DNA from: Ulva prolifera
Taxonomy: Eukaryota > Chlorophyta > Ulvophyceae > Ulvales > Ulvaceae
NCBI GenBank assembly: GCA_023078555.1
Contig: CM041204.1
Coordinates: forward strand, 4,866,430 to 4,930,429
Reading direction: 5' to 3'
DNA: 64,000 nt
Position 1 is the stretch's first letter; each line of letters starts with the position of its first letter. This document shows positions 1-64,000 of the stretch, piece by piece. The notes beneath the pieces are model-generated. The model did not search any database and was not told the origin of the DNA. It saw only the letters and a list, made by a program, of their open reading frames with translations. The position numbers and the translations under genes are program-made.

Positions 1-288
1 GGTGGTCCGGTCCCTGCGATTGAAAGGCCCGGACATGAATTGCTGAGATTTGCTGTGTCCGGCCGCTCTGTCGAAAGTAATTGGTCCTGACCCAGAGATT
101 TGTGCAAAAGGTGGCCGGTCGAAAGCGATATGTCTTCACATTATAAATACAACACGCGCCAGACAAAACCCATTCTTGGTTTACACCAACGCTGCAGGAA
201 TGCACTACCTCAAACACCGCCCTGTAATGATCCATTGTGATGACGACGCACGTGTGTCCAGCTGGACATGAAGGCACTGCATGCTCAG
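1..288 (+). other. Intron (or upstream) sequence of the BLTP2-like gene
   Basis: No coding segment is recognised before the first exon. The stretch ends in a 3' splice site (a CAG ending at 288) that opens an exon of the lipid-transfer gene, so it is read as part of an intron whose 5' end lies outside the window. Confidence 0.45.
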
Positions 289-3200
289 ACGTCAAGCTAC
301 GAGTACGACGTCCTCGTTGACGTCATCTCCGGCCTGCTGATCGGGCCCCTGCCGGAGCCGCTGCTCATGCGGCGCCACGTGCCGCCCTCGCCGGTCGACG
401 CCGACGACTCCCTGCTCGAGCTCAAGGCTGCACTGCGGGCGTCGCGGCAGGAGATGCGCGCCCGCCAGCACACGCTCACTGCCCTCACCACGTGCGCCGG
501 CCCCCTCCACAACCGCCTCCGAGTGCATCTGTCCTGGCAGAGTCCAATGTGAGGCGGTATTGGCATATGCTGTACCTGTTCTGCATAGCTGACAGGGGTA
601 TGCAAGTTGATGTGGGGCGGCGCATGCGTGTGCGGAAAGCTGTGGCTGGGTGCGACATGTGCTACATGCACTGCCTATGCATGGTGTACCATCACTGGTC
701 CTTTTGCTGAATTCTATGCATAATTCCTTCGCGAGGCATCACTGCATCAGGCCGACCAAGCGTCCCCCGAGGTGCATGCTCAGCACATGTGCCCACCATC
801 AGCGCACCTGTGGACATGCCGCAGCAGGCGATGGGCATGACACAGCGCCTGCCCATTCGCAATCTCCAGTCGGCTCTATACGAGCGGAAGCCATGCAGAT
901 GCCTGCCAGCAGCCGCCGAAGCCGTCTACCATGTCCCAGACCGGCAGGGATCCATCGCTGCACCACTGCAGTCCTATCTGCCTGATATCTTCACATCCTC
1001 GCCCAGCACCGACACCGGCTCCCGCCACCACTCGCCCGTCAAGCCCGCACGCCGCAACCCCTCCCTCCAGCCCGCACAGCAGCTCCACGCCCTCCCAGCT
1101 GCCCCCATCGACGCCCCAGAGGTGATCGACCCTCACCTCTGCCCCCTCCGCGCCAGTGTGGTGACCATGACCGCAAAGCGGCCCCCCACAGTGACCTCTA
1201 GCCGCGATTTGGCTGCCGCTGCGAGCAGCGTAGACGCCGCGGCCGCAGCCACAGATGAGCCCTGGATTCGGCCGTCTCCTGCGACGTCGCCAGGGGGAAT
1301 CGGCGGCGCCTCCGGCGGCCCCGGCACAGGCACAGACTTGGTGCAGTCGGCGGCAGACCGCTGCGGCAGCCTGCGCATGGCCGGGGTGCAGTCCGCGACC
1401 ACCTCTCCCGAGCCCGGGCTGCCGCCGCGGCCGCCGCTGCACAGGAAGGCCATGAGCTTGAGTGCAGTTGCGCCAGGCTGGATGGTTGGGGTCGGGGTGC
1501 CGCTGGGGCACGTGAGTGAGCTGGCCGGCTGTGCCTGGACAGAGCCGGGCGGCCGGGTGGCTGAAGAGGGGCTGGAGGGGGAAGAACTGGCACATTTGGG
1601 CCCCTCTCCGGCGCAGGCTCGGTCAGCGTCTCCGCTGAAGCCTGCACATCGGCTGCGAAGCCACCTTGAGGCAGGTTTGTGGTCCTTCACTTCTTCCTGA
1701 GAGGCTGTTTGTTGGTTTCATGCTCTCGACTGCGCAGGCTGTATCAGGCTTGTGGGTGTGAACTGGGGCAGGGCTCCACTGCTTCAGGTGGCGAGTGATC
1801 GGAGGTTTGTGCTGTCTACATGTATGTGAATTGACACTACATGTTGCAGGAGGGGCAGCTGCCCTTGCAAGCTTTCGGGTACGGTCGCTGTCTCGTAGTG
1901 TTGTCTACCGGCAGTCAGTTGCATCAGTGCAAGCAAGTGAGGCGTCTCTGTTGGCTGAGGAAGACAAATGCGAATTGGAGGCGAAGCATCGGCAGCTGCA
2001 GATGAACCTGCAGGTGGGTGTGCTGGTGTCTGGTGTTGCCCGGGAGTCGGGCATTGGCAGCCCTGCCATTTGCTGTGCATGGCAGCTGAGATATCAAGCT
2101 CAATGTGCCTCTTGGCACAGGCATTCTGCTAGTTTCTGATGTCAGTGCTATCTCATGCTTCCATAGACTGAGCCAGACTATGAACTTGCGGGAAAGGAAC
2201 AAACATCAATGAGGTTCTTGCGCCCGGCCCCCGCGTGGTCCGCTGTGCGTCTTGTTGTGAGCTATGGTACCATCTTGCTGTGGTTTACAATCTTTGCCAG
2301 GATTCTGGTTTGAAAGCATCCCTCCTTGCAGTTTAACCACATCAAGGACTACCTCAACAAAGGCGACACCGAAGTCTTCACCAAGTCCATCATGCCATTC
2401 CTGAAGGTTGACAAACACCTGGAAGCAGGAGAGATTGAGGCCGAGTCGCTGGCGCAACTGCTGCATTCCTGCGTTTCAAATTGGCAAGAAAACCACACCA
2501 CAACCCAGGAGATGGTCCTCGACAGCCTTGAAGATGCCATTGACAAGTGAGCCTCTCAATCACTGCAGTTCACTGATTCCGTGAGTGCATCACCCAGCTA
2601 AATACTCCTTGGATTTCGCCAACAACCCACTGACCTCCTTTGTAGCGACTCCTGGGCACCTGCTGGGTTTCAGCCAGATGCCCCATGGACGCAGCCAGAG
2701 GCCATGCCAGAGAGGCAACTGGTGTGATGTCCCATGCAGGGAGAGAGTGGTGCTGGAGGCAGCTCTCATCCGGCGCAGGCGGGCAGAGGATCTGTCCCAC
2801 AGTGTGCACCTGCACATCACCATTGGCAGCCTGGCGTGGGTCCTCAACAAGCCCGATGGTCAGCCTCTGCTGTCCGTCGATGCCACTGGCATCAAGTTCT
2901 CTCGGACACACCACAAGGATAGGTGCGCCTGCAGACACCACATCGCACTATTTGCTGACCTGCATCCTGTGGCCTTCTCTTCCTGTTCGTAACATGGGCG
3001 TGTTGCAACTGTGCTCTGTGTGCACAGAAGCAGTGAGGAGCTTGTTCTGCAGATAGCTTCTGCTTGAGTCGTCGTGAGCCAGACCCATGGTCAAGTAGTC
3101 ATGCCTTTGTTCAGAGCCGCTTCATCACGAGCTCTCATCGGTCGAAGAGCTATTGTACTGATGTCAGGTCGTGTCTTTGATGCAGGACCGGATTCTGCAA

Positions 3201-5258
3201 GACAGAGGTGAAGGACCTCACTGTGAAGGACCAGTCCATGACTCTTGCAATTTCCAAGCAGCTGCCACGGGGGGTGATGCTGACCAAGCTGAAGGATCCA
3301 GCGTGGCGTAAGGAGGGCTTCCTCCTCATCAACGTCATCCGAGGTGCGACTACGCTGTATGCCACCTGGCAGCTGGGGCGCTTGTGGGCTTGTATGCATG
3401 CTGACGGTCAGCCCTCCTGTACCCGTTATGGAGCAGATAAGATCATGTGTTCCTCAACGAACTGTCACATTGGCACATGGTTGAAATGCATTGATTTGTA
3501 TTGGCACAGAGCAGCCTCCCATAGGCACACCTCTGTGACATGTCTCAATTAATTACTATATTCTGCGCCATGACACCAATATCCTAAAATGACTGATTGA
3601 CGTACCGTCTATCTCTCACTTTACACCAACGAGCAGGTCGATGGTGCTGTCAGACACACCAACAGTTATGTGCGGATGTCATGGGTAGCTAGCTCAAGCA
3701 CTTCAGCACTCGAGTGTCACCCAAATTAGCTGTGTGGTCGTTACGATGCAGAGCCGCCTGGGGGACTGCGTTCATGCGTCCCTGCTCCACAGCGGCGACG
3801 GAGGTGGTTTGCAATGCACACGTCTGCGCGTGCAGGGCGGCCAACGGCGGAGGAGGTGGTGTACAACCACATCGACATCAAGGTGCACCCCGTGACGCTG
3901 CAGCTCGATGCCGCCGTGCTCGCCGCGCTGACCGCGTTCTTCAAGGTGCGCGGCGGCGGCGGTGGCGACGACCGGGATGAGCGCCGGCTGGACCGTGCCA
4001 TGGGCCTCTCCGCGATTGCCCGCGCAGGTGTGCCCCATGCCTTGGCCTTGCAGCGAGCTGCCCAGGAAGACAGGCCGCTGTCGAGTGATCGTGTATCATG
4101 CTGGGCCGCGCTGGCGCTGCGGCGTGTGCTCTGAAAGACCAGGGCATCGATGCCTTTCAATGTGTGGCATGTGGTATGATGTTTGAACTGAATCGGGCTC
4201 CACAAACAATGGCACACAAATGGGAGCTATCTCCTCAACAGCAACCCCAACGCCAGCTCAGATAGCACAACCCGGCCGCTTGTGAATGTGGCTGGTGAGT
4301 CCCACAGTTGATTGCGGCCTGCATCCTTTTCCTCCCTCTGTTCTGGCGACATGATGACCACGGAGGATGTGTTTTGCTGCGTTTTGCAGAGAAGCTGCAC
4401 CGCCGGCAGTACACCCGCGCCATGGACGCCCCTGAAGACCCCTCGCTCGCCTCCGCCGCACCCACTGCAATGCGCGCATCGATCGCACAATCTGTGCTGT
4501 CAACACCCTCCTGCTCCACGATCGCGACCACCGTCTCTGCCGCGCTCAGCCACAGCGCCGCACTGCCGATCACCGGGGCGGACAGCCTCCACGACGCTGG
4601 CGTGCAGCCGCGGCTGCCAGCGATGCCTGCGGGCGGTGGTGCGCTGGTGCGGGAGGAGCGGCCAAACACAGTCGTGGCAGCGCGGGTGGCCGTGGAACCA
4701 CGGGCGCATCACTACAAGAGCGTCGTGTTTGCACCAACCACACTGTGCGTGAGCCTGCGGGTCGACAACATGAAGTTTGCCAAGTGCCATGACAAGGTCA
4801 TACGGGTGCCGGACTACCGGTACGAGGACATGCATGGGGCGCGGCCTGCAACCCTACTCAGCAGGTGTGAGCTGTTACAAAGCCGTTCTGCGCACCCTCA
4901 CGCCTGCATGTCTGCCTGCCTAGGCCACCTTGTGACGCCAAGAACGATTACAACCTATTGACTGCGTAGCCGCTACGGTGTTGGTTGCATTATGTAGGCG
5001 CTGTGAACGTTCTGGATGAGCAGGTGGGCATGTTGTAGGTATGGCTGGGACCTCGGATGCTCATTCCTCCGGGGCATTCTTACTCTGAAAGGGAAGGGCA
5101 GGCAAGGTGGCAAGGAGGGCAGCAGCCAAGCAGACATGATGACTGGCAAGGACTGGGATGCAGCAGCGTCAAGCCGCTCCAAGGGCAAGCTACTGGACTC
5201 TACCAAGGTGGGGAACATGCTGAGAAGGGTCAAGGGCTTTGCTCAGGACCGGAGCTAA
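289..5258 (+). CDS. BLTP2: BLTP2/SABRE/hobbit/Fmp27-type bridge lipid-transfer protein, C-terminal part (5' end outside window)
   Basis: Bridge-like lipid transfer proteins form long hydrophobic channels at ER-plasma membrane contacts; SABRE/KIP (plants), hobbit (fly), Fmp27 (yeast) and KIAA0100 (human) are this family. Nine exons are seen: 289-548, 803-1678, 1850-2013, 2332-2546, 2741-2922, 3186-3343, 3836-4027, 4390-4864, 5039-5258. All junction phases agree and the sum is 2742 nt (913 residues plus stop). Family-like features are a charged helical segment before the region LHITIGSLAWVLNKPDG, then KVHPVTLQLDAAVLAALTAF, which resembles the plant IYPLKIHLTETMY stretch, then YKSVVFAPTTLCVSLRVDN and a basic tail ending AQDRS. 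The second exon (about 290 codons, Pro/Ser/Ala-rich) looks disordered and is longer than the matching plant region. The family call rests on remembered similarity; the exon chain is strong. No start codon is in the window. Confidence 0.72.
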
Positions 5259-6145
5259 TGTGCAGGCTGGTCAGCCGAAGTATTCTGTGGCCACCTTGTA
5301 GCTGGGGTCACAAACATTTGCGTAGTCTTATGCAGTTTCTTACCCATACATTTCTACCATTGAGTATCGTGAGGTGGCTTCGGTCCCAACCGAATGTTTC
5401 GAGTGTGCATGATGTTGTCAGGCAGTGCATGGACAAGGCTTGGTCAAGGGTGCACCTCTCACAGCAGCTGCATGTACCTACCCCGCTGTCTACTCTGCTG
5501 GGCCTTCGTCATTGGCTTGGTAAATGTGTCGTTAGAACATATCACCTGTCTGTTGTCAGGTCATACAGACAGTCCATGCAGTCCCGTACCACCCGGACCA
5601 CGTCACAGCAGTCTTTCAACTCGCCAGCTGCTAACGGATCTGGGTGGATCTGCAAGCAATCAAGGGTATTCAGTGGGCGCAATTGCTGCTGCACCCGGAC
5701 CGTTCAGCTGTGATCGCGAGGAGACACGATAGATGAGAAGGTCTCTTGTGGACCATTCGCTTGCGGGTGACACCTTCGTGTGTGCTGCACAATTCAGCCA
5801 GCGGCTTGGAGTGTCAAACAATCCAAAAATGCACACCTCCTGCATTTGCAACCTAGCACTGGTTTCCTTCCAAGCATGCATAGTCGTCTGCTCCTGATCT
5901 CCAGACTCGCTGCACAGCACTTGCACAGTGAGACACAACATGATTGCGGACATTGTCTCCCCATCCTCTGGGATAGTCTGCATCCCTATGCTCTGGTGTG
6001 CCAGGCGCTAAGTGTGCCAAAGCATGGAATGAACTGTTGGAGTCATGAGTAGATGCAAGCGTAAATACGTCTTCACCATGGAGGTCACAGGTGGTATACA
6101 GTGAACTTCCGTCTGGAAGCGACCAGAGTCCATAGCATGATGCGC
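5259..6145. other. Convergent intergenic region
   Basis: Lies between the stop of the BLTP2-like gene (+) and the stop of the coiled-coil gene (-), so it holds both 3' untranslated regions. Open frames here are short and lack splice support. No RNA gene or repeat is recognised. Confidence 0.5.
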
Positions 6146-7935
6146 TCACCCGTTCGATGCCAGCAGGTCAGTAATCGTGGTGGTTAGAGCCATCATGCTC
6201 CGCTGCAGCTGCCTCACCTCGTTGGCAACACCTGCTGCTGCCAACTTGGCCTGTTCGACCTGCTGCTGGGTTTTCTTGAGCTGACCTGACAACGCTTGCT
6301 CCGTTTCCATGTCTGCATGAATCACAAGCGCTCAGATTTTGAGGCGCTCCTGGCATTGCCCTGTCCAAATGCACGATTCACAGTAGAACCTGGGCAGCTC
6401 TAACATCCTGCTGCACGATGGCCTGGATGCCAACGGATCTGTCAACGCCTGTCTGTTTCAAGGACCGTAGTGTCCAGTCTGGTGCCGATGATGCCCGAGT
6501 TGATATGCCACTGTGGGTGGGCAGCAAACCGAGCACACATGCGGCAGTGGTGTGGCTGCGCCTGACAAGCTGCAATGTATGGTCGATCCAAACGTCCCGC
6601 CACTGGGCTGCTGCAGCCACGGTACTCACAGGCATAACCTTTGTGCACGAAAAAAATGGTCAGTCCACACAACCTACGAGTAGCCAATGCCCCTACAGGT
6701 AGCCATGGTGTCAATGCCACCTTGCAGAGAACTCCTGTCTTCATGGCTGTCATTGTTGACCCACACGTCATAGGAAAGAGCGGCTTGACCAAGTGCACTT
6801 CATGACTATCTGTGAGAGCTATCCGCAGGATACACAGTGCTTGTATCCATTTCCATATCATGGCTGTTTTGTAGTCACTTCCTAGCGAGACCTGCCACTT
6901 CAGGAGGCCACCAGAGTGTATGTGCGGGTAATCGGAAACACACTGTCCGAGATCTCGTCATTGGCGCCCTTCAGCTGCTCCAGCAGGGCTTTGTTCTGGG
7001 TCTGCAGGTCCACCACATGGGCCAGGGCGCTCTGCAAGTTTGCTTGCAGGTCCTGTTCTCTGGGCGCAGGTCCACCACCTGGTGCTGGTCGAGGCCGGCC
7101 CTGCAGCAACAACAACTACAGCAAGCCAGACGCTGGCATCATGTTAAATTGCACTATGATCAGCATTCCTGGTAGTCATCTACCCAGACACAGCTTTCGC
7201 CAACGATTGGGCATGCTCATGACAGGAGGGGGGATATATGGCTTGGCAGCTGCTTCTCTGGAGACAGACAGCACACCTTATGTGTGATTGACTTTTGGAG
7301 CGCGATCACCACTTCATGTGCATGTGAGACTGCCTTCATTGCCTGATCATTCTGGGACTCGAGTTTTCGCCGTGCTGCCAACAGCTTGGCTTCACGCTTC
7401 TTGTACCAGGCCATTCGAGCTTCTGCAGTCTGCTTTGCTTCGGCTGCGTTCCTGGCGTTCTCATTCGCTGCTCTGGTCTGCTGTTTTGCCTCTTGGAGAG
7501 CAATGCGGAGCCGGGCGCATCTTTCCGGTGACGAAGTACATGAAGAGGGGCAAGCTGATGCAGGCAACTTCCATGCTGCTGCAAACAAATCTGAATCAGC
7601 TAATTGATTTTGCTCCTGTACCCGCACTACACAGCCGTCTGCACACCTGCCAGCGCGGCACCAGCTGATGGCAGCTTAGACGGCCCGGGCTGACACCACT
7701 CTGGATTCCTGATACGCTGGCTCGCCACAGTCCGAGACAGCAGAGGCTGGATGATTGACTCGGGGGGCATCTGCGCGCCGAATGCTCGCTTCGCTCGAAC
7801 GCTGTATGGACGCGACGTGCCCATAGATCCTGGAAGTACTGCTGTCGCTGTCACCGAGGAACTCTGCTGTCCAGCAAGCAGATTGAGACGCCGCGTTCCA
7901 CTGCGCTTGGATTTTCTTCGAGGTTTCATGGCCAT
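6146..7935 (-). CDS. Coiled-coil protein of unknown function
   Basis: Five exons read on the minus strand: 7935-7647 (a donor at 7662 is equally in phase), 7578-7277, 7100-6944, 6610-6390, 6280-6146. They join in frame to about 367 residues. The N-terminus is basic and Ser/Arg-rich (MAMKPRRKSKRSGTRRLN) and looks disordered. The middle is a strongly predicted helix rich in Ala, Glu, Lys, Arg and Gln (LRIALQEAKQQTRAANENAR onward), continued by DLQTQNKALLEQLKGANDE. The last exon again reads as coiled coil (KKTQQQVEQAKLAAAGVANE) and ends LLASNG. No catalytic motif, signal peptide or membrane segment is visible. Such architecture fits a cytoskeletal or centrosomal scaffold, but that is only a guess. 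Exon 4 is the least certain: its reading is in phase but not obviously helical. It starts about 0.6 kb from the divergently transcribed SMPD4 homologue. Confidence 0.6.
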
Positions 7936-8545
7936 TGCTGATCCTGTTCCCACGATCGCGGTTGGGCTCACTGTGAATGCGCACCGTTTGTGTATATGAC
8001 CTTGCGGGGAGTCCAGCTCCCAGACTGATCTGCCAGTCCTTGAGCAATTGTCATCTTGTCATCCCGGTGTAGCATGCTGTCTACCTGTGCAACGGTTGCA
8101 CAACTCTGGAGACGCGACCTACTGACACTGTGACACTAGCTCACCCCCAATCATGCCATCCTCTGCACGCACACTTGTGACGCACGCTGAAGACAAGCTC
8201 TATTTGATCCGCGGTGCAAATGGACCGCGGCAAGCTGTCCGTGCTGAAGCAGATGGTTTTCATGGCGTTGTGCCGTGGCTACGAGGCCACATGCGGACTC
8301 GGCGACAATTCAAGTCGCACAGAGGTTCACTGGGAACGCCTGCAGCTTAGCCAAAGCGTCAATTCCATTACAGTGTGTGCATGGCCGCTACGACGTTTCT
8401 AGGAATACGCACAACTGGTGCCCGCTCTCACCGTTACCTTCACACGTTGTTGTCACGACATCAAGGCCTCATTGACACCTTGACGGAAAGACGGTTAAGC
8501 AGGAAATCATACACATGATGTAAATTGACATACATAACAAGAGAA
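7936..8545. promoter_or_regulatory. Probable shared divergent promoter region
   Basis: About 610 bp separates the start of the coiled-coil gene (-) from the start of the SMPD4 homologue (+). No TATA box is obvious. A short open stretch from the ATG at 8220 looks protein-like but lacks a clear partner exon and was not called. Confidence 0.4.
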
Positions 8546-11500
8546 ATGCCGTCTGCGATGTTCATGGATCCACAGGCGGCAATCGCTGCGCTGGAGACCG
8601 GCAAAGCGCGCCAAGTGATCGACGCATGCTCAAGCCTGGAAAAGCATATCAAGGCCAACCAAGACAATTTGCGAGGCTTCTTTTCTGAATACTATCTGCG
8701 AATTTGCAGACGCGTATTCGGCGCCGGGTGTCCTAGCTTGTTAGGCGAGGTCTCCCATAGCAGGCGAGAATACGAAGCTTTGCTGAACTTTCTCGATCCT
8801 GGAGGAATGCTTTTTCAGGCGATGGTGGACGTAGATAAGGGTCACTTGAACCATTTTCGGCTGCCTGTGCACATGCTCTCGGCTCATGCACAGAAAATGC
8901 TGCTGACCGCAGAAGGTACGCCGCTGCATCAAATCGATCGCAGACCAGTCCTGTACTCATACACAATCCAATTCCCGAATTGTACAGGAGTGCAAGTTCT
9001 GAGCCAGTGGCCTCACTATGCCGTGCCGCTGGAGTCAAGTTCTGTCCAAGCAGTCTCCACGACAGCAACATCTACACCAGCGGCAGCTTTGTCCCACCTT
9101 ATCGCGCCCCTCACATCTACATTTCTCATCATGATGGCTTCAGCGTCCCGATATGGCACAGCTCTCACAGCCTCTTCTGGCCCCACATCTGGTCCGCAGC
9201 ACCATCTCACCTCAGAGTGGCATGTGCTCGATTCGCCCCTGCTTCGCCAAGGCATGGAGCGCCTTGCACATCGAACGATATCGCCATCTCGTGTCCAGAA
9301 CAGCCCCTATGTCGTTCTCATCCGCACTTACTTGCGGTCTCTTCTTCCCCAGGGTACCCCTTCCGATGACTCCACTCGCCCACTACCAAACGGCGTTCCG
9401 CCCATCGGTGCACAGTTCCTGAGCGCCATCTTAGACATGTGGCTCACCGACATCGACATGCCGAACCCATCAGCCGCTTCTGTCACTGCTGCAGCTCGGA
9501 GACGAGGGTCCCCGTCCACCTCGACTGCTGGGAGAATCGCCCAATCGCCGGCCGCTCCCCGGGCAGCTGCAGACTTCACAGTTCCCACCACATTGCTCGT
9601 TGCAGCTATCAAGGTGCTCATCAGCTAGTCTCCTTCCACCGCAAGAATACCTGTACATATGTTCCTTGTGGCCTTCCAGCAGGACACTCTAATATGACAA
9701 TCAGCCCTCGCTCAAGCCACCAAAATTCCCACAGCGAACTGCGCCATGCAGCCATGTGGCAGCCTGTATCAAACAGGGCCATGCATCACAATTCCTCCAT
9801 TTTTCGTGTACCCCACAGCCCGACCCCCAACATTGAAGCACCGTCATCCTCCACCCACTCTCGACCAAAACCCCTTGCCATGTAGGAGCTGATGAGCCAC
9901 ATATATCTGTGCCCCCCTTCAAAGTCGAGGGGTGCGACCAACGGAAGCAGCACCCGCTCGAGTGCATCTCGGCCTGCAACCACGCCAGCCCAGGCCGGCG
10001 ACGAGTGGCTGCCCCGCTCCTCCATCGCCATGTGCTCCACTGTCGCCAACCTGCCATGGTTGCCGCCGATCAGCGCCCCCAACCGGCGGCACACCCTCGC
10101 GCACCAGCTCGGCCCCGCAGCGAGCCCCGCAGTGCAGAACGTGGCCGCGCACGTGTACCGCTTCCTGCACCGCGCCTTCCAGCACTGGCCGGTCGGCCAG
10201 TCCGCAGAGCAGCTGGACGCCGTCGTCGACCTCTGGCTCGCTGTGGCGTTCCCCTGGACCGGCGTTGACCGTGCAAAGTGCGTCCTCTTGCTGCAAGATT
10301 CTGTGATGTTCACTGCGCCAGCATGTGCTGCCGAGCACCACCCGTTGTGCAATAGATGTTCGTTCAAGACAGCTCTGATGTCAGGCCTTGCTTCCAGTGA
10401 GAAGAGCAAGTGGGCAATTATGCACACGCAGCAGTGCCAGCATGCATTCGTGATCGTGCGAAGTCACGAAGTCTGGCCGCTGGGGTGCCGTGCTGTGCCT
10501 GCCGTGCTGTGCTGGGTGGCTGACGTGGCACAGCTGTGCAGGTACACGGCGGCGTGGCGCAGCCACGTGCTGGCGCACCTGCCATTCTACTTCTGCCTGC
10601 TGCCAATGTACCTCGACCTCGTCACCCACACCGCCAGCGTGGCTGCGCAGCAGGCCGCCAAGCACCTGCGCCGCGTCGGCCGGGTGCGCCTGTGACCGTG
10701 CCCATGCTGGCCGTCGTACTGCTGCGCATCAGCTGGCAGTGGCTGCAAGTATTTGCTGCATGAAGAATTCGCCCACGGTCTCTGCCTGTACAGTAGCATT
10801 CACACCTCTGTCTCTACACGAGCCCGGACTGGGCCACACTTTGTCGGTGTCATGTGGCAGCGCACGATGCAGTTGGTCAACGCGAAGCGGGCTGCAGGCG
10901 TTCTACCGGGAGACGGAGCTGTGCAAGCTGCTGAAGGAGGTGGAGTTGGCGCACCGCTGCCTGCAGGCCGGCCGCAGCGTCCCCGGCAGCGCACAGGACG
11001 ACCTCGACCTTGCGGTGCTGGTGCCCCTGACCGCGCAGCAGTTCCTGCTCCTGGAGCGCGCCGCGGTGGCGGGCCACGGCGGCCGGAAGCCTGCGGAGGA
11101 CGCAGCTGACTTCCAGATCTTTTCTGAGGATGTTGCCCTGTGAGCGTACTTTCCTGCCCTCTGGTGGGCTGTGGTGTTTGCTATCTCCGCATGCGTGTCG
11201 CTATCTCCACATGCATGTTTGCTGGGCAACACGTCGTTCGGCCTGAGAGGACATTCAGGTTGCAGTGTCTGTGTCTGCATCGTTGCATAAACGCTGGGAG
11301 GAGTAGGGCGCGAGGTCCATGTGACCTGCGAGTGCGCTTTCGCAGCCGACGCATGTAGCTTGCAGCGGCTCCTGCCGAGCGCCCGTGTCGCTCTGTCCCA
11401 TCGGGAGACTTGCTGCACCCAGCCGAAGATCCAGCGGAAGCTGCAGTGCACAGACTGGTCGTCCACGTGCTCATCTCCGGTGATCTGGCAGGCGGTGGTG

Positions 11501-12443
11501 ACCTAAGGCCTGTTGGCTGTGTGATGCAGGCCGCCGGGGGCGCAGCGGGCGCGGGCGCACCGCGCCGCGGCCAAGGCGGCGGACGTGCTGCAGCTGCTGC
11601 AGGGCAACGTGCCGGGCGATGTCTACCGCTCGCTGCGTGACAGCCTCTCCTTCCTGGGCTGGCAGCGCTTCCAGACGGGCTTCCATCGGCAGGATCACCA
11701 GCTGGAGTACACGCCTCAGGCCCGCGCCGTCACCTGGGGCGGCCCCGCCGGCGTCACCCCGTCCACCGTGCGCCCCCCTTCCGCCTGCCGCCGTGCCGCG
11801 GCTGCCTCGACCCCCGCAGCGCTGGCAGCGCCGTGGGAGGATGCATGGTCGCCGTGCAGGTTGTGCGTCCGTCCATGCTCACGAAATTGAGACCTTGGTG
11901 TTGATGAACTCCAGCTCAACCGGCTGCAGCGTCGCCTCATGTGCCTGCTCCCCTTCTGTGTCTTTCGCCGTGGCCAGAGGGGCGGTATCACTGGCATACA
12001 GTATCTGCGTGGCAGATGACTGCTGGGCATTATTGGTGGCGCAAGGGCAGTCCGATGCTGCTGGGCGGGGTGTCAGTGGTGGGAGCGGTGTGCAGGTGCC
12101 GTACAGGGGGGAGTTTCTGTTGCGGCCAGCCGCTCGGAACGAGGTGTCGGTTTTGGTGGAGCCGCTGGCAACGGCCTCGATCAAGCTGAACGAGTGGCTC
12201 GGCTTCTACTCGGAAGAGAACCTAGAAGCGCTGCACCCTGTGTTCCGGAAGGCCGTGGTGCAGCTGCGGCGGCGGGGCTGCTATGTGGACCTGCGGAGGG
12301 TGTTTGAGCACGAATCGCTCGCGTTCCTCACTCTCACGAGTGCTGGGCTGTTCTTCGTCTTTTCGCACTTCCTGTCGCATGCCATGGCCGTGATCGCGAT
12401 CTGCGTGTTGCAGGTGGGTCTGCTGGCGTACTGCATCATGTAG
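8546..12443 (+). CDS. SMPD4: SMPD4-type neutral sphingomyelinase-3 homologue
   Basis: SMPD4 (nSMase3) is a tail-anchored ER/nuclear-envelope protein linked to sphingomyelin hydrolysis and nuclear pore biology. Six exons keep phase: 8546-9613, 9886-10277, 10542-10683, 10898-11139, 11530-11859, 12107-12443 (2511 nt, 836 residues). Segments that match the family in order are FLDPGGMLFQAMVD near residue 80, SPYVVLIRTYLRSLLPQG, FLSAILDMWLTDIDMP, the junction TLLVAAIKELMSH, VYRFLHRAFQHWPV, and SHVLAHLPFYFCLLPMYLDL. The C-terminus holds a hydrophobic stretch (TSAGLFFVFSHFLSHAMAVI and on) ending AYCIM, as expected for a tail anchor. Start ATG 8546 is chosen because the N-terminus aligns with the family from here; ATGs at 8558 and 8564 are alternatives. 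The last intron has two candidate 3' splice sites; 12107 is the one in phase. Confidence 0.85.
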
Positions 12444-12567
12444 CTGCTGGGGGCCGGTGGGGTGGCTGCGGTCGCAGCATGGCGGGTGCACGCTGAAAAC
12501 GCATGCATTGGCCGTGTGCGCCTGGCCTGGAGGTAGCAAGCGATGCATAGGAAGTATGGGAACGCGT

Positions 12568-12572
12568 TGTAA
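12568..12572 (+). terminator. Candidate polyadenylation signal TGTAA of SMPD4 homologue
   Basis: TGTAA lies about 125 nt after the stop codon. TGTAA is the usual poly(A) signal in chlorophyte green algae. It occurs by chance often, so this rests on position only. Confidence 0.35.
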
Positions 12573-12673
12573 TGTGGAACCAATGTTGGTGATTATGTAG
12601 GCCTGATTGGCCTGCTGTTTCTGGCTGTTTGGCGTCGTGGGTTGTTCGCTCTGTGCTCGCGACCGACACCGCC

Positions 12674-15600
12674 ATGTCCTGGATGCGCTTGGTGCCCTCC
12701 CAGACGGGCGTGCGGCTCAGTCATCGCGTGCTTTCTTCTCATGTCTTCCGAGCTGATCGCGTGCGTTGCCACTGTGTTGCGACACCTGTAGAACAGGCCG
12801 TGCCAGAGGTCCAGCCAGAGTATCCGCCTGTCCCATTTAGAGCAGCAATCGACTTCAGATCAGTTGCAGAGAACATTGAGCAAGTGAAACTTAATGTTGT
12901 AAACAGAAAATCTAATGCCGACCCCGACAAGGTCGTGGAGCTGTACCACAAGTTTGTGGCCATGTCTCAAGAGACAGACGAGCTTCGCAAGAAGCGGAAT
13001 GACAACGCCAAGGCCATGAAGGTATGCCAGGCGTAGCCAGGCATGCGGTGTGCGCTCAAAGTTGCGCGGCTCAAGGAGCCCGTTCTGTATGGCTGCAGGG
13101 TGGAGCTTTGCCTGGCCAGAACAGCTCCGCCCTGGTGCCGAAAGCATACAGCTTTTCCCCGCTTGAAAGGGCACCCGCAGACAGTGATTAGGATTCTAGG
13201 TTTCACGCAGGGGAAGATGGACCAGGACAAGCGGCAAGAGCTCATTCAAGCGGGGCAAAAGCTCAAGGAGGAACTGTCCACATATGAAGACGACCTCAGA
13301 GCCGTGGAGAACGCTCTACAATTCGAGGCGCAGCGCCTTCCCAACATGACGCATCCTGATGCTGCCATCGGGGGTGAGGAGGAGGCCATACTGCTCAAAG
13401 AGGTCGGCAGCAAGCGCGACTTTGGCTTTGAGGTGCGCCACCCCCACAGCCCCACACACCTGCGCCACTTCTTGCTGCTCCGCCTGCCTGCCCACCGACA
13501 CTGCTGGTCACCGTCGACGCTCCTGTCTGTCAAATCTCGTTGTATGCAGGCGAAGAACCACGTGGACGTGATGGAGGCGCTCGACCTGATCGACTTTGAC
13601 TCTGCAGCCGAGGTGTCGGGCTCCAAGTTCTACTACCTGCGAAACGCAGGGGCCCTCCTGGAGATGGCACTCGTCAACATGACCATGCAGGTCCGCTCTA
13701 TGCATCCCTCATTGCGCTCCTGACCACCCCACGCTGCCAACGCACTGCTGCCATCAGCACAGCGCCTGGCCTCTCTTGCCGACCTTGTGATGTCCGTGTG
13801 TTGCACGACACCTCTGCTGGTTGCGCTGCCGAATGTGCGAACCCTCTCCACTATGAACTCGGGAGCCGGGCAAGGCCCCACCTGCACCATCGCACAGTGC
13901 AGAGCACAACAGCGTTCAGGACGCAGCTGCTGTGGACCCCTCCCGGCCACGCACACTGCCACGCACGAGCATGCAGCCCCCTGCCCTTGCCCCCCCCCAC
14001 ACCATACGCCGCTGCATGCATCACGCCTGCCGTAGCCACCGGGGCGCCTCGCGCCAATCCGCGCGCATGCATGCAGAAGTGCGCTGCGCGGGGGTTCACC
14101 CCGATCATGACGCCTGACCTCGTGCGGGACAGTGTGCTCGAGAAGTGCGGCTTCCAGCCGCGCATGGCCAACACTCAGACGTACAACGTGGAGGGCAGCG
14201 AGCTGTGCCTGACCGGCACGGCCGAGGTGCCGCTGGGGGGCATGTACATGGGCAAGGTGCTGCCGGAGGCGGCGCTGCCGGTCAAGATGGCGGCGTTCGG
14301 GCACTGCTTCCGCACGGAGGCCGGCGCGGCGGGCGCGGCGGGCAAGGGGCTCTACCGTGTGCACCAGTTCAGCAAGGTGGAGATGTTTGTGCTGTGCACG
14401 CCGGAGCAGGCGGAGGGGCTGCTGCAGGAGCTCATCGACATCGAGGTGCGGCCGCGGGTGCTGCCTGTGCGGCATGCTGCGCGTGCTGCGTGTGCTGCCT
14501 GTGCGTGTGTTCTGAGGCCTCCGTTCATGTGTTACAAGGATAACGGCGGCGAGGCGGGCAGCACCGCGAAAGAAGCAAACAGATCGTGAGGCCACCGTTC
14601 ATGTGTATTTCTTGCATAGGCCGAGGCACAGGGGCAGGCATGCCTGTGGGCGATGCATGGACGCGCATCGTGTGTTGTTGTGCACTTGCGGTCGGGGCTA
14701 GGCCGCAGCTGGCTGCTTCTGCCTGCTGCCTGCTTGGTGGATCTTTCTCATGGACATGCACCTGGAATCAAGTATGACTCAGGCATCCTGCCTCAGTCAT
14801 ACTTGGTTCATGACCAGACCGGGCGCCATGCCGCACCGCAGCGGGGCAGCATCTTGTAGCTGCCCTCATGCGCCATCAACAGGCAAGGACGCATGCGTGA
14901 TTGTGTGGCTGTGGGGCAGCAAGGTGAGAGTGTGCTTTTCAAATTTCATGGACGCTGCAGATGCAGCGTGTGGAATACGCTTCTGATTGGCTAGTCGCCT
15001 GACACGCTTCATACCTCTGAATTCGATCCTTTGACTTCAGTCCCTAACTTCAGTCAGCGTGTACCATGACTGCCACTGTGGCTGAAGTCAGGGGACTGGC
15101 AGCAGACTGATGCACCGCTTCAGTCATGAACTTGGCCTTGTCACCCTGGCCTTGTCACCCGGTGTCTGGCAAAGCTCGTAACACTGCTTGGCCTTGCCAC
15201 CGCGAGGTGGGGTGCTGCATGGCCCCGCTCGAGCAAGGGTCGGCGACCTGGAGCAGCTGAGGCACTGCGAAGGCCTCTGCATCGTGTGAACCGTGATGGT
15301 GGTGCGGTGCAGATCGAGATGTACACGGAGCTGGGGCTGCACTTCAAGGTCATCGATATGCCCTCTGGCGACCTCGGCGCCCCGGCCTTCCGCAAGGTTG
15401 ACATCGAGGCCTGGATGCCTGGCCTCGGCCGCTACGGCGAGATCTCGTCAGCCTCCAACTGCACAGACTACCAGGCGCGGCGGCTGAACACGCGGTACCG
15501 GATAGCTGCAAAGGGGGGTGATGATGAGGGTCCAGCCAAGAAGAAGCAGAAGAAGAGCAAAGGGTCTCCGACTGCGTACTGCTACACACTGAACGCGACC

Positions 15601-15735
15601 GCATGTGCTGTGCCGCGGCTGATCGTCAGCATTATCGAGAACTATCAACGGGAGGATGGATCTGTAGAGGTCCCGGAGGTGCTGCGGCCGTATCTCGGGG
15701 GCATGGAGGTGATAACGGGTCCCAAGTCAGCATGA
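12674..15735 (+). CDS. SARS2: Seryl-tRNA synthetase, bacterial/organellar type
   Basis: Class II synthetase that charges tRNA-Ser with serine; this form is expected in chloroplast and/or mitochondrion. Five exons, all in phase 0: 12674-13021, 13211-13432, 13550-13690, 14077-14445, 15313-15735 (500 residues). Residues 1-40 form an Arg/Ser/Val-rich presequence with few acids. The N-terminal tRNA-binding coiled coil follows ([20 protein letters not shown], then [20 protein letters not shown]). The catalytic domain has [11 protein letters not shown] (near 285), motif 2 FRTEAGAAG (about 315-323) with [14 protein letters not shown], and motif 3 [16 protein letters not shown] (about 402-417). A Lys-rich insertion ([10 protein letters not shown]) sits at about 426-445, where plant organellar enzymes carry a shorter variable loop. 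ATG 12674 is preceded by in-frame open sequence without another ATG. Intron 4 (867 bp) carries a repeat fragment. Confidence 0.95.
14529..14582 (-). repeat. R1 repeat fragment in SerRS intron 4
   Basis: Matches the conserved 3' part of the R1 family in reverse: GTTACAAGGATAAC followed by GGCGAGGCGGGCAGCACCGC. Only about 50 bp remain, as expected for a strongly truncated or decayed insertion. Confidence 0.7.
14770..14804. repeat. Short inverted repeat in SerRS intron 4
   Basis: Arms AAGTATGACTCAGGCA and TGCCTCAGTCATACTT pair with one mismatch around a 3-nt loop. A second hairpin built on GACTTCAGTCCCT lies at about 15034-15092. Function unknown. Confidence 0.55.
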
Positions 15736-16361
15736 TGTGGGACCCTTTGAGAAAGTTTGCGTGTGGCACAGAGGTGTGAGTTCAGAGCCGGGGGGAGCCA
15801 GTGCCAGTGATCCTGGCTGTATCATTGTTTGCAGTACAATTGAACGGGATAGTGCACAGATTTACACAGAACCATGTACTGGCGCGTCACCAAACAACAG
15901 CTTGATCAAGGTTGACCGCTTATTACTGAAACACAGGCATCCAGGAGGAGCCTTGCATCCTTGGGGAACATGCACAATTACATTTTTGAATGAATTCAAT
16001 CCCACTTCCGGCAAGACCGTACCAGCTCAAAGACCAAATAGAATGTACGAAATAATATGGGCAGAGTCCAGCGTGGCTTGGGGTGTCCTCCCGCGCCCGA
16101 CCACTGCCTAGCACCCTCGACCAAACAGGCCTGGGCAAATGCTTCGTATTTGCTTCGCTGAAGCTCAAATAGATGACACTTAACGGTCACGATAAATCGC
16201 CAGATCGCACTGATGTTATGAAAAGACAGTCTGTGCCGATCACACTGTGCGTTGCCCACGCGCTCCGCACCGCTCCTCCGAAGAATCATGTAGGTACTTC
16301 ACAGTGCAACATCTCTGAACCACGAACGCGGTCAAAGTGGAGCGGATCTGGTCCCGCGGAT
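15736..16361. other. Convergent intergenic region between SerRS and paralogue A
   Basis: Lies between stop codons of genes on opposite strands. It is richer in A/T than the exons. No gene or repeat is recognised. Confidence 0.5.
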
Positions 16362-19300
16362 CTATTCCACGGCGATCGCATCTGCTTTGAGTCCGCAAGT
16401 GCTCGCTGTGTCAAACTTTCCAGAAGCCTCCGTCAAAACTCTCGAGATTGCTTTGGCATTCATGCAGCTCCCTTTTACAATTGCCTCGGACACAGCCTGC
16501 ATGGCGTAAGTTTCACCTTGCTCAGCATAGGTCTGGGAGGGTGCTGCTGGATTGCTGAAATAAGGGTGGCCACATCAGGCATCGGTGTCAGACAATCTTC
16601 CTGCTTGAGTGAGCTAAATATATGTATCGATACCTTCGTATCAATCACTCAGCAGTACGGATCTGAACAAAGTGTCGCCTCACCGCTGATCTGGGTCTGG
16701 CATTTTCACCACAGTGCCGATGCTCTTTGCATCATTCGGGACTGCGGATTGCAACACAGGTCAGACACGGCGATCAATAATCAACGGCTCCCCGTGACAA
16801 GAGACCCAGTCCGACCTGGAGCACAGAGCAAGCAGTGCTGGAGCAGCGCACCCGTGCAAACACTTTGCCGTAGACCTTGGAGGAACACTTGTCATATGCG
16901 CTCGCCCTCACCCGGCCCTTGCCTGCAAACAGAACTATCAGCTGCACTCAAGTACTTGCTTCTCGATTTGAAATCGGGAGGAATGCTGCCTCGTGCAAGC
17001 ACAGAGCTGTCCACGCCTCCCTGCCCTGCCACTCGCAATGTCCACAGCGCTCACACAGGCTCAACAATTAACACCCACAGCCAAGGCAACGCACTTTGAC
17101 ATATGAATTGCCTGCAAAGTGTATCATATGATAATACGATCGAAAACTGCTGATACCCAGGACCCATTATTGCCACTGTGTGCTCGGGGCAGTCAAGGCG
17201 CATTTCACATTTGGCAGATCGCGTCACCGATCGCCCGTTACCAACAAAGCCAAACCACGTTCACATGGCCACACAGCCGCAAAGGCAGTGGCGCAAGCAC
17301 ACCACCTCACCAGCCAATGCAGCACCCACAGCGACGATCCTGCACCTGCTGGGCACATCCCCCAAACCCACGATCGTCCACTGCCCGGCATCTCCGCAGA
17401 GCTGTACGATCAAGCAAGGCAACGCATCAACAGCACACAGCACCCGTCTGCAAACACATGATACAGCCAGCGCAAGCACGCCACCCCCGCGGAGGCTCCG
17501 AGGACGTGGCACGTGAACGCACCCTCGATGCAGGCGGTGGCGGTGGCGGTGGAGGCGGCCTCCGCGATGAGCTTGATGTACACTGACTCGCTCGAGATGG
17601 ACTCCGAGACAGCCTCGGTCATGCAGCCGCAGGCGTTGACGGCCGCGGCCACGGCCTCGGCGTGCGCGTCGGCCGTCGCGTGGGCGTATGCCTTGGCTGA
17701 AGCCGTCACCGTGGCGCACTCGTACGCGTCCTCATCGTCCGACTTGCACGTGATGATCGCCTTGCTGATCGTCTGCATGCATGAGCAGCCTGGCTGAGCG
17801 CACGCTGCTGCGTTGTGTGAGGGGGCATGCCGAAAGAGGACAGGCATTCGCGGCAGCACGCAGAGGGACGGACAGAACACAGCCACAAAGACAACCGAAC
17901 AACTTATGCTTGTCTGACTTGCCGCGCACGGGCCTGGGCGCAGAGGGGGGAGCAGCTGGAGGCAGGCAGCAGCAGGCAGCGCGCTGATGAGCCAGGCTGA
18001 GCCCAGTGTGAGCTGCGGGCATGCCCAGCTAGCGGCGACAAGTTGCAGCAGCAGCAGTGGCCACAAGCCTGAAGCAGATTCCGAGCTGCACGCTCCTGTT
18101 GGAAGATGATGGCAACACAAGGAGCGCAACAGCAGCGCCGCATTGTCATCCTTCCGCACGCTTGCGATATGCATGTTGTGCAGTGTAAACCCTCCCGCAC
18201 ACAAGCCGCTGGGCTGAGAGCAGGGCTGCGAGATCGGTCTGTGGGCTGATGCAGGGGCCGATCTCAGGGAAGTACGAGCATGGAATCAGCAGGCGGCGGG
18301 GAAGGGCGGCTGACCTGGGAGAAAACGAAGGCGTCGGCGGCCATGAAGACCTCCTGGAAGACCTCCATGTCGATCTCTGAGCCCTCCAGGCACGCTGTGG
18401 CAAACACCTCCTCGACTGCACATAGCACAGCACATGTAAGGCCCTACACGCCTGGGTCCTGAGAACGGATAACATCTGACAGTGTGCGCTTCATGTGCAT
18501 CTGGTGCAACACAGAGGTTGGCTTCCAGAGTCCCTGGGTGCTACCTCTTCATACTGTGTGCAGTGAGATATCCTACTCCTCCGGGCTCACAGCTGCTGCC
18601 CAGTGAGCAGCGACTCAGCACCCCAGTCAGCATCACCATGTGGCAAGGAGGCACCTCCAGCCACATCAAGCAGATGTTGTACCTCAACAAGGAGCCTTGT
18701 GGAGGTGGAGGAGGAATCTGGATCTAGCAGCTGCTGCCTGCTACTTGCCCACTGGCATTGTAAGAGGTGTGCAGATGCCACACAGTCATCTCGATCAGGG
18801 TCTGCCCCACTCCAACACAGTGGTCAAGGGGTCTGGGAGCTGCAGCCAGCACACAGGAATACAAAACACTACACACGCTGCCTGCGGACTCTGATCTCAC
18901 CAGAGCCAGACCTTTATCCTGGGCTGACCAGCTAGCAGGGGGGTGGCAGGGGCGCACTGGCTGAGACGTGTGCCGTGGCACTCTTTGAGCGGATGACCTC
19001 CTTCTCCACCACATGCTTTGCGCACAGGGACTCCGACTTGATCTCCTCATCAGACTTCTTTGACTTGCCTCCGGACTTTGCAGGGGGTGACCCTGAGCCG
19101 GAGCCCTTCTTCTCGGAACCCTCGCCCTCGGAGCCCTTCTTCTTACTGGAGCCTGACTTCTTGGAGCCTGCCTTCTTGGGGCTGCGCCCACGCCGGCTGC
19201 CGCGGGAGGATTGGTGGTGAATGCGGCCCTCCGACTTGCGCTTCCCACGCGCAGCGCCGCGCGAACGCCCCGCTGGGGACGGATTGGCGCTACGGCTGCG

Positions 19301-19459
19301 CAGCTGCCGCGTCAGCAGCCCCCTCGTGGGGCCTCCGCTGAGCGGCTTCTCGAGGTCGGCGGCGGTGGCCGCCTGTTGCAGTGCCGGCGCCGCGCCGAGG
19401 GCGTGCACTGCGGGCGCGGCCAGCAGCAGCAGGGTGCAGAGGAGCGATGACGACGACAT
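16362..19459 (-). CDS. Secreted ten-cysteine protein, paralogue A (Lys/Ser-rich N-terminal region)
   Basis: Not recognised as a named family. Five exons: 19459-18958, 18415-18315, 17772-17523, 16922-16852, 16496-16362 (352 residues). Exon phases 1-0-1-0, exon 2 of 101 nt and exon 4 of 71 nt are identical to paralogues B, C and D. Residues 1-20 are a clean signal peptide (MSSSSLLCTLLLLAAPAVHA). Residues about 40-140 are basic and Ser/Gly-rich (KKAGSKKSGSSKKKGSEGEG). The conserved part starts near the Cys of SLCAKHVVEKEV. Exon 2 gives VFATACLEGSEIDMEVFQEV; exon 3 has CKSDDEDAYEC, an Ala-rich stretch, NACGCM and STATATACIEG; exon 4 gives KVYGKVFAR; exon 5 has SCMNAKAISRVLTEAS and ASTCGLKADA. This is the most divergent member. 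The last two exons are short and were found only by matching the other genes. The protein is probably exported; its role is unknown. Confidence 0.8.
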
Positions 19460-19848
19460 GTTGCGACGCTGAGTTGGTTCTGCATGCTTTCAGTGCGTTA
19501 GGAACGCTGGGTCATCAGCGTCAAAGACACTCCACAACAGCACAGCTCTCATCCACAACAGCACAGCTGAGCTGATCTTATGCATTCAACTTTCAAATTC
19601 CCCACCAGTGCCAGAAGAGCAGGCTGCTATGGGATAGACCAGCTGCGAATGACTGTGCAGAGTGCACCAGCTGTGGCTCCCACTCCCAGGCTGGTCTGAG
19701 CAGGTGTCACACTGTGAAATCAGCCATACATCTGCTGAGAACCCAGTGGCAGGTGTTGCTTGTGCCGTGGCAGCTGCTGGTCATGCAGTAAAGATGACTA
19801 CACTGCAGTGATGATGCTGAAGTTGATGATGCCGAGGCTGCTGCAGCT

Positions 19849-19893
19849 GGGCCATGCAGCAGGGCCATGCAGCAGGGCCATGCAGCAGGGCCA
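19849..19893. repeat. 13-bp tandem repeat
   Basis: Unit GGGCCATGCAGCA repeated a little over three times. Confidence 0.8.
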
Positions 19894-20403
19894 CGATGTA
19901 AGCCGCCGTTGCAGTCAGCAGGGGAGGTGCAAGGGTGGCGATAGGCGTCACTCGCGATCAGGCTGAAGAAATGACGTAATGTTTGACTGGCCTGCGTTCA
20001 GGCGCAAAGACGAGCTGGACGCGCAGCATGGCCTGCAACTGAGATGTGCATGACATTTCAGAAGTGCTGATATGATGGCGAGGACTGTGTGTAACTGCGT
20101 TGGCCATAGGCGGCCATGCATGCAGCCTTGGGGCACGGCAGGCCAACTCGGAGTGACGTGCCAGTGCTTGCAGTGCGTGCGGCCGTGCTGCGCTCCGGCT
20201 TCCGAACGTGCACGCAATTGGAAGCACCCGAGATTAACTGACCACGGTGGATGGTTAGTCATGCATATCGACGGCGCGGCGATCGACCCTGCGATGATCA
20301 ACATATATGTCCCGCTGGACGTCATCGGTGCACGCTGTACTCACGTATCGATCCTTCGCTGCCACTCATCCACGACAGCTAGGAGACGGCACTGGCCCGC
20401 ACA

Positions 20404-20433
20404 CGCCTTGCTTGCTTTGTCCTTGTAACACAC
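20404..20433 (+). repeat. R1 3'-tail fragment
   Basis: CTTGCTTGCTTTGTCCTTG then TAACACACG: the terminal 30 nt of the R1 family only. Confidence 0.6.
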
Positions 20434-20859
20434 GTTAGCTTGTGACGCGGGGCAGATGGGGACGTGAATGCACTACCTGCGGGGAGTGAACACAGGAGAT
20501 AGCCACGCGTTCGCGCAAGCCCGCATGCACGACGCTTGCACATTGCAATATTGAGCGATCGGATGCTGGCGACTGGGCTTGCACGCTTGGCAAGGCAAGC
20601 TGATGCACAGCAGTTTGCATCCACGTGCGCGAGGACCAAAATTCGAGCGTCTCGAACCTTGCTAGCCAGCGGAGCGCTCGAGCAGCTCGAGCGCACCACT
20701 GAACATGGAACTAACCTGCATGGCGCCAGGTCCCAAAACGCATTCGGCAGTCATATGCATGAAGTTATCTCCTCAATCTCACGTGCGCCAACTCTTCCAC
20801 TGAACGGTAGCCATCAACGCACAAAGCCTTCAAGGCGACTGGTACACAGATGAAGCTGT

Positions 20860-21003
20860 GGCCGGCTGTGGCCGGCGCGGGTGCTGGCGGTGCGTGGGTG
20901 TGTTGGTGTATACAATTGGTGTGTGCGCGTGTGGTTTGTTGCGCAGTGTGCGGTTCCCCTGGTTGCTGCTCTCGGTGCTACTTGCCTTGTCCTTGTAACA
21001 CAG
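20860..21003 (+). repeat. R1 GT-rich repeat copy
   Basis: GT-rich body (GGTGCGTGGGTGTGTTGGTG) followed by the family's 3' block GGTGCTACTTGCCTTGTCC and tail TTGTAACACA. Orientation plus. Confidence 0.75.
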
Positions 21004-24000
21004 ATGAAGCTCGAACGCCATTACGGATTCAAAAACGAGCAGGCAGCACGGTATGCGACTGGTGCACATGCAAAACAGCCTCACCCAGAGTTCGCGTCAA
21101 CACCGACGCGACGATTTATAGTGGCATCCGTGTCGGTCTACAGTTCTAAGTGACGTCGCAGTGATATGATTGCCACGAGCTGTCACGACATCCAAGACGC
21201 GGCCGAAGCAGCGCCGTGGATCCAATCGATTGGACATGACCGCAGCATGGATACAGAGCACACGCGCGCGAACATACGGGCAGGTCGTTGACGCGATGCC
21301 GTTGAGATGGGAAAACAAAGCGCTGGCAGCCCGGCGACAAGGATGCTGTAGTGTATCATGGCCCTCGCTGCAACACCCGTACGCATGCAATTTGGGCAAG
21401 GCCATCGCGCCTGTCCGTCATGCCGCGTATCCAGCAGGCAGTGGGAAGGGCAAAATGCTACTCTGTCAAGCCCTTGCCAACGTCAATCACACACAACACC
21501 GCGCTGCTTGGCCACAAACTACTTACCCATAAGCTATGAAAAATTGAAGGCTCCAGCGGGGTTGTGTGTGGGCGGTCGATGAGTTCTGGAGGGAACCGCA
21601 CCAGCCGTGCTCGCCTTCAGGTCGCGACGTTCAAGGCGCCCGGTTGCAGGTGATGGGTCAGGAGAATTCCTGTAGAGAGCCTGTAAATGCTGATTGTCAG
21701 CTACTGTGTGTGTCACCAGGGAATGTAGAGCTGTTGTTTACGCAGTCGATGTGGACCAGGTCAATCGAAGTATGCAAGTATGATGTATGCTTTTCAGCCG
21801 GCAGGTAGCATGAGTATCACGCGAGCGGCATATACAAGACAGTTCATATGCGAAATGACGGAATATGCATCTATATATAGGCCGTGGCGGGCAGCTCGTG
21901 AGCATGCAGGATCATACTCACAATTTGAACGGGGGAGAAAAAACACCGTGCTGACTCGTCCGTGCGCCGATGCCATTGCATTCACAGAGCTTCTCCTTAT
22001 CTACCATTTCCCTATGCTGATCCCGCATGGCAGGCGCTTCCAGCGCTGCCACATCGCAGTAGCTGCGTCCCTCCGAAACCCGGTATGTCGATCATGGCAA
22101 AACTACATGACTTATTTTGGTTCGGGACGAGTCCGTACCCCACACGGCAACGCATCCACGGTTTTGTGATGAAGACTGTCACTGCCAGCTTGTTCTGGCC
22201 AGCCTGGCTCGTGCGGCCGTGCTTGTGTGTGTTGCAGTCGCTCGCTGCGTTGCGTCTGTGCACACATAACTTAAGCATGCACCTGTTTCCAGCAAGGCTT
22301 GCGGCAGCGAAGGATAAGTTCCATGACAGAGACGTTTGCCGCTGTCTGCGCTGTGAGTTGCAGCTGCAACGATCTGCGATCAGGCGCCGCTTCGTTTGGT
22401 GCAGGCCTAAGCTTGCTGAGCAACAGTGGAAGCACTAGTCAACGTGAAGCACAGTCCTTGTGCCTGGGTCATTGAAACATAGCAAACGCAGCTCTCATCG
22501 GACACTGTGAGTATGACATTTCACCCGTTCGTTTTGCTCGCAGCGTATCTGTTTCGAGCTCAGGCAGATGCAGCAGCTTCACTACAATGCGGCCTGCGAG
22601 CGGCAGGCGCAAGGTTGCAGCTCTTGAATTACCCCATCCTATGACCACGTCCTTCGGGACACGCATCCCCCAACATGACTATTTTGATGGCGTGCGTTTT
22701 GGCATCATGAGCGTGCGTGCCCGAAGGCGTTCTGCAAGGGCATGCACGCCGCAGCAACGTATACTCGGCGTTACTATTCTCGCAAGGCTCCGCAAGCACT
22801 TGGCACGATACGGCAACAGTCGCAGACTTTGGCGATCTCCACTGCATCAGTGTTGTGTCATTTAGCCATGTCCCTGCATGGCCTTGCAAGGGTGGGCCCG
22901 TTGCAATTGTACGCGCCGTTCATTTTCGGCACAGAGCTGTTTGCAGCAGTTACATAAGCATACATATATGTGTACATCGAATGTGTTGTCGTGGTGTGCT
23001 ATCTTGTGGTTGCTTGCACTTCAGACTGCACTGCAACCCGGTCACCAGCATGCGCATACGCGTCTATGAACCTGTACTTCGCCAATGCCGATGGACGCCA
23101 CTCAATCAAATAGATAGTCACGTACGTGCATGTAGCCGGTCACGGGGACACAACGCCCTGCAAGGCTGCACCAGCAGAGTCGAGCTCTCGTTGTGTGACC
23201 TAGCCTAGCGGTCGCTGTGCTGGGCAGATCCGTGCAGAGGGCCGTAAAAATGATGTGATTCTGCGGGAGTCTCACAGGAAGTGCCACGGCAGGCGCCAGG
23301 GCAGGCGTGCTTAGTGACCACGGCAGTGGTGTGCTGGCTGCAATTCTCTGCGCAACACACTGCCCACAGCTGTTCACCACCGTTCCAAGTGATCCTATCC
23401 ATAGCCAAGGTAGCTATGCATCAATAACGCGCAGCCCCGCAAGCAGGCGCCATCTATAGCTGTTGCTAGCACTGTTGCTGGTGCTTCGTCTGCTGTTGCT
23501 GCAATGGTGTGTGGGCCAACACAGCCCTTGCAACGTGATTTGAAAGGCTGCTCTTCTTGCGCATTTAAGGTACAGAGACCGGAGCATGCTCACCGTGGCA
23601 TGCATGTGGACCTGATTTTCTTCCATCATCTGTGGCTGCTCCATGCTGCCTTGCTGCTCTAGGGCATAGAGCACTCCCAGGCAGTTGGCATGAATATCAC
23701 ATAATCGGTGTCATCAGCACCTGTTGGAGAGCCTCCAGATTGCGTGCTCAGGAAAGATACAACAGGAACACAGCCGCGTCCACTGCCCACTGACCAGTGC
23801 CTGTTGCAGTTTTCACCACTCAAGCACTGTAGAGGCCACGTCCCAGGTCACAGGATGCCTCGCAGTGTGCACTTGCAATACTGAACTGTGAAAGGTAGAA
23901 GGCAGGGATGTCATGCCACCACCGCCACTCCACACAGAACAGAACTCAGGCGCCGCTGTCCACACGCACCACCCGCGCCTGCCAGCACCAACACACGTAC

Positions 24001-24086
24001 GTGACCACCTCGCTTAGCACAGGAGGAGGCCCTGTGAGTTGCGTACGGTCGTCTGAGGGGGGTGTCCAGGTGGTTTACCCCTTCGG

Positions 24087-24165
24087 CATGTGTGGTCCCG
24101 TTGACTCGGAGTTGTCAATGTCCAATAGGATACGGCTCAGTAAATTCAGATTTACTTTACTTTTA
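24087..24165 (+). repeat. Repeat family X, 3' fragment
   Basis: Closely matches a segment at 63139-63222 (GGTCCCGTTGACTCGGAG, TTGTCAATGTCCAATAGGAT, ACGGCTCAGTAAAT, then a T-rich tail) and the last 50 or so nt of the 343-codon ORF at 43525-44556. Probably a 5'-truncated copy of that element. Confidence 0.7.
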
Positions 24166-25403
24166 CACACTCCCACACCCACACCCGCGCACGCGCCAGT
24201 TCCCACGCGGTTCCGCGTGCACCCATCCCACCCCGCGGCACCATCCCTGCAAACGCCACCACATGCGCGGCCCGACACTGCCACACACACCGCCGCCTGG
24301 CCACCGCTGAGCACACAGAATGCCGGGGGCCCTCCGCCCCCACCTCCCAGTAACCCCTCCCTGTATCCGCCACGAGGCAGGGCCGCTCCCAAGCAGCTTG
24401 CAACACGTTCACACCCGTGCTGCGCAGCTTGCCCAATTCAACGCCGAGGCCGTGGCGCATTGGCGCCATGCCTCGGGTAGGTCGTCCCGGCAACGTGCGT
24501 TGCAAGCACCTGCGTCATCGCCCTCCAGACAGAGCCGAGCAGCAGAGACCCCAAGGAGCGGAGGCAAAGCGAGCCAGCCCGCCGCTCAGACCTTGTGGCC
24601 AGTGAGCAGCGAAAGGTTGGCGGACGGGCCTGGAGTCAAAGCACTGCTTTGGGGGCAGTGTGTGCTGGATCGGCCGCGTGGGGGGAACACCCTCAGGTGG
24701 GCTTGGTCTGGACGGGGTCGGGTTACGTTGTGATCAGGCCAAGAGGAGGAACACGCTGCGGTCCCAGGGCCGCGCACGGCCATGCTGCGGCAATTGACTC
24801 CTGGTGTGGCCGTGCTGGCGTCTGTGCAGTGGCATGCTGTGGCGGACCGCGACCCGGGGGCTGCAGGATCGGGTGCCTCGCGGCTGCACCGGCTGAGCGG
24901 CATTGGTTGCGTGAGATCTTCTTGTGTGGATGCATGTACGCACAGCGCGGCCTGCTTGTGCTTCCGATGCAGCCTGCCTCTGTGACTCTATCACAGCATG
25001 CATGTGTACGCGCCTGCCTGTTCGTGGAGGGGGCGGCGTCATGGGCGTCATGGGATCACCACGTACTGCCCGGGGCCGCCTCTCCCCGGCACACAGCCGC
25101 GCATCACCTAGCGCTCCCAGCCGTGGCGCACCAAAACGGCGATTGCAGTTGTGCTCAAGCGGCTTGCCAGCCATGCGCAGAGAGGGTGGCCACACAAACA
25201 TTCTTGACTTCACCACACATGCATGCGTCCCTCTGCAAGTACCCACTTCCACGACCTGGACCATGTGTCAGGAATCCTGACTCGGGACAGGCTTTCCGGG
25301 GAACCACACCATATGTCGCTGCAGAGCATCAACACGTAGAACATGCTACCGCCGCGTGATACGTATACGTGGAGGGTTGTGATGTAAAAGCGGACACGAG
25401 TCT

Positions 25404-25475
25404 CACGGAATCCGGGAATCGAACCCGACTCTCCTCCTTGGAAGGGAGAAATCATAACCACTAGACCAATTCCGC
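25404..25475 (-). tRNA. tRNA-Gly(UCC)
   Basis: Read on the minus strand, 72 nt. The acceptor stem GCGGAAT pairs with ATTCCGT. The D region TTGGTCTAGTGGTTATGAT matches the Pol III A box; the anticodon stem TCTCC/GGAGG encloses the loop CTTCCAA with anticodon TCC; the T arm is GTCGGGTTCGATTCCCGGA, the B box. A TTTT run follows just downstream at about 25386-25389, fitting Pol III termination. No intron. CCA is not encoded, as is usual in eukaryotes. Confidence 0.95.
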
Positions 25476-27487
25476 ACTTTGACGAATGTGTTTTCGTCGT
25501 CACTTGCTAGAATTGTATTCATTGCGCGTTTCGCTCAAGAGCACTAGACACAGTCCAACAAGTGGCCCGCTCGACGTTGCTTGGACCGACAATAGCATCT
25601 ATACCACAGATATGGCCCCAGTAGATACGTTGTGAGATGTCGGACAATATCAGGCATAACACAACTGTTCTCGCCGATGGAAACTGCATCCTGCAGGTGT
25701 ATACACCGCCAACTTTGGGGGGGAGTTCCGTATACTGGAACTGATCATGGCCGGCCATCATGGCCAGCAACAGCTGTGGACTAGTCAGCCATCATAGTTC
25801 AGACTGCCTGCCACGTAGGTTCCGGTATGGGTAGGTCTCGCTTCCATCAGCTGGGGAGGCACACACGTGTACCCAAGCCTAGGCCTTCCTTCATGAGGCA
25901 GCAGCCGAAACCACCACACGCCAGCATCGCCCTGTAGCCAGCAAGCCCACCTTTCGGCATGGATGTACTAAGTGAAAAATCCAAGGTCTAATTTAGGCCA
26001 AAGCAAATTGAGTCAGGACTTCATGAACTTCAGGCTCACACTCTGTGCGATGACAGCACATCGTGACTGCGGCTGGATGATCAGGCCAGCCGCTGCATCG
26101 ACGGGTCCCTACATCACCCTTTGCTCTCAACCACATGCTGTTCAGCTCTGGGACGCCGCCAATTCTCAGTGCCTTTGTGTGTTGCTACAGTCAGCCAATA
26201 AGCTGCGGGCATCGTGCAGCACGTGTCCTCACAAGGGCATCAGCCTCAGTGCCCCGCGAGGTGACAGGTCATGCCCGCTTTCACCATTCAACATTGACCG
26301 TCCAGCCGCTGTAGCGTCCTGCGTGCAGCTGCACACAGTGCCAAGCGTAGGCCGCGCCCCCGCGCAGGCGCCGGCGCTCAGCGCCCGCAATGCCGCCATC
26401 AACCCCTCACGTGTGCAAGCGCGCGCAGCACAGGCAGCCCGGGCCACTGCGGCGCCTGGCCTGATGTGAGCTTGCCACATGCGCCTATGTGAATTTGAGC
26501 AGGGGCATGTGACCGCAGGGGACAGCAGCCTGGTCGAGGGACAGCAGCGCGCGGCCAGTGACAGCTGCAGGCTCACTGGCGTTGTCCATTTCGGAGCGCT
26601 GCATCCCTGCCGGCCGCAGGCACAGTCCAGCAGTCTACGGTGTTTGCACCTTCCGCAGAAGCGTGGTGGCGCGCAATGAGCAGCAGGTGATGCTGCAGTC
26701 GGTGGGCGCTGCAGCTGGGCACGCGCTTCAGGTGGGTGTGTGACACAAGGACAAAGACAATGAGGCAAGTAGCACCACGGAGCAGCGCACGAGCAGGTTG
26801 AGAGATCCAGCATGCCACACCCAAATCACAGCCAGCAGCCCGCATTCAGGTGGGTGGGGCTGGACAGGGCTGCCTGGCCCTTGGAGAGGGCGTGGCTGTG
26901 TCTTCAAGCACAGCCGGAGTGTTGGTGCAGGCCTGCGTCGGCCTCCCCATTGCATCGCTCACGCCAGTAACATCTTGAAAATACATGCAATAGCGGTGAG
27001 AGCATGTCTCTCCTGAGTCGAGGGGAGCATGAGGCATGCGGCGTGAACATGAGTACGGCATACTCATCAGGCACACATCGTATTGAGTAAGTCTTCAGTT
27101 GGTCATGTCTCTCATCCACTAATTGCGCTGATGACTGGTCCCCCAAAAAACACAAGCCATACGAATACAGCTCATGAGTGCGAACACTTCAAGGCGTGTG
27201 CATGTTCACACCAGCAGTGCCCCGCAAATGCAGGGGCAGCTTCATAGGGCCCAGAGCAGTACACTCATACGAGACCACATCCCTGTCGCAGGGCTGCCAC
27301 CGTCACGGACACAGCAGCACTACCACATCGTGGCTGCCACCAATGGCCCCAAAACCTGTCAGAAAATCATACTTCTGTATCATCCTCCCTAACCTATTCG
27401 TCGGAGAAGGCGCTTCCCCGCCCCACTGCCTTGCTTCCAGCCTGCGCCCCCAGCCCACAGTCGCACATACATACATACATACTCCGG
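25476..27487. other. Gene-poor region between tRNA-Gly and a LINE copy
   Basis: No confident gene. A GC-rich stretch at 26.3-26.5 kb is open on both strands (plus-strand end VQARAAQAARATAAPGLM) but has no clear partner exons. An R1 fragment lies at about 26738-26800. The end is a (CATA)n run at 27466-27482. Confidence 0.4.
26738..26800 (-). repeat. R1 repeat fragment
   Basis: Contains ACACAAGGACAAAGACAATG and GAGGCAAGTAGCACCACGG, the reverse of the R1 3' block with several substitutions. Confidence 0.6.
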
Positions 27488-27985
27488 GGACATCATGTTT
27501 ATGCCGCCGGGTGACGCTTTGTGCATAGGAGATGTGTCGGTTGTGAAACCCTGTGCTGATTCCTATTGCGGCCGTGCGGCCCGGGAGGATGGGGGTGCTG
27601 CGGAGACGCGGGACGTGCAGAAACGCACTGCTTATCGTTTGTACGACCCTGATGCGTATAGTTTTGTGCCGTTATCGCATGAGACGCATGGTCGCTTGGG
27701 ACGGCCTGCCATGAAAAACTCGAATCGGCTGGCGGAGGTTGCGTCTCGGTGTGGTAAGGTGAACCGTGCTTTGTTTGTGACGAATGCTCTGCGCCGGTTG
27801 AGTGTGGCGTTGTGCAAGGGGAATGCTCTTGTGCTCCGTGCGGATCTTCAATCTTTGGCTGGCATCACCGGCCGGGCTGTGGTACGTGCTCGTACCCGGC
27901 CTAGTGCCATGACTGCGTGAGTGGATTTGCGTGTGTATTCCTGGCAGCGGCTCGCTGCCCGGCCTCTGTCCTTTGTAACTACATA
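27488..27985 (+). mobile_element. 5'-truncated non-LTR retrotransposon copy a (C-terminal ORF2 end)
   Basis: An open frame at 27495-27920 encodes the region that follows the reverse transcriptase in green-algal LINE-like elements: GDVSVVKPCADSYCGRAA, RDVQKRTAYRLYDPDAYSF, VPLSHETHGRLGRPAM, then ALRRLSVALCKGNALVLRA. After the stop comes the 3' end CGGCCTCTGTCCTTTGTAAC TACATACA. It is nearly identical to copy c at 42990-43525 on the other strand, so one of these insertions is recent. The reverse transcriptase domain itself is absent. A (CATA)n microsatellite abuts the 5' junction in both copies. Family assignment as LINE is from memory of similar algal proteins. Confidence 0.7.
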
Positions 27986-28297
27986 CAAGCACCACACATG
28001 TCCTGAACCGGGGTTGCCATGGCCTCGAGGCACCCCCTGTTGCAAACACCACATCATCAGCTGCATTCAGCCTACACACCGCCGCCGTGTCGCCCCCTCC
28101 AACATGCCGACCCTTCTCAAGTCGCCTCGGCCGTGCCCCCCCTACCCTTGACATTTCACAAGTTACCCAATATATACACAGGTCTAAATATTGGTACTGA
28201 CACAAGTATACCGCTACACACTGTTCCAACGCGCTGAATTGCCCTACGACATTGCGCAAAACATGAGTCCTTCTGTGCGGGCGTCGCCGGTGGGTGG

Positions 28298-30820
28298 CTA
28301 GGAGTCGGGGGGGACAGGGACGCCGTCAACAGTGACGACCGCGAGGCCACCGCAGGTGCTTCCGGCGGTGATGTTCACTGCATTTGCCTCAACGAGCAGC
28401 CCCGCAGAGGCCTCCGCGTCGAGGCACTCCCCCTCGATGATCGCTTCCGCGGCTGCCTGCACTGGCGCCCCGCCTGAGTGGAAGCCATGTGATATCAAGT
28501 GTTAGCGCCCTGGTCGTGATGCGCCCCGGCACACATTGCCCCAGCTCAGAGGATTGCTTGTGTTGCAGCTGAAGATTGGTAGGCAGTGCAAGTTGAGTGA
28601 GCAAATTATGGGAACAGAAGTGCAGTATTGCGAGCCGCAAACACTGGCTGCGGCCTGGCCACACATCAAATTCAGTAGGATGCCAATGAACAATTTGCCC
28701 TTGTTTATGGGCCCTGCGCTCAGTCGCCCAAGTTTTACAACACCAGGGCAGGACGAGGTGGCACTTGATGTACATAACAAGTCTCTGTTTGGCCAGCGCA
28801 GTAGGCGCACCCGAGCAAAGACGCGGGCAAAGACGCTAGTTGAGCACGTCTCGTACACTTCGTCAACCACCCTCCCCCTGCCTGCATGCACACACCTCCC
28901 GTCGGACACCTTCCGCGTCCCTAGCACACACCGTCGCGTGAAATTTCGGCAGGGTGTTTCCCACATGTGATCAGCCCGACATGAGAACTGGTCAGACAAA
29001 GCGCCCTAACTTTGCAAATGTACCCAGGTCGGGGTTTTGATCAAACCACGGTGGAGATGCAACTACAACTGCCAGCCATCTTGAAGCTGCCCAGCCATGC
29101 CGTAAACACACAGCAAGTATGCAGCTGTCGTGCACCGGTCATTGAAGCAGCCATCACACCACAATCCTGCAGCTCTGGCACGTGCATGCTTGCCCCCATT
29201 TCACGCGGCCCCCAGCCCCTGCCTCGGGGCCGCTGGCAGCCTGCAAAGACGAGCGCGCACCGGAGATGCACGCAGAAGCGGTGGCTGTAGCAGTCGCCTC
29301 AGCCACAAGCGAGATGAACGCCTCCGCCGTGATGAACGACGAGATGCTGCTGCCCATGCATGCGCAGCCGTCCAGCGCCGTGGCCATGGCGGAAACGTGC
29401 GCGGCGACCGTCGTGTTGGCAAAGGCCTCGGAGGACACGGAGATGGAGGCACAGAGGAACGCGTCTTCATCATCCGACGTGCACTCCACCATTGCTGTCG
29501 CGGTCGCCTGCACGCACGGAATCCCGTGTCTTGGGCACTGGGGACCGCGGGTGGCTCATGGCTCCAATAAGCAAGACGCACACGCACTGTGGACCACGAG
29601 TATGTAGACTCGGGCTCTGCCGGGGAGGCAGCACACACCATGCAGCTCGTCTCAGTGGAGTGCGGGGGCTCCGCACAGTGTCCAGCGCGGTGAGCATTGC
29701 AATCTGGAGGGGGGGCGGGGCGGCACCTGGGCAAAGGCGACAGCGTCCTTCGCCATGAAGATCTCCTCTAGGTCCTCCAGCACCAGGTCTGCCTTGCCAT
29801 CGCACACCATCTTGAACACCTCCGCCACTGCAAAATTGCATGCCAGTCTCACATGCATGGGTGTGCATGAGTGAAGTTCACCTGGCGTGCCACCGTGTCC
29901 GATAAGCGGTACGTCTGATAAGCGATGCCCACCCGTCTGGGAGAGGGGGGGGGGGGGATTCCGCGCAGCCTGCCTGCGGATAGAATGCCCAAACAGACGC
30001 GACCCTGCCTAGGTGCCACAGCAAGCTCCCCCACGGTCAGCTGTCCCATGTGTGGCAGCTCTGCCGTTGCGCAAGCCGACACCGCATGTGGGCCGCCAAA
30101 TGCACACGCAGAACAACGCACCACACGGCCCCGGCCACACGTGCCAGCACGGCTGCACTCACCACCATGACATACGTGAGTCTGCACATTGTAGATGTGA
30201 ACGCACGGGTTTCATGCATGCACGCACGCATGCATACGGGGCACTGCCGCGGGGCCCGCACCGGCGTCGGCGTGCACGCTGCCGCAGCTGAAGTTCTCGA
30301 CCTCCTCCGTCGTCGCCTCGACCGTGCACACCGCCTCGATCTCCTCCTCGTACGTCAGCGGCTCATACTCATAGTCCCAGTTCTCGCCGGGGCTGTCCGG
30401 CTCGGCGGGGGGCCGGCCCTCGACGTCCGCGCGAGACGCTGCAGGCTCCTGCTTCGGGTCTGCGGCGCTGGTGGAAGGCGCCGCGGGAGCGCCAGGCACC
30501 TCGTAGTCCCAGGGGTTGGACCGGCCTCTGTTTGCTGAAGGGTACTTGACGCCGAGGTCGGTGTAGTAGAAGGTGTTGTAGTCGTCATTGTCATCGTAGT
30601 CGATGCCGGTGAGTGCTCGCGCGTGGCCGTCGACATCGGCGGCGCCGACGCCGTGGCTGTAGCGCTGGGGCTGCGGGGAGCCGGCGTGGTTTGTGGCTGT
30701 TGCGATGGCTGCTGCATTGGCCGGCAGCAGGGCCGCTGCAATGATGGCCGCGCATCGCCATGCATTGCGACTTGCGTCTGTGGCGGTGGCTAAGGGTGGC
30801 GGCATGACCTGCATGTGCAA
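28298..30820 (-). CDS. Secreted ten-cysteine protein, paralogue B (Asp/Glu/Tyr-rich N-terminal region)
   Basis: Five exons: 30820-30262, 29827-29727, 29507-29261, 28881-28811, 28456-28298 (378 residues), phases 1-0-1-0. The N-terminus has a hydrophobic signal (AWRCAAIIAAALLPANAAA) after a short Thr/Ala leader; starts at 30820 or 30805 are possible. The variable region is acidic with Tyr (TGIDYDDNDDYNTFYYTDLG; ENWDYEYEPLTYEEEIEAVC). The conserved part follows: SCGSVHADAG at the exon 1 end, VFKMVCDGKADLVLEDLEEI, CTSDDEDAFLC, DGCACM, LVAEATATATASACIS, then EVYETCSTSVFARVFAR and GECLDAEASAGLLVEANAVN with STCGGL. It ends VPVPPDS. Exons 2, 3 and 5 are close to paralogue C, indicating recent duplication or gene conversion. 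No enzyme motif is visible. Export is likely; function unknown. Confidence 0.82.
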
Positions 30821-32001
30821 GGCACGCCTGGAGATGGAGGCTGGCTGTAGCTAGTCTGACGGAATTTGCCGGGGTTGGATTCTGACAGGGCTTTGCAAAT
30901 GCATTCATAGGTCTTTGTCTGATGTGGCCCTGACAAAAATCACAGGTATCCTGCTGCTACCGCCAAGTCAATTTACGAAGGCCCCTAGAGCTGAGGAGCT
31001 GGACGGCGGGATCCCCTCGAGCCTCCGGGGGCGGGAGGCGGCGGGGTGCCGGTGGAGAGCGACGACTCGCCGCTCAGGTCAGATGGCCAGCTAGCGACAA
31101 CTCGTCCTCTCGGAGAGGTCATCTCTGAAGTGCATCGATGTGCAGGTGTGTGCCGCATCAGGCGAAATCGAAGCCACTGGCCGAGGCACATTGCAAAAGA
31201 GCAGATGGGTGCAGACAAACACAGCACAAGAATCCTTTTGCGAACCAGCGCAGAAGCTATGCATGTGCTGTGGATGTTGCACCGTGATGATGGTTGCAGA
31301 GCTGTGGACTCGAGTGGCATCGTACGCGTGCGAGTGACGAGGAAGTCGGCGAGATCGATCGATATCTCGAGGATCCATGGATCCACATGCACGCCGCTGG
31401 CCTCGCCCGCTTTGTGGTGGTTGCGGCTCTGGCGTGCCGTGCTTCGCCGCTGCAGCGGCATGTCTGCCCCATGTGTCCGCGTGTGGCCCGCCGCTGCGGC
31501 GCGGCCGGGGGGATTAGGGCGGGCCTGGCTGGGCGTTGGGGGTTGCGGGTGATGGTTTGCGGGTGCGCTGGGTGGTGTGCGGGGGCCGGGTGGGGGCCTC
31601 CCCGGGGCGGGGGTTTGTTGTCGGGGTCTCGCTGTTTCTTTGTTCGGCAGCCTTGGCTGCGTTTGCTGTCGGGGCTCTTGCGCCTGGCTGGTTCGCGGGG
31701 TTTGGGTGGGGGTGGGCATGTGGGTGTGCTTGTGGGTATGGGGTGGGCGGCTTGTGTGTGTTTGGGGATGTATGTGGTTGTGTGGGTGTGTGGCTGTGTG
31801 GCTGTGTGGCTACTTGTGGCCGGCGCGGGTGCTGCCGTTGCGTGAGTGTGTTCGTGTGTGCTGCGTGTGGCTCGTTACGTGTGGCTCGTTGCGTGGGGTA
31901 GGTTCCTCTGGTTGTTGCTCGCGGTGCTACCTGCCTTGCTTGCTTTGTCCTTGTAACACACCGCTGGTGCACCGCAGCACAGCACGACCAGGCCTAGAGA
32001 C
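30821..32001. other. Upstream region of paralogue B with possible gene remnant
   Basis: Holds an R1 copy at 31500-31962 and the left target duplication of the hAT element (31994-32001). On the minus strand at 30985-31400 a CpG-rich segment is open for over 100 codons (LEISIDLADFLVTRTRT; end LSTGTPPPPAPGGSRGSRR PAPQL) and could be exons of an unidentified gene, but no start or splice chain was established. Confidence 0.35.
31500..31962 (+). repeat. R1 GT-rich repeat, long copy
   Basis: GT/GC-rich body with TGTGGTTGTGTGGGTGTGTG and GGCTGTGTGGCTGTGTGG, then GTTGCTCGCGGTGCTACC, TGCCTTGCTTGCTTTGTCC and TTGTAACACA. One of the two longest copies; the 5' end is not defined. Confidence 0.7.
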
Positions 32002-33055
32002 CTGGGTTGGGTCATCGGGCCCGATTGGGCAAATCTCCCGATTTATCGGGCCCGATGAGAAAAATCCCGATTAATCCCCCGATTTGATCATCTTCGAGCT
32101 AAAATGAACTCTGTTGACGATTATTGAGGTTCCATATGACAGATCAACATGTTTGCGGATCGTGGGAAGTGTTCCTGTCGAAAAATTCGACTTGTGGTCG
32201 TTTTTGTGTGGGACTAAGCTCGCCGGGGACCTATAAACGACCACAGGTGCACAGCGACGCACGCTTGCACAAGATCTGAGAGCTCGATTTGCATTCATAG
32301 ACTGTGTGAGCGCTATACTCGATTCGCAGCATGGCGGGCAAGTACTGCTCATGGTCTCGTCAACGAGTTAGTACAAGGCTCAATCGGGGCAAAGACATCA
32401 GGAATGCATTTGCAAGATCCATAAGGTTCCAAGGAAGTCTTTCGAAATAGATTTGCTGGTTCAGGCCCGTGGCTGTGGCAAGCATTCGTGTCATCAGCAG
32501 TCTATGAGGCTGCGCACGACCATGAGAGGGCAGCAATCGATCAAGAATCAATGTATCTGGTGTCTATTAGCGCATTCAATATCTCGGGCATTCGAAATGC
32601 TTCCGCAATCGTGATCAGAGTTGGACCTTGTTTCTGTGTATCATCACAAGTGTGTCAGCTCTATCTTGGATTAAACACATATATGTATATAAAGAAGCAA
32701 TTGCTAATTGTTAATCAGGCGGCTTTGTACCCACCGGACTGCCTTGTGGAGTGCTGTTTTTCCGATGATTGGACAGATCCGAACAGCTTGTCATAGCAGT
32801 GCCATCAGTGAATGTTGCTTATGTCAATCCATCACAACTCATGCAAGACTACATTGATAGCGGTATAATGATGTGTTCTTGTTTCATTGGCATCAAATTT
32901 ATGTCAAACTTTGGGCAGCTCGACTGAAGTGCGTCCAGTTGTAGACATCCCTAAATATTCAATTTGCTTATCTGGATCTAGCCGAAAATCCCCGATTTAT
33001 CGGGCCCGATTGTAAAAATCCCGACATCGGGGGGATCGGGCTCGACCCAACCCTG
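32002..33055. mobile_element. Non-autonomous hAT-superfamily DNA transposon (1054 bp)
   Basis: The ends are imperfect terminal inverted repeats: CTGGGTTGGGTC at the left, and GACCCAACCCTG at the right, whose reverse complement is CAGGGTTGGGTC (11 of 12 match). An exact 8-bp direct repeat CTAGAGAC flanks the element (31994-32001 and 33056-33063) and fits the hAT target consensus nTnnnnAn. Subterminal copies of the palindrome ATCGGGCCCGAT and of AATCCCGA occur near both ends, as expected for transposase binding. The interior is AT-richer than the host DNA and has no open frame with transposase features, so it is called non-autonomous. Confidence 0.88.
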
Positions 33056-33661
33056 CTAGAGACCACACCGCAGCCACGGGACAATGTCGCAAATGAGATC
33101 AACTCTAGGCACCGCAGCGGCATTTCACGTGGGTGCATCGTCTACTGTCTTCGTCCTCGATTGAATTCGAGCACCGCGCACTCTGATGCATGGGGCCCCA
33201 TGGGGGTGCGCTTAAACTGCGGCGCAGCTGTATGCATGCAAACTTTCCTGTGAGCCTCACGTCGAGGGGTTCCAGGAAGGGGGGTGCAGAGACTGTGAAC
33301 GCCTCTGCAGAGCAGCGTGTCTCACAGTGCCATTGATTTGTGCAAGGCAAGCTGTGCTGTCACCCGCTTGCAGCGATCTAGATGCAAGAATCTGCGACAC
33401 ATGGACACGTGTAATTGTATATACATCCTGCAGACGTATCTATAGCCTGGGCGCCGCAGGTGAGGCAGCCAGCAATGTGTCTGCTGCTGCATGCATGCCT
33501 GGCACATGAAATTCCTTCCCAGCACTTCAAAAGATGGAAAAACCAATGCGGCAAGTGAAACCAAACGAGCAGCTCGCATGCACGAATCGCAAAAGCAGCG
33601 CGGTGCATCATTGAGTGCTTTTTATTTCTGAGGGCTGTTTGTTTTTGGCCATGGCTGCTCG

Positions 33662-33691
33662 CTACAGTTTGACAGTTTGACAGTTTGACAG
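33662..33691. repeat. 9-bp tandem repeat
   Basis: TTTGACAG repeated with one extra base per unit (GTTTGACA), about three and a half copies. Confidence 0.75.
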
Positions 33692-35092
33692 ATGGAAGCA
33701 GTAAACCACAAATGCGAGGGCAGAAAGCTGACTTGCCGAAGTAGATGGCATGCTGTACACGAGTGCCTCATGATTGAATCACATAGATCAGCCTGCTCAG
33801 AATGGCTGCGAGCTCACAAGGCATGGCAGCTGAGACCAGCCATCGCATCCAGGCAATGGCAGCAACTGCAAATGTCAGGTGGCCAGGCACAGTGCCTGCA
33901 AGCAGCTCTGTGTTGGTGCCAACCGCACACTGCACTGCTGCAGTGCAGCAGTATGCTATCTGCTAGCAGTGATGCTTACTGGAGGCTCACCTGAGGCTGC
34001 TGCTCACTGCAAGCCAGCATGCCCGCTCGCAGATGCTGGAGGATCTCTGCAGCGCTGTGAACTGCCTCAGATGCAGCCAGAATCTTGGGCTTGCCTGGCT
34101 GAATGCAGCCACTGAGCTGTTGGGTGTGCAGAAGGGCAGCCTGCAGGGAAGCTGCTGGAGGTCTGCCCACAGCCTCAGCACTGTGAGCCTGCTGGCAATC
34201 GATCCTACTCTAGCTAGCAGGCAAAGCAGCTGGCTGTAGATCCCACTTCCTGGCCCAGAAGTCCCCGGGGAGGCCTTTGATTCCGGTTAAAGGTCTTTGA
34301 GGAGCAAGGTGATCCTTGTAGCTGCGGTTTTCATGGGGCTCGCTTGACAGGGAAAACGGCAGAAAGTTGCACAAGATAGCGGGGCACGTGGGCACACGTG
34401 GCATATACACAGAGAGGATGGCATGAAAGGATCCTGAAGGCCTGGGCTGTGGACACACGAAGTGCAGATATGCAGGGTCGGCACGCATCAACGTGGTCCA
34501 CATTTCGATCGCGCGCCCATCCTCATAGCTAGCGCCCGTGAGATCTAGAGTTCACCACGCGTGCGGTGTCCTGTGGCGGGCACGTGCGAGGCAGGCCCGC
34601 TGAAGCATGCATGTGATGTATCACGATGGGCGGCTGCGGCTCACACCATCTCATCCCATGCAGGGCATGCTCGCAGTCTGTGTTGCAAGGTCAAAATATG
34701 TCGAAGCGTCGCGACGCGTCGGTCTGTGCAGAGCCTCTACATTCCGGCCGGCTTCCCGCCCAATTCGAAGCTATGGCAATGTCCAAGGATACAACTAAGA
34801 ACATCCACATTCTTTTACTTCACAAACACATCAAAAGAATCTTGTCCTATTCAGCGTTCACACACGGTTACAGCGTGAGCCTCTACACCGATTATCTCTT
34901 CGAAGAATTCTAGATCAGATCTGTAACACGTGTACTGGTAGATGCATATGTAACCAGTGGAATGATAACAAACCGATTAAATGGAATAGGATGAAAGCGA
35001 AATACCTCTTCTGTAGCACTGGTGGATGTACGAAGGTGCTAGCAATAATCAGCACCGTGACTGGGACGAGGGTGCACCACTCTGTTAACGTT

Positions 35093-35408
35093 GTAAAAGA
35101 CCACTGTCAAGACTGTCAAGTCAAGAGTCATGGAGTATGAGATCTGTCGTCTACCGTTTAAGGTCCAACTGCTTATATAGTATAAGCGCGCCTGTGTACG
35201 ACACCGGCCACAGCTGCAGTGCGCTACGCTCAGCGCACTGATCCCCGTACTCACCAGAGACTCCCATCGCGTTGATCCGGCAGAGCTCTCGCTACGGTAG
35301 GCAGCTCTCTCAGGAGCTCCAGCTACCGTAGCAGACATATCCAGGTTGTTTGCGATGGCTCGCCTTGCATAAGCAAGAAGTAAGACGGTCTGGCGACCAC
35401 TGTTAACA
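35093..35408. mobile_element. Candidate solo LTR
   Basis: A 316-bp segment starts TGTTAAC and ends GTTAACA, the TG...CA inverted end typical of LTRs, and contains a TATA-like run (TTATATAGTATAAG) near 35172. No target-site duplication and no primer-binding site or second LTR were found, so this is only a candidate. Confidence 0.35.
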
Positions 35409-36577
35409 GAGACCCGCGCGCCGTCAGGCACGAGCTCATGCGCTAACGTGGGGGACATTCCGGATGCTTCCGGAACACTCTTATGCATCTCCATGCATGT
35501 CCGTGACGTATCGTCACACCCACTGCCTGTGCTGCGCGACGACACCGACGGCTCAACATCCAGTGAATCCACTCGAGCCCGCGCACTGTACATGTAACAT
35601 ACTGCATGATGTATCTCGAGATTCTTTGGTTGTGTTTCTTTGTTCCCGTTCACTCTTCTGTAACTGTATCTCGATCGCGCGCGAGATAGTGCAGGCACCG
35701 GCCGCGGGTCGCGGCCCGCGACTCTAGATCTGTGTTTCGAGGTCCGGCTTGGAAATGCACTTAGCTCGGCAGAGCCTCGCAAGAACACAGCACAGCCAGG
35801 CCACATGCATCATAGCAGTGCACAGTACTGTCCAGCCTCACTTTGCTTTGCTTTCCATTGCGCATATGCAGGCTCTCGAGCTCGTCGACGTGGGCGAGGA
35901 CGTCCAGCAGCGCGCTGCTCGCTGTGTACAGCCGTGCTGGCACCAGCATGCACCATGCGCAACGTCGACCGAGTCTGAGCTCGCCGCCGCCGGATCTCGT
36001 GGCGGTCGATGGCGTGACATGTAGGGCGCGTATACGCCGAACAGCATGCATGTGCACTGCTGCCGCCGCGGCCACAGTGTCCACCAGCACGCTGCGGCTG
36101 TCTCCCGGCCCGACACCACCCTGCTATCGTGTATCTCGAGATGTCAGCCACGTTCACGACGGCGTCGGTGCTGCCCGCGGCGGGTCCACAGCTGAGGTGA
36201 GCCGGCTCACCTTGGCACCCTGTGTGTGTGTGTGTGTGTGTCTGGTGGCAGGATTCCTGCTGTGTACCCCGGCGCAGGGGTGTGTAGAGGAGTTTCAGAA
36301 GCATTTACGATGGAACACCATGCACCTGCACCCGTTGACGGGGGGCTGGTCGGGCATCTCCTTGTCCCTGGTGCACTGCGGCGCGCGCCGGGCGGGCTGC
36401 GTGGCGGTGTGTCGGGCAGGTGGGCTACGCTGTAGGTCTGTGGGTGGGGTGGGGGTTGGGGCGGGGGCGCCCCCGGCGATCGGGTGGCGCGGGCGGGCGG
36501 CCTTGGGCGGTGCCGTGTCGGGCGCGGCTTTGTCGTGTGGTCACTGGCATTCAGGTGTTAGGGGTGTGTGTGTGTGT

Positions 36578-37314
<737 letters not shown>

Positions 37315-37522
37315 GCAAAATGGACAAAAGTTCCGGGAAAAACAACCAACTTGAAAGCTCCGTTCGCCGGGATGCAGAAATGCATAGGGTTCCTACCATC
37401 TCAAGTTGCCCGCGCCGGCGCACCAAACCACCCTCAGGGGTTGCAAGAACTCAACACCATAACCAGATCAGCTTGGCAGAAGCACAAAGCGGATAGGGAA
37501 AAGGGTAGGGATGGCACAAAGG

Positions 37523-37583
37523 CGAGGTCGAGGACCTCGTTCTAGTCCGAGGTCAATGAACTCGGTACGAGTCTCGTACCGAG
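37523..37583. repeat. Clustered short palindromes
   Basis: Two perfect inverted repeats: CGAGGTC/GACCTCG around 3 nt (37523-37539) and CTCGGTACGAG/CTCGTACCGAG around 1 nt (37561-37583). ACCTCGG-like words continue to about 37612. The pattern resembles subterminal repeats of a DNA transposon, possibly hAT-like (TAGGGATGGC at 37506), with no second end found. Confidence 0.6.
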
Positions 37584-37673
37584 GCCGAGGTGAAAAAATG
37601 GCCCACCTCGGATGGGGTCTAGGTCCCGTTATGTCGAACACTGCTTAAAGTCTCAGACGCACTACTAACCATT

Positions 37674-38013
<340 letters not shown>

Positions 38014-38888
38014 CAGCGTGCCTACACACGCGCTCCGCCCTCCGCAATGCCTGCCGCTTGCAGCGCGGACGATCGACGCGGCAAGACCGGACCACACAAA
38101 GTGGCATCGCACACCTCGCGACAGCCTGGCCGAGCCAATTCCACGGCTGTGCGTGCTGGCTTGGCTGGCGGGTGTTGTAAGCTGGGTTGGGCACCCTCGT
38201 GCGTGTGTGTGTTGCGAGCATTGATGCGAGAAGATGCAGCGGATGTATGATTACACAGAGCCAAAGCCGCATTGGTCCTCGCAGCCTCGCTTCAAACTGG
38301 CTGCTGTCCAGTGTACATTCCACTGCTTCGACAGCATCTCATTGCATGTTCCAGCATGCTTGGCCTTCCTGCCGTACATGCACTGGGTCTGCCCCACTAG
38401 TCAGCTGACTCGCTCACTCGCTCACCTACCTAGTCTAACAATAAACAGAATGTTCTGGCGTGCTCAGGCACGGTCATCGCTGGTGTCACATTGACTGATG
38501 CTTCTGAACCTACTATCATGCCGTGCTCGCTGAACACACTCTCGTGTACACATCACACTGCTGCACCGATTCCGGCACCACCTCGACACCCCCCTTTCCC
38601 TCGTCAAAACCACGCGTATCAACAATCGGCCTCCGAAGCGGTGTGTGGACGGCTCAAGCAAGCGCCCCGTGAATGCAGCCATGTTGCCTGCGTGTGAGGC
38701 CTGATATCATCCTGGATATCTAGTACATCTCAGTCTCTCATGCGTACATCTCACCACGCAGCAGTCGTAGGCTACGTGGATCTGCCAAGACCATCTTCTG
38801 CACTGCCCTAAACCGTGATCAGGCAGGCGCAACAGAGGTGCTGCACATGCTGCCACGGGCGCACCCCGCACGCCTGTAGCCGCTGCGG
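38014..38888. other. Intergenic region downstream of paralogue C
   Basis: Only short open frames without splice support. It should contain the 3' end of the paralogue C transcript. Confidence 0.45.
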
Positions 38889-41852
38889 CTAGGTGTCGAT
38901 GGGCACAGGCACACCGTCGACGGTCACAGCGGCCATGCCCCCGCAGGTGCTGCTGGCGGTGACGTTCATCGCATTGGCCTCAGCCAGCAGCTCCAGGGAG
39001 GCTTCAGAGTCCAGGCACTCCCCCTCCAAGATCGCCCTGGCGGCTGCCTGCACATACGCAGGGGGCTCTATGGGTATAGAAATACAGCTGCGTGCACATG
39101 CGCCGTGGCCTGGCGTGCGTGCGCATGCGCACTGCATGCATCTAGAATGCCACCTCCCATGGCCAATTGTTGTTAACAGGAAGACACTGACCAACCACAC
39201 AGTGGCAGTGCCTGTGTGCTGCTGCATATACATCGACTCGATCATTCCCAGTGGGTACTGCATTTTGCAGCGCCGCTTCAAGCAAGGTACCGAGCGTAGG
39301 TACCGAGCGTAGGTACCGGGCGCCTGTATTCCTGCCCAGATTCACTAGTAGGTCCTGCCACAAAGAGAGCATGTATTGACAGGGCTTCGAGTTGAGTGCA
39401 GAATGAAGCCACAACCCCTTAAAACTCCCCGACAAATCTGGCATTCCACAGCACCTAAATATGCCAGAGGACGGAAATTGAGATGGTGACCGTGGCATGA
39501 CGCATGCAGACAGCACGGCATGGCCGCCTGCTGCACAGGGTGGCACGTGGGCCAGCGCAGCAGGCGGCCGCTGCTGCAGGTCTGGAGGCGCACCCGGGCA
39601 AAGACTCGCGCAAAGACGGTGGTCGTGCACGACTCGTACACCTCCTGCACCACCCTCCCCCTGCCTGCACACCACCCGCTTCCCGTCACACTCTTAGCCG
39701 GCCCGACCGTGCATGGCATCATTTCTGGGGTAGCAATCCATAAAAAAAAAGGAGTATAAACAAACAATCGCAGCACCCAGGAGTGCAGCGAAAGCTGTCA
39801 CAGTTCGAACAACCACCTAGCACACGTGGGATGCCTAGTGCCACAGAAATACGTACGTCGGCGGCAGTGCAGATGCGGGCTCCGGCCAATTCCTCCGGTA
39901 GCAAGCCTTGAACTGAAAATGGGCTGCTGGCAGGACGGTGCTGCATGCATATGGCGCGTGCCGCGCTGCATGCTTCGCTCGCGCACACCATCACGGTCAC
40001 GATGCAGGCCAGGCACCGCCTTATGCGTGTAACATTCCGAGCACTGCAGAAGAGGCGATACGCAGGGCGTACCGGAGATGCACGCAGAGGCGGTGGCCGT
40101 GGCGGTCGCCTCAGCCACAAGCGAGACAAACGCCTCCGCGGTGATGAAAGAAGACAAGCTGTCGCCCATGCATGCGCAGCCGTCCAGCGCCGTGGCCGTC
40201 GCGCTGACGTGCGCGGCGACCGTCGTGTTGGCAAAGGCCTCGGATGAGATGGAGATGGAGGCGCAGAGGAACGCGTCCTCGTCGTCCGACATGCATTCGA
40301 CCAGCGCCGTCGCTGTCGCCTACACACCGACACCACACTTGTGGCGCAAGGACGCCAGGCGTCTGTACAGGCGGCGAGGCAGGTAGCACCGCGCGGGAAC
40401 AGCGAGCAGTTCAGGAACAGGTCCACGGCCGCAGCACACACAGCGCTTGTGTCTTGTGCAGAAACCACCAACCAGAGATCTCTCTACTACCACTACCAGC
40501 AGCCGAGACATGGACTTCATCATGAGCGTGCGCCTGCCTCGGCGCGAGGGTCCCCGGCCAGGGAGCAGACTGGGGGAACGGGTTGCTAGCTGGAGTGGCG
40601 TGAAGGATAGCATTAATGCAGCGGCGGGAGTTGAGGGTGCGGCTACTTGCGGCCGGGCGGACGGGGCCGGGGCGGCACCTGGGCAAAGGCGACAGCGTCC
40701 TCGGCCATGAAGATCTCCTCTATATCCTCCAGCACCATGTCTCCCTTGCCATCGCACGCCATCTTGAACACATCCGCCACTGCAGCGCCACGAGCCAGTC
40801 TGACAGCGCATGCATTTGTACACCATTGTGTGCAGGTACTTTGATGCAGCTGCAGGGACAAACTCGGAAACTCCCGAGTATCCGAGTCACTTTACAGGCA
40901 GGCAGGCGGCACCGTGGGCATCGCGGGCATCGCGCCTAACAGCAACAATTCCAAGCGCACCCACACCGCGCCAGCGCAGAGGCAACTGCAGCTCCCATGC
41001 ATGTACACGGGTCGCATCGCCCACAGAGGTACACCATGCTGGGGCCTAGCATCCCAGATTGATGTGTTCAAGGCTGCAGTGCTCACAGTTGTACAACAGT
41101 TTCAGAACCGCTCCATGGGAGGCCCACCCCTGTCTGACACAGACATCGCATGCCCAGCCGTCACGCCGGGCGTAGTTTCCAGAGCCCCACGGCCGACACG
41201 GTGGGAGCACCCGGCCGGCTGCCGTGGATGGCGTAGTGGCGGCACACACGGCTGCAGGCGGTGCCGGCGCGCCGGCCCGGGTGTGCGCAGGTCGCGCCAA
41301 TCGGTCCCCTCTAGATCTGGCGTGTCCATCGATGTGGGTCCGAGGGAGGGGGGAGGGCGCACCGGCGTCGGCGTGCACGCTCCCACAGTCTGAATTCTCG
41401 ACCTCTTCAGCTGTGGCTACTGTCGTGCACTCCGCCACCAGTTCATAGTCATCATCAGGGAGTGGCGCCGGTTCAAAGTCATCATCAGGGAGCGGCGCCG
41501 GTTCAAAGTCATCATCAGGGAGTGGCGCCGGTTCATAGTCATCATCAGGGAGTGGCGCCGGCGGGCTGTTGGGCGGTTCATCATCGCCATAGCAGTAAAC
41601 CGCCCCCAGAGGACTCAGGACGCATGCCAGGGTGCGCTGTGGGCCGGTGAGGCCCCCCAGGGTGTGCGGCCCGGAGGGCGAGGCGCTCTGCAGCTGCGAG
41701 GCCCCGGCTGCTGTGGGCAGCACTGCGGCCGCTGTCAGCACGGCAGCTGCAAACCGCCATGCGTCGTGGCTGTGACTGGCAGTGGTGTTTGCATGCGACA
41801 GCATGTTCATGTTGGAGATGGTGGAGATGGTCGCAGAAGCCGAGGCCTGCAT
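38889..41852 (-). CDS. Secreted ten-cysteine protein, paralogue C (Asp-rich decapeptide repeats)
   Basis: Five exons: 41852-41363, 40779-40679, 40319-40073, 39664-39594, 39047-38889 (355 residues), phases 1-0-1-0. A signal-like stretch (AWRFAAAVLTAAAVLPTAAG) follows a polar leader of about 30 residues; a downstream Met may be the true start. The variable region carries about four 10-residue repeats PAPLPDDDYE or PAPLPDDDFE. Then come ECTTVATAEEVENSDCGSVH, VFKMACDGKGDMVLEDIEEI, CMSDDEDAFLC, DGCACM, LVAEATATATASACIS, EVYESCTTTVFARVFAR, GECLDSEASLELLAEANAMN, STCGGM, and the end VPVPIDT. An R1 fragment lies in intron 2. Very similar to paralogue B in exons 2, 3 and 5 while exon 1 is unrelated apart from its ends. 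Confidence 0.83.
40372..40435 (-). repeat. R1 fragment in paralogue C intron 2
   Basis: GGCGAGGCAGGTAGCACCGC followed by AGCGAGCAGTTCAGGAACAG, the reverse of the R1 3' block. Confidence 0.7.
41441..41571 (-). repeat. 30-bp coding minisatellite in paralogue C exon 1
   Basis: Unit of 30 bp (AGTGGCGCCGGTTCAAAGTC plus ATCATCAGGG on the plus strand) repeated about four times with few changes. It keeps frame and encodes PAPLPDDD(Y/F)E. Confidence 0.95.
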
Positions 41853-42009
41853 TCACAAAGGGGAGGAATGCATTTCATGCGAGACTGATGGCAGGGCCCT
41901 CCGGAGCATGTGTGCAGCAGACAGTTCATAGGACATATGTCCAGATATCTGCCATATGGCAGATATTGTGTATATGTGTTACAGATATTGTGTATGTGTG
42001 TGCATGTGT

Positions 42010-42185
42010 ATGTAGTTACAAAGGATAGAGGCTGGGCATCGGGCCATTCCTAGGAATCCATCCGCAAATCCATGGCCACTCACATGCACTCCACTCACGC
42101 AGTCATGGCACTAGGCCGGGTACGAGCACGTACGTACCACAGCCCTGCCGGTGATGCCAGCCAAAGATTGAAGCCCCGTACATGT
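42010..42185 (-). mobile_element. LINE copy b, 3' fragment
   Basis: Reverse of the LINE 3' end: GTATGTAGTTACAAAGGATA, then the C-terminal coding and 3' untranslated part down to ATTGAAGCCCCG. Strongly 5'-truncated, with a short internal duplication around ATCCATCCGCAAATCC. Confidence 0.75.
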
Positions 42186-42989
42186 CGCATGTTAGGGTCA
42201 GGTGGTGCGTCGATGGAAAGGAGGTACAGCGAGGAGCAGACAAGGAGCAAGCGAGAGTGGTGCATGCATGCATGCTACTGGTCGCGGTGAGCCGTGTGCA
42301 CAAGGTGTGAACTCTATCATGCATTGCCGCAGCTCTCCAGCACACAAGCGTGGCGAGGCAAAGCCGACCCAAGTAAATCAGGCATGGCAGATAGTGTATG
42401 CTAGCTGCGTGGAGGAACAAGTCCAGCACAGCCTCTGACTGGCTGGGCTGCAAGTAGCTATAGCCATGCAATGGCAAGGCGTACGTGCCCTGTCTAGCTG
42501 CCTGTCAGTGTGCAGGTCTTGGAGGCGCCAGTGGCCATGCCTACAGCCAAATGAGCTGCATGGGGCTCTGGCTTTGTGACCAAATGCTGTGGAACGCAGC
42601 TGGTCCAGGCAGTGTGAGCAGTGTGGACAGAACCTTGCCAACAACAGAGACAAAAACAAAAACGTGCACAAGCACTTCTGTGCAGCACAACTATGGGTCC
42701 ACTTACGATGCCAACTAGCTTTTGACACACCAGCCTGAGGGCAGAGCTGTAGCATATGAGCTGAATATGTAGCTCATGTTATTGGCAGCATCATGGTTGT
42801 TTGATGCATGGAGGCTGCTCTAGCGCCCTGAATCGATTGATCAGCTGGCCATCTTTTATGAGCAGTGTCTGCATCATATGACAGCAGTTCACCTAGCCTG
42901 ACATGGTATGCAGCAGCAGATACGAGTAGCTGAGCTCACCTGCTCTTGTTGTCAACCTCCACACGTCACGGTCCAGGTCCAGGCCACAG
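42186..42989. other. Short intergenic region between two LINE copies
   Basis: No gene recognised; open frames are short and lack splice support. Confidence 0.4.
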
Positions 42990-43525
42990 TATGTATGTAG
43001 TTACAAAGGACAGAGGCCGGGAAGCGAGCCGTTGCCAGGAATACACACGCAAATCCACTCACGCAGTCATGGCACTAGGCCGGGCACGAGCACGTACCAC
43101 AGCTCGGCCGGTGATGCCAGCCAAAGATTGAAGCCCCGCACGGAGCACAAGAGCATTCCCCTTGCACAACGCCACACTCAACCGGCGCAGAGCATTCGTC
43201 ACAAACAAAGCACGGTTCACCTTGCCACACCGAGACGCAACCTCCGCCAGCCGATTCAAGTGATTCATGGCAGGCCGTCCCAATCGACCATGCGTCTCAT
43301 GCGACAACGGCACAAAACTATACGCATCAGGGTCGTACAAACGATAAGCAGTGCGTTTCTGCACGTCCCGCGTCTCCGCAGCACCCCCGTCCTCGCGGGC
43401 CGCACGGCCGCAATAGGAACCTGCACAGGGGTTCACAACCGACACATCTCCTATGCACAAAGGGTCACCCGGCGGCATAAACATGATGTCCCCCAGTTTC
43501 TCGTATGTATGTATGTATGCATGAT
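42990..43525 (-). mobile_element. LINE copy c, 5'-truncated
   Basis: Minus-strand frame from about 43515 to 43059 encodes the same post-reverse-transcriptase region as copy a (GDVSVVNPCAGSYCGRAA; DVQKRTAYRLYDPDAYSF; ALRRLSVALCKGNALVLRA). The 3' end is CCTCTGTCCTTTGTAACTAC followed by ATACAT. Differences from copy a are few. Its 5' border is a (CATA)n run at 43503-43525, beyond which lies the X-family ORF on the same strand. Confidence 0.75.
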
Positions 43526-44556
43526 TACATAGCCGTATCCATTTGGACATTGACAACTCCGAAATCCGGGACCGAAAGAGGCATCCAAGCAACATGCTGC
43601 CGCAAACTCTGACTTGCGCCACAGAATGCAACAACACGAGCCAATTCACCGAGAGGGGACGGGCGATTTGCAACACCCGACACCCCAGCATCACCACCAA
43701 CACCATCAACACCGACAATAAGCACAACCGCTACATCAGACCACGAAACACCAGAGGCACTGTCATAAGGACCTGGCCGTGCGAGCAACTGCCGCACCAA
43801 AACCGCAACGGCGGAGACATGCCGATCACGATGTGCCACTGGGACAGGTGGCAGAACTGCCCCGATGGGTGCACGTGCGATGTAGGATGTGAAGACATCA
43901 GCAGCACGTGAATATTCCAAATGCTTTTCACTACGGTGCCTACACAAGAAAGGAGACAGACCCGAACGAGCAGACATTAGCACACGCACAAGACCGGGCT
44001 CAACGGAGTCCATAAACGGGGCTAGTGACCCTAGTTCGTGTGTTATCACACCACGCAACCACTCTCCAGTGACCTTATTGTCGCGACCACGCTTCTCAAA
44101 TCGTTGTTCAAGGTATGCCAACCACATGACAGCCACGACCTTCTCACGGGTAAGATTTGAGTACGTGATTGTGAGAGGGCTTTGTTTGGACGGCTGATCA
44201 CGCATGCCGAGACGTTTGGACACCCTGGGTGGCCCACGTCGGCGGCGATGCTCAGGCTCGGGTGGAGCCTGTAAGGCAAGTCTGATGTGTGCATATCGTT
44301 TCAGTTCTGCCGCAATGGCCGTGATGCGGGAATGAAGGTCCCCGCCCACCCCCGGCCCCCGTTGAGAGTGACCCCGAATCGCGGTGGATTCCACCGCAAC
44401 CGGGAATCGCTCCGCCCCCATGTGTGTCAGCTTTGCGTACCAGCAAAGTTTAGCTGCCTTGATCACAGTCGCTTCAGGTGTCTTCAGTGAGTGCCTGCAG
44501 GGGCAAGGCAGTCGGCACTTGCAGCCTGATGTGATACAGTAGCACATAGCAGTCAA
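43525..44556 (-). CDS. Repeat family X ORF, 343 codons, unknown protein
   Basis: An uninterrupted frame whose last 50 or so nt match dispersed repeats at 24.1 and 63.1 kb, so it is treated as a mobile-element ORF. The N-terminal third is Cys/Arg/Pro-rich (CKCRLPCPCRHS). The centre looks like a folded helical domain (TREKVVAVMWLAYLEQRFEK; KVTGEWLRGVITHELGSLAP). The C-terminal third is hydrophobic (DVAVVLIVGVDGVGGDAG) and ends MDTAM. I recognise no reverse transcriptase, integrase or transposase motif. An acceptor-like CAG precedes codon 24, so the real exon may start at about 44496. Sense and coding status are likely; function is unknown. Confidence 0.5.
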   Translation of the reverse strand: MTAMCYCITSGCKCRLPCPCRHSLKTPEATVIKAAKLCWYAKLTHMGAERFPVAVESTAIRGHSQRGPGVGGDLHSRITAIAAELKRYAHIRLALQAPPEPEHRRRRGPPRVSKRLGMRDQPSKQSPLTITYSNLTREKVVAVMWLAYLEQRFEKRGRDNKVTGEWLRGVITHELGSLAPFMDSVEPGLVRVLMSARSGLSPFLCRHRSEKHLEYSRAADVFTSYIARAPIGAVLPPVPVAHRDRHVSAVAVLVRQLLARPGPYDSASGVSWSDVAVVLIVGVDGVGGDAGVSGVANRPSPLGELARVVAFCGASQSLRQHVAWMPLSVPDFGVVNVQMDTAM

Positions 44557-45097
44557 TGTCTCAGGACGCGAGTAGGCTCACGTGGTATACCGGCTGCCAG
44601 TGCAGCTGCAGCTGTCATATGTACAATGATTGAAGCTATCTATAGACTGTCTGATCAGATGCTCGAGTGAGGATTGACAGTAGTCTATATATATAGCTGG
44701 TTGGTGACGCAGATGAGCTTTGAACTGGTTCTACTGGGCTTCTGCAGCAGTGGCGGTAGCAGTGCGTGAGGCCTGGTCATGGACTATTAATATTGCATGG
44801 CAATGGTTCCGTATGACGTGTCTGAGGCAGCTCTGGTGTCATGACAGGCACAGGCGGGAACGGAATTTATATGCGGGCTGCGAAATGGTCGGCAGAGAAC
44901 GACGAAGACTCGCTTAGAGCACGACGTGCGCAACACTGAGTGCACGTGCCGTGGTGGCGCGGATCTGCACATGTGTGCTGCCGTGTACATGTGGCTGCAT
45001 GCGCCGCACCTACACGCGCCGACGCGGCCGGGCGCACACCTGGGACTGTGCACCTGGGAGCACCCAAACGGGTGGCCTAGGTCAAAACAATACGAGC
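44557..45097. other. Intergenic stretch upstream of the X ORF
   Basis: AT-richer, with short runs such as CTATATATATAG near 44685. No gene recognised. Confidence 0.4.
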
Positions 45098-45550
45098 ACG
45101 CATGTAGTTACAAAGAAGAGAGGCCGGGCATGCTACAGGTCATCGGAATCGGAATCCATTCTCAGACCCATTCACGCAATCATGGCACTACGCCGGGCAC
45201 GGGCTCGTTCCGTTGGCACAAAGCCACACTCAACCAGTGCAAAGCATTCGCCACAAACACACCATGGTCCACCTCAACAAACCGAGACGTAACCTCAGCT
45301 AACTGATTCAGATGTGCCATAGTAGGCCATTCAAACCTATTCAAACCGATCATTGTGTCTCATGCGACAAAAGCACAAAATGATGTGCATCCGATCCGAG
45401 TCGGGCCCCGATCGGGGTCGTATGCACGTGCGTTTCTGCACATTATCAGACCCATCCTCCCAAGCCGCTGCACTGCAACAGGTGCCCATTCACAACCGAC
45501 ACTTCCCCATCAGGGTCATCAGATGGCACAAACATGATGTCACCCACCTT
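45098..45550 (-). mobile_element. LINE copy d, decayed
   Basis: Starts (in reverse) GTAGTTACAAAGAAGAGAGG and keeps scattered identity to copies a and c up to ACAAACATGATGTCACCCAC, with indels that break the frame. An old copy. Confidence 0.65.
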
Positions 45551-45879
45551 CGTGGATCATCGTCATGAGGACCTCGAGCACCTCCTCCTGCTGCGTGGCA
45601 ACGGCGTGCACCCCAGGCCCTGCCGCACCCTGGCCACCAGTTTTGGCGGGACTCACAGTCCCGTCTGATGACCTCTCGCCGCTTACAGGCCATCCGGCCT
45701 GAGCGGTGGGATGCCCCTTGGGAGCCCCGTCCGCTTGACCACACCAACCGATGGCCTCTGACTCCAGCTAGGCCGGGTCCGGTGGGAGTGCGGGATGCCT
45801 TCGTTGGCATGTGCAGGGATTGCGGAGACGGCTTGGGTGATGCATTGTCCTGGGTACGGTGCGGCGTGGGCCGGCGAAG

Positions 45880-46275
45880 CTGCGCGGTGTGTTGCCGGAC
45901 TGGCGTGGTGTGCTGTGGCTCAGGGGGTGGGGGTGGGGTACCAAACGTTTGGGGCTAGGGCGGCCCCAGGCAATCGGGCAGCCATATGCATGATGGGCGG
46001 CCTCAGGCAGCAGTGTGTTGGGCGTGGCCCTGTCATATGGCGGCGGGCGTTGTGGTGTTGGCGGTTGTGTTGTGTGTGGGCCGTGGGGTTTGTGCGTGCG
46101 TGTGTGGGTGTGTGGGTGTGTGCTTGGCGGTCTGCGGATCTGTGTCGTTTGCCGTGCCGGTGATGGGTTTCCTGGGCGTGGTGGGTGTCGCGTGCGTGGG
46201 TGGCTGGGTGTTTGCTTCGTCTGTTTGCTTCTTTCGCGGTGCTGCCCGCCTTGCTGCCTTTTGTCCTTGTAACAC
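45880..46275 (+). repeat. R1 GT-rich repeat, long copy
   Basis: GT/GC-rich body followed by GCTTCTTTCGCGGTGCTGCC, CGCCTTGCTGCC and TTTTGTCCTTGTAACACC. The 5' limit is approximate. Confidence 0.7.
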
Positions 46276-46527
46276 CCTGGCCACCTCACACCACCGCCGC
46301 CGCCGCCGCCGCAGCCTGCGCGGCGTCCGGCGCGGGTCGCCCCACATGGGCGCTGTGCCCAGCATCGGCATCGGCGACCGGAGCTCGGCTGCTAGCAGGC
46401 GCTAGTGCCGGCGACGACAGCCACGCGTGCGGCCAGCGGCGGTGGCGGGGTCGTAGGCGACGGTCCCGCGGGCGACGTCGCCGCGCGCGAAGGGCCCGCA
46501 ACTTCGGAGGCAGGCTGTGGTGAGTCA

Positions 46528-46548
46528 GGGGGGGGGGGGGGGGGGGGG
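46528..46548 (+). repeat. Homopolymer G21
   Basis: Twenty-one consecutive G. Prone to sequencing error, so the length is uncertain. Confidence 0.9.
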
Positions 46549-46605
46549 CAGCACGGACCTGCCGCGGAGCAGTCGCACGTCGTGCGCGGGTGAAGCCCGT
46601 TGTGC

Positions 46606-46651
46606 GTGTGGATGCCACACATGCGTGGCCACACATGTGTGGCATCCACAC
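46606..46651. repeat. Perfect 18-bp inverted repeat (hairpin)
   Basis: Arms GTGTGGATGCCACACATG and CATGTGTGGCATCCACAC are exact reverse complements around a 10-nt loop CGTGGCCACA. Each arm is itself partly palindromic (TGTGG...CCACA). Confidence 0.95.
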
Positions 46652-47204
46652 ATGAGATCGGGTCCCATGCGACCCAATCTCGCGCCGTTGGTTTTCAATG
46701 CTATTGTGGCGTGAAGTCCAGGTCCGACACATGTGTGCAATTCATCACGTGGTCGAGATCACGTGGCTGCATGTATGAACGTGCCAAAGTCGCAGCGCGA
46801 GCCGACGGCATTGGGAGGGGCCGGAGCAATGCCCAAGGGATACCTGATGCACAACATGACATCAACATCGGTCATGCGCAGCGCGGGGGAGAGCGGCAGG
46901 GTGCTCAACTATATGGTGGCCGCGCGGCAAGCACAGCTGCGCTGCCGTGCCAAGTTGCATTCACTCTTGCGTGTGGTGACATCATGGCTGTCACGCAGAG
47001 CACCCCCGGCGGCGCCGGGCAGCCACCTTGGTGACACGCTGTTGCACAGCAGGCAACACCTTGGCGATGGTGTCGCTGCTCGCAGGCCCTGGCAGCTCCG
47101 GGCAGAGCTGCTCAGCGAGGTTGAGCACCTGCCAGGCTTCCTGCAATTGTTGCCCGTGCGGCCCACTGCGCAGCTGCATGCGCTCGGGGCCTCCTGCGGA
47201 ATGT

Positions 47205-47615
47205 ATGAAGTTACAAAGGACAGAGGCCGGGCATGCATGGAGCTGTTTCTCGGAAACCACTCGCAAATCCACTCACTCATTCATGGCACTAAGCCGGGCA
47301 CGAGCGCGTACCACAGCCCTGCCGGTGATTCCAGCCAAAGGTTGAAGCCCCGCACGGAGCACATCCGAGTCCCTTTGCACAACGCCACACTCAACCGGCG
47401 CAAAGAAGTCGTCACAAACACACCATGGTCCACCACACCACACCACACCACACCAAGACGCAACCTCCGCCAGTCGATTCAAGTGATCCATAGCAGGCTG
47501 TCCCAACCGACCATGCATATGCGTCTCATGCGACAACGGCACAAAACTATATGCATCAGGGTCGTATGCACGATAAGCAATGCGTTTCTGCACGTCCCGC
47601 ACCACCGTAGCAGAC
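47205..47615 (-). mobile_element. LINE copy e, 5'-truncated and degraded
   Basis: Reverse of the LINE 3' part from GAAGTTACAAAGGACAGAGG to the segment GTTTCTGCACGTCCCGCACC. A tandem expansion CACCACACCACACCACACCA interrupts the frame near 47435-47455. Confidence 0.7.
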
Positions 47616-48095
47616 CCGCCCTCCTGCGTTGCCCAGCTAGGGGGTTGCCCAGCTTGCAGCAAGACTCTTGCTGGAGCAGCTGCCGTTCTGGGCCTCTGTG
47701 AGTGTGATGCAGGGCTGGAGGTGTTGGCTGTTGCCGGCCAGGGTGGTTCGCGAGAGGCGCTTGCATGCGCATGGCGAGTGGGCGCGCAGCCCACCACCGA
47801 GCCGAGGCTGCGGAGCCATGCATGGTGCGACTGCAAACTCACAGACAACAGCATGTTGCTATAGCAACAGCTATAGCTGTTTTGCGGGGGTTCGGGGTGG
47901 GGGCGGTGCTTAAGTTGCTGAGGCTCCCAAAATGCCTTGCTGCAGCTGGGGAAACGCCTCACATGACTGCTGCCATACAACAGCCGTTGCCTAGGACTGG
48001 GTAGTTGACAACACATGTGTATGTTCCCACATTCATTGTGTATCTGACAGTAATGTGCAGTGGCTCTCACTGAAAGTGTCACTAACTGAGAGTGT
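47616..48095. other. Intergenic stretch
   Basis: No gene recognised. Ends with the left target duplication of an R1 insertion (48081-48095). Confidence 0.4.
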
Positions 48096-48268
48096 TACAA
48101 GGACGAGGGTGGCGAGGCAGGTAGCACCGCAAAAGCAGCAAGCGGTTCAAGAACACACCCAGCAACCCAGCCCACCGCACCCACGCCACTCCTCCCGTCA
48201 CACCCACGCAACGCACACGCAGTACCCACAACGCCCCCAACAAACGACACAGACTCCCAGACCGCCAT
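48096..48268 (-). mobile_element. R1 element with target-site duplication
   Basis: This copy has clear borders. A 15-bp direct repeat ACTAACTGARAGTGT flanks it (48081-48095 and 48269-48283, one mismatch). The element is about 173 bp. Read on the minus strand it starts ATGGCGGTCTGGGAGTC, has a GT-rich body, then GCTTGCTGCTTTTGCGGTGC, CTACCTGCCTCG and the tail GTCCTTGTA. Long target duplications like this are typical of target-primed retroposition. No Pol III boxes were seen. Confidence 0.82.
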
Positions 48269-48283
48269 ACTAACTGAAAGTGT

Positions 48284-48975
48284 CACTATAGTGCCACTAT
48301 AGTGGCCCTAGCGAGAGGGACATTTATTCACACTTCGTTCAATACTGTGCCGCAGTTCCTGACCCTGATCATCCCCGGTCCGCTGAATTCCGGGTGTGCG
48401 GGTCTGTTGAAAACGAAACTGAAACATTTCACCATGTTATTCGGATATCTCGTCTGGGTTAGCGTACATTCCGATGACCCCTCCAGCCCTGTCTCGGCCT
48501 TCACAGGCTGAACTTCATACTGCCATCTTCTACCTCCCAAGAGCAGCACCTCCGTAACTCGACTACCTTAGCATTCCAGCCGCTGTTGCTCATCCCGCCT
48601 TCCTGTAATTTCTACATCGCGACCCAATGCGGCTGTGCCCGTACGTTGCGGTGCATCTGCAAGGCGCAGTGCGCATGCTGCCGGGTCACAAACTGCCGAC
48701 GAGCACCTCCCTGCGGCACATTCTACTGTGCAGCACTCGCAAAAGAAGCCGACATCACTGCCACATACACCCTGCTGGTCCTGCTGCAACTCGAAGCTCT
48801 TCACCAGCTGCCCTGCCCGTTCAACGCCACCTGCCCGCGACCGCATGCGCCCACGTACGCGTCAGGTGCTGCCCGCAGAAGCAGCATGCAGCTACCACGG
48901 CTGTGCCGTAGCCGTGCATGAATGCCGCAGCCACGGGGCGACCACGTCAAGGTAGCGTGTCAGCCACAGCCGCAG
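48284..48975. other. Intergenic region downstream of paralogue D
   Basis: No gene recognised. Minus-strand transcripts of paralogue D should end here. Confidence 0.4.
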
Positions 48976-51529
48976 CTAGTAGCTATAGTATCCGTACGGG
49001 AGGTCATCATAGGAAGCGTCGTATACGTAGGGCCCCGCATAGCTGGCTGTGGAGTATCCATACGCGGCATCACCGTAGTAGTCGCCGTAGGGTCCCGTGT
49101 AGGTGGACGTGGAGGGGGTGACGTTGACCTCGGCCAGGCCGCCGCAGGTGCTGCCGGCCGTGACGTCCATCGCGTCCGCCTCCAGCAGCAGCTGCGCCAC
49201 AGCCTGGCCGGTGAGGCAGTTGCCCTCGATGATCGCCTGTGCCGCCGCCTGCGCGTGCATGCCGGCTGGGTTGCGATGCGCTGATACGCGGGAGGCCACA
49301 GGATCTGGTGGAGCGGCACAGCTCGCGGCGGAGGGCGGCCGGCCGCATGCACTAATGATGACCAAAACTCCAGTTTGAAGAGCATGTGCCACGTTGGGCC
49401 TGAGATATCTGGATCATGTGCAAGGTCCCGGGCGGACGTAGCACTGGTACACGTGTACAACAAAGACCTAGGTGGGGGGCTGTGTGGAGGGGACAGGAGA
49501 GTTGAGGGAGTGTGCATGCGGCGGGGGCGTACCCGGGCAAAGACTCTGGCAAAGACGTAGGAGGTGCAGGTGGAGTAGGCTGCGCGCACCACCCGCCCCG
49601 TGCCTGCAACAGGCGCCCGCTCGTTAGCAGGCCACCATTCTGTGAGTGTGACAAGGACAAAGCTAGCGAGTCAGGTAGCACCGCAGGCCACAAACAGGGG
49701 CACCTCACATCCACGCAACCACCAACACGCCACACAGAACAACACACCCATCCAATCGCACACGTCAGCATCTGCCCAGGCCGCAGCCATACACACACAG
49801 GCCCCCATGCCCCATACCCACAATCACACCCGCACACCCACCCCCACTCGCACCCCGTCCCACAGCCCGGCCGGCTCCCGAGCCCCAAGGCACACGCACC
49901 ACAGGCTGCATAGCCAAACACACAGAGACACCCACACCAAGCGCGGGAAGGCCCCAGCCTCCCCAGCAAAACTCTGTGTGTGGGTGCACACGCGTGTTGG
50001 GAGCACATGGCGTCCGCGTGGACCCGCGTGCACACCCCATCATGACGCACGCCCCCCTTGTGCCTTTGTCTCCAGAGCTTGGCCCTAGCCTTCCATGCTC
50101 ACACAAATGAGGATCTGCGCTATCAAAGTCCAAACGACAGGCTACGTTCGCAGCACCCCAATAGGATTGCGGGCAGCCTGAGGGTGTGGGGCGCACCGTA
50201 GATGCATGCAGAGGCGGTCGCGGTAGCAGTCGCCTCTGCCACGAGCGAGATGAAGGTTTCAGAGGAGCCAAAGGCTGTGACTTCGTCCTGGCAGCCGCAG
50301 CCGCGGATGGCAGTCGCGGTGGCCTCGACGTGCGCTGTGACCAACGTCTCGGCGTACGCGTGGGCGGTGGCGGTGATGCTGGCACACAGCATCGCGTCCT
50401 CGTCTGTGGACTGGCACTCCACCACGGCCGCCGCAGTGGCCTGCATGCATGCGCGCCACCATCACCACCGCTGCACTGGCAACCTCATCCAGGAGCCCGC
50501 AAAACAAGGCTGGGTCATTCACCGCTGGCTGGGATGATGCCAAGGCCAGCACTGGCATGGCGTTAAGATTGGGCAACCTTGCTGTTCAATGGGCAGCCCG
50601 ATTCACCTATAATTATAACGGCTGGGTCTCACGCAACACTGCTCAGCAGGTGGCTGCTGGTGTGGTGACAACTTGACACACACTCAAGCTCACAATGACG
50701 TCTGCGTGGTCTGCAACGCATGGTGAAGCTTCAACTGCTGAAGCAGTTGACGTTGAAGGAGGCAGGGCATCGCAGGAGGGCCACACCTGCGCAAAGGCGA
50801 CGCCATCCCGCTCGACCAGCACTTCGGCCAACTGATCCAGCGTCAATGACTCCGGCTCATTGCACATAATGTCAAACAGCTCCGCAACTGCACAGCACCG
50901 CCCCGCTCTCAGCAACTTGCAGGGGTGCTGAAGCTGTGTGACCGTTGCTCAAGAGTCCCTGCCAGCGTTCAAAGGGGTGACATGCACAGCGGTAAGGCCA
51001 AGATGCAACAGGAAGCCACGGCTAGCGCGCTAGGGCTACATGGAGGAGGGGGCGCACTGGCGCTGGCGTGCAGGAAGTCGGCATCATAGATCACCACCTC
51101 CTCTACCGCTGCAGCGACCATGCACTGAGCTTCCCCTGCAGGCGTGGGCGGATACTGATCGCGCATCCTCCCCTTCTTCCCCTCCTTCACCTTCTTACCC
51201 TTTCTGCCCTTCTTCCCCTTCTTCTCCTTCTTCTCCTTCTTCCCTTTCTTCCCGTTCTTCCCCTTCTTGCGCTTCCTCAGGAGATGCCTGCTGGCCGTGT
51301 CTCCGTCTTTGGCAGCGAAACTCCACAGCGGCGTTGTCAACGAAGTGCTGAAGTCAGGGGCACCGGAAGCGGCCAGGTGCTGCGCAGCATGCGTGGCCGT
51401 TGCCACCGCTGTGTGCCGTTCGGACAGGGTGGCGGTCGCTGCGGCGGGCAGCAGCGCAGCGACGGCCATGAGGGCACTGGCGATGCGCCACGCACTGTAT
51501 GTGCGCCTGGCGGAGGTGAGTCGGGGCAT
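48976..51529 (-). CDS. Secreted ten-cysteine protein, paralogue D (poly-Lys N-terminal region, Tyr-rich tail)
   Basis: Five exons: 51529-51058, 50887-50787, 50440-50197, 49603-49533, 49248-48976 (386 residues), phases 1-0-1-0. The signal region is SAWRIASALMAVAALLPAAA after a basic leader. The variable region contains a run built from GKKGKKEKK-type units (about residues 80-110). The conserved part runs AQCMVAAAVEEVVIYDADFL, HASASA, ELFDIMCNEPESLTLDQLAE, CQSTDEDAMLC, RGCGCQ, LVAEATATATASACIY, AYSTCTSYVFARVFAR, GNCLTGQAVAQLLLEADAMD and STCGGL. Unlike the others, the last exon continues about 39 residues into a Tyr/Gly/Asp-rich tail (GPYGDYYGDAAYGYST; YDDLPYGYYSY). An R1 element sits in intron 3. 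Export is likely; function unknown. Confidence 0.82.
49652..49940 (-). repeat. R1 repeat copy in paralogue D intron 3
   Basis: Begins GTGACAAGGACAAAGCTAGC, then GTCAGGTAGCACCGCAGG, followed by a CA-rich body (the reverse of the GT-rich R1 body). The far end is approximate. Confidence 0.72.
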
Positions 51530-51901
51530 AGCTGTGGTCTATGGACACCCCCGGGTGCTATGGTAGGCTCAGCTGAAGTGGGAGAGCTGTAGCTCGCCTG
51601 CTTCGATGATCACAGCTATGTGTACAGGTGGCTATGTACAGGGAAGCCTGGTGGTGAGCAGCGCTGCTGAGCTGTATAGACCACTAGTATTGAGCTTCCA
51701 CGAATCCAACCTCCAGCACTCGTCAGCCTCAGGTATGTCCTAGTTTTGGAAGCTGTTCACTCGATTGTATATATACTCACCTTACCAAGCGTTTGTACAG
51801 TGAACGAACCGGTTTTGGTATATGTCCACACTGGCAGGCAATATTGCAAAGGAATGAACTGGATAATATCAGATGATGCACTACTAGTGAGGACAGACGC
51901 T

Positions 51902-51960
51902 GTATGTACTATATGTACTATATGTACTGCATGTACATATATATGTACACATGTACACAT
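51902..51960. repeat. TATGTAC-type tandem and palindromic repeat
   Basis: Units of TATGTACTA followed by the self-complementary GTACATATATATGTAC and ACATGTACACATG. Confidence 0.8.
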
Positions 51961-52027
51961 GGCCAGGCAGCCATGCTATGCAGTACTTGCACGTGTGGTG
52001 CTGTGAACATTCAAGTTGTGAGCAGCA

Positions 52028-52080
52028 TACTGCGAACACAGCAGCACGCTTCGAACACAGCAGCACGCTTTGAACACAGC
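52028..52080. repeat. 19-bp tandem repeat
   Basis: CGAACACAGCAGCACGCTT-type units, about two and a half copies with small changes. Confidence 0.75.
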
Positions 52081-54089
52081 ACACGCCCCCCCACGCCCGC
52101 GGCCGACGTCGAGAGCACCCTCAGGCACATCTGTACACGAGTACACTCGTTGAGGCTACAGCCGCCAGGGCGACACGTGTGATATGCATGATGCAGCGCA
52201 CCAGCATGCATGGCACCGGTACCGTGTCCTCGCGAGGCGCGAACCGAACAGCGGGAATTCCGTCGTTAGCGCGTCGCCTGCACAACTCCGCGGCTCGCTC
52301 GCAGCCGCACGAGGGCGGCTCGCAAAGTGAGGGCCGCGGGTCGTATTTGGCATCGGACTCGGGGTGCGACAAGCGGCTGCAGTCGTGTGCTCTGATCGTG
52401 ATCGCGCTGACATATCGATCGCCGCACGCGTTTCTCAAGCTCTACCAGTGCACGGCGCCGCACAGCTGTAGCGCAGCGCCATCCTGAGGTTTATATGTGA
52501 GACAATGCTGGTGGCTTGCGTCCAGAATTCGTTCACAGACTGCTGGCCGGCAGTGTCACAGCTAGTCTAGACCAAAGTTTGAGCTGCTGTCCTTGCGTCC
52601 ACAGACCACCACTAGTGGCCGGCCGGCGGGCGGAGGCTGGTGCTGTTGAACCAAGATGCAGCTGTGGAGCGCATGCATGCTTTCCATGGTCACGACCGCG
52701 AGCGGCACGTCCACCTCCGTGCATTTTGCAGGTGCCTCTTCTTCATATCCACTCTTCCCAGCCCTGCGCAATTAATCAAATTGCGCCCCTATCCCGCCTT
52801 CTTTGCAGCTGGACGTCAGGAGATCTTACACCATCAGCCGCGGCCGCATGCATCAGCAACGCTCCAGGGTCGTCGGCGCTCGTGGTCAGGGGTTCCTACG
52901 AGGCCAAGCAGCTCCCCATCGGCATCTCAGGACGTGGTAGGAGACGGTCTAGGCGACGTTCATGAGAGCATGCTGTTGCGGAGTACGCACGTTGGGGATG
53001 GTCGGTGGGACGTGCCAGTGGGCTGTACTGGGGGTGATACGTACCAGGGGGGTGGTGTGTGGGGGTGCAGCATGGGCAGTGGCCGGGAGATGCAAGAGAG
53101 GGCGCATGGGAGGCGGCTGGGTACGTGTGCACATGTTGGTTGCAAGCCACCTGTGTTGACATGAGGTGATGTGTACGCAACTTCGTCTGGGCGGTGTCCA
53201 AGTGCAACCAGTGTGTCACTCTGAGTTGGGGAAGAAGACACGTGACACGTGCGTTTGCGTTTCTAACGCTGCACCGCTCCAGCACCGCTCCATGTGTATG
53301 TCTTCTGGCTCATGTACATGTAGGATTCATCGGGTGTGGTTTGTGTGTGCTTTTGGTGGACTGTCATGATCTGTACCAACAGAATTCATCGCGACTGCCC
53401 TGAGAGGTGCTGTTGCGCAGTGATGAAGACTAGCAAACTGAGGCCATGCCTATGCCAGCTACCCCATATGTATGGGCACCAGGCAGGCAGGAACAGCTCA
53501 GTCTGTTGCACAGACGTGACGGCGTGCATGATCACAGCCTGCTTCCTACATCTGGGTCCATGAGGCTGTCATGCTTCGAGCCAACTGGCCAGCAACTGGA
53601 GCAGTCCGCAGCGACTGTGCCCCCAATATGATTCAGCATGAGGGGCCGGCCGGACAATCAGTGTGCTCCTGCAGCATCAAAACACAGATGAGGATTAGGT
53701 GAAGATGGTTCGGAATAGTCATCGCCAAATGGCAGTCAAGAATCTGCTACTTCAGCAATTGCAGAGCTGCTATTCCTGTACTGAGATCACCACACGACGT
53801 AGCAGATGCTGGAAAGCCATTCAGGAACTGTGTCCCATTCTGACAGCAGCCATAAATGAACATGGACATATTGGCGGACACGAGCGATGGACGGGAAGCA
53901 GTTAGCTACACAATTCTCCAGTGCGAGGTGTGTCCGCCAATCTGCCTGAGGAAGGGGCCATGGATCAGAGCCGCGTGGATCACTGACACGGAAGCTGTTA
54001 TTAGTTCACCATGACAGAAGCAAGCTGCACTGTGTGGAGTGACGGCGGTGGCTTGCGTGTGCAGCGTTCCTGTTCTTGTGATGCGCGCG

Positions 54090-54124
54090 GGACACCTGCC
54101 TCTCCGACTTTGTCCTTGTAACAC
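54090..54124 (+). repeat. R1 3'-tail fragment, left member of an inverted pair
   Basis: CACCTGCCTCTCCGACTTTG then TCCTTGTAACACA. An inverted copy lies at 54748-54810. Confidence 0.65.
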
Positions 54125-54747
54125 AATGACAGAAGCAACTTGTAAATACCCTCATCTCATGGTCATTGACAATGCTATTGTAAGGCTAATCCGAGCAGTG
54201 CTAGCTCAATGAATCAGGAGGTTGCACGGACAGGACAACGCCTGCGTTGAAGGGATGGCCCGGCGCGACCTGACCTCAAACTACGCGAAGAGACAGCACG
54301 TACGAGTTCGTATACAGGAGAAAGCATCGGGACGCGCAGAATTTCGAGGTGTTCTGGGCAGAGCTGCAGGAATCTGGGAGGGAAGGAAGTCGAAAATCGA
54401 TGATATGCCTTCTTTCCCATCATCCATGCAGATGCACGCGTCCTGACTGGGCTGCTTGAAGTGCCTTGATGAGGTTCTCTGTTCGCAGCGGCAGCCGGAT
54501 CGTCCACACAGCATCTGCGCGTAGTGGCGATCAACATACCTCTCTGCGCTTGGCACAAGCGGTTGACACATGGAGCTCAATGTGCCCAGCCACTCTCAAT
54601 CTTGCTGTTCGCGTATGTTGCTCGAAGACGCAGCTCTGCAGCACAGCATCCGCGTCTTCCAGCTGTGTCGAGGAGTGCCAAGTGTACCTGATATGATGCA
54701 TCATGCTGGTGCGGAAGTCGAGCGCAACCTGGCAGCGGCATTAGTCG

Positions 54748-54810
54748 TGACTGTTACAAGGACGGTTCCGGAGAGGCAGGTAGCACTGCAGGACCCGGGA
54801 ACAGCCGCAG
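54748..54810 (-). repeat. R1 3'-tail fragment, right member of an inverted pair
   Basis: CTGTTACAAGGACGGTTCCG then GAGAGGCAGGTAGCACTGC, the reverse of the left member. Confidence 0.65.
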
Positions 54811-55151
54811 CCGCTTGCTCACAGTTTTTGGGGAAGTTCGGGGCGGTGCACCATGGGGGCTAAGGTTCAGTTCAGAGGGCCAGGTGGCGGCAAGAGCTAC
54901 TGTGGTAGCCATACTCAAAATTAAGGCATGACATCTGAGCCTAGTGCTGTAAGGACCGCAGAGGCCCGACAGACTGGACCACCATTATCCATTACAGAGA
55001 CTTCTTATTTTCTTGAGCTGCGGCTAGCATGACGGCATGATGGCATAGTGTTACAGAAGCAGCCTGCGGTGCCATCGGCAATGGCACCGGCAACACACTT
55101 GGCACACCCACAAGCACACGCTCAGCATTAAATCGGGGCATGCGCGTAGTG

Positions 55152-55209
55152 AGCCACAGTCAGTGCGGGCGCCAACCATCAGCCACAGTCAGTGCGGGCG
55201 CCAACCATC
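55152..55209. repeat. 29-bp tandem duplication
   Basis: Two exact copies of a 29-bp unit starting AGCCACAGTCAGTGCGGGCG, followed by a (CAC)n run. Confidence 0.92.
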
Positions 55210-55659
55210 ACCACCACCACCATCCCGATCCATCCCGATGGCACGTGCTGCGACACATACGACACATACGGTCACGCGACGACCATGCCCACACACCCCC
55301 ACCGCTCACCGGCCATCTAGCCTGAGCTGCATAATTTTTCAAGTCCGCCCCTCCCAGCCTGATGGGCGCCTCCTCCTCCCGCTGGCCTGCGTCAAACGCG
55401 CTACATGCATCGCGGCAACTCCGCCCGGCACACGGTGTAGTCGGTGGCTGCATGGCCTGAAGACGACGTGCCATGGCCCTGATGAGGCGCGGTGCAGGGT
55501 CTGGATGGGGTGAGCAGCGTGGCGGTGAGCTGCACTGCAGATGTGTCTGAGACGGGGTGGGTGCCCTGGGCCTGGGGCTGCGGCACTGTGCGGTGAGGAG
55601 GCATGCCGCCGTGGTTGGCCTCCTCAGGCGCGACTGCGGTAGGTGCATGGTGGGTGCGT

Positions 55660-55740
55660 GTAACACATGTCAAGGCGAGAAGTCGGGTAGCACCTCAGAA
55701 ACAGCAGGCAGCTCACGAACAGGCTCGTTGACTCAGCACA
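55660..55740 (-). repeat. R1 fragment, diverged
   Basis: Contains GGCGAGAAGTCGGGTAGCAC and CAGAAACAGCAGGCAGCTCA, recognisable as the reverse of the R1 3' block, followed by an A-run at 55756. Confidence 0.55.
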
Positions 55741-55884
55741 CCACACCCACGCCAAAAAAAAAAGAATCCGAACTTCGGAGTTTTTACAACCTGATTGACG
55801 GACATGGCTATCTGAGCCTGCATTCACATATGCATACATGCATACAGAACGGCCCGTGGCCCGGCCTCTCTCCCCCTCTCTCCC

Positions 55885-55970
55885 TCTCCGCTGTAACTAC
55901 ATGCATACAGAAGGAAAATGTCCTAGCAACGGCATCGAGCCTCTGTCCTTTGTAACTACATGCACACGGA
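55885..55970 (+). mobile_element. Two tandem LINE 3' tails (copy f)
   Basis: CTGTAACTACATGCATACAG and, 45 nt later, CCTCTGTCCTTTGTAACTAC with ATGCACACGG. Each is the terminal part of the LINE family, nested or tandem. Confidence 0.6.
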
Positions 55971-55989
55971 AGGACGTCACACTCGGCGC

Positions 55990-56860
55990 CGCCCCACGGG
56001 GTGATTAGGAAAGGCAGCGCCCTGGCAGTCACGGGCGGCGGCATGCGCATGCATGCGCACTGGCCGCACTGCCGCGGCGGGCACCGGGGCCGGGGCCGGG
56101 GCCATGGGGGGGGAGCGCGTCAGCTGCGCCATTCTCGATGCTGCTTGAGAGCATAGGTCAAGGATGAGGCAGCGGCACCGCTGTAGCACAGTTGTAAGTG
56201 TCTTGTCATGCAAGTTGGATGTCATAGCTTCCCTGCTGCTGCATGCTTGTGGACCGCACTGTGTAAGGAGGCTGCTGTTTGGACACCTGGACCGCATGCA
56301 TTGCACATAGATGTCCAGTAGCATCTCGTCCCGGGCCTGCATGTACGTGGCTACTGGCTTCGTGGCACAATTGCAGTGTGGCTGTCTGCAGACGTGTGTT
56401 TCGGAAGGGATGCTGGTGCTGTATTTCCTTGGCCCCCGTTTCCTAGTCTGCAGTTCATCTAGGTGTTGATCGGCGGATAGGACAGGTGCAGATCGGACAG
56501 ATGCAGTGGTGTAGTTGTCATGCCACTGCACTGCCACAGTCATGCATGAGCTGTGGCCTGGTGAGCTGGGGGACCCGAGAAGGAAGCAGGCCACTACAAG
56601 GGCATTATTGGTCTGATGTGAATTGTCTGACTGGAATGATGTTGCTTGGAATGATCGAGATCATCAAGGCCATGGACCATGGTTGCACAGCGGCGCAATT
56701 GAGCATCCATCATCACTGGATCATGCATATGCACCTCACTGACACGAAGATCTGAGTGGCAGTGCAGGTTTCGAGACTGGTGACAAGCCTTTGCAGCAGT
56801 TGAAGGATTCACAGGGCTTTCCAAAGTATCCAAGCCATCTGGTACAACCCCCTGCATGCC
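55990..56860 (-). CDS. Hypothetical Cys-rich protein, uncertain gene model
   Basis: On the minus strand a 205-codon frame (about 56594-55977) is unusually long for this base composition and Cys-rich (VCRQPHCNCATKPVATYMQA, then ARDEMLLDIYVQCMRSRCPN and LTTVLQRCRCLILDLCSQ). Upstream at about 56852-56752 an exon-like piece (GLDTLESPVNPSTAAKACHQ) ends in a GTGCAT donor. I could not fix the joining splice site or a start codon. The C-terminal end passes through a GGGGCC-rich repeat (56080-56112), so the stop may not be real. No family recognised. Confidence 0.3.
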
Positions 56861-56881
56861 TTTGTCATGGCAACATGCCAA

Positions 56882-57423
56882 GTGCTGTGTTGCGCGTTTG
56901 ATACAGAGGTAGCATGTGCAGGCCCAAGCAACCCAGCAGCAAAAACATTAACCAATCGTAATCTACAGCTTCGGCTATGGCTACTGATTATGTGATACAG
57001 CTCCCACGCGCGTGGTCATGGGGCAGTCATGGTGGCTTATTGATCTAGCTCCCCCAGCTCTGCCACCGGCCGAACGCAAGTCCAGCAACCATCGCGACCG
57101 CAATGCCATGCAGACCCGTCACCACATGTACCAGTGCACGATGCCATGAGGCAGCGGTCATGCATAAGCTCTGCAAGTTCCACTTTGGTCACCGCGGTGC
57201 TTTGATGGGAACGTCAATTCGGCACGCGCACCATGCAGCTCACACGCCCCCGTCTCTGGCCGCGATATACCAATCATCCTGGCAACAGATGGGTTTAATA
57301 TTCATTCATGTAGCTGCGCTGTGGTTCGATTTTTACCACTCCTCCGTCGCTCAGGAGTTTCGAAGCGTCGGTAGGCGTCGGTCTCGAGCTGTCTAGCTAG
57401 TACTCCGCCATACGAACGCCGAG
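56882..57423. promoter_or_regulatory. Upstream region of the sulfotransferase gene
   Basis: No gene seen. Contains CCAATCG near 56953, a possible CCAAT-type element, and CpG-rich sequence close to the start codon. No TATA box is obvious. Confidence 0.3.
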
Positions 57424-60400
57424 ATGTTTCGACTAGTCTGTGCACTACAAGGTCTCGCCTTGGCATTCAGCCTCACACCCTTAGACCACGAAGATGCAAT
57501 TTCGCTGGTGCGTGTGGCGCATGCGGCATCACAAGACGTTGTCAGGGACGTGTGGGACAGAGACGACCCGCAGGTCGCTGACCTGCTCTGCGCGGCGCCG
57601 AAGCGCACGGGGCACATGACGAAGCATTCAGACATCTCTAACAGCCTGATCATGCCTCCTGGGACCGTCGTGAACGAGGCAAAAGCGGACAACATTCCAA
57701 TCTACGCAGGCTGTGGGGTGCGCTCCAACGTGCATTACGCGTGGCTGCAGGCATCTGTGTACATGTTGTCAGGAAAAATACAGATACCGCTGCGCAGGTA
57801 GCACCCGCGCGGGCTGCAGCGCAGCTGCTTGCGGCTTGATCCATGGTGGCACCTGGTCCAGCACAACATTCATGAATCTGAGTCTGCAGATGTGCCGTTG
57901 ACGGCACGTGCTAGTACTACGTGTGGCAAACACGCGACGCTGCTTCCGCGGAACTCCGTCCTTGCGCGCTGTTTCGCCTGCATATAAGTGCACATGAACG
58001 CATGCACTTACTAAGTGATACAATGGCCAGGCCGGATCCTGCGGAGGCACACGGCATCGCGGGCACAGGACGCCAGAGCAGCACAAACGCATCCACTACA
58101 AGAATGACTTGACCAGGGACAGGCACCCGGAGGGCTGTTTGGGGAGCTCTCCCGGGTGATCGAGCGCGACTTCAGCGCCACTCGAATAGCTATATTGCGA
58201 CGACCGTGGTCGCCGATCGTGCGATATGTTGTACCTATGAGTATCTGTGGGTGTTCGGTACTGGCCTGCGCGTTCTGGGTGATGCATGTGGATCGTCAGG
58301 AGCGTATGTTTGTGTGTGCAAGCCACCTGCTTCGGTCCACGAATGTATGTTCGATACAATTTGCCTGGCCGAAACACAAGACAACTGTCCGTGTGTCGAG
58401 ATAGCTTCAATGCTCCGCGTGTGCGGCATCTAATGGAAGCGTAAATGGCGTGCGTAAATGGCGTGCACCACCACGGCCCCGCGAGGTGACACGTTATGTG
58501 AACTTGAACATATTCCGGCATTCGGATGCTCGCCGTCGCACATTGACCCGGAGCAGGAAAGCATGCTGTTCCGGGCGATGGCACCCGACCAAACCACGCG
58601 CGACTGCCCGGAAGATGAGAAATTCCGACTCCCGGGCACGCAGACGCGAGCTGCGTGACGCTCAACCCGGAACTCTCAACCAGGAGACCGTAGCCACCAG
58701 TGTCCCTGGTCAGCCCGCTCGCCCGGGAGCCTGTCCCTGGTCAAGTCATTCTTGTAGTGATCAACACGGTCCCGCAACGGAGAACTGCATCTCCAATCTT
58801 CAGCCACTCTGATGCATGTATGCGTGCACAATGAGCGCTAGCGCTACACAACCCGCGAGCGTCCGGCGCTGCGGGCATGCATGCGCATGGGTGGAATTCT
58901 GTGGTTGCGACCGTGCTCGGCCTGGGCAAGGCTGGCCAGCACGGCTGGCGGCAAAAGCATGCAGTGGTTCAGTGCCCCCCCCCCCCCCATTAGAGTGTGT
59001 TGGCTCTGCAAACCATTCTGAAAGTCTCTGCTGTCAGGATGCATCCAGGGCAGCAGCCTCAAAGCAGCATGGCCACGCCATCGGGCAATGGCGTGGCCGC
59101 ACGGGGCACACCATCACCCGGAGCTACTGCTGCTGTGCACCCGGTGGCCACATCTTGTGCGAGATGCATTATATGTTTGGTCGATTTGCGCGCGGCCCGT
59201 CAACGTTGGGTACCCGTGAGTACCGTGTTGGGCCATCCCCTCCTTCTGAGCTGGTGCACTATGTAGCAGTGGCACGTCTTGTTCATGCAGCTCAGAAGAT
59301 AGCTGTGCTGCCACACCCCATCACAGAGACTAGGCTACTGAATGCACACAGGTTCTACACCCCCCGACCTTGCCTGCAAACATTGTTTCCGTGCTTTGCA
59401 GGTGTATGTGAGCCGGGAGTGGCGCTTCATCTACGTGCGCAACCCAAAGTCGTCCTCCACCGCTGTGCTGGGCTCCATCAAGAAGCAGCTCTGCGGCGGG
59501 GAGTGCTCGGAGGACCAGCTCCTCCGCATCGATGACAAGGCGACCGTCGCGCCGCTGTGGGAAGAGTACTTTGTATTCACCGTCGTTCGCAACCCGTGGA
59601 CGCGCGCCCTCAGCGCCTACACCATGTTCACAAACAACTTCCTCTTCAAGTGCGCTGCCCACCTCTGTGTCGTGGCAGCACGTGTGCTGCCGCCGGCTGC
59701 CGTAGCTGTGCCCCTGCGACATGCGACTGTGCGTCCACGTCAGCCTGCTGGGACTGTGCAGCTGGTGTGACTCAGATGGCCTCCGACCCTGTGGGTGACT
59801 ATCTGCAGTCAGCAGCCGGCATGCTTGTGGGGTGGAGACTGGCTGCTGGCTGCGCCAGGGGTGTAGAGTCTGTGTGTGTACTGGCTGGTGCCGGCGAATC
59901 CGCGGGGCGTCGCTAGACGCGGCGTGTTTGGTTCACGCGACCCGCGGTGATGCCACCGGGCACCGCAACAGTGCAATGAATCGGCTGTGAGCCACACTAG
60001 CGGCAGTGCCTGGACCCATGCCACACAATCGCCATGTCCCTGCATGAGCTCCCCTGTGACAAGAAGGCTATCCGACTGTGCTCCGGGCCACTGGGAGATG
60101 CATGGCAGAGCTGCGCACCTCGAGGCAATTTCGGGCTGCCACCGGGAACTGCTGCAGGAAACCCACAAGTTGGTGATGTTACCGGCAGTGATTGCCTGTG
60201 TTGCCCGACATTCAGTATTCGACTCCAAAGGGGGTGCCCCGAGAGTACAGCAATGCCACAGCTCGACAGACATGGCAGAGGTTGCGTGCCGCTTCCACAA
60301 CCGCGCGGCGGCCTGTCACTGCTCCCTCCGCCGCAACACTGGCGCGCGTCCCTTGCAGGCGCACTGACACAGAAGGGCCTCCGACTGAGCACTGTGGCGT

Positions 60401-60812
60401 GGACTTTGGCACGTATGCCGCGAGCGTGTACGCGCTGCGGGACGTCTGCGACGCAGAGGCCTGCTGCGCGCACGTCAGCGGCGACCTGGCCCCGGGCTTT
60501 GTGGACATCCATATCGCAGACCAGGCCCACTGTGCCTTCTTCCCACACGGCCAGCCGTTCGTTGACTACATCGGCTCCAGCGAGGACCTGGCGCAGTCGT
60601 GGCGGGACATCGTGGAGGCGATCAATGCACGCGCGGGCACAGCCTTCGTCGCGGAGGACCCGCACAACCCGAACGGCCGGGGCGGGGAGGAGACGCATGG
60701 CGTGGTGCACACGTGCACGAGCGACTCGGTGCTGGAGCGGTATGACCAGGCCACGGCGCGGGGTGTTGCGCTGCAGTTTGCGGAGGATGTGGTCCGCTTC
60801 GGGTACATGTGA
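57424..60812 (+). CDS. Secretory-pathway sulfotransferase (Sulfotransfer_2-like carbohydrate sulfotransferase)
   Basis: Predicted to move sulfate from PAPS to a carbohydrate or glycoprotein in the Golgi lumen. Three exons: 57424-57717, 59402-59649, 60359-60812 (331 residues), phases 0 and 2. Residues 1-20 form a signal peptide or anchor (MFRLVCALQGLALAFSLTPL). The 5'-phosphosulfate loop is WRFIYVRNPKSSSTAVLGSI at about 105-124, and the 3'-phosphate site is FVFTVVRNPWTRALSAYTMF at about 156-175. The last exon has paired Cys (VCDAEACCAHV) and the fold element FPHGQPFVDYIGSSEDLAQS, followed by a conserved-looking C-terminus ending VRFGYM. Intron 1 (1.7 kb) is long and may hide a further exon, since the acceptor-substrate region seems short; it also holds a C14 run near 58975. 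The substrate cannot be told from sequence. Confidence 0.8.
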
Positions 60813-62404
60813 GTCCAGGTGTGACGGCGCCGGGGGCGTGGCGGCGTGGCGCCACGGGTGAATGCTGTTGCCGGACCTTGACACGTAGTGCGAGGGGTGT
60901 GTGCCCGGCTGGTACGGCTCGAGCACGCATGCTGGTGACTTGGTCTTCTGGAGATGCGGTGGATGTGCAGAGATTACGGTTTGTGTGTGACCATCAGTGT
61001 TGGGTGCTGGGCCAGTGGTGTGCAGTGGAAGCCGAGCCGGGGGCCGGCTTTACATACATTTGCTGCAAGGAAAGCTGTGCCCGATTGTGTGCATGACCAG
61101 GTGTTTAGGTTGAGGGGTCAGGTGAAGGCCGGCAGAGGTGCTGGCTTGATTCGGCGGTGGCAGCTTAAGGGCAGCTTAATTGCTGCGACCGGAGGTTCTT
61201 CTGGCTTGGTCAGGCAAGTTATCCGGCCGATGATTCTCACGGACCTCCGTTTGGGTGTCTGCAAGTTCCAGTTTTCCGGTTGTATCTGCATCTCTTTCAT
61301 ATATAATCTTTTCTAGTGTACAGGAGCAACGACTCCATTTCCGCACAGTCACGCTGGGGCTGTCAATGACTCGAGCAAATGAGCCTGAGCGGCTCCGGCA
61401 GCTCGCAGTGCTGGCACAGCAGCAGCTCTTTAGTGGGTGTACCAGTGCGGAGCTGGTTTGATCTGCTTCAGCTGCTTCGTTGCCTCGTTGCCTGGAGTGT
61501 TGCCTGTCTTTCCCGACTGCGTCATTGTAAACAAGGTGCAGCTAGGGGGGTGGGCACTCAGCCCTGTGCGGCTCTGAAGCGCCAATTGGCCTAATTAAGG
61601 GGCTCGTCTGATATATGGCGCAGAGGAGAGCTCTGCACTTGGCATGTAAGGCGGCGGACCCAATGCTGCAGCCCATGGCCACGCCAAATTCTAATGTTCA
61701 CTTGTTCGAAGCTCGGTTTTCTGTTCGCCGTTGCATGCACGCGCTGAAATGTACACGTGCACAGTGCGCCGCTCTCGATGCATCGATATGCTCTCGCGTG
61801 TTCGCACTGCGCTGACTTGAAATTCACTGGTACGGAAGCAGATGCATACAGATGACCAGCGTGCACGTCTGCGAAACCGTGAAGTGCCACGCGATAAAAA
61901 AAAAATTTTTGTGTGCATTCTGGCAGGCTGCGCATGGTACCAGCTGCAGCAGCGCGCTGCCGGTGTTGGCATTCCAGCAGGTGTCAATACTGACCTCGAG
62001 GCTCTCGCAGCGTGGCTGCAGGGGCTGCTTCTGCTCCCACTTCTGTGAACATACGTCTCACATCCGCCAGTTGAGTCTAGAGCGTGAGCTCACGGGGACA
62101 TACAGTGCGCCGCTGAGCTAGTCACCCTGGCCTGGCCTTTCCCGAGCGCTCAGCATCGGGCAGCTCACTTCCAGCTGCCCAAGCTTCCTGAGCTGGGCTT
62201 TACACAGACCTAAAGCGCACACGGCATGCCATTCATGATCAGGAGGGACCCGCCAGGGGGGCCTGGAGCAGCGCCGCACTGCATGGCATCCTAGGCCTCA
62301 TGGTGAGCAGCACGGCTGCCACAAACCTGTGCTGACACGCAAGCCGCAGCGGGAGGCCGAAAGGCCTGTGTGCGGGAAATGCTATTTGAGACACTAGCAG
62401 GCGC

Positions 62405-62450
62405 CCGACTGCGTTGCAAGGCGGCGAGGCGGGCAGCACCGTAAAACCAG
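62405..62450 (-). repeat. R1 fragment
   Basis: GTTGCAAGGCGGCGAGGCGG then GCAGCACCGTAAAACC, the reverse of the R1 3' block. Confidence 0.65.
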
Positions 62451-63138
62451 CCAATGTATGGCTGTGCACCCATGCCTGCATGTGAGAATCACTTGCATAT
62501 AACGATGCGTATACATGATACATATCTATGTACTTATGAAACACAATGTTTGAAAGGTCACAGCGGTTCAGCATATGTCTGTTACATGGATAAAGGTTCA
62601 GCACATGCGTGTGCCCGCAAAGCTGGCAAGCAACTTACGAGTTTGGTTGTGGTGTGGCCTGAAAGTGTGTGCGGCTTTTTGCTGAACCGCAAGGATGTTT
62701 GTGTAATCCGTTGCTGCTGCCGTGACTCACCGACAAGGCAGGTGTCTTCAGTGCTAGCCTATCACACTCTGGCACAGGAGACGCAATCCGACTGCTTGGG
62801 CCATGGAGCAAATCTGCAGCAAATCTGCATGACCGGAGACAGGGTACAAGTGCCAACACAGTCATCCCAGAGCAGCATGCAATGCTTGTGCCTCCCGTCT
62901 GAGCTCAGCAGGGGCGGAGGTCTGCATCCAGCTGGAGCGCCGAAATTGATGTATCCTCCGAGAGTCTCCAGCCACGATCAGAACAGCACCAGCGGGACAG
63001 GTCTACACACGTGCGCGGCGTTGGGGATCACCAACATGTGTTGGTGTGCACTTACAGGTCCAGTAGACCTGTGTGCTCTTGCTGGCCTGCAGCCTGGCCC
63101 CGGGCCTGCGCACAGGGCACAGCTTGTACACAAGGCAC

Positions 63139-63222
63139 ATGTGGTCCCGTTAACTCGGAGTTGTCAATGTGCAATAGGATACGGCTCAGTAAATCCAGGT
63201 TAACTTTTTTTTACTTTACAAG
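63139..63222 (+). repeat. Repeat family X, 3' fragment
   Basis: ATGTGGTCCCGTTAACTCGG, AGTTGTCAATGTGCAATAGG, ATACGGCTCAGTAAAT and a T-rich tail; near-identical to 24087-24165. Confidence 0.75.
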
Positions 63223-63665
63223 GCTGTATGCAGGGCTGATATCCAACGAGATCATGGATTACGGTGATCGTAACCTCCATCATCCAGGCTGAATGTTGGT
63301 CAGCACTGTCAAGGTTGTGATGCACCACAGGCGGAGGGATGGGGGGCGTGATGAGAACGGGGGGTCCTTCATATTCTCAAGGATGGGTCCTCCCGTGAAG
63401 CATGCATGCATGACCGAGACCCCACTCAAGCGCGTCCGAAATGGTTCGAGGCTTCACCAGGAGTTCGTGCCATTCAGTACTGGGCTCCGGTCACACCTGA
63501 TTGTGCACTGCGATACCATGTGTCGTTACATGTGAATGTCTCGTTACAGCACTTGCATCTCCACAACTGTTCTCGCATGCAGCGATCCGCCATCGCATAC
63601 CGCTCGAAGATGGTGCATAGATGTATGCCGTTGTAGCAGTGCAACCATGCACGTCGAAATCACTC

Positions 63666-63809
63666 TCACGTCAGCGACTTGTGGGCCATTCTGCTCCTGA
63701 ATTGCGGGGCGGGCATCTCAAGAAGCTCCCGAGTCATCGCTGTCACCCCGCCCTCCCGCAGCAGGTGAAGGCACGGGAAATACGATGTCGCAAAAGCCAC
63801 AAACCTCTG
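63666..63809 (-). CDS. Last exon of an unidentified minus-strand gene (rest outside or undetected)
   Basis: A 3' splice site (TGATTGCAG) is followed by 47 codons and a stop. The translation is protein-like, QRFVAFATSYFPCLHLLREG then VTAMTRELLEMPAPQFRSRM, ending AHKSLT. It is too short for simple ORF finding, and the upstream exon is probably beyond 64000. No family recognised. Confidence 0.45.
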   Translation of the reverse strand, partial: QRFVAFATSYFPCLHLLREGGVTAMTRELLEMPAPQFRSRMAHKSLT

Positions 63810-64000
63810 CTGCAATCAGACTTACTGGGCAATCACAGTCCATGTGCCGCTTACAAACGCTTTGTCCATGTCATGGGGCAAACTGGGGCGCTTGCACTCA
63901 CTTCAAAGGTATTGGGCCTAGTGCGTGAGCAGATTCTTTCGACCTCTTATGGACTTGGAGGCTTAGCTGATGCGTTTAGCATCACGAGCACCATCCCATT
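63810..64000. other. Probable intron of the minus-strand gene at the right edge
   Basis: Directly upstream of the terminal exon on the minus strand. A GTAAGT sequence at about 63821-63826 is only about 10 nt from the acceptor and cannot be its donor. Nothing else is recognised. Confidence 0.3.

Follow-up and report, generated by a model that had tools for sequence, protein, structure and literature searches.

Four clustered genes of Ulva prolifera encode putatively secreted ten-cysteine proteins with charged arms, candidates for the extracellular matrix

Four minus-strand genes, here g1 to g4, lie within the window (the whole 64,000-nucleotide stretch of Ulva prolifera DNA analysed) and encode proteins in which a putative export signal and a charged arm precede a conserved C-terminal domain with ten cysteines in fixed order. 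On balance, we read them as soluble, secreted proteins of modular build that belong to the extracellular matrix of an Ulva-like alga, with a helical knob joined to a charged arm in each; this matrix role rests on architecture and composition, because the domain is without a homologue of known function. Little is known of the protein component of the seaweed cell wall or glue, for which the four genes are candidates. They make up one minor branch of a family that counts about 90–97 loci and has larger arrays elsewhere in the genome; some 90 loci encoding a domain for which no Pfam or NCBIfam match at cut-off was seen constitute a definite candidate list for Ulva matrix proteins. In a passage of PMC8307928, the extracellular-matrix and wall glycoproteins of Ulva are called essentially uncharacterized; the family bears on matrix building in a multicellular green lineage, on algal fouling and on green tides.

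The models of g1 to g4 were rebuilt from the window sequence, with splicing predicted from the sequence itself (Table 1). They reproduce the plan described in an earlier note on this DNA: five exons on the minus strand, intron phases 1-0-1-0 in all four genes, an exon 2 of 101 nt, an exon 4 of 71 nt and an exon 3 of 244–250 nt (250, 247, 247 and 244 nt in g1 to g4), with all 16 introns bounded by GT-AG. The start codons, placed in that note about 11.4, 11.0 and 9.7 kb apart, are separated by 11,355, 11,038 and 9,677 bp. One coordinate required correction: the codon at 30820, given as the start of g2, is TTG, and the first in-frame ATG lies at 30814.

Table 1. Gene models of g1 to g4, in window positions; splicing is predicted.
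Feature	Position	Strand	Description
gene g1	16362..19459	-	352 aa; basic arm (+20) and ten-Cys domain
g1 exon 1	18958..19459	-	502 nt; signal, basic arm, domain Cys 1
g1 exon 2	18315..18415	-	101 nt; Cys 2
g1 exon 3	17523..17772	-	250 nt; Cys 3-7
g1 exon 4	16852..16922	-	71 nt; Cys 8
g1 exon 5	16362..16496	-	135 nt; Cys 9-10, stop
gene g2	28298..30814	-	376 aa; acidic arm (-16) with tyrosines; 11-Cys domain
g2 exon 1	30262..30814	-	553 nt; ATG at 30814
g2 exon 2	29727..29827	-	101 nt
g2 exon 3	29261..29507	-	247 nt
g2 exon 4	28811..28881	-	71 nt
g2 exon 5	28298..28456	-	159 nt
gene g3	38889..41852	-	355 aa; acidic arm (-19), four APLPDDD[YF]E repeats; 11-Cys domain
g3 exon 1	41363..41852	-	490 nt
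g3 exon 2	40679..40779	-	101 nt
g3 exon 3	40073..40319	-	247 nt
g3 exon 4	39594..39664	-	71 nt
g3 exon 5	38889..39047	-	159 nt
gene g4	48976..51529	-	386 aa; basic Lys-Gly arm (+19), ten-Cys domain, Tyr-rich tail
g4 exon 1	51058..51529	-	472 nt
g4 exon 2	50787..50887	-	101 nt
g4 exon 3	50197..50440	-	244 nt
g4 exon 4	49533..49603	-	71 nt
g4 exon 5	48976..49248	-	273 nt; carries Tyr-rich tail

Among g1–g4, exons are conserved and introns are not. Between g2 and g3, blastn identity is 92.6% in exon 2 and 86.6% in exon 3, and the matches stop within about 25 nt of the exon borders; exon 1 is the exception, the match there being confined to its final part. Over exons 2–5, dN/dS is 0.23 for g2–g3 and 0.36–0.47 for the other five pairs; the domain in the window genes is under purifying selection. 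Additionally, the U. mutabilis protein P0002 (UM078_0039) spans the exon joins of the g1 domain with 176 of 207 residues identical. An artefact or pseudogene reading of g1–g4 was rejected on the strength of open frames, GT-AG introns, dN/dS values below 0.5 and the U. mutabilis protein that aligns across the g1 joins.

The conserved C-terminal domain comprises about 205–215 residues (251 in g4, counting its Tyr-rich tail, which holds 14 tyrosines in 49 residues) and is acidic overall: net charges of −5 to −27 were obtained for seven complete window-type domains. Alignment of the four proteins shows ten invariant cysteine columns, spread 1/1/5/1/2 over exons 1–5, as previously noted; g2 and g3 have an eleventh domain cysteine in common (C177 and C156, respectively). 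Across 16 relatives, eight of the ten cysteines are likewise invariant; 6 of the 16 rows extend as far as the last two, and all 6 have them. A profile of the window genes matched the relatives' profile with 99.6% probability over 190 columns (hhalign), and all four window genes belong to the family defined by fixed-order cysteines and an Ala-rich C-terminal domain. The ten cysteines presumably pair as five disulfides.

Pfam and NCBIfam matches to g1–g4 were all far below cut-off, and no description appeared among the papers listed by literature searches, in keeping with the suggestion in the earlier note of an undescribed family. Pfam matches were confined to g1 (DUF2264, E 0.13, 11.7 bits against a cut-off of 25) and to the N-terminus and arm of g4, where the best was SR-25 (E 0.0019, 18.3 bits against 40). 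In NCBIfam, the g2 and g3 domains matched WcaL at 17.9 and 12.3 bits (cut-off 537.6), the g4 domain matched dTDP_gluc_dehyt at 12.2 bits (cut-off 365.1) and the g4 arm matched collagen-like adhesins at up to 16.6 bits (cut-off 325). These sub-threshold matches are taken as chance or composition. When the domains of 16 relatives were compared with Pfam, DUF7224 (E 0.0065) and Fe-ADH_2 (E 0.01) scored best, each in a single sequence. Sequence comparison with solved structures gave nothing below E 0.15. AlphaFold2 predicted seven helices for the domain of a relative (pLDDT 73.9, pTM 0.75) and, for P0002, a helical C-terminal part preceded by an N-terminal part modelled with low confidence; the models are of moderate confidence and derive from shallow alignments (31 and 32 rows). 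Comparison of the predicted all-helical fold, a moderate-confidence model, with the PDB gave no clear structural match. The domain is predicted to be an Ala-rich helical bundle with ten cysteines.

The family is larger than the earlier note took it to be: this 88.9 Mb genome carries the domain at 97 loci, of which 90 score E<=1e-5 and seven lie above that value, and one 329-kb array holds 39 of the domain loci. The census combines 120 matches of the main search with seven places found only in two other searches, and leaves out four weaker places (best E 0.0067 or worse). A reversed-query control gave four weak matches (best E 2.1e-4), all antisense to family members. Some census loci contain stops and may be broken; three C1 loci (4008-18274) repeat three other C1 loci at a fixed offset and may represent one segment assembled twice. 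For the C3 loci (19 of 24 from one search, those aligning without gaps), 171 pairs have a median dS of 0.41 and a median dN/dS of 0.12 (range 0.01–0.38), and some C3 proteins are near-identical at a dS of about 0.2. Strong constraint over many copies is as expected for an abundant, dosage-sensitive product.

The exon plan is not exclusive to g1–g4, and intron borders are common to some more distant relatives. A locus 1 Mb from the cluster likewise has exons 2–4 of 101, 250 and 71 nt. Across 11 loci of relatives, exon 3 measured 250–259 nt by script in five, is 259 nt in two more if the upstream acceptor is taken, and was left unresolved in four. Intron 4 was modelled in 7 of 43 relatives, absent in 27 and unresolved in eight, with the tail missing in one; its donor is secure in four of the seven, the script having chosen an early GT for L040, L045 and L066. 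In all four window genes, exon 3 is bordered by intron 2 in phase 0 and intron 3 in phase 1, and intron 4 is in phase 0.

In a midpoint-rooted tree of 37 chosen sequences, g2–g4 form one clade (support 100/98) and g1 groups with P0002 and P0003 (support 100/99); P0043, P0047 and P0017 lie on long branches and their places are unsure, and L037 was excluded from the arm and tree analyses. The tandem expansion proposed earlier for all four genes holds for the local clade g2–g4 and not for g1, which is not a fourth local copy because it groups with P0002 and P0003. All eight homologues with an organism name in the source label are from Ulva mutabilis (each protein search scored 8000 candidates), which supports, as far as names go, a putatively lineage-specific family, as had been suggested. 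Metagenomic relatives such as P0025 and P0027 carry no host name. Two possible deeper relatives, P0050 and P0052, gave search E-values of 5.6e-9 and 2.2e-8 yet reached only 1% and 49% probability in profile comparison, and were not counted as family since shared Ala-rich composition is then as likely. A viral origin was rejected (325 pattern stretches in viral contigs, none a relative; none of 76 BFVD matches at E<=0.001), as was a bacterial or archaeal one (164 pattern stretches in genome contigs, none a relative).

Turning to the N-terminus, hydrophobicity over 12-residue stretches of the first 70 residues peaks within the first 45 in all four proteins (Kyte–Doolittle 2.36–2.52), and beyond residue 70 the maximum for such stretches is at most 2.01; the hydrophobic stretch reported earlier as an export signal is confirmed by this measure and is retained as a putative signal. 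The arms are 90–124 residues long, probably disordered, and basic in g1 and g4 (about +20) or acidic in g2 and g3. Net arm charge is +20, +21 and +22 in g1, P0002 and P0003, respectively, at 43–44% arm identity and 79–85% domain identity between g1 and the other two; in g1 and these two orthologue-like proteins, arm charge is kept and arm sequence is not. Arm charge is not kept in every case, since the arm of P0005 carries only −3; this protein resembles g3 and seems to run on into an intron. Beyond the window, Gly-X-Y triplets, most commonly GDE and GNE, occur in one or more runs of at least four in 42 of 43 open frames of relatives examined, and the net charge of these triplet stretches ranges from −4 to −77. 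The Pfam Collagen (PF01391) cut-off of 27.2 bits is exceeded by both of the long-armed own-genome relatives that were compared with it, of C3 and C1 type, at 38.3 and 71.4 bits. None of the window arms reached this cut-off: g4 alone matched (12.9 bits, E 0.094), and g1, g2 and g3 gave no match. The U. mutabilis relatives P0012 and P0014, which have shorter triplet arms, gave no Collagen match at E<=1.

From these computed features we infer secretion to the wall, where the rigid domain would pack or self-associate and the arm would set the electrostatics, the domain being common and the arm interchangeable. The basic arms of g1 and g4 could bind ulvan, a sulfated polysaccharide of the wall, as well as those family members that are polyanionic. 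Acidic arms, found in g2 and g3 and, in Gly-Asp-Glu form, in most of the relatives examined, may bind divalent cations or basic partners. Possibly, an extra disulfide could form through the eleventh cysteine of g2 and g3, and tyrosine cross-linking could occur through the tail of g4. A broader proposal, tentative and in our estimate rather unlikely, is that the wall or glue of sea lettuces is made from a polyelectrolyte protein system of their own. In this system a single new helical domain, locked by disulfides and encoded at about 90 loci, would carry interchangeable arms, some polycationic and others polyanionic and collagen-like with proline-poor (GDE/GNE)n triplets, and arms of opposite charge would assemble with one another and with sulfated ulvan. 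If true, a class of structural proteins akin to collagen or silk would have been invented independently in a multicellular green lineage.

Of the alternatives, the one that survives best, itself unlikely, is that the family is the secreted glue of Ulva spores, gametes or holdfast, in which basic and acidic arms would form a complex coacervate that sets through disulfides and cross-linked tyrosines. The presence of both arm charges on the same domain within a single cluster, the Tyr-rich tail of g4, a cysteine-rich domain with a putative export signal and the very many copies are consistent with such a glue, although seawater salt weakens coacervation and no adhesive protein sequence was found for comparison. 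A multilayered Ulva adhesive, described in a passage of PMC11966768, was also counted in its favour. A function in signalling or recognition, with the proteins acting either as gamete recognition factors or as cell-wall glycoproteins specific to the species, of which the sporulation inhibitor SI-1 is an example, appears improbable: the arms diverge fast, and SI-1 is called a species-specific secreted glycoprotein in a passage of PMC8734247 and a cell-wall glycoprotein in a passage of PMC4306291, neither of which gives an SI-1 sequence for comparison, all of which was counted for it save the missing sequence, but the purifying selection on the domain (window dN/dS 0.23–0.47, C3 array median 0.12) points to dosage rather than diversification. 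It is also quite doubtful that the family provides osmotic, desiccation or cation buffering in the intertidal wall, with polyanionic arms holding water and Ca2+ and the domain merely anchoring them; relatives' arms down to a net charge of −77 would suit this, but g1 and g4, half of the window genes, have strongly basic arms, a character that P0002 and P0003 share with g1. Defence by secreted cysteine-rich antimicrobial or anti-epiphyte proteins in tandem arrays, with basic arms such as those of g1 and g4 acting on bacterial membranes, would fit the putative export signal, the cysteines and the arrays, but is very improbable given a domain that is large, acidic overall and constrained, and the prevalence of acidic triplet arms among the relatives examined.

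For these candidate matrix proteins, the predicted architecture is the same as in spidroins and other fibrous proteins, in which an export signal and a low-complexity arm accompany one non-repetitive helical terminal domain. The family also resembles the volvocine pherophorins and Hyp-rich wall glycoproteins, which are green-algal, secreted and multi-copy and combine a rod or arm with cysteine-containing domains; however, its arms are rich in Asp/Glu/Gly or Lys/Arg, in contrast to Hyp rods, and no pherophorin or Hyp-rich family domain was among the Pfam matches listed for the four window and 16 relative sequences at E<=10. U. mutabilis UM078_0039 and UM006_0055 are relatives with the same domain, for which the source label gives no function name; the former has an arm of the same charge class as g1, and the latter looks like two adjacent genes fused in annotation. 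Like collagen-like proteins (PF01391), the two long-armed relatives pass the Collagen cut-off, and both also have a C-terminal domain. Unlike them, the relatives have triplets that are mainly GDE/GNE and not proline-based, the family has a ten-cysteine helical C-terminal domain that falls in no Pfam family at cut-off, and no collagen match in g1–g4 reaches the cut-off. The arm of g4 shows a weak similarity, far below cut-off, to the collagen-like adhesins SclB, SclA and Lcl, the last of which is a bacterial protein that, in a passage of PMC11162425, is stated to recognise sulphated polysaccharides.

The four minus-strand genes, g1–g4, were rebuilt as gene models from that strand. Each comprises five exons with phases 1-0-1-0, as an earlier note had claimed, and the exact lengths it gave for exon 2 (101 nt) and exon 4 (71 nt) and its size range for exon 3 are borne out in all four; the introns are GT–AG. 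The start of g2, placed there at 30820, was corrected to an ATG at 30814. The encoded proteins share ten invariant cysteine columns, distributed over the exons as originally described; one further domain cysteine, common to g2 and g3, had been missed. Sequence similarity between g2 and g3 stops near the exon borders, dN/dS on exons 2–5 is 0.23–0.47, and a U. mutabilis homologue (P0002, UM078_0039; 85% identity to g1 over the domain) aligns across the predicted exon joins; together these features show that the models are real genes, with predicted splicing.

Among 20 window open frames scanned, the seryl-tRNA synthetase-like frames are the sole recognised gene, their N-terminal domain match lying slightly under the cut-off. 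A repeat of ~500 bp, with one copy on the 3' side of g2 and two in the g3–g4 interval, has at least 52 matches in the genome (40 scored of 1154 first-look candidates) and is probably a short mobile element.

Features of the window, with positions, strands and characteristics
Feature	Position	Strand	Characteristics
Seryl-tRNA synthetase-like open frames	13037–14583	+	class II core and N-terminal domain matches
g1	16362–19459	-	exon 3, 250 nt; 352 residues
tRNA-Gly (TCC)	25404–25475	-	between g1 and g2
~500-bp repeat	27465–27987		
g2	28298–30814	-	exon 3, 247 nt; 376 residues
GT/TG microsatellite	36681–37313		317 units
GT/TG microsatellite	37677–37820		72 units
g3	38889–41852	-	exon 3, 247 nt; 355 residues
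~500-bp repeat	42992–43516		
~500-bp repeat	47202–47624		
g4	48976–51529	-	exon 3, 244 nt; 386 residues

The proposal that the family is undescribed agrees with Pfam and NCBIfam matches for g1–g4, all of which fall far under cut-off. In relatives' domains, no Pfam match seen reached its cut-off, with cut-offs shown for part of the rows only, and no description of the family was found among the open-literature listings searched, though a mention in the U. mutabilis genome paper or its supplement is possible. All eight homologues from protein searches with an organism-pointing source label carry jgi/Ulvmu1, which we read as Ulva mutabilis (UM006_0055, UM078_0039, UM030_0085, UM036_0037, UM001_0091, UM006_0137, UM293_0001 and UM012_0137). 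These labels, with the high g1 identity to UM078_0039, suggest that the source is an Ulva or a near relative of it. The annotation of UM006_0055 (P0001) resembles two adjacent family genes fused, the first without its last exon. Three unnamed metagenomic proteins (P0050, P0052 and P0053), Ala-rich and with cysteines, may be very distant relatives.

Single-protein searches of the source genome (88.9 Mb, 44 contigs; window on contig C9) with g3, a C3 relative and g1 were pooled, combining 120 matches of one search with seven places from the other two only and merging exons within 1.5 kb. This census yielded 97 family loci in 28 groups (single loci counted as groups), 90 of them at E<=1e-5, and may count broken copies, given the stops in several matches, as well as a C1 segment that may be duplicated; a reversed query gave four matches (best E 2.1e-4). 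Three family copies recur at C1:4008-18274 and C1:1256246-1270512 with one fixed offset and equal match scores, which points either to segmental duplication or to double assembly of one piece. The interval C3:1,347,164-1,676,404 (329 kb) holds 39 loci of the ten-cysteine domain.

A tree built from 37 selected sequences places the window genes, P0001–P0003 and a C9 locus 1 Mb away with exons 2–4 of 101/250/71 nt together, set off from the rest by a branch (93/87). Here g2–g4 form a clade (100/98), apart from which g1 groups with P0002 and P0003 (100/99). The other large branch is of the C3 type, in which the domain lies mostly within a single open frame. Some dispersed members carry the window genes' intron 4 in identical position and phase; of the array members examined, only L043 and L066, both from C3, have it. 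The window genes share their exon-3 borders with loci on C2, C5, C6 and C9. We infer that the five-exon plan is older and that most array genes lost the introns inside the domain. Many C3- and C1-type open frames (e.g. L010, L034) read CRMYA or CRIYA directly before the signal stretch; with CRIYA the start codon must be encoded further upstream, in a separate exon, which makes a small first exon probable in these genes.

Pairs were drawn from the 19 of 24 C3 loci of one genome search that aligned without gaps; the 171 pairs gave median dS 0.41, dN 0.048 and dN/dS 0.12 (0.01–0.38). Since some of the pairs compared encode near-identical proteins at dS ~0.2, these appear to be old copies under very strong constraint. 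Many old copies near-identical as protein suggest that much product is needed, which would fit a structural protein better than one of recognition or defence.

As to protein anatomy, all four window proteins open with a hydrophobic N-terminal stretch, after which comes a charged arm, Lys/Arg-rich in g1 (net charge +20) and g4 (+19) and acidic in g2 (-16) and g3 (-19, with four copies of APLPDDD[YF]E). Across g1, P0002 and P0003, arm identity is 43–44% against 79–85% for the domain, yet arm net charge stays nearly constant despite this drift (+20, +21 and +22). Ala makes up ~20% of the domain, and the C-terminal tail of g4 has 14 Tyr in 49 residues. A signal, a charged arm and a compact cysteine-rich domain, together with high copy number, domain constraint and the constrained arm charge of g1, would fit secreted matrix proteins, whose putative partners likely include ulvan, cations and other family members. 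Passages of PMC8307928 and PMC10762512 describe ulvan as the sulfated principal polymer of the wall and term wall glycoproteins essentially uncharacterized.

We regard the family as candidate modular proteins of wall type, probably secreted, that carry a new domain. Unlike the window arms, those of 42 of 43 relatives examined carry Gly-X-Y triplet runs, most commonly GDE and GNE. The two long-armed relatives tested pass the Pfam Collagen cut-off, whereas two shorter-armed members from U. mutabilis do not.
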